Source: Ornithinibacter aureus (GTDB taxonomy: Bacteria; Actinomycetota; Actinomycetes; Actinomycetales; Dermatophilaceae). From it: 64,000 nt of DNA. Location: the NCBI RefSeq assembly GCF_009858245.1, contig NZ_VMSB01000001.1, forward strand, positions 1,798,001 to 1,862,000, read 5' to 3'. Of the stretch, positions 1 to 64,000 are shown in pieces (position 1 is the first letter of the stretch; each line of letters begins with the position of its first letter). The position numbers were made by a program, and so were the translations under genes. Under the pieces are notes generated by a model. The model did no database searches. It worked only from the letters and a program-made list of their open reading frames with translations, and was not told where the DNA came from.

Positions 1-1192
1 TGGACAGGCCACCGACGACGAAGGGCACCCCGGCGAGCGACAACAACCCGAAGAGGAAGGAGACCCGCAGGATCGGGATCGCGGCGGCGCTGCCGCGCAG
101 GGTCGTGACCGCCGTGCCACCGGCGATGACCGACGCCCACCCGATCGCGAGGAACAGCAGGGCCTTGAAGATGGCGTGCGACCACAGGTGGAACAGACCG
201 GCATCCGGCCCTTCGGCCAACGGCGCGGCGGCCAGGGCCGACAGCATGACCCCCACCTGGCTGACCGTCGACCACGCGAGCAGGCGCTTGAGGTCGCTCT
301 GGGCGAAGGCGAGCACCGCGGCGAGCACCATCGTCACGGCGACCGAGAGGCCGAGCACCCAGCGCGCCGGGTGGCTCAGGGCGAGGACGGGGAAGAGCCC
401 GGCGAGCACCACGGTGCCGGCCGCGACCATCGTGGCCGCGTGGATGAGGGCACTGGCGGGGGTCGGGCCCTCCATGGCGTCGGCGAGCCAGTCCTGGAAG
501 GGCACCTGCGCGGACTTGCCGAGCACACCGATGACGACGAGCGTCATCGCGACGGCCCGCGCGGCGCCATCGGCACCGTCGGCGCCCTCGCTGGACCAGG
601 CGTCGACGACGCCGGTCAGGCTGGTCGTGCCGGCTCCGGCGGCGAGGCCGACCATCCCGAGGACGAACCCGATGTCGGCGACGCGAGTGACGAGGAACGC
701 CTTGTGGGCGGCCCGGCGGGCGCTGTGCCGACGCGACCAGTGCCCGATGAGCAGGTAGGAGCACCAGCCCATGACCTCCCACCCGATGACCGTCAGCACG
801 AGGTCGCCGGAGAACACGACGAGGAGCATGGCCGCGGTGAACAACGACACGGTGGCGGCGAACCGGGGGTAGCGGTCGTCGGTGCGCAGGTAGATCGCCG
901 AGTAGGCCTGCACGCACAGCGCGACGAGGGCGACGACGGCGCCGACGGCCAGACGGGTCGGGTCGCTGAGCAGGGCGAGCGGCACGCTCAGCTCACCGGC
1001 GGCGACTCCCGGCCCGGCCGCCTCGAGGGCCTCGGCACCAGCGGCCCAGGCCACGAGAACGAGCACGAGGGATGCCGCGCTCGCGCCCACCGCGAGCCCC
1101 TTGGCCAGCCGCTGGTCGCGCAGGTTCTGCCCGGCGAACAGACCGATCAGCGATGCGAGGGCGGGAAGGGCCACCACCGGCCACGGGTTCAC
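1..1192 (-). CDS. nuoL: NADH-quinone oxidoreductase subunit L-like, partial (second cluster)
   Basis: Antiporter-like membrane subunit of complex I, involved in proton translocation. The GTG start overlaps the nuoK stop as GTGA, and the frame stays open to the window edge, giving about 397 of roughly 600 residues. Several hydrophobic helices are visible. The family signature appears as VLGKSAQVPFQDWLADAMEG followed by [17 protein letters not shown], and a second conserved stretch reads FAQSDLKRLLAWSTVSQVG. The gene is the last visible member of a minus-strand cluster A-B-x-C-H-I-J-K-L; nuoM and nuoN probably follow outside the window. The protein is clearly diverged from the other NuoL here (19732-21663), so this is not a recent duplication. 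Function is inferred from family. Confidence 0.93.
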   Translation of the reverse strand, partial: MNPWPVVALPALASLIGLFAGQNLRDQRLAKGLAVGASAASLVLVLVAWAAGAEALEAAGPGVAAGELSVPLALLSDPTRLAVGAVVALVALCVQAYSAIYLRTDDRYPRFAATVSLFTAAMLLVVFSGDLVLTVIGWEVMGWCSYLLIGHWSRRHSARRAAHKAFLVTRVADIGFVLGMVGLAAGAGTTSLTGVVDAWSSEGADGADGAARAVAMTLVVIGVLGKSAQVPFQDWLADAMEGPTPASALIHAATMVAAGTVVLAGLFPVLALSHPARWVLGLSVAVTMVLAAVLAFAQSDLKRLLAWSTVSQVGVMLSALAAAPLAEGPDAGLFHLWSHAIFKALLFLAIGWASVIAGGTAVTTLRGSAAAIPILRVSFLFGLLSLAGVPFVVGGLS

Positions 1193-1497
1193 GGGGCCTC
1201 CCCGCTGCGCTCGTCGAGGTCGATGCGCTCGCGCTGCCGGAAGGCCGCGAGGATGACCGCGAGGGCGACGACGACCTCGGCCGCCGCGATGGTGATGACG
1301 AACAGGGGCAGGATGCTGCCCGCCGCCCACCGGTCGGCCGCGGCTGCCTGGGTCGTGACGAGCAGGACGAGCGACCCGCTCAGCACCAGCTCGACCCCGA
1401 CGAGCACGAGCACGGCGTTGCGGCGTACGGCGATGCCGAAGACGCCGAGCCCGACGAGGGCGCTGGCGAGCAGGTAGGGGCCGGCGAGGTGGATCAC
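1189..1497 (-). CDS. nuoK: NADH-quinone oxidoreductase subunit K-like (second cluster)
   Basis: Small membrane subunit of complex I, 102 residues with three hydrophobic segments, the normal size for NuoK. The GTG start overlaps the nuoJ stop and the stop overlaps the nuoL start, both as GTGA. The core reads GIAVRRNAVLVLVGVELVLS, with the conserved Glu of the second helix that NuoK uses in proton transfer, and a second acidic residue lies in the AAAEVVVALAV helix. It is part of the secondary nuo cluster and is more diverged than the copy at 21673-21972. Confidence 0.92.
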   Translation of the reverse strand: MIHLAGPYLLASALVGLGVFGIAVRRNAVLVLVGVELVLSGSLVLLVTTQAAAADRWAAGSILPLFVITIAAAEVVVALAVILAAFRQRERIDLDERSGEAP

Positions 1498-2003
1498 GAC
1501 GGCCGCCCCTCGCGGGGGATGCGCGACACGGCCAGGGCCGCGACCAGCGCGATGAGCAGCAGCACGGAGAGCAGCTCGAAGGGCCAGACCCACGTGGCGA
1601 ACAGCTGCCCGGCGACCTGGGTGCTCGTGACGTCGGCGCGCTGCACCGGGTCGCCGGCCAGGGGCACCAGCACCGAGCCGAGCAGCACGGCGACGGCGCC
1701 ACCGAGCAGCGCGGCCCCGCCGGTGCGCGCCGGGCCGACGCGGTGGGCCAGGTCGGGGCCGATCGGGGCCCTGGTCAGCATGAGCGCGAAGAGCACCAGC
1801 ACGACGACGGCGCCGACGTAGACGAGCACCAGCACGAGCGCGACGAGTTCTGCTCCGAGCACGAGCAGCGAGCCGGCCACGCCGAGCAGGGCGACGACGA
1901 GCCAGAGCGCCGCGTGCACGACGTGGCGGGTCGTCACGGCGAACAGGCCACCGATGACGGCGAGGAGGGCCGTCGCGGCGAACGCCGTGTCCAGGGCCGT
2001 CAC
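1494..2003 (-). CDS. nuoJ: NADH-quinone oxidoreductase subunit J-like (second cluster)
   Basis: Membrane subunit J of complex I, 169 residues with five predicted helices. I place the start at the GTG overlapping the nuoI stop (GTGA); this yields [19 protein letters not shown] and agrees with the coupling used throughout the cluster. The third helix carries the usual small-residue stretch [18 protein letters not shown]. It lacks the long charged C-terminal tail of the NuoJ in the main operon (21969-22739). Translation appears tightly coupled to nuoI upstream and nuoK downstream. Confidence 0.9.
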
Positions 2004-2662
2004 GGGGAGGCCTCGCCGGCATCCGGGGGCGGTGATCCTGCATCCGGAGGTGGCGACCCGGCATCCGGTCGCGGTGAACCCGCCGCGCGCGGACGCACGG
2101 TACGCGGCATCCGCGGCCCACTTCCCCCGGCGCCCCCGGCCCCGCCCGCGAGGCCGGCGCCGCGCGCCGGGCGGTTGGCCGCCGCGATCTCCGCCGGCTC
2201 GGCCGCTTTCTCGTCCAGGGCCGGCGGCGGCGGCACGCTCGCCATCCACCCGCCGAGGCGGTCCTTCTCGTGGAGCAGGTCGAGCAGGTCGACCTCGGCG
2301 TACTCGAACTGGGGGCTCCAGTGCAGCGCGTCGAACGGGCAGACCTCGATGCAGATGCCGCAGTACATGCACAGGCTGAAGTCGATGGCGAAGCGGTCGA
2401 GGACGTTGCGCTGGCGATCGCGCCCGCCCTCGGTCGTGGCGGGGATCGTCTCCTTGTGCGAGTCGATGTAGATGCACCAGTCGGGGCACTCGCGCGCACA
2501 GAGCATGCACGAGGTGCAGTTCTCCTCGAGCAGCGCGATGACGCCACGACTGCGCGGGGGCAGCTCGGGTGCGACGTCGGGGTACTCGGCGGTGTGCGTC
2601 GGGCGCAGCGCCGTGCGGGCCGTCGTGATCAGGCCCTTGAGGATGCCGGGCAGCGGCCTCAC
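2000..2662 (-). CDS. nuoI: NADH-quinone oxidoreductase subunit I-like, two 4Fe-4S clusters (second cluster)
   Basis: Peripheral-arm ferredoxin-like subunit. The two cluster motifs are [12 protein letters not shown] and [12 protein letters not shown], enough for both tetranuclear centres that pass electrons towards NuoB. The start is the GTG that overlaps the nuoH stop, giving [11 protein letters not shown]. The protein has 220 residues; about 60 C-terminal residues form a low-complexity Ala/Gly/Pro tail ending in repeats of PDAGSPP encoded by a 21-bp tandem repeat. Such a tail is not part of the NuoI fold and is probably disordered. The neighbours nuoH and nuoJ are directly coupled. Confidence 0.92.
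2015..2085. repeat. 21-bp tandem repeat in the 3' end of nuoI
   Basis: About three imperfect units containing GCATCCGG followed by a GGNGGNGA-type stretch. On the minus strand they encode the PDAGSPP-type repeats of the NuoI tail. Unit number could vary between strains by slippage without breaking the frame, since 21 is a multiple of three. Confidence 0.6.
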
Positions 2663-3615
2663 CAGCCCATCACCACCCCGGCGCCGGTCAGCAGCAGCTG
2701 AGCGAGCGCGATCGGGACGAGCCAGAGCCACGCGAGGCGCTGGAGCTGGTCCTCGCGCAGTCGCGGCCAGGCGACGCGCACCCAGATGACGAGAACGGCC
2801 ACACCGAATCCCTTCAGCAGGGTCCACAGCCACCCGAGCGTGCCCTCGAACGGCCCGTGCCAGCCGCCGAGCCACAGCACGGCGAACAGCAGGGACATGA
2901 CGACGATGCCGGCGTACTCGGCGAGCAGGAAGAACGCGAAGCGCAGCCCGGTGTACTCGGTCCAGGCGCCCATGACGAGCTCGGCGTCGGCGACGGGCAT
3001 GTCGAACGGGGGGCGCTGCAGCTCGGCGCACGCCGCGACGAGGAAGACCAGCCCGCCCGGCAGCTGCCACAGCAGCCACCACGGCGACCAGGCCTGCGTG
3101 AGGGCCATGAGCGAGAGCGACCCGCCGGCCATGGCGATCGAGGCCAGCGCAAGCACGATCGGCAGCTCGTAGGACACGAGCTGCGCGGCGGCGCGCAGGC
3201 CCCCGAGCAGGGCGTACTTGTTGGCGCTGGCCCATCCGGCCATGAGGGTGCCGAGGGCCCCGACCGACGTGGCGGCGAGCACGAGCACGAGCGAGCCTGG
3301 CACGTCGACTGCAGCAACCCCGGGATGGATCGGAATGGTTGCCATCGCGAGCAGGTACGGGATGAGCGCGACGGCCGGGGCCAGGCGGAACACCCACCGG
3401 TCGGCCGCGCGCGGGGTGATGTCCTCCTTCTGGACGAACTTCACCCCGTCGGCGACGAGCTGGGCCCACCCGTGGAAGCCACCGGCATACATCGGTCCGA
3501 GCCGACCCTGCATGTGGGCCATGACCTTGTGCTCGGCCTGCCCGACGAGCAGCGGCAGCACGAGGAAGGCGGCGAGCACGGAGGCCGCGCGCAGGGCCGC
3601 CTCGAGCAGGCTCAC
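2659..3615 (-). CDS. nuoH: NADH-quinone oxidoreductase subunit H-like (second cluster)
   Basis: Membrane subunit H, which forms much of the quinone chamber with NuoB and NuoD. It is about 318 residues with around eight helices. The signature [20 protein letters not shown] and the loop [19 protein letters not shown] match the conserved first cytoplasmic loop, and [19 protein letters not shown] matches the acidic region near the quinone site. I chose the GTG at 3615 because it overlaps the nuoC stop; another GTG at 3627 is possible. It is much shorter than the main-operon NuoH, which has a long C-terminal extension. No nuoD lies between nuoC and nuoH, which is unusual. Confidence 0.92.
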
Positions 3616-4133
3616 CGCGGGCCCCACTCGGGTGGAGGGACGCCGGGTGCCTGGACACGGCGGCGGCTCGGCGACTTGGCGGAGTCGTGACCCTCGCCGG
3701 GTTCCTTGCCCCCGGGCCAGGGTTTCGAGGCCCGGGCGGCGAGCTGGAAGGACTTGCGCAGCGGTGTGCCCTCGAAGCCGTCGGGCAGCAGCAGCGGGCG
3801 CAGGCCCTCGCCGCTGCCGTCGTCGAACCCGGTGAACTCGATGCCGAACATCTCGTGGGTCTCGCGTTCGTGCCAGGCGGCGCCGGCGAAGAGGTCGGTG
3901 GCCGAGTCGACGGGCTCGCCGTCGGGGACCCTGGCCACGATGAGGATGCCGTCGAGCGCACCCGGGGTGCGCACGTCGAGCAGGTGGGCGGTGACGTCGA
4001 AGCCCGGTGCGGCCTCGTCGTAGGTGCGGTCGACGGCACTCAGCCAGTCGAAGAAGGTGAAGCCCTCGTCGCGGGCGGCGGCCAGGGCGTCACGCCACTG
4101 CCCGGCCTGAACCACCCGCGTCTGATCCGCCAC
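3612..4133 (-). CDS. nuoC: NADH-quinone oxidoreductase subunit C-like (second cluster)
   Basis: The 30-kDa-type subunit of the complex I connecting arm, 173 residues. The signature [18 protein letters not shown] corresponds to the family motif HERE-x-x-(D/E)MFG, and [14 protein letters not shown] is the conserved region that follows. It is not fused to NuoD, and no NuoD follows. About 200 bp separate its start from the preceding membrane gene, so transcription may continue but translation is not coupled there. The C-terminal 30 residues are Pro/Arg-rich and not conserved. Confidence 0.9.
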
Positions 4134-4196
4134 GTCGGCAGCCTAGCGACCGGGCTGCCGGGGCGCCCCCGACCGGCCGCACGAATGGCTGTGGGG

Positions 4197-4301
4197 TGCC
4201 AAACGCGCGATTGGCCGCGCCCCTGACACCCCACCTCCGGACATGCCACCCCGCACACGAGATGCCAAACGCGCGATTGGCCGCGCCCCTTACACCCCAC
4301 C
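4197..4301. repeat. Direct repeat of 39 bp, two copies, each able to fold
   Basis: The units at 4197-4235 and 4263-4301 differ at one base. Each begins TGCCAAACGCGCGATTGGCC and ends in CACCCCACC. A TGGGGTG block just before the first unit is complementary to the CACCCCA at its end, so a hairpin could form. The repeats fill most of the 200-bp gap between nuoC and the membrane gene upstream. No coding capacity is convincing here. Confidence 0.7.
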
Positions 4302-4333
4302 CCCGACCGTGCCTGCCCAGCGGACAGATCTGC

Positions 4334-4750
4334 TCAGCGGCCATCCGGTCGTTCAGCCGTCGGCAGGACCAGCTGCGCTGCGACGACGGCGATGCCCGCG
4401 ATGCCGACGAACCATCCCCAGGCCGACCACCCGGCATCCACGAGGCCGTAGGCCGTGGCCAGGCACAACAGGGCGGCCACGACGACCCGGGCGCCGGGCT
4501 GCAACCGGAACCGGCCCTTGGGGGCCATGAACAACCCCCACAGGATGAGCACCGCCGCGACCGCGACCACCGCTGCCACCCAGCCGACCAGCCCGCCACC
4601 GACCGCGTGGTGCGCGATCGCCCCGGCGCCGCCGAACAGGGCCAGCTCGACGACGAAGGCGACCACCGCGAGGGCGAGCAGGCTCGGGGTCGAGAACAGT
4701 TCGGGCCCGTGGCCGGGGGTCGGCCGGGGGGCTCGGCCCTCGCTGCTCAT
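4334..4750 (-). CDS. Small membrane protein, DUF2568/YrdB-like, embedded in nuo cluster
   Basis: A 138-residue protein with four hydrophobic helices. The pattern of a Glu in the first helix ([10 protein letters not shown]), then [13 protein letters not shown], then a helix starting [16 protein letters not shown] resembles the DUF2568 (YrdB) family, whose function is unknown. The ATG overlaps the nuoB stop as ATGA, so it is translated with nuoB. It is followed by a repeat-containing gap and then nuoC. It occupies an unusual place inside a complex I cluster. The sequence does not show whether it is an accessory subunit or a passenger. Confidence 0.65.
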
Positions 4751-5346
4751 GGCTTGGTCACGAGGCCGCGGGTGACCTCGCCCGCCTCGGCGGTGCGGTG
4801 CCCGGCGAACCGCGGGGCCACTGCCGCACGGCCGGGCTGGCGGGCTGCGATGGCGGCCCCACTCACCCGCTCGTCGGCGATCTTCTCCTGGAGCCGGATG
4901 ATGCCCTGGAGCAACGCCTCCGGTCGGGGAGGGCACCCGGGTACGTACACGTCGACCGGGATGAGTTGGTCGACGCCCTTGGTCACGGAGTACGAGTCCC
5001 AGTACGGCCCACCGGAGTTGGAGCACGCCCCGAACGAGATGACGTACTTCGGCTCGGGCATCTGGTCGTAGAGCCGGCGGATGGCCGGTGCCATCTTGTC
5101 GGTGACCGTGCCCGAGACGACCATGAGGTCGGCCTGGCGCGGGCCCGGCGCGAAGGGGATGACGCCGAGGCGGATGAAGTCGTGGCGGCCCATCGAGGTC
5201 GCGATGAACTCGATCGCGCAGCACGCCAGGCCGAAGTTGAACACCCACAGCGAGTACCGGCGACCCCAGTTCAGCACCACGCGGATCGGCTTCGGCGCGT
5301 GCTCGGCGAGCGGACCGACGCGTGGCATGGGCAGGTCGACGCTCAT
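4747..5346 (-). CDS. nuoB: NADH-quinone oxidoreductase subunit B-like (second cluster)
   Basis: Carries the terminal iron-sulphur cluster N2 that reduces quinone. All four ligands are visible: the adjacent pair in [10 protein letters not shown], one in [10 protein letters not shown] and one in VPGCPPRPE. This implies a working redox subunit, not a relic. The protein has 199 residues starting at [11 protein letters not shown]; upstream in-frame codons run into nuoA and do not look conserved. It has a Gly/Ala/Arg-rich C-terminal tail. The stop overlaps the start of the small membrane gene, and nuoA lies 19 bp upstream. Confidence 0.94.
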
Positions 5347-5365
5347 GGGGAGAGCGTATGCCGCT

Positions 5366-5725
5366 TCAGACCCACCGCAGCAGGCCGCGCCGACCGGCGT
5401 GCAGCAGCCCGACGAGGATGACTCCGACGAAGACCACAACCTCGGCCAGGGAGGCGACGCCGAGCTCGGGGTCACGCAGCACCAAGGCCCACGGGAAGAG
5501 GTACACGGCATCCACGGCGAAGATGACGTAGAGGAACGCGAAGGCGATGTAGCGGATCTGGCTCTGCGCCCAGCCCGTGCCGACGGGGTCGACGCCGCTC
5601 TCGTAGGTGCGCAGCCCGGCCTCGGTGACGGCCCGGGGCGCGAGCAGTCGGCGGGCGACCATCGCGGCGGTGACGAGCAGCACGCCGGCGAGCACCACTG
5701 CCGCTGCTGCCGCGTAGCCCTCCAT
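5366..5725 (-). CDS. nuoA: NADH-quinone oxidoreductase subunit A-like (second cluster)
   Basis: Membrane subunit A, 119 residues with three helices, the normal size. The conserved motif appears as [20 protein letters not shown], and the loop [17 protein letters not shown] holds the acidic residue typical of the second helix. It is the first gene of the secondary cluster and starts at an ATG at 5725. The upstream region contains a direct repeat (GGTGAGCGAGCCT, at about 5726 and 5755), a copy of the dispersed palindromic repeat, and then an IS110 element about 120 bp away. The native promoter may therefore be displaced. Confidence 0.93.
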
Positions 5726-5775
5726 GGTGAGCGAGCCTAGTGCGCCCCCACCCTGGTGAGCGAGCCTCGCCCGCC

Positions 5776-5810
5776 CGTACCTGCACCGACCAATAGGTCA
5801 CTCGGGGTAC
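5776..5810. repeat. Dispersed palindromic repeat, copy 1
   Basis: A 35-bp element with outer arms CGTACC and GGTAC and core GACCAATAGGTC (5788-5799). The core is itself a dyad of GACC and GGTC around four bases. It lies between nuoA and the IS110 element. Confidence 0.85.
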
Positions 5811-5830
5811 ACCACCGACCACCCGGCGCC

Positions 5831-5845
5831 CGTACCTGCACTGAC
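5831..5845. repeat. Dispersed palindromic repeat, copy 2, left half (split by IS110)
   Basis: The half-element CGTACCTGCACTGAC stops exactly where the IS110 element starts. Its other half is at 7175-7194. Joined, they give a 35-bp repeat unit with core GACCTATTGGTC, the same as the other copies. Confidence 0.8.
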
Positions 5846-6104
5846 TGTGAGGATCGACAGCGCAGCCTGATCGTGCTGGGCTGTGGTCGACTGCTTCGGG
5901 TGTGACTCTTGGCCTGACTGGCTTTGTGCCTTTGACCGGACTTGTCCGCTCGGGGTGGTCGGCCCCGGCCCGGTCGGAGTTTGACTGGCCTGATCAGGAG
6001 CTTGACCGCCGGCGTTCGCAGCGTCGGCGTGTCCCGTCACAGTCCTGCCGTGACTCCTCCCGGACCGGACCCTTCGTCCGCTCCAGAGCATCGGGAGGAA
6101 CGCA
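5846..6104 (+). ncRNA. Probable bridge-RNA region of the IS110 element
   Basis: Elements of the IS110 subgroup are known to transcribe a structured bridge RNA from the long noncoding end upstream of the recombinase; two loops of this RNA pair with target and donor DNA. Here the left noncoding end is about 260 bp and no protein is credible in it. I infer the RNA from this layout alone. I have not derived its fold or its guide loops, though the known target (dyad GACCTATTGGTC) gives a sequence the target loop should match. Confidence 0.5.
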
Positions 6105-7157
6105 ATGAACAGTTTGTCCGAGATCGTCGAGGTCGTCATCGGCGTCGACACCCACGTCGAGACCCACACCGCCGCGGTCGTCGACGCCAGAACTGGTGCG
6201 GTGCTCGATGAGCTGACCGTGCACACCACCCCGCAGGGTTACCAGGACCTGGTCGACCTCGCTGACGCGCACAGCGCGTTGCGGGTATGGGCCATCGAGG
6301 GCACCGGTGGTCACGGCGCCGGCCTGGTCCGACACCTGGGCCGCGCCGAGGAAGTGGTCGTCGAGCTGGACCGGCCCGAACGCACCAAGCGGCGCCACGG
6401 TGCCAAGTCCGACCTGTTGGACGCGGTCCGCGCCGCCCGCGAGGCGCTGGCCCGCCCGAAGCTGGGTACCCCGCGCGCTGGTGGGGACCGTCAGGCACTG
6501 TCGGTGCTGCTGGCCGCCCGCCGCTCCGCCGTGGACGCCTCCACTGTGGCGCAACGGCAGCTGTTCTCGTTGGTCATCGCCGCCCCCGAGCACCTGCGTA
6601 CCAAGCTGCGCGGGCGCAAGCTGCCCGAGATGGTGCGGGTCGCCGCTCGGCTGCGCATCCAGAGCAACTGGGACCGCGAGTCCGCCGCGACCGCGACCAC
6701 GCTGCGGACCCTGGCCCGACGCACCCAGGCCCTGACCATCGAGGCCGCCGACCTGGAGAAGCAGATCCTGGCCATCGTCCGCTCCTGGCGCCCGGACTTG
6801 CTCGACCAGCCCGGTATCGGCCCGATCGTCGCCGCGACAGTGCTGTGCGCGTGGTCCCACCCTGGGCGGATCCACACCGAGGCCGGATTCGCGATGCTCG
6901 CCGGCGTCGCCCCGATCCCCGCCAACAGCGGTCAGGTCACCACCCGGTACCGGCTCAACCGCCACGGTGACCGCCAGCTCAACCGGGCGCTGCACACCAT
7001 CGTGCTGGTCCGCCAGCGCTACCACGAACCCACCAAGGCCTACACCGACCGGCGCACCACACAGGGCAAGACCCCACGCGAGATCCGCCGCTGCCTCAAG
7101 CGCTACATCGCCCGCGACCTCTACCGAATCCTCGAACATCACCCATCAACGGCTTGA
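6105..7157 (+). CDS. IS110-family transposase (DEDD recombinase with Tnp-type Ser domain)
   Basis: 350 residues, a normal length for the family. The N-terminal RuvC-like DEDD domain begins EVVIGVDTHVETHTAAVVD and contains WAIEGTGGHGAG, and RHGAKSDLLDAVRAA gives the later acidic residues. The C-terminal domain has PGIGPIVAATVLCAWSHPGR, then FAMLAGVAPIPANSGQ, with the Ser of the second catalytic site within that region, and RLNRHGDRQLNRALHTIV. The gene looks intact. Start ATG at 6105 has GGAGGA shortly before it. Confidence 0.93.
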   Translation: MNSLSEIVEVVIGVDTHVETHTAAVVDARTGAVLDELTVHTTPQGYQDLVDLADAHSALRVWAIEGTGGHGAGLVRHLGRAEEVVVELDRPERTKRRHGAKSDLLDAVRAAREALARPKLGTPRAGGDRQALSVLLAARRSAVDASTVAQRQLFSLVIAAPEHLRTKLRGRKLPEMVRVAARLRIQSNWDRESAATATTLRTLARRTQALTIEAADLEKQILAIVRSWRPDLLDQPGIGPIVAATVLCAWSHPGRIHTEAGFAMLAGVAPIPANSGQVTTRYRLNRHGDRQLNRALHTIVLVRQRYHEPTKAYTDRRTTQGKTPREIRRCLKRYIARDLYRILEHHPSTA

Positions 7158-7174
7158 CAACCCATAGGAGCGTC

Positions 7175-7194
7175 CTATTGGTCGCCCGGGGTAC
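7175..7194. repeat. Dispersed palindromic repeat, copy 2, right half
   Basis: CTATTGGTCG followed by a GGGGTAC end, the missing half of the copy interrupted at 5845. Confidence 0.8.
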
Positions 7195-7326
7195 GTCTGA
7201 CCGACACCTCGTGGACAGCGGTGAGGCTACCCTCATCGCGACGTACCATGGAGAACGCTGCGCCCGCGGCAGAACCGGCGGCACAGCACGTGAGTTTCCG
7301 TCGCCGACTTGACCACAGGGTGCCCC

Positions 7327-9192
7327 GTGAGCAGCAAGACCGTCCAGACGCTCGACCGCGTCGTCATCCGCTTCGCCGGGGACTCCGGCGACGGCATGCA
7401 GCTGACCGGCGACCGGTTCACCAGCGACACCGCTGCCCTGGGCAACGACCTGTCGACGCTGCCCAACTTCCCGGCCGAGATCCGCGCCCCCCAGGGCACG
7501 CTGCCCGGCGTCTCCAGCTTCCAGCTGCACTTCGCCGACCACGACGTGCTCACCCCCGGTGACGCCCCCGACGTACTCGTCGCGATGAACCCGGCAGCCC
7601 TCAAGGCCAACCTCGGCGACCTGCCCCGCGGGGCGACGATCATCGTCAACACCGACGAGTTCACCAAGCGCAACCTCGCCAAGGTCGGCTACGCCGACAA
7701 CCCCGTCGACGACGGCACCCTCGACTCCTTCCACGTGCACGCCGTGGCCCTCACGAGCATCACCGTGGAAGCCCTGGCCGAGTTCCCGACGCTCACCCGC
7801 AAGGAGAAGGAGCGCGCGAAGAACATGTTCGCGCTCGGCCTGCTCTCGTGGATGTACACCCGCCCGACCACCGGCACCGAGGCCTTCCTCAAGAGCAAGT
7901 TCGGCGCGCGCCCCGAGATCCTCGCGGCGAACCTCGCTGCGCTCACCGCCGGCTGGAACTACGGCGAGACCACCGAGGACTTCGCCTCCTCCTTCATCGT
8001 GCCCGCCGCGACGATGCCCGTCGGCACCTACCGCAACATCACCGGCAACACCGCCCTCTCCCTGGGCCTGGTCGCCGCTGCGCACCGCGCCGGCATCCCC
8101 TTGGTGCTCGGCTCCTACCCCATCACCCCGGCATCCGACATCCTCCACGCGCTCGCCTCGCTCAAGCGCCACGGCGTCACGACGATGCAGGCCGAGGACG
8201 AGATCGCCGGCATCGGCATCGCCCTCGGGGCCAGCTTTGGTGGCGCCATCGGCGTCACGACGACGTCGGGGCCGGGGGTGGCGCTGAAGTCCGAGGCGAT
8301 CGGCCTGGCCGTCTCCCTCGAGCTGCCGCTCATCATCGTCGACGTGCAGCGCGGCGGCCCGTCCACCGGCCTGCCGACCAAGACCGAACAGGCCGACCTG
8401 CTGCAGGCGATGTTCGGCCGCAACGGCGAGTCCCCGGTGCCGATCGTCGCGCCGAAGACCCCGGCCGACTGCTTCACCGCCGCGATGGATGCCGTGCGCA
8501 TCGCGACGACGTACCGCACCCCCGTGTTCCTGCTGTCCGACGGCTACCTCGCCAACGGCTCCGAGCCGTGGTCGGTGCCGGAGGTCGACTCCCTGCCCGA
8601 CCTCACCGTCGAGTTCGCGAGCGAGCCCAACGGGGTCGACCCGAAGGGCGAGCCCACGTTCCACCCGTTCCTGCGCGACGAGGAGACGCTGGCCCGGCCA
8701 TGGGCCGTGCCCGGCACAGCGGGTCTGGAGCACCGGATCGGCGGCATCGAGAAGGCCGACGTCACCGGCAACATCTCCTACGACCCCGACAACCACGACC
8801 TGATGACCCGGCTGCGTCAGGCCAAGATCGACGGCATCACCGTGCCCGATCTCGTCATCGACGACCCGAGCGGCCACGCCCGCGTGCTCGTGCTGGGCTG
8901 GGGGTCGACCTTCGGCCCGATCGCGGCCGCGACCCGGGTCGTCCGCAACGCCGGGCACCCGGTGGCGCAGGCCCACCTGACCCACCTCAACCCCTTCCCC
9001 GCGAACCTGGGCGAGGTGCTGACGTCGTACGACCGGGTCATCGTCCCCGAGATGAACCTCGGCCAGCTCTCGATGCTGCTGCGCGCGAAGTACCTCGTCG
9101 ACATCCGCTCGCACACCTCGGTACGCGGGCTGCCCTTCTCCACCGTCGAACTCGCCGACGTCATCTCCACCACCCTCGAGGAGCTCTCGTGA
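7327..9192 (+). CDS. korA: 2-oxoglutarate:ferredoxin oxidoreductase, subunit alpha (gamma-alpha fusion)
   Basis: Large subunit of the KOR enzyme that oxidatively decarboxylates 2-oxoglutarate to succinyl-CoA while reducing ferredoxin. About 621 residues. The N-terminal gamma domain (RFAGDSGDGMQLTGDRF, about residues 14-190) is fused to the alpha domain, where GSYPITPASDILH and TTTSGPGVALKSEAIGLAV are conserved. I chose the GTG at 7327 (VSSKTVQTLDRVV); a TTG at 7309 would add six residues. The stop overlaps the korB start. An actinobacterial KorAB pair of this type is well described in Mycobacterium. Its upstream region is shared with an IS110 element, so expression may be altered. Confidence 0.95.
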   Translation: MSSKTVQTLDRVVIRFAGDSGDGMQLTGDRFTSDTAALGNDLSTLPNFPAEIRAPQGTLPGVSSFQLHFADHDVLTPGDAPDVLVAMNPAALKANLGDLPRGATIIVNTDEFTKRNLAKVGYADNPVDDGTLDSFHVHAVALTSITVEALAEFPTLTRKEKERAKNMFALGLLSWMYTRPTTGTEAFLKSKFGARPEILAANLAALTAGWNYGETTEDFASSFIVPAATMPVGTYRNITGNTALSLGLVAAAHRAGIPLVLGSYPITPASDILHALASLKRHGVTTMQAEDEIAGIGIALGASFGGAIGVTTTSGPGVALKSEAIGLAVSLELPLIIVDVQRGGPSTGLPTKTEQADLLQAMFGRNGESPVPIVAPKTPADCFTAAMDAVRIATTYRTPVFLLSDGYLANGSEPWSVPEVDSLPDLTVEFASEPNGVDPKGEPTFHPFLRDEETLARPWAVPGTAGLEHRIGGIEKADVTGNISYDPDNHDLMTRLRQAKIDGITVPDLVIDDPSGHARVLVLGWGSTFGPIAAATRVVRNAGHPVAQAHLTHLNPFPANLGEVLTSYDRVIVPEMNLGQLSMLLRAKYLVDIRSHTSVRGLPFSTVELADVISTTLEELS

Positions 9193-10295
9193 GCACCCCC
9201 ACGACCACAGACCTCGGGATGCCGGTCAGCGGCCTTCGCTCGGTGCCCCACCTCCCGGACGACGCCGGGAAGCAGACCAAGCGCGACTTCACGTCCGACC
9301 AGGAGGTGCGCTGGTGCCCCGGGTGCGGTGACTACGTGATCCTCGCCGCGGTGCAGTCCTTCCTGCCCGAGCTGGGACTGAAGCGCGAGAACATCGTCTT
9401 CGTCTCCGGCATCGGCTGCTCGAGCCGCTTCCCGTACTACCTCGACACCTACGGCATGCACTCGATCCACGGGCGTGCCCCGGCGATCGCCACGGGCCTG
9501 GCCACGAGCCGTGAGGACCTGTCGGTGTGGGTCGTCACCGGCGACGGCGACGCCCTGTCGATCGGCGGAAACCACCTCATCCACGCGCTGCGCCGCAACG
9601 TCAACATGACGATCCTGCTGTTCAACAACCAGATCTACGGCCTGACCAAGGGGCAGTACTCCCCCACGTCGAAGGTCGGTCAGGTCACGAAGTCCAGCCC
9701 GGTCGGGTCGGTCGACAGCCCGTTCAACCCGGTGTCGCTGGCGCTCGGCGCCGAGGCGACGTTCGTCGCGCGGGCGATGGAATCCGACCGCGCCGAGCTC
9801 ACCGGCATCCTCAAGGCGGCCGCCGAGCACCGAGGCACCGCCCTGGTCGAGATCTACCAGAACTGCCCGATCTTCAACGACGGCGCCTTCGAGGTGCTCA
9901 AGGACCGCACCCAGCAGGAGGCCCGCATCGTGCGGCTGCGCGCCGGCGAGGCCGTCACCGTCGGTGCGGAGGGTGAGCGCAAGGTGCTGGTCCGGCAGGG
10001 CTCGGGCGTCATGAAGTTCATCGCCGAGGCTGAAGCCGCGTCCGGCGAGAAGGGTGCCGTCGTGGTGCACGACCCGGCGCTCGACGACCCGTCGCAGGCC
10101 TTCCAGCTCTCCCGGCTGGACTCCCCCGAGATGACGCACGTGCCCATGGGCATCTTCCGCCAGGTCGACCGGCCCACCTACGACGACCTCGTGCGGGCCC
10201 AGGTCGACGCGGCGGTCAGCACCGCTGGGGGCCCCGCCACCGACGCCGACCTCACCGACCTGCTGCGCGGACGCGACACCTGGACCGTGGGGTGA
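9189..10295 (+). CDS. korB: 2-oxoglutarate:ferredoxin oxidoreductase, subunit beta (TPP-binding)
   Basis: Thiamine-diphosphate and iron-sulphur subunit of KOR, 368 residues. The motif RWCPGCGDYVIL provides two Cys, GIGCSSRFPYYL a third and YQNCPIFND the fourth, matching the 4Fe-4S ligands of the family. The TPP/Mg motif is VTGDGDALSIGGNHLIHALR with FNNQIYGLTKGQ after it. The GTG start overlaps the korA stop, and the stop overlaps the rarD start. The enzyme can act as an alternative to 2-oxoglutarate dehydrogenase in the citric acid cycle and provides reduced ferredoxin. Confidence 0.95.
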   Translation: MSTPTTTDLGMPVSGLRSVPHLPDDAGKQTKRDFTSDQEVRWCPGCGDYVILAAVQSFLPELGLKRENIVFVSGIGCSSRFPYYLDTYGMHSIHGRAPAIATGLATSREDLSVWVVTGDGDALSIGGNHLIHALRRNVNMTILLFNNQIYGLTKGQYSPTSKVGQVTKSSPVGSVDSPFNPVSLALGAEATFVARAMESDRAELTGILKAAAEHRGTALVEIYQNCPIFNDGAFEVLKDRTQQEARIVRLRAGEAVTVGAEGERKVLVRQGSGVMKFIAEAEAASGEKGAVVVHDPALDDPSQAFQLSRLDSPEMTHVPMGIFRQVDRPTYDDLVRAQVDAAVSTAGGPATDADLTDLLRGRDTWTVG

Positions 10296-11266
10296 CCCCG
10301 CCTCCGTCGGGCGCGGCCCCGACGGGAGGTGGGGAGGCCGAGCTACGACGTGGCACGGCATACGCCTTCCTCGCCTACGGCATCTGGGGGATGTTCCCCC
10401 TGTACTTCGCGGCCCTCGAACCCTCCGGGGCCTGGGAGATCCTGGCCCACCGCATCCTGTGGACGTTGGCCGTCGTCGCCCTCGTGCTGCTCGTGCGTCG
10501 CGACCTCTGGTGGATCCGGCCGTTCCTGTCGCGACCGCGTCTCGTCGCCGGCATCACGCTGGCGGCCCTGCTCATCGCCGCCAACTGGATCATCTACGTG
10601 CTCGCCGTGCTCACCGGTCGCACGTACGAGGCTGCCCTCGGCTACTTCCTCAACCCCATCGTCACCGTCGGCCTCGGCGTGCTCGTGCTCGGGGAACGGC
10701 TCAGGCGCCTGCAGTGGGCAGCGGTGGCCGTGGGCGCGGTGGCAGCGGTCTACCTCACGGTGGCCGGCGGCGTGCTTCCGTGGATCAGCCTCAGCCTGGC
10801 GTTCACGTTCGGTCTCTACGGGCTGGTGAAGAAGCGGGTCGGTGCGAGCCTGGAGGCGCTGCACTCGTTGGCCGCGGAGACCGCGGTGCTCGCGCCGGTG
10901 GCCGTCGGCGTCATCGTCGTGCTGTCGGTGCAGGGTGCGACGACCTTCGCCGGGCACGGCGTCGTACACACGACGCTGCTCGTGCTCGCCGGGGTGGTCA
11001 CCGCCGTGCCGTTGCTGCTGTTCGCCGCGGCTGCCCGGCGGATCCCCCTGGTCACCGTCGGCCTGATCCAGTTCATCACCCCGATGCTCCAGCTGCTCGT
11101 CGGGGTGACCCTGCTCGGTGAGCACGTGAGCGGCCGCCTGTGGTTCGGGTTCGGGATCGTCTGGGTGGCGCTGGCCCTGCTGAGCGTCGACTCGCTGCGC
11201 GCGGCCAGGACGGCCCGGGCGGACCGGCGGGCACTGCCCGAGGACCCGCCGGAGCCGTGCCCCTGA
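10292..11266 (+). CDS. rarD: RarD-like EamA-family transporter
   Basis: 324-residue integral membrane protein of the drug/metabolite transporter superfamily with ten hydrophobic segments. Signature stretches are YGIWGMFPLYFAAL, ILAHRILWTL and ANWIIYVLAVLTGRTYEAALGYFLNP, typical of the RarD branch. The substrate is unknown; the Escherichia coli name comes from a chloramphenicol-sensitivity phenotype. The GTG start overlaps the korB stop, so it is translated with korAB, although a functional link is not obvious. Confidence 0.9.
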   Translation: MTPPPSGAAPTGGGEAELRRGTAYAFLAYGIWGMFPLYFAALEPSGAWEILAHRILWTLAVVALVLLVRRDLWWIRPFLSRPRLVAGITLAALLIAANWIIYVLAVLTGRTYEAALGYFLNPIVTVGLGVLVLGERLRRLQWAAVAVGAVAAVYLTVAGGVLPWISLSLAFTFGLYGLVKKRVGASLEALHSLAAETAVLAPVAVGVIVVLSVQGATTFAGHGVVHTTLLVLAGVVTAVPLLLFAAAARRIPLVTVGLIQFITPMLQLLVGVTLLGEHVSGRLWFGFGIVWVALALLSVDSLRAARTARADRRALPEDPPEPCP

Positions 11267-11342
11267 CGGCTCCTCGGGCGTCGAAGCACTCCCCCGACGG
11301 CTCGGCGTCGAAGCACTCCCCCTGACAAGCCCTCGCTCAACC

Positions 11343-11390
11343 GGACAAGCCTTGTCCAGCAGAGTCGGGACTTATCGGGTGACCCGATAA
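11343..11390. repeat. Two short perfect palindromes at the break of the DUF2804 remnant
   Basis: GGACAAGCCTTGTCC (11343-11357) and TTATCGGGTGACCCGATAA (11372-11390). Just before them lie two copies of GGCGTCGAAGCACTCCCCC-type sequence (from about 11278 and 11305). They lie where the DUF2804 similarity ends and could mark a recombination or insertion scar. They could also act as a terminator for rarD. Confidence 0.5.
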
Positions 11391-11394
11391 AGCC

Positions 11395-11616
11395 GGCGTA
11401 GTCCAGTGACGAGACGGTGACGCCGACGAGGTGGGTCGGGGTCGTGACCGCCCAGTACTCCCACCGTTTCGTGCGGCCCCACCCCCGCCGGCCGCGGCCG
11501 ATCCGGCTCGTGTCGTGGAGCGGATGCCGGGTCCAGCCGACCGCGTCCGGGTTCAGGGTGCCGTCGGGTCGGCAGAGCTCGACCTCGGCCGTGATCTCGC
11601 GTTCGGTGACCCGCAC
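11395..11616 (-). pseudogene. DUF2804-like gene fragment, 3' truncated
   Basis: From the GTG at 11616 about 70 residues resemble the N-terminal part of DUF2804 proteins (normally about 330 residues): a CRPDGTLNPDAVGWTRHPLH stretch, then KRWEYWAVTTPTHLVGV and VSSLDYAG. After that the frame runs into palindromic intergenic DNA and then antisense through rarD, with no similarity. The gene is therefore cut short. Its start lies just downstream of the FAD-linked oxidase stop, so it was once cotranscribed with it. Confidence 0.7.
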
Positions 11617-11622
11617 GGCGGC

Positions 11623-12924
11623 TCAGTCCCCGAGGAGGTGGCGGACGTGGGCGTTGGTGAATCGCCGCCCGGGATCGAGGCGGTCACGGACCGCTCGGAA
11701 GTCGTCGAACCGCGGGTAGAGCTCGCGCAGCCGGTCGGCCCGCAGGGTGTGCACCTTGCCCCAGTGCGGCCGCCCTGCGTGCTCGGCCACGATCGCCTCG
11801 AAGGCCTCGAACAGCGGCCGCGGGTCCATCCGGTGGTACTGGTGCACGGCGACGTAGGCGTTCTCCCGTTCGTACGCGGTCGACAGCCACACGTCATCGG
11901 CCCCGATGAAGCGCACCTCCACCGGGAACGGCACGGGCGCGCGGGTGCGGTCGAACCACGCCCGAAGTTCCGCGAGCACCGCCTCGACCGCGTGGCGCGG
12001 CACGGCGTACTCGCTCTCGACGAAGCGCACCTTGCGCGAGGAGCAGAACACCTTCCAGGAGTCGTCGGCGAACTCGCGCGCCCCGAGCACGCGCGCCGTG
12101 GCCCGGTTGACCACCGGCACGGATGCCGGGAGCGCTGCGGCCCCGCGGTTGATCACCTCGAACACCCGGTTCGCGAGGAGGTCGTCATCGAGCCGAGCCC
12201 GCCACGGGGCGAGCGGCGGCGGGCCCTGCCGCGGGCCGACGACGTCGTTGCGCTTGACGAGCACGCGGTCGGTGTGGGGGAACCAGTGCAGGTCGAGGTG
12301 GTCGTGGGTGTCGGCCTCGGTCTGGACGCGGGGCAGCAGGTCGCTCAGCGCCTCGCTGCACTCCTTGGCGTGCAACCGGTAGGCGGGCACGCACGCGAGT
12401 TCGACCTCGGTGACGACCCCGAGGGCGCCCAGCCCGACGGCCGCGGCGGCGAGCACCTCTTGCTCGCGCTCGGTCGAGCACTCCAGCGTGCTGCCGTCGG
12501 CCAGCACGAGGGTCAGGCCGGTCACCGCCGCCGCGATGCCCTGTCGGCGGGTGCCGGTGCCATGGGTTCCGGTGGCGATGGCTCCGGAGATGGTCTGCCG
12601 GTCGATGTCGCCGAGGTTCGGCAGGGCCAGCCCAAGCCGCTGCAGCGCCGGGTTGAGCACGTGCAACGGTGTTCCGGCCAGCACCCTGACCCGGTTGCGC
12701 TCCCGGTCGACGCCGACCACCCCGCTCAGGCCGTCGACGTGCAGCAGCATCCCGTCGGTCGCGACCAGCGGGGTGAAGGAGTGCCCGGACCCGGCCACGC
12801 GCACACCGAGCCCGGCACGCGCAGCGGCGCGAACGGCATCCGCGACTGCCTCGGCGCTGGTGGCATGACGAACCTGCACAGGGGACGCCACGACGTTGCC
12901 GCCCCAGTTGCGCCAGCTGGTCAT
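11623..12924 (-). CDS. FAD-linked sugar-1,4-lactone oxidase (D-arabinono-/L-gulono-lactone oxidase type)
   Basis: 433-residue VAO-family flavoprotein. The N-terminal FAD-binding PCMH domain has VRVAGSGHSFTPLVATDG; in related enzymes the His after SG can carry FAD covalently. It continues with LPNLGDIDRQTISGAIATGT and HGTGTRRQGIAAAV. The C-terminal ALO domain ends with AGRPHWGKVHTL, the HWGK motif of aldonolactone oxidases. It would oxidise an aldonolactone, but the substrate cannot be told from sequence. Its ATG overlaps the stop of the upstream racemase-fold gene, and the broken DUF2804 gene follows. Confidence 0.88.
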   Translation of the reverse strand: MTSWRNWGGNVVASPVQVRHATSAEAVADAVRAAARAGLGVRVAGSGHSFTPLVATDGMLLHVDGLSGVVGVDRERNRVRVLAGTPLHVLNPALQRLGLALPNLGDIDRQTISGAIATGTHGTGTRRQGIAAAVTGLTLVLADGSTLECSTEREQEVLAAAAVGLGALGVVTEVELACVPAYRLHAKECSEALSDLLPRVQTEADTHDHLDLHWFPHTDRVLVKRNDVVGPRQGPPPLAPWRARLDDDLLANRVFEVINRGAAALPASVPVVNRATARVLGAREFADDSWKVFCSSRKVRFVESEYAVPRHAVEAVLAELRAWFDRTRAPVPFPVEVRFIGADDVWLSTAYERENAYVAVHQYHRMDPRPLFEAFEAIVAEHAGRPHWGKVHTLRADRLRELYPRFDDFRAVRDRLDPGRRFTNAHVRHLLGD

Positions 12925-14066
12925 CCGAAGTTCTTTCCCTCACCGCGGTAGGACGGCACGCTGTCGACCAGCTGCCCGGCGCTCACGAGGTGCACGGTGT
13001 CGAAGCGTTCCAGCAGCTCGCCGGCCTTGGCCCCGCGCAGCCAGACGCGGTCACCGATCGCCAGGTCACCCGCTCCGTCCCCGTGCAGGGGCGTCTGCAC
13101 CTCGCCGGCAGCCTCGGTGCGCACCAGTTTCAGGCCACGGCGCACCGGTGACGGGACACGCGCCCAGCCCGGCTCGCCGCTCGCGACGTAGCCGCCACCG
13201 AAGGCCGTGGCGAAACCCGGGGCCGGACGCCGCACCACGGGCAGGGCGAAGGCCATCGCGGGGCGTGGGGAGAAGTCGTCGTAGGCGTCGAAGAGCGTGG
13301 GCGCGTACAGGCCTGACCCGGCAGCCAGTTCGGTGACGACCGGGTCGCCCGCGAAGCGGTGCAGGCTGCCGGTCCCGCCTGCGTTGACGAACCGCAGGTC
13401 GGTCTCGGCCCGCAGCGCCTCGACGACGGCGCGGCGGCGGTCGGCGACCTCGGGGACCGAACGGCGCTTCAGGGCGCGAAGGTGTGGCCCGGCATCCGGC
13501 AGCCCGGCGACCTGGGCGTCGTAGGTCATGACGCCCCGCACGTCGAGCCCCACCCCGAGGGCTGCCCGCACCACGGCGAGGGCCTGCGCGGGGGTACGGG
13601 TCGGCGAGCGCCGCACGCCGAGGTGCACGGGGCCGACGCGCAGCGAGGCGTCGACGTCGAGTGCCACGCCGAGGCCACGGGCGGCCGCACCCAGGGTGTC
13701 GCGCAGCCAGCGGACGTGCTCGACCGAGTCGATGGTGATGGTCACCTCGCGGCTCAGGAGATCGTCGGTGGCAACCGCCCGCAGGGCCTCGACGTCGACG
13801 CTCGGGTACGCGACGAACACGTCGCGCACGCCTGCGGTGACGAGCCAGATCGCCTCGGGCACGGCATACGCCATGACCCCGGCGAACCCCGGGCGGGCGA
13901 GCACCCGGTCGAGCAGGGCACGACACCGCAGCGACTTCGAGGCGACCCTGATCGGCAGGCCGTCGGCACGGCGCACGAGGTCGTCGGCGTTGGCGTCGAA
14001 CGCCTCGAGATCCACCGCGACCAGAGGGGCGGGCAGGGCCGCTGTTGCGCTCTCCCACGGGTTCAC
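12921..14066 (-). CDS. Alanine racemase-fold PLP enzyme (amino acid deaminase/aldolase-like)
   Basis: 381 residues with the N-terminal alanine-racemase TIM-barrel fold (PLP fold type III). PIRVASKSLRCRALLDR holds the probable PLP Lys, LVAVDLEAFDANADDLVRRA is the first strand and helix, and RFVNAGGTGSLHR contacts phosphate. It resembles the D-threonine aldolase/D-serine dehydratase branch more than true alanine racemases. It is coupled to the FAD-linked oxidase and may work with it in one pathway, but the substrate is unknown. Confidence 0.8.
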   Translation of the reverse strand: MNPWESATAALPAPLVAVDLEAFDANADDLVRRADGLPIRVASKSLRCRALLDRVLARPGFAGVMAYAVPEAIWLVTAGVRDVFVAYPSVDVEALRAVATDDLLSREVTITIDSVEHVRWLRDTLGAAARGLGVALDVDASLRVGPVHLGVRRSPTRTPAQALAVVRAALGVGLDVRGVMTYDAQVAGLPDAGPHLRALKRRSVPEVADRRRAVVEALRAETDLRFVNAGGTGSLHRFAGDPVVTELAAGSGLYAPTLFDAYDDFSPRPAMAFALPVVRRPAPGFATAFGGGYVASGEPGWARVPSPVRRGLKLVRTEAAGEVQTPLHGDGAGDLAIGDRVWLRGAKAGELLERFDTVHLVSAGQLVDSVPSYRGEGKNFG

Positions 14067-14181
14067 CCCCCGACCCTACTGAACGCGACGTCGGGCCCGT
14101 CGGCGGTTGGGGCACCACTGCCGCCGTCGAAGCGCCGGACACACCGCGCCCGCCCCGCCGGCCCGGTGGCAGACTGCGTCG

Positions 14182-15474
14182 GTGACCGAGGACGTCGAGA
14201 CCTACGTGGGGGACCCGCCCCGCACGCGCTGGCACCGCGCATGGGCTGTGGCTGGCGTGACGCTCGCGGCCCTCGTCGCAGCCGCCGCGTTCCGGTCCTC
14301 GACCGGGGTGCTCCTCGAACCCATCGAGCGGGAGTTCGGCTGGTCGCGGGCCACGACGTCCGGCGCGGTCAGCCTCAACCTCGTGCTCTACGGCATCAGT
14401 GCACCCTTCGCCGCCGCCGCGATGGAGCGGTGGGGGGTGCGGCGAACGGTGACCACGGCGCTGGTCGTCGTCGGGGTCGCGAGCGGGCTCACGACGGTGA
14501 TGACCGCGCCGTGGCAGCTGTGGGTGCTGTGGGGCGTGTTCATCGGCGTCGGCACCGGGGCCATGGCGCTGGTGTTCGGTGCGATCGTCGCGAACCGCTG
14601 GTTCCACACGCAGCGCGGCCTGGTCACCGGGGTGTTCTCGGCGGCCAGCGCGACGGGCCAGCTGATCTTCCTGCCCGTCATCGCGCGCACCGCGTCGGAT
14701 GCCGGGTGGCGGGCCGCCGCCCTCATCGTCAGCGCCCTGGCCCTCCTCACCGCGGTGCTCGTCGTGGCCTTCCTGCGCGACCGACCCGGCGACGTCGGGG
14801 TGCTGCCCTACGGGCTGCCACCCGGGTCGATGGTTGATGCGCCGACGGCACCGACCGCCTCACCCGCGGTCGTCGCCCTGCGCGTGCTGCGGTTCGCGAG
14901 CCGCACCTGGGTGTTCTGGGCACTGGCCCTGACGTTCTGGATCTGTGGCTGGTCGACCAACGGCATCATCCAGACCCACTTCATCCCCGCGGCCCACGAT
15001 CACGGGATGCCGTCCACCACCGCCGCGGGCCTGCTCGCCCTGGTGGGGGTGTTCGACATCGTCGGCACGATCGCGTCGGGCTGGCTGACCGACCGGGTCG
15101 ACCCCCGGTGGCTGCTCGCCGGCTACTACTTCGGGCGCGCGCTGTCGCTGTTGGCGCTGGATGCCGTGCTGGCCCCCGGGATCGTGCCCGGCATGTGGGT
15201 GTTCATCGTCTTCTACGGCCTGGACTGGGTGGCCACCGTCCCCCCGACCGTGGCCCTGTGCCGAACCCACTTCGGTCTCGAACGCTCGGGAGTGGTGTTC
15301 GGGTGGGTGTTCGCCTCGCACATGATCGGGGCCGGGGTCGGGGCCAGCGTCGCGGGGCTGGTGCGCACCGAGCAGGGTGACTACCACTGGGCGTGGCTCA
15401 TCGCGGCGGCGATGTGCTTCGCCGCGGTGGCGCTGTCGCTGTCGATCCCCCGCCGTCCCCACATCGACCAATAG
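14182..15474 (+). CDS. Major facilitator superfamily transporter
   Basis: 430 residues from GTG 14182 (VTEDVETYVGDPPRTRWHRA), with twelve hydrophobic segments. Loop 2-3 reads AAAMERWGVRRTV in place of the usual G-x-x-x-D-R-x-G, while the second half has SGWLTDRVDPRWL. It looks like an oxalate/formate-antiporter-type MFS protein, but the substrate is unknown. An odd feature is that the stop codon TAG (15472-15474) and the last residues HIDQ come from a copy of the dispersed palindromic repeat, so the C-terminus was probably changed by the repeat. Confidence 0.88.
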   Translation: MTEDVETYVGDPPRTRWHRAWAVAGVTLAALVAAAAFRSSTGVLLEPIEREFGWSRATTSGAVSLNLVLYGISAPFAAAAMERWGVRRTVTTALVVVGVASGLTTVMTAPWQLWVLWGVFIGVGTGAMALVFGAIVANRWFHTQRGLVTGVFSAASATGQLIFLPVIARTASDAGWRAAALIVSALALLTAVLVVAFLRDRPGDVGVLPYGLPPGSMVDAPTAPTASPAVVALRVLRFASRTWVFWALALTFWICGWSTNGIIQTHFIPAAHDHGMPSTTAAGLLALVGVFDIVGTIASGWLTDRVDPRWLLAGYYFGRALSLLALDAVLAPGIVPGMWVFIVFYGLDWVATVPPTVALCRTHFGLERSGVVFGWVFASHMIGAGVGASVAGLVRTEQGDYHWAWLIAAAMCFAAVALSLSIPRRPHIDQ

Positions 15475-15490
15475 GTCACTCCAGGTACGC
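15452..15490. repeat. Dispersed palindromic repeat, copy 3 (gives the MFS stop codon)
   Basis: Core GACCAATAGGTC at 15466-15477, preceded by CGTCCCCACAT and followed by ACTCCAGGTAC. The TAG inside the core ends the MFS gene. Confidence 0.85.
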
Positions 15491-15507
15491 CAGCGACCCA
15501 CCCCAGC

Positions 15508-15542
15508 CGTACCCACAACGACCAATAGGTCACTCCGGGTAC
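15508..15542. repeat. Dispersed palindromic repeat, copy 4
   Basis: CGTACC, core GACCAATAGGTC at 15520-15531, and a closing GGTAC. The spacing is the same as copy 1 (35 bp). Confidence 0.85.
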
Positions 15543-15573
15543 GCCAGAGGCATCCGGCCGATGTCGCTATGGT

Positions 15574-15585
15574 GACCTATTGGTC
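15574..15585. repeat. Dispersed palindromic repeat, copy 5 (core only, opposite orientation)
   Basis: Core GACCTATTGGTC with weak outer arms, lying between the MFS gene and the convergent polyprenyl synthase gene. It faces copy 4, so copies 4 and 5 together could form a larger hairpin. Confidence 0.75.
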
Positions 15586-15615
15586 GATTCCGGGACGGGG
15601 TTGGGGGCCTGCGGG

Positions 15616-16644
15616 TCAGCCGACGCGGGTGACGACCCCGGTGGCCAGGGCGTTGAGCGCGTCCTTGGCGTCGCTGTCCGGGAGAGCGGTCAGCACGTCC
15701 TGCGCGCGGCGGGCCACGGCATACGTGTGCTCGCGGGCCCGGTCCATCGCCGGGTGGGCGCGCAGCAGTGTCAGCGCCTCGGCCAGCCGGTCGTCGTCGG
15801 ACAGGTCACCGGTCAGCAGCGCCTGGAGGTGGGCATCGGTAGGGTCGCTCGAGGCGAGGACGTGCAGCACCGGCAGGGTGCGCTTGCCCTCGCGCAGGTC
15901 GGTGCCGGGCGTCTTGCCGGTCTCGTCGGCATCCGACTCGATGTCGATGAGGTCGTCAGCCAGCTGGAACGCCATCCCCAGGCGCTCGCCGAACTCGCGC
16001 ATGGTCTCGATGGTCTCCTCGTCACCGCCGGAGAACATCGCCCCGTACCGTGCCGCGGTGGCGATGAGCACCCCCGTCTTGTCGGCCAGCACGCCGAGGT
16101 AGTACTCCACCGGGTCGGTGCCCGCGGGGCAAGGCCGATCGTCACGGATCTGCCCCGAGCACAACCGGATGAAGGTCTGCGCCTGGATCTTCACGGCATC
16201 CGGGCCCAGGTCGGCGACGATGTCGGAGGCCGTCCCGAACAGGAGGTCACCCACGAGGATCGCCGTGGAGTTGCCGTAGGCCGCGTTGGCACTCGGCGCC
16301 CCGCGGCGCACGTCGGCCTCGTCCATGACGTCGTCGTGGTACAGCGATGCGAGGTGCGTGAGTTCGACGCCTGCGGCCGCCGCGACGACCTGCTCGTTGA
16401 TGCCCTGCGTGACCTCGGCCGCGAGCAACGTCAGCAGAGGACGGAAGCGTTTGCCTCCGGCCGCCGTGAGGTGAGCTCCGGCCTCGGCGATGAACGGGTC
16501 GTCGTGGTCCACGCGCTCCTCGATGAGCGCATTCACCGCGGCGAGCCCCGCGCCGAGGCGCTCCCGGAGATCGGCGGTCGCCCCCGGCAGCTCGAGCACC
16601 GAGGGGGTGCCGCGCTGGGCAGGGGTGGCCGCCACGGGCGTCAC
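15616..16644 (-). CDS. Long-chain polyprenyl diphosphate synthase (menaquinone side chain)
   Basis: 342-residue trans-isoprenyl diphosphate synthase that extends allylic diphosphates with isopentenyl diphosphate. The first aspartate-rich motif DDVMD (about residues 104-108) and the second DDLID (230-234) bind magnesium-diphosphate, and GGKRFRPLL is the substrate-binding loop. The absence of bulky residues just before DDVMD (THLASLYH) fits a long product such as hepta- or octaprenyl diphosphate. The GTG start overlaps the nuoN stop, so it is the last gene of the nuo operon. This links quinone tail synthesis to complex I. Confidence 0.93.
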   Translation of the reverse strand: MTPVAATPAQRGTPSVLELPGATADLRERLGAGLAAVNALIEERVDHDDPFIAEAGAHLTAAGGKRFRPLLTLLAAEVTQGINEQVVAAAAGVELTHLASLYHDDVMDEADVRRGAPSANAAYGNSTAILVGDLLFGTASDIVADLGPDAVKIQAQTFIRLCSGQIRDDRPCPAGTDPVEYYLGVLADKTGVLIATAARYGAMFSGGDEETIETMREFGERLGMAFQLADDLIDIESDADETGKTPGTDLREGKRTLPVLHVLASSDPTDAHLQALLTGDLSDDDRLAEALTLLRAHPAMDRAREHTYAVARRAQDVLTALPDSDAKDALNALATGVVTRVG

Positions 16645-18200
16645 AGGAGGAACTCGGAGGCCGAGCTCGCGATGTCGAGGAGGAAGCCGGGCACGATGCC
16701 GAGCACGGCCGTCACGAGGACACCGACGGTGATGCCGATGGTCGACGGGATCGACGGCGTGAGAGCGACGACCTCGTCACCCTCCTCCGTGGAGGCCTCG
16801 GTGAAGTACATCAGGACGATCAGCCGGACGTAGACGAAGGCGGTGACCGCCGAGGCCAGCACGGCGATGACGACGAGGATGATGCCTCCGGTGCCCGCCT
16901 GCACGGCCGGCGAGAACGCCGCGAACTTGGCGGTGAAGCCGGAGGTCAGCGGGATGCCGGCGAACGCGAGCAGCAGGAACGAGAACGCTCCGGCCACGAC
17001 CGGGTGACGCCGCCCCAGACCGGCCCACTGCGAGAGGTGAGAGGCCTCCGATCCACCCTGACGAACCATCGCGACGATGCCGAACGCGGCCACCGTCGCG
17101 AAGCCGTAGGCGACGAGGTAGAACATCACGCCGCCGATGGCCGCCTGCGAGAACGCCAGGACACCGACGAGGATGAACCCCGCGTGGGCGATCGAGGAGT
17201 AGGCGAGCAATCGCTTGACATCGGTCTGGGTGACCGAGAGCACCGCGCCGACGACCATCGTGATCGCGGCAACCGCCCAGAGACCGTCCGACCAGTCCCA
17301 ACGGCTCGCGCTGACACCCACGTACGTCACCCGCAGGATCACCCCGAACGCGGCGAGCTTGGTGCAGGCCGCCATGAAGCCGGTGATCGGGGTCGGCGCA
17401 CCCTGGTAGACGTCGGGGGTCCACGAGTGGAACGGCACGGCGCCGACCTTGAACAACAGGCCGATGAGCACGAGCACGACCCCGGGCACGAGGAGACCGT
17501 CGAAGTCACTGGACGTCGTGGAGATCGCCGCGGAGATGACCCGCAGGTCCGAGGAACCGGCGAAGCCGTAGAGCAGCGCCGCCCCGAAGAGGAAGAACGC
17601 GCTCGAGAAGGCACCGAGCAGGAAGTACTTGAGCGCAGCCTCCTGCGAGAGCAGACGGCGGCGGCGGGCCAACCCGGTGAGCACGTACAGCGGCAGGGAG
17701 AGCACCTCGAGGCCGACGAACATCGTGATGAGGTCGTTGGCCGTGAGGAACACCATCATGCCGAGCACGGCGAACAACGTGAGCGGGAAGACCTCGGAGG
17801 TGGCGTACCCCGCCCGCGTGGCGACGTCCTCCTGGGACGAGCCGGGCGTCGAGGCCCCCATCGGGGTGAACGCGTCCGAGCCGACCCCGCCGAAGCGCTC
17901 GGCCATGATGAGCACGCTGAGCGCGGCCATGAGCAGCAGTGCACCCATGAGGAAGACCGACACCCCGTCGATGACGACGGAGCCACCGAGGGTCACGGTG
18001 AGGTTGTCGCGTGACCACACCACGAGGGCCACGAAGGCCGCGATGAGGGTGAGCACGGTGAGGCCGACCTGGATGCCGTGGCGGGCGCGTCGCGGAGCGA
18101 AGGCCTCCACGACGACGCCGATGAGGGCTCCCGCGACGACGATGAGCATCGGGGCGACGGCGGCGTAGTCGATGTCGACTGCCGAGAACTCGGGGTTCAC
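16641..18200 (-). CDS. nuoN: NADH-quinone oxidoreductase subunit N
   Basis: Antiporter-like membrane subunit of the main complex I, 519 residues with about fourteen helices. Signature parts are FVGLEVLSLPLYVLTGLARR, with the conserved Glu of helix 5, then KVGAVPFHSWTPDVYQGAPT and KRLLAYSSIAHAGFILVG. The GTG start overlaps the nuoM stop and the stop overlaps the polyprenyl synthase start. Confidence 0.96.
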   Translation of the reverse strand: MNPEFSAVDIDYAAVAPMLIVVAGALIGVVVEAFAPRRARHGIQVGLTVLTLIAAFVALVVWSRDNLTVTLGGSVVIDGVSVFLMGALLLMAALSVLIMAERFGGVGSDAFTPMGASTPGSSQEDVATRAGYATSEVFPLTLFAVLGMMVFLTANDLITMFVGLEVLSLPLYVLTGLARRRRLLSQEAALKYFLLGAFSSAFFLFGAALLYGFAGSSDLRVISAAISTTSSDFDGLLVPGVVLVLIGLLFKVGAVPFHSWTPDVYQGAPTPITGFMAACTKLAAFGVILRVTYVGVSASRWDWSDGLWAVAAITMVVGAVLSVTQTDVKRLLAYSSIAHAGFILVGVLAFSQAAIGGVMFYLVAYGFATVAAFGIVAMVRQGGSEASHLSQWAGLGRRHPVVAGAFSFLLLAFAGIPLTSGFTAKFAAFSPAVQAGTGGIILVVIAVLASAVTAFVYVRLIVLMYFTEASTEEGDEVVALTPSIPSTIGITVGVLVTAVLGIVPGFLLDIASSASEFLL

Positions 18201-19735
18201 TTCTCACTCCCGGAGGCATTGGCGGGGGCCGGATCCGAGACGCCGACGATCTGAAGCGTCCGGTCCACGGCCGGGTTGACCAGGTCCAGCACCGGCTTCG
18301 GGAAGAAGCCGAGGAAGAGGAACGAGGCGATGATCGGCGCGACGACGACCTTCTCCCGCCAGGACAGGTCCGGTGGGGCCTCGCCCTCGGCGAAGGTCGG
18401 CTTCGGGCCGGTCATGACGCGCTGGTACATGAGCAGGATGTACAGGGCCGCGAGGACGATGCCCAGGGCTGCGATGACGGCAGCCCACGGGTAGACCATG
18501 AACGTGCCCTGCAGGACGAGGAACTCGGAGACGAACGACGACAGACCCGGCAGGGCCAGGCTGGACAGACCGACGATCAGGAACGTGCCGGCGAGCACCG
18601 GGGTGACCCGCTGCCAGCCGCCGTAGTCGGGGATCCGCTTGCTGCCGCGGCGAGCCACGAGGAACCCGGCGAGCAGGAACAACCCGGCCGTGGAGAAGCC
18701 GTGGTTGACCATGTACAGCGTGGATCCGGCGCCGCCGACACTCGTCAGGGCGAAGATGCCCAGGACGATGAAGCCGAAGTGGCTGATCGAGGTGAACGCG
18801 ATGAGCCGCATCATGTCGGTCTGGCCGATCGCGAGCAGCGCCCCGTAGATCACCGAGATCACCGCGAGGGTGATGACGACCGGGGTCGCCCACTGCGAGG
18901 CCTCCGGGAACAGCTGGAGGCAGAAGCGGATCATGCCGTAGGTGCCGACCTTGTCGAGCACGCCGACGAGCAGCACCGCGGTCGCGGGGCGTGCCTCGGT
19001 GGCGGCGTCGGGCAGCCACGTGTGGACCGGCCACATCGGGGCCTTGACGGCGAAGGCGATGAAGAAGCCTACGAACATCCAGCGCAGGGCCTCCGGCGAG
19101 GCATCGAGGTTGCCCGTGAGGTTCTCGATGAGGAAGCCGGCTGACCCACCCGGTCCCGCGAAGTACACGGCGATGACCGAGACGAGCATGATGAGCCCGC
19201 CCGCGAGGGAGAAGAGCAGGAACTTCACCGCGGCGTACTGACGTCGCGCGCCACCGAAGAGCCCGATGAGGAAGTACACCGGGATCAGCATCGCCTCGAA
19301 GAAGACGTAGAACAGGAACACGTCGGTGGCCGCGAACACACCGACCATGAACGCCTCGAGGACGAGCATGAGGGCGAAGTACCGCTTCTCGCGCGAGTAG
19401 CCCTCGTCGCTGACGTCGTTCCACGCGGCGAGCAGGCAGATCGGCGTGAGGATGGCCGCCATGACGATGAGCGACAGGGCGATGCCGTCGACACCGACCG
19501 CGTAGGAGACACCGAACTGCGGGATCCAGGGGTGGACCTCGGCGAGCTGGAACTGCTCGCTGGCGCCGGTGTCGAAGCGGGCCCACGCCATCAGCGCGAG
19601 GACCAGGGTCACCAGCGAGGCACCGAGGGCGATCGGCTTGGCGAGCTTGGCCGAGTCACCCGGCAGCGCGGCCACGATGATCGCGCCGAGCAGCGGCACG
19701 ACCATCATCAGGGTCAGCAGGGGCAGGGAGCTCAC
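18197..19735 (-). CDS. nuoM: NADH-quinone oxidoreductase subunit M
   Basis: Antiporter-like subunit, 512 residues. [17 protein letters not shown] carries the conserved Glu of helix 5, and [20 protein letters not shown] and [18 protein letters not shown] are family motifs. I place the start at the GTG overlapping the nuoL stop ([14 protein letters not shown]); a GTG 12 bp upstream is less likely. The length and order within the operon are standard. Confidence 0.96.
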
Positions 19736-21663
19736 TGGATCACCCACAGGATGCCGAGGATGGCGACGACACCGGAGAGCATCGTCAAGGCGTATGACCG
19801 GGCGTACCCGTTCTGCAGTCGTCGCAGTCTCGAGGAGAAGCCTCCGACCAACGCTGCGAGACCGCCGACGGCGCCGTCGATGCCCTTGGCGTCGGCGTAG
19901 ACGAGTCCGCGGGTGAGGTGGATGCCGGGGCGCATGAACAGTCCTTCGTTGACGGCGTCCTGGTAGAGGTCCTGACGAGCGGCCCGCGTCAGCACCGAAC
20001 CGCGAGGTGCGACCTCGGGCACGACGTCCTTGGCGTAGCGCACCCAGGCGAGGTAGGCACCGGCCGCGACGAGCGCCAGGGTCAGCGCCATGATCACGGG
20101 GATGGGCAGCACCGGGTGCTCCTCGCCGTGCTCACCGACGACCGGCTCGAGCCAGTGGGTGAAGACCCCGGTCGGGCCGAGGGCCAGGCCGAGGAAGGCC
20201 GAACCGACGGCGAGCACGATCATCGGGATGGTCATGGTGCGGGGCGACTCGTGCGGGTGCACGTCGTCGGCCCAGCGGCGCTCGCCGTGGAAGGTCATGA
20301 AGAACAGGCGGGACATGTAGAACGCGGTGACGCCGGCGCCGATCATGGCGGCACCACCGAGCACCCACGGCTGCCAGCCCTCACCGACGAACGCGGCCTC
20401 GATGACCTTGTCCTTGGACCAGAAACCGGAGAACGGCGGGACCCCGAGGATGGCCAACCAGCCCAGGGCGAAGGTCGCCCAGGTGATCTTCATGACCGTG
20501 GACAGCCCACCGAAGCGGCGCATGTTCACCTCGTTGTTCATCCCGTGCATCACCGAGCCTGCTCCGAGGAACATGCCGGCCTTGAAGAAGCCGTGGGTGA
20601 GTAGGTGGAAGATCGCGAAGGCGTAGCCGACGGGGCCGAGGCCGGCCGCGAGCATCATGTAGCCGATCTGGCTCATGGTCGAGGCGGCCAGGGCCTTCTT
20701 GATGTCGTCCTTCGCACAGCCGACGATCGCCCCGAACACCAGGGTGATCGCACCGACGAGGGCGACGGCCAGGCGGGCATCGGGGGTGGCGTCGTAGATG
20801 ACGTTGGAGCGCACGACGAGGTAGACACCGGCGGTGACCATCGTCGCCGCGTGGATGAGGGCGGAGACCGGCGTGGGGCCGGCCATGGCGTCGCCGAGCC
20901 AGCTCTGCAGGGGGAACTGGGCGGACTTGCCGCAGGCACCGACGAGCAGCAGCAGGCCGATCGCGGTGATCGCCCCCTGGTTGGCGGTGGCCACCCCCTC
21001 GTTGACCGTGGCGTAGTCGACCCCGCCGAAGGTCACGAACATGACCATGATCGCGATCGACAGGCCGAGGTCACCGACGCGGTTGACGAAGAACGCCTTG
21101 TTCGCGGCACTCGCGTACGCCGGGTTCCAGTTCCAGAAGCCGATGAGCAGGTAGGAGGCGAGACCCACACCCTCCCAGCCGACGAACAGCAGGAGGTAGG
21201 AGTCCGCGAGCACCAGCAGGAGCATCGAGGCGATGAACAGGTTGAGGTAGGCGAAGAAGCGCCGCTTGTCGGGGTCGTGCTCCATGTACCCGATCGAGTA
21301 CACGTGGATCAGCGAACCGACGAACGTGATGAGCATGACGAAGGTCAGCGACAGCGGGTCGGCGAGCAGCCCGAGGTCGAGCTGGAAGGACCCGGCGGGG
21401 ACCCAGTTCCACAGTGTCAGGTGCTGCGCCCGCTCCTCGGTGGGAAGGCCGATGAGGTGCGCGATGATCGCGACGCCGACGAGGAAGGATCCCCAGGACA
21501 GCGCGGTCGCGAGCAGCGGCCCGAACTTGTCGGTTCGACGCCCGCCGAGCAGCAGCACGGCCGCACCGAGCAGGGGCAGGGCGATGAGCAGCCACACGAA
21601 CGCGGATGCGCCGCTCGCGTCGACTGGGGCCAGCCCGCTGCCCTCGGTGATGAGTGAGGTCAC
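19732..21663 (-). CDS. nuoL: NADH-quinone oxidoreductase subunit L
   Basis: Largest membrane subunit, 643 residues, with the long lateral helix at the C-terminus expected of Nuo[19 protein letters not shown] and [20 protein letters not shown] followed by [18 protein letters not shown] are diagnostic. It starts at a GTG preceded by AAGGAG, nine bases after the nuoK stop, one of the few non-overlapping junctions in the operon. Confidence 0.97.
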
Positions 21664-21672
21664 TGGTGCTCC

Positions 21673-21972
21673 TTACAGCTTCAGCAGGTTGGCGTCGTCG
21701 ACCGAGGCCGAGCGGCGGGAGCGGAAGATGGCCATGATGATGGCCAACCCGACGACGACTTCGGCTGCCGCGACGACCATGACGAACAGGGCGATGACCT
21801 GACCGTCGAGGTTGCCGTTCATCCGGGCAAAGGTCACGAAGGCGAGGTTCGCGGAGTTGAGCATGAGCTCGACCCCCATGAAGACGATGATCGCGTTGCG
21901 CCGGGTGAGCACCACGGCCGCACCGATGACGAACAGGATCGTCGCGAGGTAGATGTAGTTGACGGGGTTCAT
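21673..21972 (-). CDS. nuoK: NADH-quinone oxidoreductase subunit K
   Basis: 99 residues, three helices, the normal size. [20 protein letters not shown] has the conserved Glu in helix 2, and [14 protein letters not shown] has a second acidic residue in helix 3. The ATG start overlaps the nuoJ stop. Confidence 0.96.
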
Positions 21973-22739
21973 CGCTCCTCCCCCTTGGCGATCTCGGCGT
22001 CTCGTTCGGCCTCGGCCTCGATGAACGGCGTCGGCGACTGGTTCTGGTCGCGGGCGGTGAGCACGCGGGAGACCGAGAGCTCGGAGGGGGTGCCGTCAGG
22101 CAGCAGGGCCGGGGTGTCAACCGCGTTGTGGCGGGCGTAGACACCGGGAACGGGCAGACCGGCGAGGTGCTCACCGGAGCGGAAGCGTCGGGTGCTCCAC
22201 TCGCGCTGGTTCGGCGCCCGGCCGAGCCGCTCGCGGTGGGCCAGCACCATGGCACCGAGGGCTGCGGTGATGAGCAGCGCGCTCGTCATCTCGAAGACCC
22301 AGACGTAGCGGCCGAAGATCAGCTGCGCCATGCCGGTGACGTTGCCGACCTCGGCGTTGATCGCACCGACGCCGACCGGCTCGCGGAACGCGACCCGCCC
22401 GATGGCAGCGGCGAGGATGCCGCCGAGCCCCAGGCAGAGGACCGCGGTCACCCAGCGCTGGCCGGGCAGGGTCTCCACGAGGCTGTCGGAGGAGTCGACA
22501 CCGACGAGCATGATGACGAAGAGGAACAGCATCATGACCGCGCCGGTGTAGACGAAGATCTGGATGACACCGAGGAAGTCGGCACCCTGGGCGATGTAGA
22601 AGATGCCGAGGATGATCATCGTCAGGGCCATGCCGAGCGCCGCGTGGACGGCCTTCTTGGCAAAGATCAGGCCGAGGGAGCCCAGGACCGCGAGGGGCCC
22701 GAGCACCCAGAAGAGCACCTGCTCACCGGTGCCGGTCAC
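21969..22739 (-). CDS. nuoJ: NADH-quinone oxidoreductase subunit J, with charged C-terminal tail
   Basis: 256 residues from the GTG overlapping the nuoI stop ([14 protein letters not shown]). Five helices include [20 protein letters not shown], where the Tyr-Thr-Gly kink of NuoJ lies. About 80 C-terminal residues after the last helix are hydrophilic and end in a Glu/Lys-rich stretch ([16 protein letters not shown]). Such tails are common in actinobacterial NuoJ, and the role is unknown. Confidence 0.95.
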
Positions 22740-23353
22740 GAGGTCACCTCCGCGTCGGTGGAGTGGGCGTGCTCGGCGACGTAGGCACGCTGCGCGTCCG
22801 TGGCTGCCGACACCTTCCCGAGGTAGTAGTCGCGCTCCTCCATGCCCGGGGCCATGGGGAACGGCGGGGTGAGCATGCCCGCCTGCACCGGGGCCAGCAG
22901 CTGGTCCTTGGTGAAGATCAGGTCGGCCCGGTTGTTGTCGGCGAGCTCGTACTCGTTGGTCATCGTCAGCGCGCGCGTCGGGCAGGCCTCGATGCACAGG
23001 CCACAGAAGATGCAGCGCAGGTAGTTGATCTGGTAGACGCGGCCGTACCGCTCACCGGGGCTGAACCGGCCCGAACCACCCTCGGAGTCGTCGTTGCCGG
23101 CACCCTCGACGAGGATCGCGTCAGCGGGGCAGGCCCAGGCGCACAGCTCGCAGCCGACGCACTTCTCGAGACCGTCAGGATGCCGGTTGAGCTGGTGGCG
23201 TCCGTGGAAGCGGGGTTGGGTGGGTCGCTTCTCCTCGGGGTACTCCTCGGTGATGACCTTGCGGAACATCGTCGAGAAGGTCACCCCGAATCCGCCCACC
23301 GGGGCGAACAGGTCGGAGAAGAAGCCGGACTTCTTCTTCTGCTCGTCAGCCAC
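22736..23353 (-). CDS. nuoI: NADH-quinone oxidoreductase subunit I, two 4Fe-4S clusters
   Basis: 205 residues. The cluster motifs are [12 protein letters not shown] and [12 protein letters not shown]. The start is the GTG at 23353 ([12 protein letters not shown]): a strong AAGGAGG lies six bases upstream, inside the 3' end of nuoH, and the two genes overlap by eight bases. It moves electrons from the NuoG side to NuoB. Confidence 0.96.
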
Positions 23354-24740
23354 GAACGGCCTCCTTGGTCTCACTGTCCGCAGTCAGCGCGGGGGCGGCG
23401 AGCGAGGGCTCGACCAGGCGCTGGCCGGGCAGGGGTGGCACGGGGTGTCCGCCCGCGTAGGGGTCGACCTCGTCGGGGATGGGCGGGTGGGCGGCGGCTT
23501 CCTTGGCCTCGGCCCGGATGTCCCACAGCCAGACGCCGACGAGGGCCGCCACGGCGATGAGCCCGATGAGGCCCAGGGTCACCACGGGGAAGGAACGGTT
23601 GGCGAAGTCCACGGTGCCGACCTCGTCGAACCAGCCGTTGCGCCCGGCCCGGAACACCGAGATGAGCACCACCCAGCCCAGGGTCGCGGGGATGAGGAAC
23701 TTCCAGCCGAAGCGCATGAACTGGTCGTAGCGCACGCGCGGCAGCGAGCCACGCAGCCAGACGAAGAAGAACATGAAGAGCCAGAGCTTGGCGGTGAACC
23801 ACAGCAGGCCCCACCATCCCTGGTTGAACATGCCGTCGTTGATCGCCGCGATGCCGGGAGGGGCCGCGGGGCCACCGAGGAACATCGTCGTGGCCAGCGC
23901 GGCGACGGTGAACATGTTGATGTACTCACCGAGGAAGAACATCGCGAAGCGCATCGAGCCGTACTCGGTGTGGAAGCCACCGGTGAGCTCGCCCTCGCCC
24001 TCGGCGAGGTCGAAGGGCAGTCGGTTGGTCTCACCGACCATCGTGATGGTGAAGACGAAGAAGCTGAAGAACAGCGGCAGGGCGAACCACAGGTCCGACT
24101 GGGCCGAGACGATCTGCGAGGTCGACATCGACCCGGCGTACATGAACACGGCCACGAGGGAGAGGCCCATGGCGATCTCGTAGGAGATCATCTGCGCGGT
24201 CGCACGCAGGCCACCCATGAGGGGGTAGGTCGAGCCGGACGACCAGCCGGCGAGCACGACACCGTAGATGCCGACGCCCGCGACGGCGAGCACGAGCAGC
24301 ACGGCGACGGGGGTGTCGGTGAGCTGCAACGGTGTCTGGTGCCCGAACAGCGACACCTCGCCGGCCAGCGGCATGATCGAGAACGAGACGAAGCACATCG
24401 TCGCCGTGATGATCGGCGCGAGGGTGAAGACGAAGACGTCAGCCGCCTTGGGTCGCACGTCCTCCTTGAGCATGGCCTTCATGCCGTCGGCGAGGGTCTG
24501 GAGCAGGCCGAAGGGGCCGTTGCGGTTCGGGCCCGGACGCTGCTGCATCCGGCCGATGACCCGACGCTCGAACCAGATGACGAGCAGCGTCGAGAGGAGG
24601 AGGTAGACGAAGATCATCAACCCCTTGACGACCGAGAGCCAGAACGGCGTGTCGCTGAAGTCGGCCTTCGGGTTGTCGACGCTGGCGGTGACCAGCGAGG
24701 CCACCGAGACCAGCTCGGGCAGGGCGGTCAGGGCACTCAT
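23346..24740 (-). CDS. nuoH: NADH-quinone oxidoreductase subunit H, with C-terminal extension
   Basis: 464 residues. The quinone-site loop is seen as [20 protein letters not shown] followed by [20 protein letters not shown], and [20 protein letters not shown] is the acidic region between helices 5 and 6. About 60 residues after the last helix form a Pro-rich tail ending in SETKEAVRG. The ATG at 24740 shares one base with the nuoG stop (TGATG) and has AAGGAG eight bases before it; a GTG three bases upstream is the alternative. Confidence 0.96.
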
Positions 24741-27253
24741 CACTGAGACTCCTTCGTGACGGACACCAAGGCTCCGGGCGACCCTTCGAGGGCGCCGCGC
24801 AGGTCACAGCCCGCGCTGTTCGTCGGGAGCCAGACGACGTGGTCGGCCATCTCCGAGACGAGGACAGGTGCGGTGACGCTCTGGTCGCCGGCCCGAACCG
24901 TGAGGTGGTCACCGTCGACCACCCCGAGGTCGGCGGCCGTGGCTGCCGACACCCGGGCACGGGGCGCGGGTGCCGTGCCGGCGAGGAACGGTTCTCCGTC
25001 CTGGAGCGAGCCTGCATCGAGCAGGTGGCGCCAGGTCGCGAGCACGAGGGTGCCGGGTTCGACGACGGGCACGTCACCCGCAGGCACGGTCGGCGCAGCG
25101 GCGCGAGCGCCGTCCCACGCCCCGAGCGAGCTCATCTCCGTGCGGACCTCACGCAGCGTGCGCGTGCCGAGGAACTCACCCATCTCGTCGGCCAGCATGT
25201 CCAGGACGCGGTAGTCGCTGTCGAAGCCGGTCTCGATCGCCATCTCGAACTCGCGGGCGCGACCCTCCCAGTCGACGAAGGTTCCGCCCTTCTCCGCGTG
25301 CGCCGCGACGGGCAGCACGACGTCGGCGACGGCGGTGACGGCCGAGGGCCGCAGGTCGAGGGAGACGACGAACGCGCGCTCCAGCGCGGCGGAGGCGACG
25401 GCATCCCCGATGTCCGCGGGGTCGACACCACCGACGACGAGCGCTCCGAGTTCACCCGACGCGGCCGCGGCGAGGATCGCCGCCGTGTCACGGCCGGCGA
25501 CCTCGGGCAGGGACTGCACGCCCCACGCGGTCGCGACCGCGGCGCGGGCGGCGGCATCGGATGCCGGGCGGCCGCCGGGCAGCAGGGTGGGCAGCGCACC
25601 GGCCTCGAGCGCGCCGCGCTCACCGGCCCGACGAGGCACCCACGCCACCCGGGCACCGGTGGTCTGCGCCAGCGTCGCGACCGCACTCAGCGCACCGGGC
25701 ACCGAGGCGAGCCGCTCGCCGACGAGGATGACGGCGTTCTCACGCAGCGCGGCAGAAGCCGCGGTGACGACGTCGGAGCCGGAACCGGCCGCCAGCGCGG
25801 CGAGCACCTCCGGCTCGGTGCCGGGAGCGGTCGGGATCAACGTGCCCCCGACCTTGGCCAGGCCCCGCGTCGCGACCGGCGACACGCCATACACGGTGGT
25901 GCCACTCTTGCGGAAGGCCTTGCGCAGCCGCAGGAACACCATGGGGCTCTCGTCCTCGGGCTCGAGGCCGACGAGCACCACGGTGCCGGCCGTCTCGAGG
26001 TCGCCGTAGGTCACGGCGCCACCATCGGGCGAGGTCGCGACGACGTGCGAGGCGAGGAAGTCTGCCTCCTCGGCCGAGTGCGGACGGGCGCGGAAGTCGA
26101 CGTCGTTCGTGCCGAGCACGGTGCGGGCGAACTTGCCGTAGGCGTAGGCGTCCTCGGCGCTGACCCGCCCACCGACGAGCACGCCGGATGCCGTGGCGCC
26201 ACGCAGGCCCGCAGCGGCGGCGGCGAGCGCATCGCGCCACGAGACGACCTTGAGCTCACCGTCGGTGCCGCGCACCATCGGGAACTCGATGCGGTCACCG
26301 ACGCCGGTGTAGGCGAAGGCCCAGCGACCCTTGTCGCAGTTCCACTCCTCGTTCACCAGCGGGTCGGCCTGAGCCATGCGGCGCAGGACCGTGCCACGGC
26401 GGTGGTCGGTGCGCTGGGCGCACCCGCTGGCGCAGTGCTCGCATACGCTGGGCGTCGACACGAGGTCGAACGGACGGGAGCGGAAGCGGTAGGCGGCACC
26501 GGTGAGGGCACCCACGGGGCAGATCTGCACCGTGTTGCCGGAGAAGTAGCTCTCGAAGGGCTGCTCCTCGTAGATGCCGACCTGCTGGAGTGCGCCGCGC
26601 TCGACCAGTGCGATGAACGGGTCACCGGCGATCTGGTCGGAGAAGCGGGTGCAGCGCGCACACAGGACGCAGCGCTCGCGGTCGAGCAGGACCTGCGAGG
26701 AGATGTTGACCGGCTTGGGGTAGGTGCGCTTGACGTCCTCGAAGCGCGAGACCGCACGGCCGCTGCTCATCGCCTGGTTCTGCAGGGGGCACTCGCCACC
26801 CTTGTCGCAGACCGGGCAGTCGAGCGGGTGGTTGATGAGCAGGAGCTCCATGACGCCCTGCTGCGCCTTGTCGGCACCCTCGGACGTGTACTGGGTCTTC
26901 ACGACCATGCCGGGGGCGACGGTCATCGTGCACGACGCCTGCGGCTTCATCCGACCGGGAGGGCCCTGCATCTGGGTGGGCTCGCCGGGGGTGCCGTCGG
27001 GGCCGGGGCGACCCGGCATCCACACCTCGACGAGGCACTGGCGGCACGCACCGACAGGGTCGAGCCCGGGGTGGTCGCAGAAGCGCGGGATCTCGATGCC
27101 GGCCTGCTCGGCGGCCCGGATGATGAGCGTTCCCTTGGCGACCGAGACCTCGCGGTCGTCGATGGTCAGCGTCACCTGGTCGGCTGCGGGCGGTGCGACC
27201 GCCGCTGCCGGGGTGCCGGCCGCGGGGGGCGCGGTCTTGGGCGTGGTGGTCAT
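24740..27253 (-). CDS. nuoG: NADH-quinone oxidoreductase subunit G
   Basis: 837-residue iron-sulphur subunit of the NADH-oxidising module. The 2Fe-2S domain has [20 protein letters not shown], then the His-Cys motif [17 protein letters not shown] and [10 protein letters not shown] for 4Fe-4S centres, and VCEHCASGC for the extra cluster. A molybdopterin-oxidoreductase-like domain without cofactor follows. The N-terminus has a short Ala/Pro-rich stretch before the ferredoxin domain. The start ATG overlaps the nuoF stop (ATGA). Confidence 0.95.
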
Positions 27254-28572
27254 GCGTTCACGCTGTCCTTTGCGTCCTTGGCGAACAGGGTCGACGCCTT
27301 GGGGTCGAACGGGCACCCACCGTGGGTGATGTGCGCGATGTACTCGTCACGGAAGTACTGGATCGAGCTCGTGACCGGGCTGGTCGCACCATCGCCGAGC
27401 GCGCAGAAGCTGCGACCGAGGATGTTGTCGCAGATGTCGAGCAGCTTGTCGAGGTCCTCCTCGGTGCCCTGCCCGCGCTCGAGGCGCCCGGTGATCTGCT
27501 TGAGCCACCAGGTGCCCTCACGGCACGGGGTGCACTTGCCGCAGGACTCGTGCTTGTAGAAGTCGGTCCAGCGGTCGACCGCGCGCACGACGCACACGGT
27601 CTCGTCGAAGATCTGAAGGGCCCGGGTGCCGAGCATCGAGCCCGCGGCGCCGACGGACTCGAAGTCCAGCGGCACGTCGAGGTGCTCGGCGGTGAACAGC
27701 GGTGTGGAGCTGCCTCCGGGGGTCCAGAACTTCAGGGCCCTGTCGGGGTCGCGCATGCCGCCGGCCATGTCGAGCAGCTCGCGCAGCGTGATGCCGAGCG
27801 GGGCCTCGTACTGGCCGGGGGTCTTCACGTGCCCGGACAGGCTGAAGATGCCGAAACCGGTCGACTTCTCGGTGCCCATGCCCGTGAACCAGTCGACGCC
27901 CTCGAGGATGATCCCGGGGACGGAGGCGATGGACTCGACGTTGTTGACCGACGTCGGGCGGGCGTAGAGCCCGGCGGCGCCGGGGAACGGCGGCTTGCTG
28001 CGCGGCTGGCCGCGCCGACCCTCGAGGCTGTCCAGGAGGGCGGTCTCCTCGCCGCAGATGTAGGCGCCCGCGCCGGCGTGCACGGTGATGTCGAGGTTGA
28101 CCCCCGTGCCGTGGACGTTCTTGCCGAGGTGTCCGGCCGCGTAGGCCTCCTCCACGGCGCGCAGCAGGCGGCGGTAGACGTGCACGACCTCGCCGCGCAG
28201 GTAGATGAAGGCGTGCTCGCAGCCGATGGCGAACGAGCTGATCGCGACACCCTCGATGAGGACGTGCGGGTTGGCCATCATGAGCGGGATGTCCTTGCAG
28301 GTGCCCGGCTCGGACTCGTCGGCGTTGACGACGAGGTAGCGCGGACCGCCGTCCGGGGGCGCCATGAACGACCACTTCATGCCGGTGGGGAAGCCGGCGC
28401 CGCCGCGGCCGCGCAGCGAGGAGTCCTTGACGGCCGCGATGATCGCCGCCGGCTCCATCGCGAGCGCCTTGTCCAGCGCCTTGTACCCGTTGTGGCGGGT
28501 GTAGGTCTCCAGGGACCAGGACTTCGGGTCGTCCCAGAACGCACTGAGGATCGGGGTGAGCGTGGTGGCCAT
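27250..28572 (-). CDS. nuoF: NADH-quinone oxidoreductase subunit F (NADH- and FMN-binding)
   Basis: 440 residues. [20 protein letters not shown] binds NADH and [23 protein letters not shown] is the second conserved block, and [13 protein letters not shown] with the later Cys in [10 protein letters not shown] gives the 4Fe-4S ligands. This is the entry point for NADH electrons and is missing from the second cluster at 1-5.7 kb. The ATG shares a base with the nuoE stop (TGATG). Confidence 0.97.
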
Positions 28573-29543
28573 CACGAACCCTTCTTATTCGGGGCGGAGG
28601 TCTTGCGCGGTGCCTTCTCGGACCCGGCGGTGCGGGCCTTGGCGTCGTCCTCGGCCGGAGCCTGCTCGTCGGGGTCGCGGGTCGCGGCCGGCTCCACCTT
28701 GGCAGCGGCCGCTTCGTCGCTCGCGGGGGTGACCTCGGTGTTGCCGGGCTCGGCCGGGCCGGCCGGGGCGGGTGCCTCGGACACGTCCGACTCGGATGCC
28801 GTCGGCGCGGGGGCCGTGGCCGACGCACCTTCGGGGGCGGTCCAGCCTTGTTCGTGCGCGAGCTTCAGGCCGGCGAGGGACGCCGGGCCGGCGCCGACCC
28901 CTTCGTCGGCGAGCCCGTCGTGGAAGCCGGCCAGCACGCGGCTGACCTGCTTGAACGTGCACAGCGAGCTCGGCCCGCGGGTGGGCGCGACGGGCTTGCC
29001 GGCGGTGAGGTCGTCGACCAGGGCGATGGTGGACTCGGGCGTCTGGTTGTCGAAGAACTCCCAGTTCGCCATGACGACCGGCGCGTAGTCGCAGGCCGCG
29101 TTGCACTCGACGCGCTCGAGCGTGATCTTGCCGTCCGCGGTGGTCTCGTCGTGACCCACGCCGAGGTGATCCGACACGGCATCCCAGATCTCGTCGCCGC
29201 CCATGACGGCGCACAGGGTGTTGGTGCACACGCCGACCGTGTACTCGCCGTTGGGGTGGCGCTTGTACTGCGTGTAGAACGTCGCGACGCCGGACACCTC
29301 GGCGGTCGTGAGGTCGAGCAGCTCGGCGCACAGGTCGATGCCGCGGCCGGTCACGTAGCCGTCGACGGACTGCACGAGGTGCAGCAGCGGCAGCAGCGCC
29401 GAGCGCTTTTGCGGGTAGCGGGCGATGACCTCGGCGGCGTCGGCGCGGAACTGCGCCTCGACGTCGGCGGGGTACGGTGCCTTGGAGTCCTCACTGACCG
29501 TGAGGTGACCGGATGCGGTCTGGAGGCCGAAGTCGTGAGCCAT
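28572..29543 (-). CDS. nuoE: NADH-quinone oxidoreductase subunit E, with long disordered tail
   Basis: 323 residues. The thioredoxin-like 2Fe-2S domain occupies about residues 20-215, with ligands in VGVCTNTLCAVMGG and ECNAACDYAPVVM. The remaining roughly 100 residues are Ala, Pro, Glu and Lys-rich without predicted structure, ending in a Lys-rich patch (KAPRKTSAPNKKGS). Similar tails occur in other actinobacteria. The start ATG at 29543 shares one base with the nuoD stop. Confidence 0.95.
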   Translation of the reverse strand: MAHDFGLQTASGHLTVSEDSKAPYPADVEAQFRADAAEVIARYPQKRSALLPLLHLVQSVDGYVTGRGIDLCAELLDLTTAEVSGVATFYTQYKRHPNGEYTVGVCTNTLCAVMGGDEIWDAVSDHLGVGHDETTADGKITLERVECNAACDYAPVVMANWEFFDNQTPESTIALVDDLTAGKPVAPTRGPSSLCTFKQVSRVLAGFHDGLADEGVGAGPASLAGLKLAHEQGWTAPEGASATAPAPTASESDVSEAPAPAGPAEPGNTEVTPASDEAAAAKVEPAATRDPDEQAPAEDDAKARTAGSEKAPRKTSAPNKKGS

Positions 29544-30937
29544 CAGCGGTCGACACCTCCCATGACGGGGTCGATGGAGGCCACCGCGACGATGACGTCG
29601 GCGACCTGGGCGCCTTCGCACATCGCGGCCACGGCCTGCAGGTTGTTGAAGCTCGGGTCGCGGAAGTGCGCCCGGTAGGGCCGGGTGCCGCCGTCGGAGA
29701 CGGTGTGGCAGCCGAGCTCGCCCTTGGGTGACTCCACCGCGGCGTACGCCTGCCCCGGGGGGACCCGGAAGCCTTCGGTGACGAGCTTGAAGTGGTGGAT
29801 GAGCGACTCCATGGACGTGCCCATGATCTCGCGGATGTGGTCGAGGCTGTTGCCCTGACCGTCGCCACCGATGGCCAGCTGGGCCGGCCACGCGATCTTC
29901 TTGTCCTGCACCATGACGGGCTGGCCCTCGGTGCGCTGGAGCCGGTCGAGGGTCTGCTCGACGATCTTCAGCGACTGGTACATCTCGTCGATGCGGATGC
30001 GGATGCGGTCGTAGGCGTCGCAGCCGGTGCGGGTGACGACGTCGAAGTCGTAGGTCTCGTACCCGCAGTACGGGTCGGACTTGCGCAGGTCGTGCGGCAG
30101 GCCGGTCGAGCGCAGCACCGGGCCGGTGACGCCGAGCGCCACGCAACCGGTGAGGTCGAGGTAGCCGATGCCGACCGTGCGGCCCTTGAGCAGCGGGTTC
30201 TCGTTGATCAGCAGCTCGATCTCGTGCAGACCCTGGCGCAGCTCGCCGACGACCTCGCGGACCATGTCGACCGCGCCGTGCGGCAGGTCCTGGGCAACAC
30301 CGCCGGGGCGGATGTACGCGTTGTTCATCCGCAGACCGGTGACGGCCTCGAAGACCCGAAGGATCCGCTCACGCTCACGGAACCCGACGGTCATCACCGT
30401 CGTGGCACCCAGTTCCATACCGCCGGTGCCGAGGCAGACGAGGTGGGAGTTGATCCGGGTGAGCTCCATCATGAGCACGCGGATGATGTTGGCGCGCTCG
30501 GGGACCTGGTCGGTGATGCCGAGCAGCTTCTCGACGGACAGGCAGTACGCCGTCTCCTGGAACATCGGCGTGAGGTAGTCCATGCGCGTGCAGAACGTGA
30601 CGCCCTGCACCCAGGTGCGGAACTCCATGTTCTTCTCGATGCCGGTGTGCAGGTAGCCGATGCCGGCGCGGGCCTCGGTGACCGTCTCGCCGTCGAGCTC
30701 GAGGATGAGGCGGAGCACGCCGTGCGTCGACGGGTGCTGGGGGCCCATGTTGACGACGATCCGCTCCTCGTGGAGCGCGGTCGCCTCGTCGACGAGGTCG
30801 TTCCAGTCGCCGCCGGAGACGTTGAAGACCGGTGCGCCGTCGAGCCCTTCGTCGACGGAGGCGCCGTAGGCGTCGCTGAACGACTCGTGGGTGCCCTGGG
30901 CCTCGAAGACCTCGGTGTCGTGGTCGTGGGTCGTCAT
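29543..30937 (-). CDS. nuoD: NADH-quinone oxidoreductase subunit D
   Basis: 464 residues of the connecting arm that lines the quinone pocket with NuoB and Nuo[21 protein letters not shown] is the family signature, with the His and the later Tyr region that contact quinone, and [20 protein letters not shown] and [16 protein letters not shown] are conserved. About 55 residues precede the core, slightly more than usual. This is the only nuoD in the window, although two nuoC genes are present. Confidence 0.96.
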
Positions 30938-31713
30938 CAGTTGAACGCCCTCCGCTGGTCCGGCGGCGGTACGACGCCGCCCTTGTACTCGACGGGGATG
31001 CCGCCGAGCGGGTAGTCCTTGCGCTGCGGGTGGCCCGGCCAGTCATCCGGCATGAGGATGCGGGTCAGGGCCGGGTGCCCGTCGAAGATGATGCCGAACA
31101 TGTCCCAGGTCTCGCGCTCGTGCCAGTCGTTGCCCGGGTAGACCGAGATGATCGACGGGATGTGTGGGTCGCTGTCGGGGGCGGCGACCTCGAGGCGGAC
31201 GCGGCGGCTGCCGTTGGTGATCGACAGCAGCGGGTAGACGGCGTGCAGCTCGCGGCCGGTCTCCTCGGGGTAGTGCACCCCGGAGACGCCCATGCACATC
31301 TCGAAACGCAGCTGCGGGGTGTCGCGCATCGCGCGGGCGACGGCGAGCAGGTGCTCGCGGGCGACGAAGAAGGTCAGCTCGCCGCGGTCGACGACGACCC
31401 GCTCGATGGCCTCGTGGTACCCGGGGCCGTCGCCGGTCGTGAGCGCGGTGCCGAGCTGGTCGGCCACCTCGTCGAACCACGAGCCGTAGGGCCGCGGGCT
31501 CGCGCCGGGCAGCAGGGTCGGGGTGACCAGACCGCCGTAGCCGGAGGTGTCGTGGCCCTTGGTCGCACCGAACATGCCGTGGCGCTCGCCGACCTTCACG
31601 GGCTCGCGAGCCTCGTCGGAGATGTCCTGCCAGGTGGCGATGTTGGCGGTGTGGGCCTGGGTTGCCTCGTCGAGGGTGCCCTCGACCTCTCCGGAGTTCT
31701 GCTCGGGGCTCAT
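30937..31713 (-). CDS. nuoC: NADH-quinone oxidoreductase subunit C
   Basis: 258 residues. [20 protein letters not shown] is the family signature and [20 protein letters not shown] the C-terminal block that contacts NuoD. It has a hydrophilic N-terminal extension of about 60 residues. The ATG overlaps the nuoB stop (ATGA), and the stop shares a base with the nuoD start. Confidence 0.96.
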
Positions 31714-32309
31714 GCGAGGAGGTTCTTCCCGCTCGGAGCCGCGAGGTGGGCCAGGTGGTCGTGGGTCGGGGCCATCAGCGACGTCGGGGTCGCGGCGAGG
31801 GCTGCGGCCTCGGCCGCCCGGGCCGCGGCGATGCGGTTGACGCCGAGCTTGCTGCCCTGGATCTGGGCGTGCAGCTCGATGATCGCGTTCAGGAGCATCT
31901 CGGGGCGGGGCGGACACCCGGGCAGGTAGATGTCGACGGGGATGATGTGGTCGACGCCCTGGACGATCGCGTAGTTGTTGAACATGCCGCCCGAGCTGGC
32001 GCACACGCCCATGGAGATGACCCACTTGGGGTTGGGCATCTGGTCGTAGACCTGCCGCACGACGGGAGCCATCTTCTGCGAGACCCGTCCGGCGACGATC
32101 ATGAGGTCGGCCTGACGGGGGGTGGCGGAGAACCGCTCCATGCCGAACCGGGCGATGTCGTAGTCAGGGGTGCCGACGGCCATCATCTCGATGGCGCAGC
32201 AGGCCAGACCGAACGTCGCAGGCCAGATCGAGGCCTTGCGCATGTAGCCGACGACGTTCTCGAGCGTGGTCAGCACGAAGCCGGCGGGCAGCTTCTCCTC
32301 GAGTCCCAT
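31710..32309 (-). CDS. nuoB: NADH-quinone oxidoreductase subunit B
   Basis: 199 residues with the N2 cluster ligands in [21 protein letters not shown] and LPGCPPRPE. It starts at [13 protein letters not shown] with AAGGAGG in front. The upstream stretch is occupied by a 25-codon open frame, whose stop shares a base with this start. Confidence 0.97.
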
Positions 32310-32386
32310 CAGCCCTCCTTGGGGTGAGCGGTCGGTGAGGTGGGGTGCACGAACAGGGGTGCGGACGGCATCCGGGCGGTGGTCAT
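32309..32386 (-). CDS. Possible 25-codon linker ORF between nuoA and nuoB
   Basis: The frame begins with an ATG that shares a base with the nuoA stop (TGATG) and ends in a TGA that shares a base with the nuoB ATG (TGATG). The peptide starts [13 protein letters not shown] and ends HPKEG, and the codons for KEG contain the nuoB ribosome-binding site. It has no hydrophobic helix or known motif. It may simply carry ribosomes from nuoA to nuoB, or be a chance frame; the double TGATG junction is the main argument for translation. Confidence 0.4.
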
Positions 32387-32748
32387 CAGTCCCACTCCAA
32401 CCCGCCGCGCTTCCACACGTACGCGTAGGCGACGAAGACGGTGAGGATGAACAGCACCATCTCGACCAGCGCGAACAGGCCGAGGGAGTCGAAGGCGACC
32501 GCGAACGGGTACAGGAAGATCGACTCGATGTCGAAGATGATGAAGAGCATCGCCGTGAGGAAGTACTTGACCGGCACGCGGCCACCACCGGCGGCGCGCG
32601 GCGTGGGCTGGATGCCGCACTCGTAGGCCTCCAGCTTGGCGCGGTTGTAGCGCTTGGGGCCGACGACGAGGCTGGTGCCCACGGAGAGCGCGGCGAAGCC
32701 GAAGCCCAGCGCGAGCAGGATGAAAATCGGTGCGTAGGGGTTGCTCAT
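32386..32748 (-). CDS. nuoA: NADH-quinone oxidoreductase subunit A
   Basis: 120 residues, three helices. [20 protein letters not shown] and [18 protein letters not shown] are the conserved loops, the second holding the family's acidic residues. It starts at MSNPYAPIF. It is the first gene of the fourteen-subunit operon; a Rex-type operator lies about 180 bp upstream. Confidence 0.96.
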
Positions 32749-32929
32749 CGAGGTGACAACTCCCCTTTCGGTGCTCAGGTACATCGGGCTGGCACGGCCG
32801 AACAACAGTCAGCGTCCCGGCCATCCTAGGGGGAGTGACCTACGCCTCACCCGACGACGCTCGACAGTCGGCCCGGACGCATGCTGTGCATGCACTTTCC
32901 GGACCGGCGGGCGAACGCCGTGAGGGTGC

Positions 32930-32947
32930 TTGTGAATCTCTTCACGA
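32930..32947. promoter_or_regulatory. Probable Rex operator upstream of nuoA
   Basis: TTGTGAATCTCTTCACGA matches the Rex consensus TTGTGA-N6-TCACAA with one mismatch in the last three bases. Rex is an NADH/NAD-sensing repressor known to control nuo operons in actinobacteria such as Streptomyces. The site is about 180 bp before the nuoA start, in a noncoding gap (32749-33008) next to menG, whose 3' end faces it. It would tie complex I expression to the cell's redox state. Confidence 0.6.
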
Positions 32948-33008
32948 TCGGCCGCAGTCTAGGACGGGCCGCCGGCGGGGTTGCACTAAGGCAGCCCTAA
33001 CCTGCCGC

Positions 33009-33707
33009 TCAGGCGGTCGGCTTCGTCGCCCGGTGGAGGGCGACGATGCCGCCGGAGAGGTTGCGCCACTGGACCTCGCCCCAGCCTGCCCCGGACACCC
33101 GCTGCGCCAGGCCGCGCTGCGCCGGCCAGGCCTGGATGGACTCCGCGAGGTACACGTAGGACTCGGGGTTGCTGCTGACCTTGCGTGCCACCGCGGGCAG
33201 CGACCGCATGAGGTAGTTCGAGTACACCGTGCGGAAGGCCTTGTGCGTCGGCTGGCTGAACTCGCAGATGACGAGCCGACCACCCGGCTTGGTGACGCGC
33301 AGGAACTCGCGCAGCGCGGCATCCGGGTCGGCGACGTTGCGCAGCCCGAAGCTCATCGTCACGACGTCGAAGGACTCGTCGGCGAAGGGCAGGTTCATCG
33401 CGTCGGCAGCGGTGAACCCGAGGTCCGAGCGGCGCTGGTGGCCCACGCGCAGCATCCCCAGCGAGAAGTCGGCGGGCACGACGTCGACCCCGGAGTCGGC
33501 GAACGGCTCGCTGCTCGTGCCCGTCCCGGCGGCGATGTCGAGCACGACCTGCCCGGGAACGGCCTCGCAGGCCGCGACCACCGCACGGCGCCAGAGCCGG
33601 TCCTGGCCCAGCGAGAGCACGTCGTTGGTCACGTCGTACTTGCTCGCGACGTCGTCGAACATCGCGGCGACGTCGCGGGGGTCCTTGTCGAGGGAGGCGC
33701 GGCTCAT
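33009..33707 (-). CDS. menG: Demethylmenaquinone methyltransferase
   Basis: 232-residue SAM-dependent methyltransferase (UbiE/MenG family) that makes the last step to menaquinone. [19 protein letters not shown] is SAM motif [21 protein letters not shown] and [13 protein letters not shown] are family motifs, and the N-terminus has [18 protein letters not shown] choose the ATG at 33707 (MSRASLDKD) because GGAGG lies nine bases before it; an ATG nine bases upstream has no room for a ribosome-binding site. Divergent from menF across a tandem-repeat region. Confidence 0.95.
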
Positions 33708-33734
33708 GCGCGCCATCCTCCCACCCGTGCACCC

Positions 33735-33893
33735 GCGTCCCCACATCGACCAATAGGTCACCGCAGGTACACCCCACCCACGCCCCCGCGTCCCCACATC
33801 GACCAATAGGTCACCGCAGGTACACCCCACCCACGCCCCCGCGTCCCCACATCGACCAATAGGTCACCGCGGGTACACCCCACCCGCGGCGTG
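33735..33893. repeat. 53-bp tandem repeat, three units, each with the palindromic core (copies 6-8)
   Basis: The units start at 33735, 33788 and 33841, with cores GACCAATAGGTC at 33748, 33801 and 33854. Units 1 and 2 are nearly identical and unit 3 differs at a few bases. They fill almost the whole space between the divergent menG and menF genes and so must carry or flank both promoters. No CRISPR-like spacers separate them. Confidence 0.9.
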
Positions 33894-33924
33894 CACCCGC
33901 ACCGGGGACGTATCCTGCTGCGCG

Positions 33925-35343
33925 ATGACCTCGCTGCCCGCGGGTGACCGACCGAGCGACCCCGTCGCCTCCGCCGCGCCCCTCGTCTCGCGCACCGTGC
34001 CCCTGCCCCTCGAGCTCGGCACGGCGCTGCTCGCACTGCTGCCCGTCCGCGGCGCTCGCGACCTGTGCTCGTGGGTGCGACGCGGCGAGGGTGTGATCGG
34101 GTGGGGTCGCGCGGCCAGCCACACGGCATCCGGCCCGGACCGGATGGCCGAACTCGACCACTGGTGGTCCGCCCTCATGGCGCACGCCGTCGTCCGCGAC
34201 GAGGTGCGGCGCCCGGGCACGGGTCCGATCGCGTTCGGCTCCATCTCGTATGCCGCGTCCTCGCCCATCGGAGCGACGCTCGTCGTCCCCGAGGTCGTCG
34301 TCGGCGTCCGCGGCGGAGTCGCCTGGCTGACGACCGTCGCGCTGGATGCCACCCCTGCCGTCCCGGGTGCTGTCGAGGTGATCCGTCAACCGGCCCCTCA
34401 AAGCCCGACCGACGTCGCCTTCGCCGACGGCTCGCTCTCCCCCGCCGACTGGGCCGGCGCCGTCGCGGATGCCGTGCAGCGCATCACCGACGGTGACCTC
34501 GACAAGGTGGTGCTCGCCCGCGACCTCGAGGTGTCCACCACCGGAGAGCTCGACGTGCGCTGGCTGCTGCACCGCCTCGCCGAGCGCTACGACACCACGT
34601 GGGTGTTCGCCGTCGACGGCCTCGTCGGGGCCACCCCTGAACTGCTCGTGCGCCGCGAGAAGGGCCTGGTCACCTCCCGAGTGCTCGCGGGCACGATCCG
34701 ACGCACCGGTGACGACGACCACGACCTGGCGCTCGCGGCATCCCTGGCCCGCTCCAGCAAGGACCTCGAGGAGCACGAGTACGCCGTGCGCTCGGTGGCC
34801 GACGCCCTCGCACCGCACTGTTCGTCGATGAACGTGCCCGAGGTGCCGTTCGTGCTGCACCTGTCCAATGTCATGCACCTGGCCACCGACGTCGCCGGGG
34901 TCCTCGTCGACGACGCATCGGCGCTGGCGCTCGCAGCCTCACTGCACCCCTCGGCCGCCGTGTGCGGCACCCCCACCCCCGTCGCGGATGCCGTCATCGC
35001 CGAACTCGAGCACATGGACCGCGGCCGCTACGCCGGGCCCGTGGGGTGGATCGACGCGTCCGGCGACGGCGAGTTCGGGATCGCCCTTCGGTGCGGGGAG
35101 GTCTCGACGACCGATCCTTCCCGGATGCGGCTGTTCGCCGGGTGCGGCATCGTCGCCGGGTCGGTGCCTGATGACGAGGTCGCGGAGTCGTCGGCCAAGC
35201 TCGTACCGATGCGCGACGCGCTCACGGCATCCGGGCCCGCCTGCCCTTCCCCGAACGTGGGTGAAGATCGTCGGCTGGACGACGATCTTCACCCACGTTC
35301 GCGGGATGGCTCGCGAGGTGAAGCGCCGGGCCGGGTCAGCTGA
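33925..35343 (+). CDS. menF: Isochorismate synthase
   Basis: 472-residue chorismate-utilising enzyme that converts chorismate to isochorismate, the first step to menaquinone. The C-terminal catalytic domain shows VLAGTIRRTG, SSKDLEEHEYAVRSVADAL, LHLSNVMHLATDV, LHPSAAVCGTP and RYAGPVGWIDASGDGEFGIA. The DKVVLARD stretch carries the Lys that activates water in isochorismate synthases. The last 45 codons contain a perfect 22-bp inverted repeat, and the gene overlaps the convergent reductase gene by eight bases. The conserved domain ends before the hairpin. Confidence 0.92.
   Translation: MTSLPAGDRPSDPVASAAPLVSRTVPLPLELGTALLALLPVRGARDLCSWVRRGEGVIGWGRAASHTASGPDRMAELDHWWSALMAHAVVRDEVRRPGTGPIAFGSISYAASSPIGATLVVPEVVVGVRGGVAWLTTVALDATPAVPGAVEVIRQPAPQSPTDVAFADGSLSPADWAGAVADAVQRITDGDLDKVVLARDLEVSTTGELDVRWLLHRLAERYDTTWVFAVDGLVGATPELLVRREKGLVTSRVLAGTIRRTGDDDHDLALAASLARSSKDLEEHEYAVRSVADALAPHCSSMNVPEVPFVLHLSNVMHLATDVAGVLVDDASALALAASLHPSAAVCGTPTPVADAVIAELEHMDRGRYAGPVGWIDASGDGEFGIALRCGEVSTTDPSRMRLFAGCGIVAGSVPDDEVAESSAKLVPMRDALTASGPACPSPNVGEDRRLDDDLHPRSRDGSRGEAPGRVS
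35252..35301. terminator. Perfect 22-bp hairpin between convergent menF and reductase genes
   Basis: Arms at 35252-35273 and 35280-35301 are perfect complements around a six-base loop. There is no long T run, so it is not a classic intrinsic terminator, but it sits exactly where two convergent transcripts meet. It lies within the extreme 3' end of menF. Confidence 0.65.
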
Positions 35344-36568
35344 ACGGCGGGCGGGCGTCGACCGCCACGGACCGACGACCGGCCCAGCGCCACACCCGCG
35401 CGGAGCGGTCGCGGTCCTCCTCGGTGATGAGATTGCCCATCCAGCGCAGCGCGAGCGTCATGAGCCAGTCGCTGCGCATCCCGACCGGGCCGAGCGCGCT
35501 GAGGATCTTCGGGGTGGTGAACACCCCAGCGAGGCGGCGGGCGATCGAGAACGCCTCGCCGTAGTTCTCCTGGAGCAGTGCGGGCCAGACCACCGACAGG
35601 TCGTCGTCGAGGTGGTCGACGAGCAGCCGTCCGGTCTCGAGGCCGTAGTCGATGCCTTCGCCGTTGAGCGGGTTGATGCACGCGGCGGCGTCGCCGATGA
35701 GGGCCCAGTTGGCGCCTGCAACGTTGCTGACGGCACCGCCCATGGGCAGCAGGGCGCTCGTGGGCATGCGCTGCTCGCCGGTGAGCTCGAAGTCGTCGCG
35801 GCGAAGGTCGGTGTAGTGCTTCATCAGCGGCTTGATCGCGACGTCCGCCGGGCGCTTGGTCGTCGCGAGGGTGCCGACGCCGACATTCACCTGGCCGCCA
35901 CCGAGCGGGAAGATCCAGCCGTACCCGGGCAGGGTCTCACCGGACTCGGACCGCAGTTCGAGGTGGCTGCTGATCCACGGGTCGTCTGCGCGGGCCGAGT
36001 CGACGTAGCAGCGACCCGCCACGGCGTACACGGTGTCCTTGTGCCACTCACGGCCGAGCACCTTGCCGAGGCCCGAGCGCACCCCATCCGCGACGACGAG
36101 CCGCTCGCACTCGATGTCGAAGGTCTCGTCGCCGCGCGTGAAGGTGACGGACTTGACCCGCCCACCCTCGACGCGGGCGTCGACGGCCTTGGCCCCCTCG
36201 ACGCCGGTGGCCCCCGAGGTGATCGCCTCAGTGCGGATGCGGTCGTCGAGTTCGGTGCGCGGCACGGCCGACCCGTGGTCGGGCAGTGAACCGCCGGGCC
36301 AACGCAGGTGCAGGGTCTGCCCGAAGCCGTGCGCGCGCAGGCCCTGGTTGACGGCGTGCTCACGAACCCACTGCCCCAGGCCGAGGCGGTCGAGCTCGGC
36401 GATGGCGCGAGGGGTCAGCCCGTCGCCGCAGGTCTTGTCGCGGGGAAAGACGGCCGCGTCGGCCAGGACGACGTCGCGGCCGGCACGCGCAGCCCACGCT
36501 GCCGCGGACGATCCGGCCGGCCCGGCGCCGACGACGAGGACATCCGTGCGCTGCGGGGTCTGTGACAC
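35336..36568 (-). CDS. Geranylgeranyl reductase-family flavoprotein (menaquinone-tail reductase type)
   Basis: 410-residue FAD-dependent oxidoreductase. The Rossmann motif is DVLVVGAGPAGSSAAAWAAR, and FPRDKTCGDGLTPRAIAEL is the family's Cys-containing signature; NWALIGDAAACINPLNGEGI is the second FAD motif. In mycobacteria the related MenJ saturates one isoprene unit of the menaquinone tail. The location among men genes supports that role but it is inference. Start GTG at 36568. Confidence 0.87.
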   Translation of the reverse strand: MSQTPQRTDVLVVGAGPAGSSAAAWAARAGRDVVLADAAVFPRDKTCGDGLTPRAIAELDRLGLGQWVREHAVNQGLRAHGFGQTLHLRWPGGSLPDHGSAVPRTELDDRIRTEAITSGATGVEGAKAVDARVEGGRVKSVTFTRGDETFDIECERLVVADGVRSGLGKVLGREWHKDTVYAVAGRCYVDSARADDPWISSHLELRSESGETLPGYGWIFPLGGGQVNVGVGTLATTKRPADVAIKPLMKHYTDLRRDDFELTGEQRMPTSALLPMGGAVSNVAGANWALIGDAAACINPLNGEGIDYGLETGRLLVDHLDDDLSVVWPALLQENYGEAFSIARRLAGVFTTPKILSALGPVGMRSDWLMTLALRWMGNLITEEDRDRSARVWRWAGRRSVAVDARPPFS

Positions 36569-36668
36569 CCCGCCATTGTCGCAAGGTGAGGGCGCGCGCC
36601 CGAAATCGCCCCCCGGCATCCCTAGACCACAGCGACTCATTGCACTCCCGCCACCGCCCCCCTCCCCG

Positions 36669-36737
36669 ACTTCGTGCGACTTAGGTGCGGCGAAACGCCC
36701 GAGCCAGCCTCCGGGCCGCACGGAAGTCGCACGAAGT
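36669..36737. terminator. Long hairpin downstream of menD
   Basis: Outer arms ACTTCGTGCGACTT (36669-36682) and its complement (36724-36737), with inner arms GTGCGGC and GCCGCAC (36685-36691, 36715-36721). It begins seven bases after the menD stop, read on the minus strand. It is probably a transcription terminator or an RNA-stability element. Confidence 0.6.
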
Positions 36738-36743
36738 GGTGGG

Positions 36744-38480
36744 CTACAGGGAGGCGAGGGTGGCGGCGGCGAGGGCTCGCAGGTCGGCAAGGGCCTGCCG
36801 GTGCGTGCTGCGGCCAACACGCACCTCGACGACGCGGATGCCGTGTTGTGGCTCGGCGACCGCGTCCGTCAGGGCTTCGCTCGATTCCACGAGGTCGTAC
36901 CGGATGCCGTGTGCTCGGCAGAGCGCTGCCAGGTCGGTTGCGGTGGGGGTACCGAACACCCGCTCGAAGTCTGCCTCCCGCTCGGGTGCCCCGGGCTCGA
37001 GGGTGGCGAAGATGCCGCCGCCGTCGTCGTTGATGACGACAAGGGTGAGGTGGGGGGTCACCTCGTCGGGGCCGATCAGCAGCCCGTTGGTGTCGTGGAG
37101 GAAGGTCAGGTCGCCGAGGAGCGCGAAGGCCGGGGCGGGCGCTCGGGTCAGGGAGATGCCGACCGCCGTGGAGACGACACCGTCGATCCCGGCCAAGCCG
37201 CGGTTGGCCAGCACGTCGTCGGCGATCGGGCCCGCCACGGCGAGGTCGAGGTCGCGGACCGGGTTGCTCGGGCCGAGGACGAGAACGGCGTCATCGGGGA
37301 GGCCGTCGACCACGGCCTTGGCCGCGGCGAGACCGCTCGGCCACGGGAACGGCTGTGCGGCAACGCCATCCGCCAGCTGTTGGGCCGCCGCTCGCCACCT
37401 GGCCCCCCAGCCGCGGTCATCCTCGGGAACGGTCGGCCCGCCGAGGCGCAACGCCAGCGGGGGGTGCACGGCGCAGGCGACGTGCGACGGGTCGGGCCAC
37501 TGGCTGTCCTCGGCCACCACCTCGACCACGAGCCCCGGTCGGCGCAGCAGTGCCCCGACGGCCCGGGACAGGGTCGGGCGCCCGACGACGACGACGCGCT
37601 CCGGGGCGTGGGCGTCGAGCCAGTCGGTGGCGGTGAGGAGCAGCGAACCGTGCGGCAGCGCTTCGGCTCTGAGCGCTGCACTGCCGAAGGGCTCGGCGAC
37701 AAGGGGATGACCGCGCTCGGACGCCCAGGCGGCGGCTCGTTCACCGAGAGCCGGGTCGCGGGTGTCGCCGACGACGACCAGAGTGCGGGCCACCTCCGAC
37801 AGCGCCAGGTCGTTCGTCGGCGGCCGTACCCCGAGTGACCTATTGGTCGATGGGGGTACGGGGGCCTGTACCCACGGGGCGCCGTCGGCCCTGCCGTCGA
37901 GGTCGTCGACCCAGCTGTTGTCGGAGGCAGCGGGTACGAGGGGTTCGCGCAGCGCGACGTTCAGGTGCACCGGGCCGGGCGCCCCACCCGTGGCGCCCGT
38001 GGCGGCCGCGAGTGCCCGGCAGACGGTGCTTCGCCAGAACGGCCCGAGCCCGGGGCGCTCCACCGGAGCCGGCAGGTCGGCGAACCAGCGGGTCGAGCCG
38101 CCGAAGATGCCGGGTTGGGTCGTCGTCTGGTTCGCGCCGGTCCCCCGCAGCTCGTGCGGCCGGTCGGCCGACAGCACCAGCACGGGCACGCCGGCGTGGT
38201 GGGCCTCGAGAACGGCCGGATGGATGTTGGCGACCGCGGTGCCCGAGGTGGTGATGACGGCCACCGGCAGACCCGAGCCGCGGGCCAGACCCAGCGCGAG
38301 GAAGCCGGCGCTGCGCTCGTCGACTCGCACGTGCAGCCGCAGGAGCCCTGCGCGTTCCGCCGCGAGCACGGCGTACGCGAGCGGAGCCGACCGCGAGCCC
38401 GGGCTGAGCACGACGTCGCGCACTCCGCCGCGCACCAGTTCGTCGACGAGCACGGTCGACAGGGCCTGGGACGGGTTCAC
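36744..38480 (-). CDS. menD: 2-succinyl-5-enolpyruvyl-6-hydroxy-3-cyclohexene-1-carboxylate synthase
   Basis: 578-residue TPP enzyme that adds a 2-oxoglutarate-derived unit to isochorismate. The N-terminal domain has DVVLSPGSRSAPLAYAV and VDERSAGFLALGLARGSG with the activating Glu; the C-terminal TPP/Mg motif reads LLGDLTFLHDTNGLL with VINDDGGGIF after it. Residues about 207-219 (PVPPSTNRSLGVR) are encoded by an in-frame copy of the dispersed palindromic repeat, lying between the first and second domains where an insertion is likely tolerated. Start GTG at 38480 (VNPSQALSTVL). Confidence 0.93.
   Translation of the reverse strand: MNPSQALSTVLVDELVRGGVRDVVLSPGSRSAPLAYAVLAAERAGLLRLHVRVDERSAGFLALGLARGSGLPVAVITTSGTAVANIHPAVLEAHHAGVPVLVLSADRPHELRGTGANQTTTQPGIFGGSTRWFADLPAPVERPGLGPFWRSTVCRALAAATGATGGAPGPVHLNVALREPLVPAASDNSWVDDLDGRADGAPWVQAPVPPSTNRSLGVRPPTNDLALSEVARTLVVVGDTRDPALGERAAAWASERGHPLVAEPFGSAALRAEALPHGSLLLTATDWLDAHAPERVVVVGRPTLSRAVGALLRRPGLVVEVVAEDSQWPDPSHVACAVHPPLALRLGGPTVPEDDRGWGARWRAAAQQLADGVAAQPFPWPSGLAAAKAVVDGLPDDAVLVLGPSNPVRDLDLAVAGPIADDVLANRGLAGIDGVVSTAVGISLTRAPAPAFALLGDLTFLHDTNGLLIGPDEVTPHLTLVVINDDGGGIFATLEPGAPEREADFERVFGTPTATDLAALCRAHGIRYDLVESSEALTDAVAEPQHGIRVVEVRVGRSTHRQALADLRALAAATLASL
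37825..37860. repeat. Dispersed palindromic repeat, copy 9, in frame inside menD
   Basis: CGTACC, core GACCTATTGGTC at 37837-37848, and closing GGTACG. It is inside the menD coding sequence and is 36 bp, a multiple of three, so the reading frame is kept. Confidence 0.85.
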
Positions 38481-38541
38481 GCGCGTGAGTCTGCCACTGG
38501 GCAGGGTCACGCGACGCGGGCCACGTGGTGAACCGACATGA

Positions 38542-39705
38542 TCACGTCGTGGCACCACCTCGCTCGATGACGTGGTCGCGAACCGAGCGCACTTCGCGGC
38601 CGAGCACCTCACCAGCGCTTACCTGCCATGCATCAAGCCCCGGGACGGCACCCCGGGGTGCACCTTCGGCAGCCCGCACGGTCTGCACGTAGCTGGACAG
38701 GCGGTGCCGACCAAGGTCCATCGGCGCACCCTGACCGCCCCTCGGCGCCACAAGAGTCGTCCACGACTGACCGCTCGGGTTGGGGGTGAGGTCGAGCCTG
38801 GACACCGGGTCGTCCGCGTGCTCGATCGACAACACACGGGTCGACGCCGGCACGGGGAACAGCCCCACGGGTGCCCCGGAGGTCACGACGTGGGTCACCC
38901 GGTTGCCGGCCCGAAACGCCGGGTCGCTGACCAGCGCGGCAGCGAGGATGCCGCCTTGCGAGTGCCCGACGAGCATCACGGGGTCCTGGGGTGAGGACCT
39001 CCCCGATTCGGCTCGCGCGCGGGCCAGCGCCGCGGACACTCCGGCCGCCGCGATCGTCGCGTCCCCGGTGAGCGCTCGCACGTCGGTGCTGAGGTCGAAC
39101 GGGTTGCTCCCTGGCCGCGGCGACCACTCCTGGGTGCCCGGGATGATGACGACCCACGCCGACCCTCCGTCGCCTCGGGTCGTCTCCACCACCCGCACCC
39201 GCCCCCCGTCGAGGCCCTCGCCCGCGGCCACGAGATCGGCGACGCCGGGCACCCGACCGTGCACCCCGCCATGACCGACCAAGGGGCCGGTGAGCGTCGA
39301 CGGCACGGCCCGTACGATCGGGCTGCTGCCGTTGACCGGGCCGTCAACCAGCCAACCGGCCCGGCCAGCCACGTCAGCGCCCGCGGCAACGGCCGCGAGG
39401 ATCCCGGCGACGCCCCGCTCGACCTCGACATAGGTCCGAGCCGCCGACCGCAGCGCAGTGGCCAGCCCATCGAACTCGAGGGAATGACCCCACAACCCAC
39501 CCGGCCCAACGAGTGCCAGCGCCCGGCCCTCCACCGAAAGCCACCGGGCGATGAGCACCACCTCACCCGGTGATCGCACCCGCGGGAGCCCGATCCCGGC
39601 CAGGACGGCGGCGAGCCGCCCGGCATCCTCACGAAGCTCCTCGGCGATGGCCGCCACCCGCTGGGCTGCCGCGGTAAGCGTCTCGGAGCGAACATCGACC
39701 CTCAC
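38542..39705 (-). CDS. Alpha/beta hydrolase-like protein with helical N-terminal domain
   Basis: 387 residues. About 130 N-terminal residues are Ala-rich and helical; the C-terminal half has VVIIPGTQEW and VMLVGHSQGGILAAALV, the nucleophile elbow with Ser, followed by SIEHADDPVSRLD. The GTG at 39705 overlaps the stop of a small WXG-like gene, so the two are translated together. The arrangement recalls actinobacterial secreted or surface-associated effector pairs, but I see no signal peptide. The substrate is unknown. Confidence 0.7.
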   Translation of the reverse strand: MRVDVRSETLTAAAQRVAAIAEELREDAGRLAAVLAGIGLPRVRSPGEVVLIARWLSVEGRALALVGPGGLWGHSLEFDGLATALRSAARTYVEVERGVAGILAAVAAGADVAGRAGWLVDGPVNGSSPIVRAVPSTLTGPLVGHGGVHGRVPGVADLVAAGEGLDGGRVRVVETTRGDGGSAWVVIIPGTQEWSPRPGSNPFDLSTDVRALTGDATIAAAGVSAALARARAESGRSSPQDPVMLVGHSQGGILAAALVSDPAFRAGNRVTHVVTSGAPVGLFPVPASTRVLSIEHADDPVSRLDLTPNPSGQSWTTLVAPRGGQGAPMDLGRHRLSSYVQTVRAAEGAPRGAVPGLDAWQVSAGEVLGREVRSVRDHVIERGGATT

Positions 39706-39983
39706 GAGGCCAACCCCGACCCGACATCCGACGCCACGGACTCTGCCGCAACGAGCCCTGCCAGCTCGTGACACGCCTGAGCGAGGAACCGCAACTCGGC
39801 CTCGGTCGCGGCCAGCCCAGCCACCCGGCGCTCGAAAGCATCCCGAAAGACCTGCGCTGCCCCGCCCTGCCACCAGACGAGGGCGAACCGCGACACGGCC
39901 ACCCGACGCTCACGCAACCGATCGGCCGCTGCGCCGGCCTCCGTCGACAGGCGCAGCAACTCCTCCACCGGGTCCTTGCCCAC
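39702..39983 (-). CDS. Small WXG100-like helical protein
   Basis: 93 residues, nearly all helix, with the turn ALVWWQGGAAQVFRDAFERR, which has the W-x-G pattern in the middle as in ESX (type VII) substrates. The size suits that family. The C-terminal Y-x-x-x-D/E export signal is not visible, so export is unproven. The GTG at 39983 is used here; another GTG six bases upstream is possible. It is coupled to the hydrolase-like gene. Confidence 0.6.
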   Translation of the reverse strand: MGKDPVEELLRLSTEAGAAADRLRERRVAVSRFALVWWQGGAAQVFRDAFERRVAGLAATEAELRFLAQACHELAGLVAAESVASDVGSGLAS

Positions 39984-40142
39984 GCGCACCCCCTTGCCAT
40001 CCCCGAGCGCCACCGCCGTTCGGTCGCGCCCACTGCTGCCACCCTCACCCGCGCCGTCAGAGCAGACGAATCGCGAGCGCCCACCTGTGGATGAGCGGCC
40101 TCCGCGCGCAGGCCTGTGGACGACCACGCCTACGCTGACGCC

Positions 40143-41543
40143 ATGCCGCACCACGACCTCGTCATCATCGGCAGCGGCTCGGGCAACTCGCTGCTGACAC
40201 CCGAACTTGCCGGCCTCGACGTCGCGATCGTCGAGGCCGGCACGTTTGGTGGCACGTGCCTGAACGTGGGCTGCATCCCGACCAAGATGCTCGTCCTGCC
40301 CGCCGACCGGGTGGTGGCCGCCGCGGATGCCGCCCGGCTGGGAGTGGCGTTCGACCCGCCTCGCGTTGACTGGCCGGCCATTCGGGACCGGGTCTTCGGG
40401 CGCCTCGACGCCATCTCCGAGGGCGGCCGCGCCTATCGGCAGCACCAGCAGTCGACGACCCTCTACGAAGCCCACGCGAGATTCGTGGGCCCGAGCCGAT
40501 TGTCCCTGTCGACGGGCGAGCAGCTCACCGCCGACCGCATCGTCGTCGCGGCCGGGTCGCGGGCGCTCGGGCTCGACGTCGAGGGCCTGCGTGAGCCCGA
40601 CCCCGCCCGCGGCCTGCACACGAGTGACACCGTGATGCGGCTGGGCTCCCTTCCCCCACGAATGGTCGTCATCGGCGGCGGCTTCGTCGCCTGCGAGCTC
40701 GCGCACGTGTTCTCGGCGTTGGGCGTCGCCGTCACCCAGATCCAGCGCGGCCCGAGCCTGCTCCGGCATCACGAGGAGGTGATCGCGCAGCGCTACACCC
40801 AGGTCGCCGCAAACCACCACGACGTGCGGCTGCGGACCTCCCCGACGTCGGCCGTGCACGAGGACGGGGTCTGGCGCGTCCACCTGGACGGCGACGACGG
40901 CCCCACCCACGTCGAGGCCGAGGTGGTGCTGCTCGCCGTCGGGCGGCGACCGAACGGCGACCGTCTCGACGCGGCATCCGGGGGTCTGGACCTGCACCCC
41001 GATGGGCGCGTCGTCGTGGATGCCGAGCTGCGCACCACCGCGCCCGGGGTCTGGGCCCTGGGCGATGTCAGTGCCGAGCACCAGCTCAAGCACGTCGCGA
41101 ACCACGAGGCCCGCATCGTCGCCCACAACCTCGCCGTCGACCTCGGCCGCACGGCCGGGCCGTCGCGGCGCACGGACGACCGGCCGGTCCCGCACGCCGT
41201 GTTCGGCCACCCGCAGGTCGCGTCGTTCGGCGCGACGTCGGCGGAGCTCGACGCGGCGGGCACCCCTTACGTCACCGCGACCCAGCGCGTCGGCGACACC
41301 GCCTACGGGTGGGCGCTCGAGGACACCACCGGCCTGCTGGTCATCCACGCCGACCCGGCCGGGCAGATCCTCGCGGCACACTGCCTCGGCCCGCACGCGT
41401 CGACCCTGATCCAGCCCCTCGTGCAGGCGGCCACCTTCGGACAGCCCGCCCACGAGGTCGCCCGGGGGCAGTACTGGATCCACCCGGCTCTCGCCGAGGT
41501 CGTGGAGAACGCGCTGCTCGGGTTGCCGGGTCAGTCGCGCTGA
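40143..41543 (+). CDS. mtr: Mycothione reductase
   Basis: 466-residue flavoprotein disulphide reductase that regenerates mycothiol from mycothione using NADPH. HHDLVIIGSGSGNSLL is the FAD motif, GGTCLNVGCIPTKM holds the redox Cys pair (about 39 and 44), MVVIGGGFVACELAHVFSAL is the NADP-binding site, and IHPALAEVVENALLGL carries the catalytic His-Glu. The SGSGNS start and the absence of lipoamide-type features favour mycothione over dihydrolipoamide. Start ATG at 40143. Its presence supports an actinobacterial host. Confidence 0.9.
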   Translation: MPHHDLVIIGSGSGNSLLTPELAGLDVAIVEAGTFGGTCLNVGCIPTKMLVLPADRVVAAADAARLGVAFDPPRVDWPAIRDRVFGRLDAISEGGRAYRQHQQSTTLYEAHARFVGPSRLSLSTGEQLTADRIVVAAGSRALGLDVEGLREPDPARGLHTSDTVMRLGSLPPRMVVIGGGFVACELAHVFSALGVAVTQIQRGPSLLRHHEEVIAQRYTQVAANHHDVRLRTSPTSAVHEDGVWRVHLDGDDGPTHVEAEVVLLAVGRRPNGDRLDAASGGLDLHPDGRVVVDAELRTTAPGVWALGDVSAEHQLKHVANHEARIVAHNLAVDLGRTAGPSRRTDDRPVPHAVFGHPQVASFGATSAELDAAGTPYVTATQRVGDTAYGWALEDTTGLLVIHADPAGQILAAHCLGPHASTLIQPLVQAATFGQPAHEVARGQYWIHPALAEVVENALLGLPGQSR

Positions 41544-42280
41544 ACCCAGGCCTGCACCGGGGTGCGGTCCGTGAGGCAGTAGAGCCGGCCGACGGGGTCA
41601 CGCAGAACCGTCCAGAAGTCACGGTCGTCGACGACGTGCGCCCCGGCCGCCACGTGTCGGGCTCGCGTCGCCGCACGGTCGACACAGGCAAGGTCGAGGT
41701 GTGCCCGTGCCGGCCCGTGCTCCTCACCGAGTCGCTGGAACAGGAACCTGATCGGGATGCCGTCGGGTCGGGTCAGGCACGAGAACTCCGGGACGTCGGT
41801 CGGTCGCCACGACCACCCTGTCAGGGCCTCCCAGAAGGACGTCTCGAGGTCGTGGACCTCGGCTGGAAGGTCGATGCAGACCTGGTCGATGAGCTCGGAC
41901 ACCCCCTCGCGTACCTGGGTGTGCTCGCCCTGCCAGGTCGTGAGGCAGAACGGCAGCCCTGCGGGTGATCGCAGGACGACGACGGCGGGTGGCGCGCCCA
42001 GCGTGCCCACCTCGATGGCGCCGAGGGCCGTGGCGCGGTCGGCGGCCACTCGCACGTCCTCGACGTCGAGGTCGACGTGGATGCCGCCCGCGCCCTGCGC
42101 GACCGCCTGCACCTTCACCCACGGGTCGCCGTCATCGGGCAGGAGCGTGGCGAACTCGGCGTGATCACCCCGAGGCTCCGACAGCGCCCAGCCGGTGACC
42201 GTCGACCAGTAGTCCCATGACGCTGCCCGGTCGTTCAGGGGCGTGTCGAGGAAGGCCCACATCCAGCGGACGTCGATCAC
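41531..42280 (-). CDS. VOC-family (glyoxalase-fold) protein, two modules
   Basis: 249 residues with two beta-alpha-beta-beta-beta modules, VIDVRWMWAFLDTPL to about residue 115 and VCIDLPAEVHDLETSFWEAL to the end. His and Glu residues that could bind a metal are present in both halves (GIHVDLDVEDV and ARAHLDLACVD). This architecture covers glyoxalases, dioxygenases and antibiotic-binding proteins, so no activity can be assigned. The GTG start overlaps the menC stop, and the 3' end overlaps the convergent mycothione reductase by 13 bases. Confidence 0.8.
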   Translation of the reverse strand: MIDVRWMWAFLDTPLNDRAASWDYWSTVTGWALSEPRGDHAEFATLLPDDGDPWVKVQAVAQGAGGIHVDLDVEDVRVAADRATALGAIEVGTLGAPPAVVVLRSPAGLPFCLTTWQGEHTQVREGVSELIDQVCIDLPAEVHDLETSFWEALTGWSWRPTDVPEFSCLTRPDGIPIRFLFQRLGEEHGPARAHLDLACVDRAATRARHVAAGAHVVDDRDFWTVLRDPVGRLYCLTDRTPVQAWVQRD

Positions 42281-43290
42281 GGCATCCCCCCTTCCTGCGG
42301 AGCGGCGGCCAGCACGGCATGGCAGTTGGCGACCCGGTCGGCCCACCACGTCGCACGCTCCGGTGGCGCGGCCCACCGGTCGAGCAGTGCCTCGTCGACG
42401 GCCACCCGCCCAGCCCTGAGCGCCCCGTGGTCCGGCAGGAGTGGGCAGGGGGTGACGTCTCCGGCGAGCAGGGCCACCGTGCCCAACCCGCAGGCGTGCT
42501 CGAGCGTGGGCAGGGCTGCCGCGAGCGCCACCCCGGAGGAGATGCCGACGCTGGTGTCCAGCGCCGACGACACCACCGCGGGAAGGCCGCACTCCTGCAC
42601 GATGGCCAACGCCGAGCGCACCCCCCCGAGCGGGGCGACCTTGACGACGATGAGGTCGGCGGCCTCGAGGTCTCGGACCCGCAGGGGGTCCTCGGCCTTG
42701 CGGATGGACTCGTCGGCGGCGACCGGCACGTCGACTCCCGCGCGAACCAGTGCCACGCGCAGGTCCCGCAACTGCTCGACGTGCGCGCACGGCTGCTCGG
42801 CGTACTCGAGGTCGTACGCGGCCAGACGGCCGAGTGCCTCTACCGCCTCGTCCACGGACCACGCCCCATTGGCGTCGACGCGCAGCCGGGCCGAGGGACC
42901 CATGACGGCGCGCACCTCGGCTACCCTCGCGACGTCGTCGTCGAGCCTCTGCCCTCGCTCGGCGACCTTGACCTTGGCCGTCGTGCACCCCGGAAACCGG
43001 GCGAGGACACCCGCCACCTGGGCAGCGGGCACGGCTGGAATGGTGGCGTTGACGGCGATCTCGTGCCGCACGGCATCCGGCCAGGGGTGACATGCGGTCT
43101 CGATCGCGCTGGCGAGCCAGCGCGATGCCTCCTGCGGCCCGTACTCGAGGAAGGCGCCGAACTCGCCCCACCCGTTCGGGCCGCTGATGAGCGCGACCTC
43201 TCTGGTGGTCACGCCTCGAAATGGGACGCGCATGGGGATCGCGACGACGCGCAACGCCGCAAGGAGGTCACCGACCGGTGGCACGTTCAC
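42277..43290 (-). CDS. menC: o-Succinylbenzoate synthase
   Basis: 337-residue enolase-superfamily enzyme that dehydrates SHCHC to o-succinylbenzoate in menaquinone synthesis. The catalytic Lys pair and metal ligands are visible as TTAKVKVAERGQ, LRVDANGAWSVDEA, YAEQPC, VPVAADESIRK and LIVVKVAPLGGV. The start is the GTG at 43290 (VNVPPVGDLL) after GGTGGG. The order menC then VOC gene is coupled by GTGA. Confidence 0.92.
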   Translation of the reverse strand: MNVPPVGDLLAALRVVAIPMRVPFRGVTTREVALISGPNGWGEFGAFLEYGPQEASRWLASAIETACHPWPDAVRHEIAVNATIPAVPAAQVAGVLARFPGCTTAKVKVAERGQRLDDDVARVAEVRAVMGPSARLRVDANGAWSVDEAVEALGRLAAYDLEYAEQPCAHVEQLRDLRVALVRAGVDVPVAADESIRKAEDPLRVRDLEAADLIVVKVAPLGGVRSALAIVQECGLPAVVSSALDTSVGISSGVALAAALPTLEHACGLGTVALLAGDVTPCPLLPDHGALRAGRVAVDEALLDRWAAPPERATWWADRVANCHAVLAAAPQEGGMP

Positions 43291-43322
43291 GAGCCCACCG
43301 TATGCCGTCCGGGCACAACCGC

Positions 43323-44183
43323 TCAGCCCGCGACCGGAGTGCGTGCCCGAAGCTGGAGGGCGATGTCCCGGCTGGCCATCAGTCGGTGCCGGAACCGCCC
43401 GAGCAACAGGTCTGGGCTGCCGAGCGGGATGACGTCCGGCTGGGCGTGGTACATCCACTGCGCGCGGCCCGACCATGCCGAGACCCCGCCGACCGCGTAG
43501 GCAAATCCTGACCCACGCTGGCCCGGGGAGGACCGCAGGCCGGCCAGTTCCTGGATGAGGCTCGCCCGGACCGGGCGGTTCTGCCCCACGAGGTCGTTGC
43601 CCTTGGCGACGGCCCACACCACGGCGCCGGTGGCGATGTCGTCGCGATCGCTGCGGAGCAGCCCCGGTTCAGTGTCCACGGCTCGGGTCAGCAGCCGCCG
43701 GGCCGCCGTCAGCCCCTCGTCCCCCAGCACGAGCGGGACCCATGGCTCGAAGCGGGCCGCGATGGCAGCAACCCGGTCACGCAGGTGCCCGGGCACGGCA
43801 TCGAGGTCGAGCGCCTCCGGGGCAAGCGGGGTGGCATCGAGGTTCGCCAACGCCTCGTCGCCTCCGACGATCGCGGCGAGCCAGGCCAAGGTCTGCTCGT
43901 GCGCCGGCGGCAATGGCGGCTGTACCGGCGGTGGGGGCGGCCCCGGCCGTCGATAGAGCCCTCGCTCCTCGAGATCGAGCACGGCGCACTCGTAGCCGCT
44001 GCCGGACACCGATCGCTGGACCACGTCGATGACGTTCCCGCCGACCATGACCACCTGGGTCAGCTCACCGAGGCTGCGCGGGGGTGGTTCCTCCCAGCGC
44101 TCCTGCACGGGCTCCCCGAAGGGTTCCTTCCAAGGCTCCTCGTACCGTCGCGCGTCGAACCTCAGCACGTTGTCGTCGTCCAT
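43323..44183 (-). CDS. Hypothetical protein with Pro-rich linker
   Basis: 286 residues that I do not recognise. The N-terminus is acidic and aromatic (FDARRYEEPWKEPFGE), followed by a small domain and then a Pro-rich linker (RRPGPPPPPVQPPLPP, about residues 79-94). The C-terminal 190 residues are predicted mixed helix, with repeated Ala-Arg stretches and a VVWAVAKGNDLVGQNR segment. There are no membrane helices or signal peptide. The upstream region faces the vapBC genes. The composition matches the host, so it is probably native. Confidence 0.6.
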   Translation of the reverse strand: MDDDNVLRFDARRYEEPWKEPFGEPVQERWEEPPPRSLGELTQVVMVGGNVIDVVQRSVSGSGYECAVLDLEERGLYRRPGPPPPPVQPPLPPAHEQTLAWLAAIVGGDEALANLDATPLAPEALDLDAVPGHLRDRVAAIAARFEPWVPLVLGDEGLTAARRLLTRAVDTEPGLLRSDRDDIATGAVVWAVAKGNDLVGQNRPVRASLIQELAGLRSSPGQRGSGFAYAVGGVSAWSGRAQWMYHAQPDVIPLGSPDLLLGRFRHRLMASRDIALQLRARTPVAG

Positions 44184-44299
44184 CGTCGCCCCTCCGTCCA
44201 GCGTGCCCCCCTGGCTCGCTCTGCCCCGATCGTGGCACGACCTGCTGACAGTGCCGCGCAGTTTTCCACAGGCCTACCACGAGCACCGCGGACGGTCTT

Positions 44300-44331
44300 G
44301 CATCATGATGCCCAAGGTGATGCACTGATGC
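44300..44331. promoter_or_regulatory. Probable VapB operator
   Basis: The palindrome GCATCATGATGC (44300-44311) is followed by two more TGATGC half-sites (44318-44323, 44326-44331), ending one base before the vapB ATG. Ribbon-helix-helix antitoxins bind such repeated half-sites and repress their own operon. AAGGTGA inside it can act as the ribosome-binding site. Confidence 0.5.
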
Positions 44332-44332
44332 C

Positions 44333-44569
44333 ATGCGCACGACGGTGACCATCGATGACGATCTGCTGCGTGCCGCCAAGGTGCTCGCAGCGAAGGAGGA
44401 CCGCAGCATGAGCAGTGTCCTGGAGGAAGCGCTGCGCGCGCTGCTCGAGCGCGCCCAGGCAGCCGACGCCGAGCGGCGCTCAGCGTTCGACCTCCCCGTG
44501 TTCGAGGGGTCCTTTACCGTGGACCCAAACAACAACTCGGCCATGCGTGATGCCATGGAGCGCGTGTGA
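44333..44569 (+). CDS. vapB: Ribbon-helix-helix antitoxin, VapB-like
   Basis: 78 residues. MRTTVTIDDDLLRAAKVLA is the beta strand and first helix of a MetJ/Arc-type fold, and EALRALLERAQAADAERR the second helix. The C-terminal acidic and Asn-rich stretch (FTVDPNNNSAMRD) probably wraps the toxin. Its stop overlaps the start of the PIN-domain gene. Confidence 0.85.
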   Translation: MRTTVTIDDDLLRAAKVLAAKEDRSMSSVLEEALRALLERAQAADAERRSAFDLPVFEGSFTVDPNNNSAMRDAMERV

Positions 44570-45009
44570 TCGTCCCTGACGTCAATGTCCTCATCAACGC
44601 CGCTCGTGCGGGCGCGCCTGACCACGACCTCGCCCGCAGAACGATGGTCGACATCCTGACCGGCAAGGAGCCCGTCGGGCTGCTCGACGAGACCTTGGCC
44701 GCGACAATTCGCATTCTCACCAATCCGCGACTTGGCACCGTCCAGAGCATGGCTGATGCGGTGAGTTTCTGTGACCGCGTGCGGTCTGGGCCTGCGGCGC
44801 TGAGGCTTCTTCCGCCAGAGAGCGCGTGGACAACCTTCACGGCATCCGTCATCGACGTCGACCTTCGCGCCAACGACGTACCGGACGCCTGGCTCGCAGC
44901 CGTGGCGACCTCCGCAAACGCCACCCTCGTGACGTTTGACCGCGGTTTCCGCCGTTTCCCTGGCCTCAGTCTTCACCTCCTCGGCGATGACACCGGACCC
45001 CGCGGATAA
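44566..45009 (+). CDS. vapC: PIN-domain ribonuclease toxin, VapC-like
   Basis: 147 residues. The PIN acidic residues are in VPDVNVLINAARAG, LLDETLAATIRIL, DVPDAWLAAVATS and LVTFDRGFRRFPG. The GTG start overlaps the vapB stop. VapC toxins cleave tRNA or rRNA; the target here cannot be told. It is placed directly upstream of menB with only nine bases between them, so both may share a transcript. Confidence 0.88.
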   Translation: MIVPDVNVLINAARAGAPDHDLARRTMVDILTGKEPVGLLDETLAATIRILTNPRLGTVQSMADAVSFCDRVRSGPAALRLLPPESAWTTFTASVIDVDLRANDVPDAWLAAVATSANATLVTFDRGFRRFPGLSLHLLGDDTGPRG

Positions 45010-45018
45010 CCTGTCGCC

Positions 45019-45960
45019 GTGAGCGCCATCCCCGCCGTCAGTGAGACCTTCGACCCCGACGCGTGGCAGGAGGTGCACGGCTTCGAGGACCTCACCGACG
45101 TCACGTACCACCGGGCCGTCGGGCTCGGCTGCGTGCGTGTCGCCTTCGACCGCCCGGAGGTGATGAACGCGTTCCGCCCCCACACCGTCGACGAGCTCTA
45201 CCGGGTTCTCGACCACGCACGCCGCACGGCTGACGTCGGCGTCGTCCTGCTGACCGGCAACGGGCCGGGCCCCGATGGCACCGGCAGCGCGGGCAAGTGG
45301 TCGTTCTGCACCGGCGGCGACCAGCGCATCCGCGGCCGCTCGGGCTACCAGTACGCCGACGGCACCACCGCCGACACCGTCGACGAGCGCCGGGTCAAGG
45401 CCGAGGGCGGGCGCCTGCACATCCTCGAGGTGCAGCGCCTGATCCGCACCATGCCCAAGGTCGTCATCGCCCTCGTGGGCGGATGGGCGGCCGGCGGGGG
45501 CCACAGCCTGCACGTCGTCTGCGACCTCACCCTCGCCTCGCGCGAACAGGCCCGCTTCAAGCAGACGGATGCCGACGTCGGCAGTTTTGATGGCGGCTAC
45601 GGCAGCGCGTACCTCGCCAAGATGGTGGGGCAGAAGTTCGCCCGCGAGATCTTCTTCCTCGGACGCACGTACTCGGCCGACGACATGCACCGCATGGGCG
45701 CGGTCAACATCGTCGCGGACCACGCCGAGCTCGAGGCCGAGGCGCTGCAGGCCGCCCGCGAGATCATGGGCAAGAGCCCCCAGGCCCAGCGGATGCTCAA
45801 GTTCGCCTTCAACCTGCTCGACGACGGGCTCATGGGTCAGCAGGTCTTCGCCGGCGAGGCGACCCGTCTGGCCTACATGACCGACGAGGCCGTCGAGGGT
45901 CGCGACCAGTTCCTCGAGAAGCGCGACCCCGACTGGTCGCCCTTCCCCTGGTACTTCTGA
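45019..45960 (+). CDS. menB: 1,4-Dihydroxy-2-naphthoyl-CoA synthase
   Basis: 313-residue crotonase-family enzyme that cyclises o-succinylbenzoyl-CoA. SFCTGGDQRIRGRSGYQYAD, GGWAAGGGHSLHVVCDLTLA and DADVGSFDGGYGSAYLAKMV are diagnostic MenB blocks, and the C-terminal SPFPWYF is typical. Start GTG at 45019 (VSAIPAVSETF). It lies just after vapBC; menE and menA are not in the window. Confidence 0.95.
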   Translation: MSAIPAVSETFDPDAWQEVHGFEDLTDVTYHRAVGLGCVRVAFDRPEVMNAFRPHTVDELYRVLDHARRTADVGVVLLTGNGPGPDGTGSAGKWSFCTGGDQRIRGRSGYQYADGTTADTVDERRVKAEGGRLHILEVQRLIRTMPKVVIALVGGWAAGGGHSLHVVCDLTLASREQARFKQTDADVGSFDGGYGSAYLAKMVGQKFAREIFFLGRTYSADDMHRMGAVNIVADHAELEAEALQAAREIMGKSPQAQRMLKFAFNLLDDGLMGQQVFAGEATRLAYMTDEAVEGRDQFLEKRDPDWSPFPWYF

Positions 45961-45970
45961 GCGAGCTGGT

Positions 45971-46804
45971 TCATCCGGACGGCGTCACTGAAATAGGCAA
46001 ATCGCGGGCTGATGAGGCAGCCCATTCGAACAACCATCCTCCTGCCAACAATAGGGCCAAGGCGGCCAAGGGCACGCAAATCAGAAGGACTAGCGGGCTT
46101 CCCATCCTGCCCAGAACTCGGTGAAGAATCTGCCAAACAGGAGCGCCCCAAGAGCCGATGGCCACGTAGATGGCGACAAGGTTCGCAGTACTGAACAAGA
46201 TGCTGAGCACCGCTAATGCCACGAAAGCAATCGCGCCGAAAACTTGATATAGGACGAAGGCCAACCCATCGAGCGACTCGAACTGCCCCGTCTCCCCATA
46301 ATATTCGACGAACTCTCGAAACTCCTTACCGCCCGCCGGCGGGTCCCAGAGGAACGCCACGACTGTAGTGCCGACCGCGGTGAACAACAGTGGCACGAGG
46401 AAGGCCGTCGAATGCCAGAACCCTGGGGCGACAACACCACGCCTCGATGCCACAACAATGACCGAAATTGCGACGACCGAGATAGCCAGAGCCAATATCA
46501 GTATTCCGACCAAGATGGTGGTCCGGTATCTGAGATAAAGACTCACGACCACGATCAAAACGAAACCCAGGACCCAGAGATCTGGGTCTTCGGCCGACGA
46601 GCGCTTCTCTCGCCGCGCCCCCTTCGGCAAGACAAATGAACCGCCACTCAACTCATCGGCGATTTCTCGAATATTGCTCATCGATTCCCCGAACGCGTGA
46701 CCACGCGACACGCGACCGAATGCAGGCCCTAGCAGGAGGCCTACCACAAGTGCGGGGGCATTGAGAGCCCAGTTGACGATTGAGGCTTCACCAAAATCCT
46801 GCAT
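45971..46804 (-). CDS. Hypothetical polytopic membrane protein, lower-GC
   Basis: 277 residues from the ATG at 46804 (MQDFGEASIVNWAL), with about seven hydrophobic segments in groups: one near residues 8-28, two in DLWVLGFVLIVVVSLYLRY and TILVGILILALAISVVAISV, one in FWHSTAFLVPLLFTAVG, two in the VLYQVFGAIAFVALAVL region and one near the C-terminus. A soluble loop of about 45 residues (SMSNIREIADELSGGS) lies between the first and second. I do not recognise it. The base composition is visibly less GC-rich than its neighbours, and it is flanked by an IS, so it was probably acquired. Confidence 0.6.
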   Translation of the reverse strand: MQDFGEASIVNWALNAPALVVGLLLGPAFGRVSRGHAFGESMSNIREIADELSGGSFVLPKGARREKRSSAEDPDLWVLGFVLIVVVSLYLRYRTTILVGILILALAISVVAISVIVVASRRGVVAPGFWHSTAFLVPLLFTAVGTTVVAFLWDPPAGGKEFREFVEYYGETGQFESLDGLAFVLYQVFGAIAFVALAVLSILFSTANLVAIYVAIGSWGAPVWQILHRVLGRMGSPLVLLICVPLAALALLLAGGWLFEWAASSARDLPISVTPSG

Positions 46805-46808
46805 TGAG

Positions 46809-46946
46809 CTAGTCCCCACCTCCTGCAACGTGATCCCCGGCGATCTGGAGACAGGCTCCAACGACCAGAAAACCGAATGCGTACACAATGTCCCAGACGT
46901 GGGCCACGACAAAGGTGAGCACGACCTCCGGAAAAGAACTCTGCAT
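46809..46946 (-). CDS. Predicted 45-residue membrane microprotein
   Basis: Begins MQSSFPEVVLTFVVAHVW and ends VAGGGD. It has one hydrophobic helix of about 30 residues with several aromatic residues. A clear GGAGG lies eight bases before the ATG. The stop is four bases before the start of the larger membrane protein downstream, so the two form an operon. The frame is short enough to be missed by standard length cut-offs. The IS5 element lies 27 bp upstream of its start and has probably removed its promoter. Confidence 0.55.
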   Translation of the reverse strand: MQSSFPEVVLTFVVAHVWDIVYAFGFLVVGACLQIAGDHVAGGGD

Positions 46947-46973
46947 GAGAACCACCTCCACACCGCAGCCTAG

Positions 46974-48177
46974 GGAATCACTGATTTTCTCGGCTGGCCG
47001 GGGCGTCTTCGGCCTTGGTGGGTGGGGTCCCGGGAGAATGGGGTGTGGATATCGATCAGCCCAGTTTCACCGACATTGAGTACGGCAACCGGCGGCGTGT
47101 GTCGCGTCGGGAGAAGTTCTTGGAAGCGATGGACGCCACGATCCCGTGGGCGTCGTGGGTGGGGGTGATCGAGCCGTTCTACTACGCGGATCGTGCGGGT
47201 AAGCGGGGCCGTAAGGCCAAGCCGGTGGAGACGATGCTGCGGATGTACCTGCTGCAGGTGTGGTTCTCCCTGTCCGATGAGGGCGTGGAGGACGCGGTGT
47301 ACGACTCGTACGCGATGCGCCGGTTCATGGGGTTGGACTTCGCGGTCGAGCAGGTCCCGGACGCCACGACGCTGCTGCACTTCCGGCACTTGTTGGAGGA
47401 GCACCACCTCGGGGAGAAGCTGTTGGCGGCGCAGAACGAGGTGTTCGCGCAGCAGGGCTGGATCATGCGGGGCGGGTCCATCATCGACGCCACGATCATC
47501 GCGGCGCCGTCATCAACGAAGAACGCCACCGGCACCCGCGACCCGGCGATGCACCAGACGAAGAAGGGCAACCAGTGGCACTTCGGGATGAAGGCCCACA
47601 TCGGCGCTGATGCCGGGACCGGGTACGTCCACACGGTGACCGCGACCGCGGCGAACGTGCATGACCTGGACGAGGCGGTGCACCTGGTGCGCGCCGATGA
47701 CGAGGTTGTGTACGCCGACGCCGGGTACCAAGGAGCTGCGAAGCGGCCCGAGATCGCCGAGAACGAAGACCTGTCACAAATCACGTGGCAAGTCGCCCCA
47801 CGTAAAGGGGTGCTCAAGACGATGCCCGAGCATGACCGCGCCGTGGCATCACGCCAGGCGTCGGTGCGGGCCAAGGTCGAACACCCGTTCCTCATCGTCA
47901 AGCGTGACTTCGCCTTCACCAAGACCCGCTACCGCGGGATCGCGAAGAACCTCAACCACCTCAACGTGTTGTTCGCCTCCGCGAACTGGTTGATGCGCGC
48001 CAGGGCCGCCGCCCTCATGGGGTGACGGCCAGGCTTCAGCCTGCCCGCAACCGCTAGAAACACCCCGAGACCCGGGGGTCAAGAGCCCAACCCACCGGGC
48101 GAAACGAGCCCCCGGGGAGTGCCCCCGACCCCGCCGGGCCCCCGCACCAACCAACTGCCCCCTTGATCAGCGCTTCC
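46974..48177 (+). mobile_element. IS5-family insertion sequence, 1204 bp
   Basis: Imperfect terminal inverted repeats GGAATCACTGAT (left) and ATCAGCGCTTCC (right), flanked by a 4-bp target duplication CTAG at 46970-46973 and 48178-48181. CTAR-type targets are typical of IS5. The element separates the membrane microprotein operon from radC. Confidence 0.88.
47045..48025 (+). CDS. IS5-family transposase (DDE)
   Basis: 326 residues, intact. GSIIDATIIAAPSSTKN holds the first catalytic Asp, YADAGYQGAAKR the second, and RAKVEHPFLIVKRDFAF with TKTRYRGIAKNLNHL the Glu and the Y-R-G-x-x-K-N signature. The N-terminal domain has the usual DUF772-type region MLRMYLLQVWFSLSDEGVED. The GTG at 47045 (VDIDQPSFTDIEYG) looks the best start; one at 47015 is possible. 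Confidence 0.92.
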   Translation: MDIDQPSFTDIEYGNRRRVSRREKFLEAMDATIPWASWVGVIEPFYYADRAGKRGRKAKPVETMLRMYLLQVWFSLSDEGVEDAVYDSYAMRRFMGLDFAVEQVPDATTLLHFRHLLEEHHLGEKLLAAQNEVFAQQGWIMRGGSIIDATIIAAPSSTKNATGTRDPAMHQTKKGNQWHFGMKAHIGADAGTGYVHTVTATAANVHDLDEAVHLVRADDEVVYADAGYQGAAKRPEIAENEDLSQITWQVAPRKGVLKTMPEHDRAVASRQASVRAKVEHPFLIVKRDFAFTKTRYRGIAKNLNHLNVLFASANWLMRARAAALMG

Positions 48178-48248
48178 CTAGAGCTGAGCTCCGACATCCG
48201 CCTGTGGACAACCGCGCCTTGGGCCCGTGCACCGCCTAGCGTCGTCCT

Positions 48249-48902
48249 ATGGGACGAGCGAGTGGACATGACCAGCCGCGCGAACGGATGATGTCCATGG
48301 GCGCCGAGGCCCTATCCGATACGGAACTCGTCGCCGTGCACCTCGGCACCGGTCGACAGGGCGAAGGGGTCCATGCACTGGCGCGGGCACTGCTTGCAGA
48401 GTGGGGTGGCGTCGCCGGGCTCGCTCGCGCCGACGTCGACGAGTTGAGTCGGATGCCGGGGGTCGGCGTTGCGAAAGCATGTCGCCTGGTCGCGGCGTTC
48501 GCGCTCGCGGACCGGGTGACCGTGCCCGAGGGCGTGCTGGTGCGGACGTCAGCAGACGTTGCGACTGTGGCCATTCCCCGGATTGGTCGATCGCGCCGTG
48601 AGGAGGTGCTGCTCGTGCTCCTCGACGGCAACCACCGGGTACGGCGCATGATGACCGTCACGAGCGGGTCGGCGACGCGGAGCCTGGTGCCGGTTCGTGA
48701 CGTGTTGTCGCTGGCCCTCCGTCACGATGCCGTCGCGTTCGCTCTGGCTCACAACCATCCCAGCGGGTCGACGACCCCGAGCCCCGAGGACGTCGCGGTC
48801 ACGAAGCAGGTCCGTGCCGCGGCGCGTGAGGTGGGCCTGCGATTCCTCGACCACGTGATCGTGGCCGGCGATCAGTGGAGCAGCATCACCGCATCGCGCT
48901 GA
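48249..48902 (+). CDS. radC: RadC-family JAB-domain protein
   Basis: 217 residues. A helix-hairpin-helix region (LSRMPGVGVAKACRLVAAFA, about residues 64-84) precedes the JAB/MPN domain, whose metal motif is FALAHNHPSGSTTPSPEDVA. RadC was once linked to DNA repair, but its role is unclear; it often accompanies mobile elements and restriction loci, as here. The 3' end overlaps the convergent hsdS by 17 bases. It begins about 70 bp from the right end of the IS5 element. Confidence 0.9.
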   Translation: MGRASGHDQPRERMMSMGAEALSDTELVAVHLGTGRQGEGVHALARALLAEWGGVAGLARADVDELSRMPGVGVAKACRLVAAFALADRVTVPEGVLVRTSADVATVAIPRIGRSRREEVLLVLLDGNHRVRRMMTVTSGSATRSLVPVRDVLSLALRHDAVAFALAHNHPSGSTTPSPEDVAVTKQVRAAAREVGLRFLDHVIVAGDQWSSITASR

Positions 48903-50019
48903 ATATCTCGTTACGCGCAGCGGGCAGAACTGCGCTCGAGAGGAGTCGACGCTTCTCGATCATCGACTGCATCCGGGATACCAAGCGAAGTGCGTCGGCC
49001 ACGTGCTTCTGGCGAGGGGATTCCGGGAGTGGCACATCCAGCGCAAGGAAGGCGGCCACGCTGACGCGACGTTGCCGAGCCCCTACACCAGTGGCCGCCG
49101 ACGCGAGCCGCTCAGCAAACTCGGTGGTCGTCAATGCGGCCATCAAGTAGTCGGGGTTGGCTTTGGGGCCGACCTCGAACACGGGGAACTCGGGGCTCAC
49201 ATAGGTGCCCCCGTACTCAGGACCGACTACCGCGACAGCGTTTTCGAAGGCACCCAGCTTGCTGAACACCACATTGCCCCGTTCTAGACGGGTCAGGGTT
49301 ACGTACTTCGTCTCCGAGCCAGAGATCTCGGCCCTGCGGAGCAACCCTCGGCCGAAGCTGTAGACGCCTGCGATGGGGTACTTCCCATCAGGCTTCACCA
49401 ACTCGCCTGAACGTGGCTTCAGAATCTGCCGAAGCGGCACCCGAGGCCCATCCGCCACTCGGACCAAGGTGTCGCGAACAGACACTGGCAGCGCAAGTGC
49501 AGGCGGCGAGGGCTTGAGTAGCGTTGCCATCCGCTCGTAACGATCGAGGTGGGCGGCGATGCGGCGTTGCTCTGGGAGGTCAGGCAGCGGGACCTCGATC
49601 GCCTCGAAGTTCGCGATGGACAGTGTGCGGTTCCTCCCAGCCGACCCCGGCGACGCTTGCCGAAGCTGCTCCAGCCCCGAGTCAGACAGCAAGTAGTTCC
49701 GCACGAACTCAAGGTGCACGTCTTCTCGACGCGCAGTCCACGTCATGAAGCGATGCGAGCCGACCGTCCCCGCGTGCCTCGCGTCAGCAAGCGCGACAGC
49801 CCCCTCCCAGCCGAAGACGTTGCTCACCACCAGATCGCCGGGATGCACGTGGAAGATGCGCTTGTTTCCGATTTCGCCGCCGGACACAGGCTCCTTCAAG
49901 AAGAGGCCGCGCCCGAAGGAGCGAACACCAATCTCCCGATAGCGCTGCTCGACGCGAACGTCGACCGCCCGACGCTGCAGTTGAACCGCCTCGCCCAGAC
50001 GCAAGCGATGCACGTTCAT
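48886..50019 (-). CDS. hsdS: Type I restriction-modification specificity subunit
   Basis: 377 residues with two half-repeats, each a target-recognition domain plus a spacer helix. The two halves share a motif: IGVRSFGRGLFL near residue 35 and AGVYSFGRGLLR near residue 215. The conserved helices are VPLPDLPEQRRIAAHLDRYE and VPLPESPRQKHVADALRLVS. It sets the DNA target of the methylase and nuclease. The ATG overlaps the hsdM stop. The target sequence cannot be predicted from here. Confidence 0.9.
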   Translation of the reverse strand: MNVHRLRLGEAVQLQRRAVDVRVEQRYREIGVRSFGRGLFLKEPVSGGEIGNKRIFHVHPGDLVVSNVFGWEGAVALADARHAGTVGSHRFMTWTARREDVHLEFVRNYLLSDSGLEQLRQASPGSAGRNRTLSIANFEAIEVPLPDLPEQRRIAAHLDRYERMATLLKPSPPALALPVSVRDTLVRVADGPRVPLRQILKPRSGELVKPDGKYPIAGVYSFGRGLLRRAEISGSETKYVTLTRLERGNVVFSKLGAFENAVAVVGPEYGGTYVSPEFPVFEVGPKANPDYLMAALTTTEFAERLASAATGVGARQRRVSVAAFLALDVPLPESPRQKHVADALRLVSRMQSMIEKRRLLSSAVLPAARNEIFSAMR

Positions 50020-51512
50020 GCAGAGAAGTCCTTGATCTCGCGCTGGAGGTTTTCGAGCAGGGCCATGAGTTCGTGCTCGGTCTCGATGAGTTCGGCAATG
50101 AGCTCCGCAGGTGGCCGGTGGGTGAGGTCATCCGGACGGTTGGGGTTGCGGCGGTCCAAGTCGTACCCCGACTCTGCGATCTCGTCGGCCCGCACCGGCC
50201 ACGCCTGCGCGGTCTCGACCCGCCCTTCTCGGTTGCGTCCGCCCCACCAGGCCTCGCAGGCAGCGAACTCCTCGTACGCCATCGGTTTGGTCTTGGTGTA
50301 GTTCTTCCGGCCTTCCGGCATCGGGTGTTCGTAGAACCAGACGTGCTCATCCTGTGGGCCCCACTCGAAGAACAGCACGTTGCTCGGGATGAGGGTGTAC
50401 GGCGCGAATACACCGTTCGGGAGACGCAGCACGGTGTGGAGGTTGAACTTGGTCATCAACTCCTTCTTGACGCGACCGCCGATGTTCTGGTCGAACAGCA
50501 CGGAGTTCGGCACGACGATGCCGCAGCGCCCCCTCTTCCGCTCCAGCCTGGCCATGACCGACTGGAGGAACAGCCACGCTGTCTCGGCCGTCTTCAGTCC
50601 CGCCGGGAAGTTGTCCTGGATCCCCCGCTCCTCCTCGCCGCCGAAGGGCGGGTTGGTGAGGATCACGTTCACCGGGTCGCGGCGCATGTCAGCGACAGGG
50701 TTGGCCAAGGCGTTGCCCTGAATGACGGCCGCACTGCTGATGTCGTGGAGCAGGAAGTTCATCTCAGCCAGGAGGAACGGCATCGACTTCTTCTCCACGC
50801 CACGGATCGACCGCTTGACCGTCTCCCGCTGGGTGGGCGTCCTGGCCCCAGCCATCATGTGCTCGAACGCCTCGACAACGAAGCCGCCTGTCCCCATGGC
50901 CGGGTCCATGACCACGTCCCCGACCTGGGGGTCCACCATGTCGGTGATGAACCTGACCAGAGGGCGCGGGGTGTAGAACTCGCCCGAGTCGCCCGCGGCA
51001 TCCCGCATCTCCTTGAGCATCGACTCGTACAGGTGAGCCATGGTGTGCAGGTCGTCGGCGTTGGCGAAGTTGACCTTGTCGAGCTGGTCAACGAGGTCGC
51101 GCAGAAGGTGACCGCTCAGCATCCGGTTCGAGACATTGCTGAAGATCGAGGCGATGGTATCTCGCGGGTCGCCAGGCCTCCCGGACCCGCGGAGCTCACG
51201 CAGGTGGGGCAACAGCTGGTCGTTGACAAAGGCGAGAAACGGCTCCCCAGTCACGTCACTGTGGGCCCACTGCGACCACCGATACTTCCCGACGATGGCC
51301 GGGCGGTAGTCGCGATCAGCAGCTTCACGATCCTGCTCCACCTCGTCAAAGGCATGGAGGAACAGCAGCCAGGCCAACTGCGGGAGCCGATCCAACTCAC
51401 CGTTGAGCCCGGCATCCTTGCGCATGATGTTCCGCGACTCCTTGATGATGCTCTGGAGTCGGGCGCGGGTGGTCTGCGGCTGAGCGGCCTGACGAACCCG
51501 GGGCGGGGTCAT
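50016..51512 (-). CDS. hsdM: Type I restriction-modification DNA adenine methylase subunit
   Basis: 498 residues. The SAM-binding motif is VVMDPAMGTGGFVVEAFEHM and the catalytic motif is LTNPPFGGEEERGI, of the N6-adenine NPPF type. The N-terminal helical HsdM domain (LDRLPQLAWLLFLHAFDEVE) is present, and FYTPRPLVRFITDMVDPQ precedes the first motif. The ATG overlaps the abiEii stop and the stop overlaps the hsdS start, so it is translationally linked to both. It looks intact. Confidence 0.94.
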   Translation of the reverse strand: MTPPRVRQAAQPQTTRARLQSIIKESRNIMRKDAGLNGELDRLPQLAWLLFLHAFDEVEQDREAADRDYRPAIVGKYRWSQWAHSDVTGEPFLAFVNDQLLPHLRELRGSGRPGDPRDTIASIFSNVSNRMLSGHLLRDLVDQLDKVNFANADDLHTMAHLYESMLKEMRDAAGDSGEFYTPRPLVRFITDMVDPQVGDVVMDPAMGTGGFVVEAFEHMMAGARTPTQRETVKRSIRGVEKKSMPFLLAEMNFLLHDISSAAVIQGNALANPVADMRRDPVNVILTNPPFGGEEERGIQDNFPAGLKTAETAWLFLQSVMARLERKRGRCGIVVPNSVLFDQNIGGRVKKELMTKFNLHTVLRLPNGVFAPYTLIPSNVLFFEWGPQDEHVWFYEHPMPEGRKNYTKTKPMAYEEFAACEAWWGGRNREGRVETAQAWPVRADEIAESGYDLDRRNPNRPDDLTHRPPAELIAELIETEHELMALLENLQREIKDFSA

Positions 51513-52369
51513 GGTGTCGTCCCTTCGGAGAGTGCCGCGGCATACCGGTCCGCGACGAGGAGGTGAGCATCGGGCAGCAGCCGGGCCATGAGGCCGAGGT
51601 CTTCGGCCATGACCGAGAACGGCTCATCCCAGAACTGCGGCGGGGGGCCCAACTGCGCGGGCGGCGGCATGCCGTCGCGGACGGTGTGGACGCGATCGAG
51701 GCGTTCCCGCAGGCGGGCGTCGTCGACGAGCAGCCCGGCCTCGATGAGCAGGACGAGGTCGACGAGGTCCTTCACGCGTGATGACGGGCGCTCCTGGGCG
51801 TAGATCCGCGCATAGGCGTGGTACTTCTCGGCGGCGTGCTGGTAGACATCGACCGCGTCGATCAGCACCTCATCGCAGCCGGGCAACGCGACCGGACAGG
51901 CGATCCGCAACCGCTCGGTCGCGCCGATCACCTCGTTCACCTGGCCGACGAGGTCGACCGTGACGGTCTCGAAGCGAGCTCGATCCACCAATGCCTCGAC
52001 GGTGAGGCGCCAGGCCTGCTGACCCGGCGCGCCCTCGCGCATGGGGCGCGCGGCGACGACGCGGAAGCTGAAGTCATCCCCGGCCACGGCCTCGAGCATG
52101 GGCTCGAGCGCATCGAGGAGGGTCTCGGCATCCGAGGCCGTCGCGAGCCGGCCGACGAGGTCGACGTCCTTGGTCGCCCGCGCCGCACCCGGAAGCCTGG
52201 CCTCAAGGCTGTAGCCACCCTTGAGCACCAGCCCGTGCGGGGCCAGGCGCACGAGCAAGCGCTGAAACACGACCGATCGGCGCAGCCTGTTGGCGTCGAT
52301 GCCGGCCGCATGGGCCGCCACCCGAATGCGGTCGGCGACCGACCGCTGGCGGTTGCTGGTGGTGCTCAT
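51509..52369 (-). CDS. abiEii: AbiEii-type nucleotidyltransferase toxin
   Basis: 286 residues. The nucleotidyltransferase motifs are GLVLKGGYSLEARLPGAAR followed by ATKDVDLVGRL with the paired acidic residues. AHAYARIYAQERPSSRVKDL continues the family pattern. AbiE systems are type IV toxin-antitoxins that block phage growth; related toxins modify tRNA. The ATG overlaps the abiEi stop and the stop overlaps the hsdM start. Confidence 0.85.
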   Translation of the reverse strand: MSTTSNRQRSVADRIRVAAHAAGIDANRLRRSVVFQRLLVRLAPHGLVLKGGYSLEARLPGAARATKDVDLVGRLATASDAETLLDALEPMLEAVAGDDFSFRVVAARPMREGAPGQQAWRLTVEALVDRARFETVTVDLVGQVNEVIGATERLRIACPVALPGCDEVLIDAVDVYQHAAEKYHAYARIYAQERPSSRVKDLVDLVLLIEAGLLVDDARLRERLDRVHTVRDGMPPPAQLGPPPQFWDEPFSVMAEDLGLMARLLPDAHLLVADRYAAALSEGTTP

Positions 52370-52965
52370 GAGCCACTCGCGATGGCTGCAAGCGCCCGCT
52401 CGAGTCGCAAAGCCGCGCGGTCTGGAAGGTCAGCGGCACGACGCAGCAGTCGCTTTCGCGTTATCAGCCGCTGCTCCAGCGCATCGGCAACGGCGGCGTT
52501 CACCAGTTCAGGGGAGGCATCGCCGCCTGCGACGTCGGCCAGGGTGCGCTCGACGGAGGTGACCCGCCAGGCCCCCCGGTCGTCGACATCGTCGTCACCG
52601 AGGACATCCACGTGGGTGACGACCGCGTCATCCGCGGCGCGAAAGCCCGGGGGCACGGTGAGGTGGACGCGCGCGGGATTGGCATCGGACAGGCCGTGCA
52701 CCGCGAGCGCGGTCTCGTGGCTGACGACGGCCCGGCCACCGCTCCACTGGGTCCAGCGGGCGTACGTGTCGTCCGCGGTGCTCGGCCACCCGGGCAGCCG
52801 ATAGAGCCCACGGTCCACCCGCAGCCAGTTGCCGTGGTCGGCGTGGTACTTCTGCGCCTGGTAGCTGTAGCCGATCCGCAATGCCTGGGCTGCCGTGAAG
52901 TAGCCCGCTTGGGCGAACGCCCGCTCATGGAGCTGACGTCGTAGATCTTGCGTCGGGCCGGGCAT
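52366..52965 (-). CDS. abiEi: AbiEi-type antitoxin (winged helix, DUF559-like C-terminal part)
   Basis: 199 residues. The N-terminal winged helix is seen as GYFTAAQALRIGYSYQAQKY followed by GNWLRVDRGLYRLPGWP, typical of AbiEi regulators. The middle has SHETALAVHGLSDANPARVH and TSVERTLADVAGGD. AbiEi proteins repress their own promoter and neutralise the toxin. Start ATG at 52965. The gap upstream (52966-53026) is AT-rich for this region and is the likely promoter of the abiEi-abiEii-hsdM-hsdS operon. Confidence 0.83.
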   Translation of the reverse strand: MPGPTQDLRRQLHERAFAQAGYFTAAQALRIGYSYQAQKYHADHGNWLRVDRGLYRLPGWPSTADDTYARWTQWSGGRAVVSHETALAVHGLSDANPARVHLTVPPGFRAADDAVVTHVDVLGDDDVDDRGAWRVTSVERTLADVAGGDASPELVNAAVADALEQRLITRKRLLRRAADLPDRAALRLERALAAIASGS

Positions 52966-53026
52966 GCGCCGACTCTACCTCAGAAAGTCCTCAATCAAAT
53001 CTTTAGTTTCACGCTAGAACAGCGCG

Positions 53027-55472
53027 TCATGCTACAACATCGGTGGAGTAGACCCAGCGCTGGACGTCGTCGACTGCTCCATGCAGCCCACCCTCGCCCA
53101 ACTCCCGGGCCAGCTGTCGAGGCGTCCCCAACTCCGACAGCGGGGGAACCAAACTCACCTCGGGTGAGGTGACCTCGTCGATTCCCTCTTCGACATACCT
53201 CTCGAGCAGGGCAGCCAGAACAGCACGCGCCGTATCAGACCGTGCCTCAAGATCGCTGCGATGCTCCTCGACAGCACGACGGGCGCGCTCGGCCCGCGTG
53301 CGTGCGGGCAGGTTCCACGCGACCTGGAGCAAGATGTCCAGCACATCGACCTCCACCTCGCCGGGAGGTAGCAACTCTGCGACGTCGACGCCTGCCGACT
53401 CCAGGACAGCCAGCACGTCGGCCCGTCCGGGTGCTTGGGACCAACGCTCGGCCAGGGCAGCGGGGCTGGGAGCGAGCCGCTTGACCTGACCGGAAACGAA
53501 CTCGCCGTACTCGGTCAACACCAGCTTCCCGGTCGGGGTGTCGGGCACCTGTACCGCTTCAGCGACCACGTAGAACGAGCCTTCGTCGACGACGTACCGA
53601 GCGCGAGGTTCCTGGTCGCCGGAGTCACCCTCGGGCTCATCGGGGTTTCCCGGCTCGAACGGCGGTTCCGGCTCGGCGACCTCACCCGGCATCCCGTCGT
53701 CCGCGCAGTCGGGAAGGGGCCGCTCCTGGTCGCCGGCGCCCGCTGCGTCCTCTTCACCATCTACAAGTTCAGCAGAGCCGTCCCCATCATCGATGATCCG
53801 GACTGGGTACCCGTCGAAGTCGGGGTCGGCGAAATGCGCTGTCGCCCCGACGAAGTCGATGATCTCGAACGACGTCTTGCCCTTGTCGGGGTACAACCGC
53901 GTTCCGCGGCCGATGATCTGCTTGAACTCCACCGGAGAGCCCACGGGGCGAAACAGCACGACGTACTTGAGGTCCTGCACGTCCACACCGGTCGACAGCA
54001 GCCTCGACGTCGTCGCGACGACAGGGGACGCCGACTCGGGATCGGAGAACGCCTCGAGCAACCGGGCCTTCTCCTCCTCGGCACCGACGATCCGCACGAC
54101 CCACTCGGGGTCCGCAGCCACGAGGTCGGGGTTGGCGTTGACGAGCGCCCGGCGCATGTCGTCGGCATGTGTCTGGTCGACGCAGAACACCATCGTCCTG
54201 GCGGTCGGATCACGTCGCAGAATCCGTGACAGGTACTGCGCAGCGACGTCGGTCCGCATCAGCAGGCGAACTACCCGCTCGAAGTCGCGGGTGGTGTAGC
54301 GGCCCTCGGGGATCTCCCGGCCGAAGCGGTCGAGCTGCCCCGGGTCCGGCTCCCAGCCGTCCGAGTCCGGGCTCAGGACCACACGTCGAACTCGGTAGGG
54401 CGCCAGGTACCCGTCCTCGATGCCCCTGCCGCAGCGAGTAGGTGAACAGCGGCTCGCCGAAATAGCGGTACGTGTCGACCGTGTCGTCCTGCTTGGGCGT
54501 GGCCGTCAACCCCAGCTGCACCGCGGAGGCGAAGTGATCGAGCACCCGACGCCAGGAGGAGTTCTCCGAGGCGCTCCCCCGGTGACACTCATCGACGATG
54601 ACGAGGTCGAAGAAGTCGGGCGGGTACTCGCGGAAGAGCTCGTCCTCGTCGCCGACACCGGTCAGGGACTGATACGTGGCGAAGTAGATCTCGCGGGAGC
54701 GGTTCGCCGCACCGGAGACCCGCATGAGCGGGTCGCCGCCGAAAGCCGGAGAGAAGTCCTTGCCCATCGGCTGCTTTAGCAAGGCGTCGCGATCAGCGAG
54801 ATACAGCACGCGGTAGTTGCGCTCGGGTGTCACGACCTTCGCGTGCGCACGCAGCTTGTGCACGATCTGCATGGCGGTGAACGTCTTGCCCGTGCCAGTC
54901 GCCATCAGCAAGAGCAGCCGCCGCTCGCCGCGCGCCATGGCCGCAAGCGCCCCGTGCACGGCAGTGCTCTGGTACCACCTCGGCTGCATCACCTCACCAG
55001 AGGCCATCCGCTTGTTGCGATTGAAACCCTGACGCAGCAACGCGCCGGTCTCGTCGTCCAGCCCGTGCTGCTCGGCGTACCGAGCCCACATCTCCGGCGG
55101 CGTGGGAAACGTGCTGATGACGCGCTCGACACCCAAGACCATGTCACGCTCGATCACCTCAGAGCCGTTGCTGGCATACGCCAACGGAACGTCAAGCTGC
55201 TCTGCGTAGCGAATCGCCTGCTGCACGCCGTCCGCGGCTGAGCGATGGGCTCGCTTGGCCTCGACGACCGCCAAGGGCAGCCCCGGCACGATCTCGAGGA
55301 CGTAGTCGACCACCCCGTTGGCGATCGTGCGGGCCGCGCCACCTGCCGACACCACTCTCCGTGCCTTTACGGACACCTGCGGACGAATCTGATCTGGGGA
55401 CCAGCCGACTCCCTCAAGCGCCGGGAGGATGACGTCGTCGCACGTCTCCTGCTCCAAAGGCCCCCTCGTCAT
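53027..55472 (-). pseudogene. hsdR: Type I restriction endonuclease/helicase subunit, frameshifted
   Basis: Two overlapping frames together give a full HsdR of about 815 residues. The first (start ATG 55472, MTRGPLEQET) has the nuclease core VVDYVLEIVPGLPLAVVEAK, Walker A LLLMATGTGKTFTAMQ, DECH box DLVIVDECHRG and LGLTATPKQDD. The second continues with helicase domain 2 (STGVDVQDLKYVVLF, QIIGRGTRLYPDKGK) and the EcoEI-type C-terminal domain. The switch is one extra C in the run CCCC at 54423-54426 (GGGG on the coding strand): removing it joins YSLRQG to IEDGYLAPYR in one frame. It could be a real mutation, a phase-variable tract or a sequencing error. hsdM and hsdS downstream look intact, so modification may persist without cutting. 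Confidence 0.85.
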
Positions 55473-55836
55473 GTGGCCAATGTAGAGGAACTCCCGTCTT
55501 GCGCTTGGCAAAGCGCGTACGCGCCCCCTCGGCTTGATGCCGGTAGCACCACCTCGGCCAGATACACACGACAAAAGAGATCTGACGAACCACACTCAAC
55601 CGCCTCGACCGCCCGACCAGCGCACAACTCGAAGATGTCAGATCTGGCGGCTAGGTTCGAAGCATGCATTCACATCCCGTAGGAGCGAACGAAATCCGTT
55701 GCGGCTTTGGCGTCCCCAACCTCGACTGTCGCGTCGCGCAGAAGAACGGGAATGTCGGGACCCGCAACGCATCCGGGGCGCCGAAACCGTTTCGACCCTC
55801 CGCGCCAACGCCTACCGAACCGATCGGGGGCAACGG
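55473..55836. other. Divergent intergenic region, 364 bp
   Basis: Lies between the hsdR start and the start of the interrupted gene. Frames can be drawn here but their codon use is poor and no family motif is visible. It must contain the promoter of hsdR on one strand and of the unknown gene on the other. I see no clear operator. Confidence 0.6.
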
Positions 55837-56735
55837 ATGACGGTCGGCTACAGAGCCGTTCTCCGCCTGGACGATCGCGAGGACGCGGTCAGGATCGCCA
55901 GGGAGCAGTTTCGGAGCTGGCTTGTGGAGATGGTCCGTGACCCCCGCAAGACCATCGAATCGGCCGAATGGGACGGGCCCGGAACCTTCCGAATGGGGCC
56001 AGATTCGGTCTTGACCGTCGTCGAACACCGGGGCGACGACCAGCAGGCCCGCCTGCTGTTGGAGTACGTGGAGACCAACGGCGATGGAACTTGGACTACC
56101 CGCCTCTACGCGGCCTCAGCCCCAGCCTCACGACGTCTCAAGCAGGTTCTGTGGTTCGAGGGCGAAGGCCAGCGACGGGATGGATCAACTGTCCAGCCAG
56201 GGACCCCGCGGGTCGTTCGCAACACTCTGAAGGCAGTCGACGCTTACGACGGGTCGGTTCCCGTCCACGGCGAACCGCGAACGCTGCGACTTGATGACGT
56301 CGAACAACTTGTCGACTACATCAACGACGAGCATCGGGATCTGTCGATCATTGTCGCAGCGCCCGTGCCGGGCGTCCCGCTGGAGCTGTGGGCGAGGGCG
56401 GTGGGCACGTTGACCCGCGATGCCATCGGCTGCGCCTCGTTCTTCGTGCTGGACGCGGAGGCAGCGGCAAACCTCAACGCTCGACTCGGTGACTCCCATT
56501 CGATTCCGAGGGGCGGAGTGCGCACCTACGTGCCGCGCGTGGAGGTTGGCGATTGGGCGGACGCTCGTCGCCACCGAGTCTTGACCGCGCGAACGATGAG
56601 TCAAGGTCTTGGTACGGACTCCCAAGGAGAACCACGGTTCTCGGAGCGCCTGATCAGGACTATCGCAACTACCCCTCGCCTGTATCTACTCGAAGCCGAA
56701 ATGCCGGCCGGTCAAGCCCGATGGGGTGGTGTACG
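55837..56735 (+). pseudogene. Unknown large protein, fragment 1 of 3 (N-terminal)
   Basis: About 300 residues from ATG 55837 (MTVGYRAVLRLDDREDAVRI) to the IS256 element. It contains a mixed alpha/beta region with AREQFRSWLVEMVRDPRKT, VVEHRGDDQQARLLLEYVET, then LRLDDVEQLVDYINDEHRDL. I do not recognise a family. The codon use fits the island. Fragment 2 (58064-58638) and fragment 3 (60111-60598) continue the same protein. The position next to a type I restriction locus suggests, without proof, an anti-phage role. Confidence 0.7.
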
Positions 56736-58063
56736 AGGGTGATCCCTCGTTGGGGGTGGTTCAGGTGGTGAGCTGGCCGATGAGGGCGGGCTCGGTGACC
56801 TCCTCTCGTGAGTTTGCTGCGGTGAGGGCCTCGCGGGTGCGGGTGAGGGCGTCGAGGCTGAAGTAGCGGCGCTGCTCGGCCCATTCGTCGTGCTGTTCGG
56901 CCAGGACGGCGCCGACGAGGCGGATGATGGCGTCGCGGTTGGGGAAGATCCCCACGACGTCGGTGCGCCTGCGGATCTCGCGATTCAGGCGCTCGTTGGG
57001 GTTGTTGCTCCAGATCTGTCGCCAGATCTCCTTGGGGAACGCGGTGAACGCGAGGATGTCGGCGCGGGCGCCCTCGAGGTGCTCGGCCACCTGTGGGAGC
57101 TTGTCGTGCAGCCCGTCCAGGACCCGGTCGAACTGGGCGTGTACGGCTTCGGTGTTGGGCTGGTCGTACACGGAGTGCAGCAGCGCCTTGACCCAGCCCC
57201 ACTGGGACTTGGGGGTGATCGCCATGAGGTTCGCGGCGTAGTGGGTGCGGCACCGCTGCCACGACGCGGCGGGCAGGGTCGCCCCGATCGCGTCGATCAG
57301 GCCGGCGTGGGCGTCGGAGGTGACCAGCGCGACCCCGGACAGGCCCCGCGCGACGAGGTCACGGAAGAACCCCAACCAGCCGGCACCGGATTCGGCTGTG
57401 GCGCAGTTGATCCCGAGGACTTCGCGGTACCCGTCGGCGTTGACGCCGGTGGCGACCATGACCGCAACCTTGACGACCCGACCGCCCTCGCGGACCTTGA
57501 TCGTGAGCGCGTCCGCGGCCACGAACAGGTACGGGCCCTCGGTCAGCGGGCGGGTGCGGAACGCCGCGACCTGCTCGTCGAGGTCCTTGGCCATCTCGCT
57601 GACGGTGGACTTGCTCAGCCCGGTGATGCCCAGGGTGCGCACCAGCTTGTCCATCCTCCGGGTGGACACCCCGAGCAGGTAGCAGGTCGCCACGACGGTG
57701 ACCAGCGCCTCCTCCGCCCGCCGGCGCCGCGTGAGCAGCCAGTCCGGGAAGAAGGACCCCTCACGCAGCTTGGGGATGGCCACGTCGATCGTGCCGGCGC
57801 GGGTGTCCAGGTCCCGGTGCCGGTACCCGTTACGGCTGTTGGTCCGGTCCTGGCTGCGGGTGCCGTACTCAGCCCCGCACACGGAGTCGGCCTGCGCTGA
57901 CAGCAGCGCGTTGATGAACGTGGTGAGCATGTCGCGCATCAAGTCAGGGCTGGCCTGAGCGAGCTCGTCCTGCAGGAAACGGGCAGGGTCGATACTGGGT
58001 GCAGCGGTCATCGTGGTGCTCCAATTCGAGTCGGTTGTGAGAGATCACTCGAAGGATCACGCG
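56736..58063 (-). mobile_element. IS256-family insertion sequence A, about 1.33 kb
   Basis: Left end near GGTGATCCCTCG (56738-56749) and right end with the complement of GCGTGATCCTTCG (58050-58062), imperfect terminal inverted repeats resembling those of the mycobacterial element IS1081. The outer limits are uncertain by a few bases. I cannot find an exact 8- or 9-bp target duplication, so one end may have been rearranged. It interrupts the unknown gene after about 300 codons. Confidence 0.75.
56761..58011 (-). CDS. IS256-family (Mutator-type) transposase A
   Basis: 416 residues, intact. The DDE motifs lie in YLFVAADALTIKVREGGRV, LVTSDAHAGLIDAIGATL and SNNPNERLNREIRRRTDVVG, the last being the Mutator signature. 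The N-terminal region ALLSAQADSVCGAEYGTRSQ and NSRNGYRHRDLDTRAGTI is typical. It is on the strand opposite to the interrupted gene. Confidence 0.94.
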   Translation of the reverse strand: MTAAPSIDPARFLQDELAQASPDLMRDMLTTFINALLSAQADSVCGAEYGTRSQDRTNSRNGYRHRDLDTRAGTIDVAIPKLREGSFFPDWLLTRRRRAEEALVTVVATCYLLGVSTRRMDKLVRTLGITGLSKSTVSEMAKDLDEQVAAFRTRPLTEGPYLFVAADALTIKVREGGRVVKVAVMVATGVNADGYREVLGINCATAESGAGWLGFFRDLVARGLSGVALVTSDAHAGLIDAIGATLPAASWQRCRTHYAANLMAITPKSQWGWVKALLHSVYDQPNTEAVHAQFDRVLDGLHDKLPQVAEHLEGARADILAFTAFPKEIWRQIWSNNPNERLNREIRRRTDVVGIFPNRDAIIRLVGAVLAEQHDEWAEQRRYFSLDALTRTREALTAANSREEVTEPALIGQLTT

Positions 58064-58638
58064 GTGACCGCGCCTACCTCAGCAGGACACGCTCACCGTC
58101 GTCGTCGTACACCACTCTGCCGGACTCAACTTGCCGGCCGAGCTGACGCGCACAGTGCGCATTCTTCAGCGCGAGCAGATCAGACCAGAAGAAGTGCCAC
58201 TGCCTGACCCTGGCATCGGTAGCCAAGAAGAGGTCGCGGTCGAGGTCAGCTTCCCCGAGTCCAAGCCTGCATGGTTGGACAAGCTCAAGAGCCTTGTGTA
58301 CAAGATCGCAGGCCGAGAGGCCGTAGACGAGGCCGCACTGCAGGCAATCGCTGACAGGTTCAGTCAACAGGAGTCCCTTGTTCAAGTCGCCGCGAAGAAC
58401 GCCGACAAGCTCCAATCCGAGCGCGAGCGACTGGAGGATCAGGTCAGTGAGCTCCGCCGTCAGCTGGAGTCCGAGCAGTTCGACAGGGCGCTCGCGGAAG
58501 CCGAGCGCCGCGAAGCGGAGCGGAGAACACGCTCGCTGGAGCGGTGGCGTGCAGAACGCGCTGACAGGTACAGCTACGTAGGCGAGCCGACTCCGCCGTG
58601 GGAGTTGGACCCTGTTAGCGTTTCGGAGATCGTCGAGC
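58064..58638 (+). pseudogene. Unknown large protein, fragment 2 of 3 (coiled-coil part)
   Basis: About 190 codons in frame from just after IS256 A to IS256 B. It begins RLPQQDTLTVVVVHHSAGL, then a Pro/Glu-rich hinge, then a strong coiled coil (LQSERERLEDQVSELRRQLE to AERREAERRTRSLERW, about 80 residues). No start codon is needed, since it is the middle of the gene. The last codons read VSEIVE and continue after the second IS. Confidence 0.75.
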
Positions 58639-60101
58639 GAGCAATGATCAGAACCTGTGGATGGGCCTCGGCGAGGTGTCGTGAAGAGGGCGTACCTCCC
58701 GAGCAAGATCTGAAGCCCATGCAAGTCTGATCAGGGTCGGCGTTGGCGCGCCGGCTCGGGAAGGTACGCCCATGCTCAAGGTAGTCCACGAGGAGAACGA
58801 GTCGCACGAGAAGGGCACCGGGTGTGGCGGGTCGTTGCTCGACCAGGTCGTGCGTGATGGTGCCCGGCAGCTGCTCGCGGTGGCGTTGCAGGCCGAGGTT
58901 GCCGCGTACATCGAGGCCCACGCGCACGAGCGTGATGAGGCCGGTCGGCGGTTGGTGGTCCGTAACGGGTTCCACGAGCCGCGGGAGGTGACCACCGCTG
59001 CTGGGGCGGTGCCGGTGCGGGCGCCGCGGGTCAACGACAGGCGGGTCGATGAGGTCAGCGGGCAGCGGGTCCGGTTCTCCTCGGCGATCCTGCCGGCGTG
59101 GGCGCGCAAGTCCCCGCAGGTGGCGGAGGTGTTGCCGCTGTTGTACCTACACGGGCTGTCGAGCTTGGATTTCGCGCCGGCGTTGACGCAGTTCCTGGGC
59201 ACCGGCCACGGGCTGTCGCCGACGACGATCACGAGGTTGACCAAGGCCTGGCAGGACGAGGCCAGGGCGTTCAACCAACGCTCCTTGGCTGAGGTCGACT
59301 ACGTGTACGTGTGGGTCGACGGGATCCACCTCAAGGTCCGCCTCGAGCAGGACAAGGTGTGTCTGCTGGTGATGATCGGGGTGCGCGCTGACGGCACCAA
59401 GGAGCTCATCGCCCTGGACGACGGGCACCGCGAGTCCACCGAGTCGTGGGCGGACCTGCTGCGCTCGTGCCAGCGGCGCGGGATGAGGGCACCGGTGCTC
59501 GCGGTCGGCGATGGGGCGTTGGGGTTCTGGGCCGCGGTGCGGCAGGTGTTCCCGGGCACCCGTGAGCAGCGCTGCTGGTTCCACAAGATCGCCAACGTCC
59601 TCAACTGCCTCCCGAAGTCGGCGCAGCCGGGCGCGAAGGCCGCCCTCGCGGAGATCTGGAACGCCGAAGACCGTGAACATGCCGCCGCGGCGGCGAGGGC
59701 GTTCGCGGCGCAGTACGGGGTCAAGTGGCCCAAGGCGGCCGCGAAGATCATCGATGACCTCGACGTGCTGCTGGCGTTCTTCGACTTCCCCGCCGAGCAC
59801 TGGGTCCACCTGCGCACGACGAACCCGATCGAGTCGACGTTCGCGACCGTGCGGCTGCGTCAGCGGGTCACCAAGGGCCCTGGCTCGCGCGCTGCTGGGG
59901 TCGCGATGGCGTTCAAGCTGATCCAGGCCGCGCAGGCCCGGTGGCGGGCGGTCAACGCGCCCCATCTCGTCGCGCTCGTGCGAGCCGGAGCCACCTTCGA
60001 GCGAGGGATCCTCGTCGAACGACCCGAAGACACGAGCCTCGAATCAGGAGGTGATCAGCAAGTCGCGTGACACGCCGATCCACAGGTCTTGACTATTGCT
60101 C
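58639..60101 (+). mobile_element. IS256-family insertion sequence B, 1463 bp, with 9-bp target duplication
   Basis: Long imperfect inverted ends: GAGCAATGATCAGAACCTGT at the left and the complement of GAGCAATAGTCAAGACCTGT at the right. The target duplication TCGTCGAGC lies at 58630-58638 and 60102-60110. Removing the element and one duplicate restores the frame of the interrupted gene, reading VSEIVER then LTDPEAFGDIL, so the insertion is clean and probably recent. Confidence 0.9.
58772..60070 (+). CDS. IS256-family (Mutator-type) transposase B
   Basis: 432 residues, intact and clearly different from transposase A. Catalytic motifs are YVYVWVDGIHLKVRLEQDK, LAVGDGALGFWAAVRQVFPG and RTTNPIESTFATVRLRQRVT, and FPGTREQRCWFHKIANVLNC is the family's C-x-x-H block. 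The ATG at 58772 (MLKVVHEENES) is taken as the start. Confidence 0.94.
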   Translation: MLKVVHEENESHEKGTGCGGSLLDQVVRDGARQLLAVALQAEVAAYIEAHAHERDEAGRRLVVRNGFHEPREVTTAAGAVPVRAPRVNDRRVDEVSGQRVRFSSAILPAWARKSPQVAEVLPLLYLHGLSSLDFAPALTQFLGTGHGLSPTTITRLTKAWQDEARAFNQRSLAEVDYVYVWVDGIHLKVRLEQDKVCLLVMIGVRADGTKELIALDDGHRESTESWADLLRSCQRRGMRAPVLAVGDGALGFWAAVRQVFPGTREQRCWFHKIANVLNCLPKSAQPGAKAALAEIWNAEDREHAAAAARAFAAQYGVKWPKAAAKIIDDLDVLLAFFDFPAEHWVHLRTTNPIESTFATVRLRQRVTKGPGSRAAGVAMAFKLIQAAQARWRAVNAPHLVALVRAGATFERGILVERPEDTSLESGGDQQVA

Positions 60102-60110
60102 TCGTCGAGC

Positions 60111-60598
60111 GACTGACAGATCCAGAGGCGTTCGGGGACATCCTCAGGTACGTCGAACTCACGGACGTTGACAAAGCCATCGACCGGGCAGACGAGATCG
60201 ACGCGGCCGACCCGAACGGCACGTACGCCTCGTCATTCTGGGAGTACATCCTGGTACTCAGGGACTACATGGCCGAGTGCGTGGAGCACGAGTTCAATGG
60301 CAATGTCCACATGTATCTCAACTCGGCAGATGTCCATGGTCGGAAGTGCCCCACCCAGCGGCACAGGGCCAATGAGAGCGACACCGTGCAGAACAACGCG
60401 AAGATGCGGCGAGAACGCACCTTTGCGGTGCCATCCACGGTCTCGGACACCGGCGAGGTCTTCATGGCCGCACACTTCGCGCCCACACACCGCGACCAGA
60501 ACGCTCCGCGGATGTACTACCTTGCCGATGTCACCAAGACGAAGAAGGCCTACATCGGGTACATCGGTGTCCACTTGACTAACACCAAAACCAATTAA
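60111..60598 (+). pseudogene. Unknown large protein, fragment 3 of 3 (C-terminal)
   Basis: About 162 codons from the second copy of the target duplication to TAA at 60598. Begins LTDPEAFGDILRYVELTDVD and includes FWEYILVLRDYMAECVEHEF, then YLADVTKTKKAYIGYIGVHL near the end. The last region looks like a beta-strand domain with aromatic residues. The joined protein would be about 650 residues: an alpha/beta domain, a coiled coil, a helical part and this C-terminal domain. Confidence 0.75.
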
Positions 60599-60759
60599 AG
60601 GCGGGCTGCCTACCACCGTCAGATGGGAACCCCACCGGCCTGGGGTCGCCCTTTTCAGGGATGCCACGATGGCCATGTCGACACGGGCAGCGTGCAGACT
60701 CAACGAGACCGTTGGCGGACAACTCAGGTGCCGGTTCGCGACGTGCTCCGCCTCTGCGG
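60599..60759. other. Intergenic region at the island's right edge
   Basis: 161 bp between the end of the interrupted gene and the convergent PAP2-like gene. I see no gene or strong hairpin. It is where the accessory composition ends and host-like sequence resumes. Confidence 0.5.
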
Positions 60760-61404
60760 TCAGGTCAGCAAGGCATAGACCACGAACGCGGTGACGCCGC
60801 CGATGAGCGCACCGGCCACGAGCTGACCGACCGAGTGCCGCCCGTCCCGGTGCCGCGCCCACGCGATGGGGACGAGCACCAGCGACAACACCGCTCCGAC
60901 CAGCGGCTGCTCGACGACCACGACCGCTACGGCCCCGGCCGCGACAGCCAGGTGCATCGAGGCCTTGGCCACCAGGGTGGCGAGCAGCATCGCCGCGAGC
61001 CCCGCACCCATGGCGACGACGAGGGCGACGACCTGCAACGGCGCCCCCGCGAGCACGAGCAGGGCCAGGGCCGCCGCGACACACGCCAGGGCCATGACAT
61101 ACAGCCACGGCCGCTGCGAGCGCCGCACCACCTGCCGGTCATCGACTCGCCCACCCCGCATCGCGCGGAACAGGATGGCGTAGGGCAGCGCTACCACGAG
61201 GAGCAGCGTCACGGCCCACCAGAGCGCCGCCTCGACCACACTGTCGGAGTGCCGCACGGCCACGTACGCCATCACCGCCAGCACGACGTTCGCCGGCGTG
61301 AACACCCCGGCGACCCACCGCGCGACCACCGACGGGTCCTGCGAGGCAGCCTCCAACCGTGCGACATCGTGCGCGTCGTCGCTGCGGCCCACCCCGAAGC
61401 TCAC
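60760..61404 (-). CDS. PAP2-like membrane phosphatase
   Basis: 214 residues, six hydrophobic segments. VAKASMHLAVAAG and ARHRDGRHSVGQLVAGALIG correspond in position to the second and third motifs of type 2 phosphatidic acid phosphatases, with conserved His in both; the usual PSGH is replaced by ASMH. It would act on a lipid or undecaprenyl phosphate, but the substrate is unknown. The GTG start overlaps the MarR gene stop, so the two are an operon. Confidence 0.65.
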   Translation of the reverse strand: MSFGVGRSDDAHDVARLEAASQDPSVVARWVAGVFTPANVVLAVMAYVAVRHSDSVVEAALWWAVTLLLVVALPYAILFRAMRGGRVDDRQVVRRSQRPWLYVMALACVAAALALLVLAGAPLQVVALVVAMGAGLAAMLLATLVAKASMHLAVAAGAVAVVVVEQPLVGAVLSLVLVPIAWARHRDGRHSVGQLVAGALIGGVTAFVVYALLT

Positions 61405-61850
61405 CTTCCCTCCCCGACCTCGCGGTAGGGGTCGGTGACCTCACGCAGCTGCCGCATGATCGAGCGCAGCCGAGCCATCTCCTCCACCCCGACGTGCGCC
61501 TCCCACTCGACCTCCACCTCGGCGACGGCACGCGCGGCGCACGCCTGGGCCACCCGGCCGCGGTCGGCGATGCGCACGAGCCGGGCGCGCGCGTCGGTGG
61601 GGTCCGGCACCCGCTCGACGTACCCGGCATCCGCGAGCCGGTCGACGAGGAAGCCGGCCGTCTGCTTGGTGACCTGGGCCATCTCGGCGAGGTCGGTCAG
61701 CCGGGTCCCCCCGTCGCCGATCCTCGCGAACACCCGCCCCTGAGCCAGCGTGACGTCGTCGAAACCGGCAGCGCGCAGAGCCGCGAGCACCCGCTCCTCC
61801 ATCGCCCGGTGAGCCACGAACATGAGCACCCCGACGTTGGGATCCGGCAC
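61401..61850 (-). CDS. MarR-family transcriptional regulator
   Basis: 149 residues with winged-helix motif LTDLAEMAQVTKQTAGFLVD and wing RLADAGYVERVPDPTDARAR, whose DxR is characteristic of MarR proteins. I prefer the GTG at 61850 (VPDPNVGVLMF) because GGAGGTGA lies just upstream, giving a typical MarR length; a GTG at 61928 would add 26 unconserved residues. It is divergent from the isomerase-fold gene and cotranscribed with the PAP2-like gene. A palindrome in the divergent region is its likely site. Confidence 0.9.
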   Translation of the reverse strand: MPDPNVGVLMFVAHRAMEERVLAALRAAGFDDVTLAQGRVFARIGDGGTRLTDLAEMAQVTKQTAGFLVDRLADAGYVERVPDPTDARARLVRIADRGRVAQACAARAVAEVEVEWEAHVGVEEMARLRSIMRQLREVTDPYREVGEGR

Positions 61851-61941
61851 CTCGGTCACCTCCGGGGTCGCTGCGTTCGACGGCCGATGGGAGAACGACA
61901 ATCGAGGATGCCGTGCCTTGCCATCCACATTGTCGTAAGAG

Positions 61942-61964
61942 TATCATACCAATATGGTTCGATA
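61942..61964. promoter_or_regulatory. Probable MarR operator in divergent promoter
   Basis: A 23-bp dyad with outer arms TATC/GATA and inner arms ACCA/TGGT around ATA, with two non-paired positions between the arms. It lies 25 bp before the isomerase-fold gene start in an AT-rich patch, which is notable in this GC-rich genome. MarR proteins bind such dyads and usually control divergent genes. Confidence 0.6.
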
Positions 61965-61989
61965 GCCTGACGATATCGGAGACGAGCGC

Positions 61990-62643
61990 ATGGCCACCAT
62001 CAGCAAGGACGAGAGCTGGCGGGTGATCGACGCGATCCGCGCCGAGGTCGCCGACCTGCTCGACGACCTCACCCCCGACCAGCGCCGTCACCGGTCGCTG
62101 TGCGACGCCTGGACCGTCCGTGACGTCGGTGCCCACCTGTCGATGTCGGCCCTCGCATCCACGGGCTTCGTGATGAGGACCGCTGTCCGACAGGGGTTTC
62201 GGTTCGACCCCATAATCCGCGAGGGCACCTTGGCCTGGTCGCGCGAGCTCACCGACGCCCAGGTGTGTGACAACCTGCGCTCACTGGTGGGGAACAGGAA
62301 GCTGGCGCCGACGACGATGTGGCGAGACCCCCTGATCGACGCCCTCGTCCACTCCCAGGACATCGCCCGCCCGCTCGGAGCCCCCATGGCCGTCCACCCC
62401 GAGGCAGCGGCGACCGCCGCCGACTGGGCCTGGGACCGAACCTTCGGCTTCCCGTTCTTCGCCGCCCGCCGGTTGCGTGGTGTGCGGCTCGTGGCGACCG
62501 ACGCCGACTGGGCCCGAGGGTCGGGAAACGAGGTGCACGGCCCGGTCACCTCCCTGCTGCTCCTCTCGACCGGGCGGCGCACCCCGTACGCCGAACTGAC
62601 CGGCCCCGGAGCCGACCGCGCCCGGGCGCTGGGAGCTCGCTGA
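61990..62643 (+). CDS. Mycothiol-dependent maleylpyruvate isomerase-family (DinB-fold) protein
   Basis: 217 residues. SLCDAWTVRDVGAHLSMSAL carries the first conserved His, and DALVHSQDIARPLGAP the second, matching the metal-binding four-helix bundle of the MDMPI/TIGR03083 family. Such proteins use mycothiol or detoxify electrophiles; the substrate is unknown. It is probably controlled by the divergent MarR regulator. Confidence 0.82.
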   Translation: MATISKDESWRVIDAIRAEVADLLDDLTPDQRRHRSLCDAWTVRDVGAHLSMSALASTGFVMRTAVRQGFRFDPIIREGTLAWSRELTDAQVCDNLRSLVGNRKLAPTTMWRDPLIDALVHSQDIARPLGAPMAVHPEAAATAADWAWDRTFGFPFFAARRLRGVRLVATDADWARGSGNEVHGPVTSLLLLSTGRRTPYAELTGPGADRARALGAR

Positions 62644-62705
62644 CTGCGCCCGACCTCAGCTGACCCGCCGCCGAGCCAGCAAGGGCGTCGTCCTACGCTC
62701 GACGG

Positions 62706-63437
62706 GTGAGCCGCAGGAGGGCACCCGGGTGGGTGCCGAACCAGCACGGGGCGTGGGCGATGCTCGCCACCCCGCTCGCGGTGGGCATCCTCGCCAGCGG
62801 CCCCGCGTGGGTCCACATGCCGCTCACCGCGTTCTGGTTCCTCGGCTACTTCGCCTTCTTCGCCGCCGGGCTCTGGCTGAAGGCTCCGCCACGTCGCCGA
62901 CCCGCGCTCGTGCCGCCCCTGCACACGTACGCTGTGGCGTCCGCGGCGTTCGGAGCCCTCACCCTCGCGCTCGACCCGGGTCTGTTGCGGTGGGCTCCCC
63001 TGTTCGTGGCCCCGACGGCCATCGGACTCGTCGCGAGCGCCCGGCGCGACGAGCGCAGCCTGTGGAGCGGGCTGGCCACGAGCATCGGCTCCTCGCTCAT
63101 GGTCCTTGTGGCCTACGACGCCGGCAGCGGCACCGACTGGGAGCGCGCCTGGCTGCTGACCGGCATCCTCGCGGCGTACTTCGCCGGCACCGTGCTCTAC
63201 GTCAAGACGATGATCCGTGAGCGCGGCGACGAGCGCTTCCACTGGCTCTCGGCGCTGGCACACGGGGCGGCCACCGTCGCCATGACCGGGGTGGACCCGT
63301 GGCTCGTGCTCGTGTTCGCGCTGCTGACGATCCGGGCCGCGGCGCTCCCGGCCTACAGGCTGTCGCCGAAGGCCGTCGGCATCGGCGAGGTCGTCGCGAC
63401 CGTCGTGGTCGCGACCACCGCACTCCTCGTCACCTGA
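62706..63437 (+). CDS. YwiC-like membrane protein
   Basis: 243 residues with about seven hydrophobic segments. The N-terminal GWVPNQHGAWAMLATPLAVG is the YwiC-family signature, and the C-terminal part has AALPAYRLSPKAVGIGEVVA. The function is unknown; Bacillus ywiC lies near nitrate-respiration genes, but the context here does not repeat that. The GTG start at 62706 is 62 bp after the previous stop. Confidence 0.8.
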   Translation: MSRRRAPGWVPNQHGAWAMLATPLAVGILASGPAWVHMPLTAFWFLGYFAFFAAGLWLKAPPRRRPALVPPLHTYAVASAAFGALTLALDPGLLRWAPLFVAPTAIGLVASARRDERSLWSGLATSIGSSLMVLVAYDAGSGTDWERAWLLTGILAAYFAGTVLYVKTMIRERGDERFHWLSALAHGAATVAMTGVDPWLVLVFALLTIRAAALPAYRLSPKAVGIGEVVATVVVATTALLVT

Positions 63438-63470
63438 GCGGGTTCGGGCCACGACAGCGCCCGGCACCCA

Positions 63471-63532
63471 GTCGAGTGAGCGCAACACGCCGTGCGTGAT
63501 TCGGCGGACACGGCATGTTGCGCTCACTCGAC
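63471..63532. terminator. Long hairpin between two convergent genes
   Basis: Arms of 24 bp (63471-63494 and 63509-63532) with a single mismatch, beginning GTCGAGTGAGCGCAACA, around a 14-base loop. It lies 33 bp after the YwiC-like gene and 48 bp before the end of the convergent partial gene. It is a likely bidirectional terminator. Confidence 0.6.
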
Positions 63533-63580
63533 GCCGGCGCACGGTCTCGGACGACGGCGCCCGGGTCCGACCGACGACCC

Positions 63581-64000
63581 TCAGCCCGACCCGCCGAGGT
63601 CGACCGCATAAGCCTCGAAGGTCAGGTCCGACCCTCGCTGGCGGTGCCGAACGAGCTGCCCCAGCAGCCGGGTGGCGGCCTCGCGGTGGGCGGCAACGGC
63701 ATCCGGGTCCGGCATCCCCTCATCGCGCTCGTCGAGCAGTCGCTCGACCTCGGCCAGCAGCTCGGCGTGCTCGACCAGCTGTGACTCGACCTGGTGGTTC
63801 AGACGCGGCGCCTTGGTGCGGATGTCGTCGTAGAACCCTCCGGACGACTCGGTGAGCTCGACGTGGTCACGAAGGTCGTGGGCGAGCTCGGTCAGCGCGG
63901 CCCGCACCCGCCCGCGCCACGTGGAGCCCAGCCCCGCCGGGTGGTCCAGGGCGCCTTGCAGTGCCACCATCGACTCGCCGAGCTCGGCCCGCTGCGCCTG
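63581..64000 (-). CDS. Helical protein, hemerythrin-like C-terminal part, partial
   Basis: The frame is open to the right edge, giving 139 C-terminal residues, nearly all helix. APRLNHQVESQLVEHAELLA and LLGQLVRHRQRGSDLTFEAY ending DLGGSG resemble the end of actinobacterial hemerythrin-type four-helix proteins, with His at spaced positions. The N-terminal half that should carry further metal ligands is outside the window, so the assignment is tentative. Confidence 0.5.
   Translation of the reverse strand, partial: QAQRAELGESMVALQGALDHPAGLGSTWRGRVRAALTELAHDLRDHVELTESSGGFYDDIRTKAPRLNHQVESQLVEHAELLAEVERLLDERDEGMPDPDAVAAHREAATRLLGQLVRHRQRGSDLTFEAYAVDLGGSG

What the first reader, a model, noticed from the sequence alone, without database searches (positions are those of the whole stretch)
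5776..37860. Dispersed palindromic repeat family, nine copies across 32 kb
A 35-bp unit with outer arms CGTACC/GGTACG and core GACCAATAGGTC recurs at 5788, 5843/7175 (split), 15466, 15520, 15574, 33748, 33801, 33854 and 37837 (core positions). Spacing of arms and core is conserved, so each copy can fold into a double-dyad hairpin. Copies are in both orientations, mostly between genes. None is seen in the 38-64 kb part. It behaves like a REP- or Rickettsia-type palindromic element, and I know of no name for it.
Basis: seen in the sequence. Interest (0 to 1): 0.75.

Follow-up and report, generated by a model that had tools for sequence, protein, structure and literature searches.

The report
Palindromic repeats paired with a nuclease
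This bacterial genome carries over a hundred copies of a short mirror-image DNA repeat, and repeats of the same design border the gene of a predicted DNA-cutting protein at most of the related gene sites examined, so that protein likely spreads the repeats, a job so far credited to an unrelated enzyme family.

Summary
The repeat is real. The window holds 8 intact 36-bp units plus one split by an IS110-type insertion; the genome holds 104 exact cores, against 0 for the reversed control. It is REP-like, but no RAYT-type transposase was found in the genome.

Arrays in inverted orientation flank one gene 1.5 Mb away. Its product is predicted to join an AbiEi-like half to a Vsr/homing-endonuclease-like half.

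The link is general. Repeats shared by the two flanks occur at 64 of 89 homolog loci in the family and 24 of 28 class-wide, against 3 of 199 control genes. Units differ between lineages: one read blind from a gene flank had 70 copies in its genome and none in ten congeners. Spacing (mostly 50-54 bp, else 42-46) and pair orientation (+ then -) recur with units of unrelated sequence.

Best reading: a REP/REPIN-like system whose cognate enzyme is a predicted homing-type nuclease. Binding, cutting and copying are untested. Ten searches of an open-access library listed no paper on this pairing.

The parts
5776..5811 (+). intact 36-bp unit, first of a pair
   Evidence: orthologous unit in G034
5831..5845 (+). 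left part of the unit split by the IS110-type element
   Evidence: unit uninterrupted in G034
5846..7174 (+). IS110-type insertion (transposase ORF 6105-7157); ends approximate
   Evidence: Pfam PF02371 and PF01548; second copy elsewhere in the genome
7175..7195 (+). right part of the split unit
15454..15489 (+). unit; the predicted gene 14182-15474 ends inside it (TAG)
15508..15543 (+). unit, 54 bp from the previous one
15562..15597 (-). unit in inverted orientation, forms a (+,-) pair; right arm degenerate
33736..33771 (+). unit 1 of a tandem array of three, 53-bp period; array absent in G035 and G036
33789..33824 (+). unit 2 of the array
33842..33877 (+). unit 3 of the array
37825..37860 (-). 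single unit, absent in G035 and G036

Best explanation
The palindromes are dispersed repeats whose copies also flank one gene (G000:C1:3395135-3396064, outside the window), and the product of that gene, a predicted AbiEi-like DNA-binding half joined to a predicted Vsr/homing-endonuclease-like half, likely recognises them and would copy them to new sites by cutting DNA and letting repair fill the gap from a repeat-bearing template. Shown by calls: the genome-wide copies, the inverted arrays around the gene, the same layout with other units around homologs across the class, recurring spacing and pair orientation, and the absence of units at two orthologous sites in two relatives. Inferred: that the protein binds the unit (perhaps several protomers on one helix face, hence spacings near 4 and 5 helix turns), that it cuts, and that repair copies units. 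On this reading the dispersed units are non-autonomous satellites and the gene between its arrays is the source, as REPs are thought to relate to RAYT genes.
Against: No biochemistry. 25 of 89 family loci and 4 of 28 class loci fail the flank test. Of control genes with gaps of 60 bp or more on both sides, 3 of 35 pass, so wide intergenic gaps raise the baseline; a few class hits may be ordinary terminators (L292). Genome-wide copies were counted for only five unit families; two are small (G141: 6 copies, 3 of them at the gene; G156: 4 copies, 3 of them at the gene). G307 has a homolog but no copy of the g96 unit. Two further G000 proteins over the MTES_1575 cut-off show no flanking repeat set, only one single unit near one of them, so the domain alone does not predict repeats. 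Internal pairing of the arms is weak. No clean insertion boundary was found. Related loci share flanks by descent, which can produce part of the Mantel signal. One (-,+) pair exists in G163.
Confidence: 0.6

Rival explanations
1. The palindromes are operators: the AbiEi-like half represses its own gene through the flanking units, and the dispersed copies are a regulon or decoy sites; the nuclease half does something else, such as defence.
For: The N-terminal half resembles the AbiEi antitoxin, a fold known (recalled) for autoregulation through inverted repeats. Spacing near whole helix turns fits protein binding.
Against: Arrays lie on both sides of the gene, also downstream; 18 of 49 intergenic clusters lie between convergent genes; copy number and presence differ strongly between close relatives, which fits spread better than a regulon.
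Confidence: 0.17
2. The repeats are transcription terminators or mRNA-stabilising hairpins that multiplied by ordinary duplication, and the nuclease gene merely tolerates or hitch-hikes with them.
For: Convergent-gene enrichment; some flank hits look like terminators (L292); 3 of 35 control genes with wide gaps also pass.
Against: Units of unrelated sequence share spacing and orientation and track the nuclease; many G000 units fold poorly alone; 64 of 89 against 3 of 199.
Confidence: 0.1
3. A classical REP family moved by a RAYT now lost, or by an IS element such as the IS110-type one in the window.
For: REP-like form; an IS110-type element sits in one unit, and ISPpu9 of Pseudomonas putida sits in REPs (PMC8450116, start of abstract in a listing only).
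Against: No PF01797 match in the genome. The second IS110-type copy is not in a unit; both copies share ACTGAC at the left junction. Neither explains the nuclease link.
Confidence: 0.05

Closest known systems
REP / REPIN with RAYT transposase (REPtron)
   Same: Short palindromes in high copy, mostly extragenic, inverted doublets, arrays flanking one gene whose relatives elsewhere carry other palindromes (PMC3733652 abstract and passages; PMC3116915 abstract).
   Different: The flanked gene is a predicted AbiEi-Vsr nuclease, not a Y1 (HUH) transposase; PF01797 has no match in the genome; no GTAG tag; spacing near 42 and 52 bp recurs across unrelated units.
CGTC-tagged REPs (including Rickettsia RPE)
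   Same: Palindromes; the abstract states that they apparently lack a dedicated transposase (PMC3733652); some units here begin CGTCCC.
   Different: There CGTC is an unpaired tag and stems are 8-9 bp; here the CGT(A/C)CC arm faces a complementary GGTACG arm and the core is central.
EDxHD homing endonuclease I-Bth0305I and Vsr
   Different: Not in an intron; joined to an AbiEi-like half; tied to multicopy palindromes.
AbiEi antitoxin
   Different: Joined to a predicted nuclease half; no partner toxin gene was sought.
MTES_1575_REase domain (Pfam PF18741)
   Same: Domain assignment of the protein, just under the curated cut-off; 112 of the 120 listed homologs carry it. Described as a Vsr-fold REase in multi-domain HEPN proteins (PMC3710099 passages).
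   Different: No repeat association is mentioned in the passages read.

Membership tests
REP/RAYT (REPtron) | short palindrome in high copy, mostly extragenic | tested here: met
   104 cores; 49 of 59 clusters intergenic
REP/RAYT (REPtron) | cognate Y1/HUH tyrosine transposase gene | tested here: not met
   PF01797: no match in G000; it rings in 5 of 14 control genomes
REP/RAYT (REPtron) | GTAG (or CGTC) unpaired tag at one end | tested here: not met
   no GTAG at unit ends in the 100 units read; CGTCCC arms are common but face a complementary arm
REPIN | inverted doublets able to form a long hairpin | tested here: met
   (+,-) pairs 17 of 17 in G000; one doublet (window 15508-15597) folds at z -3.6
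CRISPR array | same-strand repeats with unique spacers | tested here: not met
   both orientations; spacers of the 33.7 kb array are near-identical
EDxHD/Vsr-type nuclease | Vsr-like fold | tested here: met
EDxHD/Vsr-type nuclease | acidic and histidine active-site residues | tested here: inconclusive
   E187, E231, D233, H237, D246 invariant in 62 of 62; not superposed on a known active site
EDxHD/Vsr-type nuclease | DNA cleavage | not testable with these tools
   needs protein
AbiEi antitoxin | AbiEi fold | tested here: met
AbiEi antitoxin | partner AbiEii toxin gene beside it | not tested
   neighbouring ORFs were read by eye only
Rfam RNA family | match over gathering score | tested here: not met
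   0 matches in the window

The most novel reading that the evidence does not exclude
Actinomycetes carry a second, independent kind of REP system: palindromic satellites copied by a homing-type AbiEi-Vsr nuclease through cut-and-repair instead of by a single-strand HUH transposase, each nuclease with its own palindrome and with an array geometry set by the protein.
Probability: 0.5. Interest if true: 0.92.

Novelty: new variant of a known kind. Interest (0 to 1): 0.85.

Why it matters
Dispersed palindromes without a known mover have long been catalogued; CGTC REPs are said to lack a dedicated transposase (PMC3733652). A predicted nuclease gene that sits between arrays of its own palindrome gives a concrete, testable mover, offers a function for a large family so far labelled DUF559 or MTES_1575, and supplies many natural enzyme-site pairs from which recognition rules could be learned.

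Tried and rejected
RAYT as mover: no PF01797 match. Known RNA family: no Rfam match in the window. IS110 as mover: the second copy is not in a unit. CRISPR-like array: both orientations, near-identical spacers. Units selected to supply stop codons: the GAC-CAA-TAG frame is open for 50 codons in 51 of 100 units against 42 and 43 in the other two frames, no clear excess, although single predicted genes do end inside a unit. Strong covariation inside the unit: most positions between arm and core pair at shuffle level. Phage or plasmid carriage: one weak phage match and six plasmid-collection matches, all under 60% identity. Other MTES_1575 domains of G000 (L260, L261, L263): no flanking repeat set; one single unit lies near L260. 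Clean insertion boundaries: not found. The first flank count, 66 of 89, used wrong gene positions for L123 and L128, which are cut by contig ends; at the right positions both miss, so the count is 64 of 89. The Mantel test kept those two wrong positions; the period count given here leaves both out.

Full report
OBSERVATION. The unit is 36 bp: CGTACC-N6-GACCAATAGGTC-N6-GGTACG. The split copy is a unit broken by an IS110-type element (Pfam Transposase_20 and DEDD_Tnp_IS110); the relative G034 carries the orthologous unit whole. In the genome (3.70 Mb, one contig) the exact core occurs 104 times, 64 forward and 40 reverse, against 0 for the pattern read backwards. I read 100 of the 104 in context.

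ANATOMY. The 100 units fall in 59 clusters: 26 single, 25 double, 8 triple. Of 24 same-direction neighbours, 21 lie 51-54 bp apart; the 17 inverted neighbours lie 42-45 or 52-54 bp apart and all 17 are (+,-), none (-,+). By a home-made gene caller, 49 of 59 clusters are intergenic (18 convergent, 21 tandem, 10 divergent) and 10 fall inside predicted genes; neighbouring gene pairs in the window are 7 convergent, 43 tandem and 7 divergent. Single units often fold poorly: of five window units folded as DNA, three form an outer stem. Arm complementarity is slightly above shuffles (5.10 against 4.78 of 7 pairs, p 0.0002), while most positions between arm and core pair at shuffle level. At window 33.7 kb the array is absent in G035 and G036, and G034 has one diverged unit; at 37.8 kb the unit is absent in G035 and G036, and G034 has a hairpin with other arms. 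These are presence/absence differences; the boundaries are not clean.

DISTRIBUTION. The exact core occurs in 20 of 186 genomes of the family, in five of them ten times or more: G000 104, G154 97, G163 69, G034 24, G076 10. A scan of named genomes gave 8 stretches: six of one Dermatophilaceae MAG, one of Phycicoccus endophyticus and one of a Chloroflexi MAG. Contigs of G034 match that first MAG in length, so the window very likely lies in Dermatophilaceae; the genome itself is unnamed.

GENERALITY. Close orthologs in genomes that lack this core also had repeats beside the gene, with other sequences: GTGCATCAATCGTCGAAAGTGTCGATTGATGCAC-like units in G156, G157 and G160, and GTCGCTATCTCATGCAAAAGGCGAGTTAGCGCC in G140. 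I then scored the best local alignment between the left and right 600-bp flanks, inverted or direct, with threshold 20. Family homologs: 90 loci fetched, one dropped (contig end), 64 of 89 pass after correction of two mis-set loci. Controls from 20 stretches of 20 kb in the same genomes: 33 of 900 random windows; 3 of 199 gene-centred windows, all 3 among the 35 genes with gaps of 60 bp or more on both sides; window genes 0 of 37. Class-wide: 29 loci, one skipped, 24 of 28 pass; two of the passing loci belong to the family (one already counted), leaving 22 of 26 outside it. A few may be ordinary terminators (L292).

PREDICTIONS TESTED. Units read from gene flanks were sought genome-wide. G140's unit: 70 copies in G140, 0 in ten congeners, 0 reversed, with (+,-) in 15 of 15 inverted pairs at 42-43 bp and direct spacings of 42, 43 and 52 bp plus a few at 36, 50 and 63. 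The G156/G157/G160 unit: 4, 13 and 13 copies, 0 in the nine other genomes of the genus; three of G156's four lie at the gene. G141's unit: 6 copies, three at the gene, 0 in ten congeners. The g96 unit: 1 to 83 copies in 10 of 11 genomes, 0 in G307, which has a homolog, and 0 in two genomes of other genera; the 25 close pairs typed from part of that list are all (+,-) at 45-46 bp. G163 has one (-,+) pair beside two (+,-). In the own genus the two genomes with a close ortholog have the core and the two without (G035 no match, G036 one distant match) have none. Across the homolog loci the dominant array period is 50-54 bp at 38 of the 61 loci that have one (88 usable loci; without the two mis-set loci), against 2 of 17 repeat-bearing control windows. 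Unit similarity rises with protein similarity over 84 loci (Mantel r 0.30, 0 of 2000 permutations as high); shared descent of the locus could produce part of this.

MECHANISM. The simplest account is a REP-like system: one gene kept between arrays and many dispersed satellites. The protein likely binds the palindrome through its AbiEi-like half; spacings near four and five helix turns suggest protomers on one face, and I-Bth0305I is reported to dimerise on a target of nearly 60 bp (PMC3943268 passages). Its Vsr-like half would cut, and repair from a repeat-bearing copy would add units. All three steps are inferred. The operator reading is the main rival.

COMPARISON AND NOVELTY. REPtrons are RAYT genes flanked by REPs (PMC3733652 abstract and passages); REPINs are inverted REP doublets (PMC3116915 abstract). 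The present system works like them but fails their defining enzyme test. Ten paper searches of an open-access library listed no paper on DUF559 or MTES_1575 genes flanked by palindromic repeats; I judged this from listings and from passages of PMC3710099, and subscription papers could not be searched.

Noticed in passing
window 35216-35310: A second palindrome (CGAACGTGGGTGAAGATCGTC ... GACGATCTTCACCCACGTTCG) that matches many other places in G034, so probably another dispersed family.
   Followed up: no
window 36633-36776: A third palindrome (CTTCGTGCGACTT ... AAGTCGCACGAAG), also matching many places in G034.
   Followed up: no
G000 whole genome: Uneven spread: of the 100 units read, 3 lie in the first 1.0 Mb and 86 between 1.75 and 3.5 Mb. 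Origin and terminus were not located, so a replichore effect is untested.
   Followed up: partly
window 5846-7174 and G000:C1:2042206-2043541: Two copies of an IS110-type element, 100% identical over the 1336 bp matched, share ACTGAC at the left junction; only one sits in a repeat unit.
   Followed up: partly
L092-L094 (G076): G076 carries the same 12-bp core with quite different arms, while the unit beside its own nuclease gene has core GTCCAATAGGAC.
   Followed up: no
L081:265-290: A contig of a MAG labelled uncultured Chloroflexi holds one canonical unit: mis-binning or transfer, not examined.
   Followed up: no
L102-L110: CCAATA-like cores recur in units of several diverged nuclease clades (G076, G166, G164, G028), as if part of the recognised motif were kept.
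   Followed up: partly
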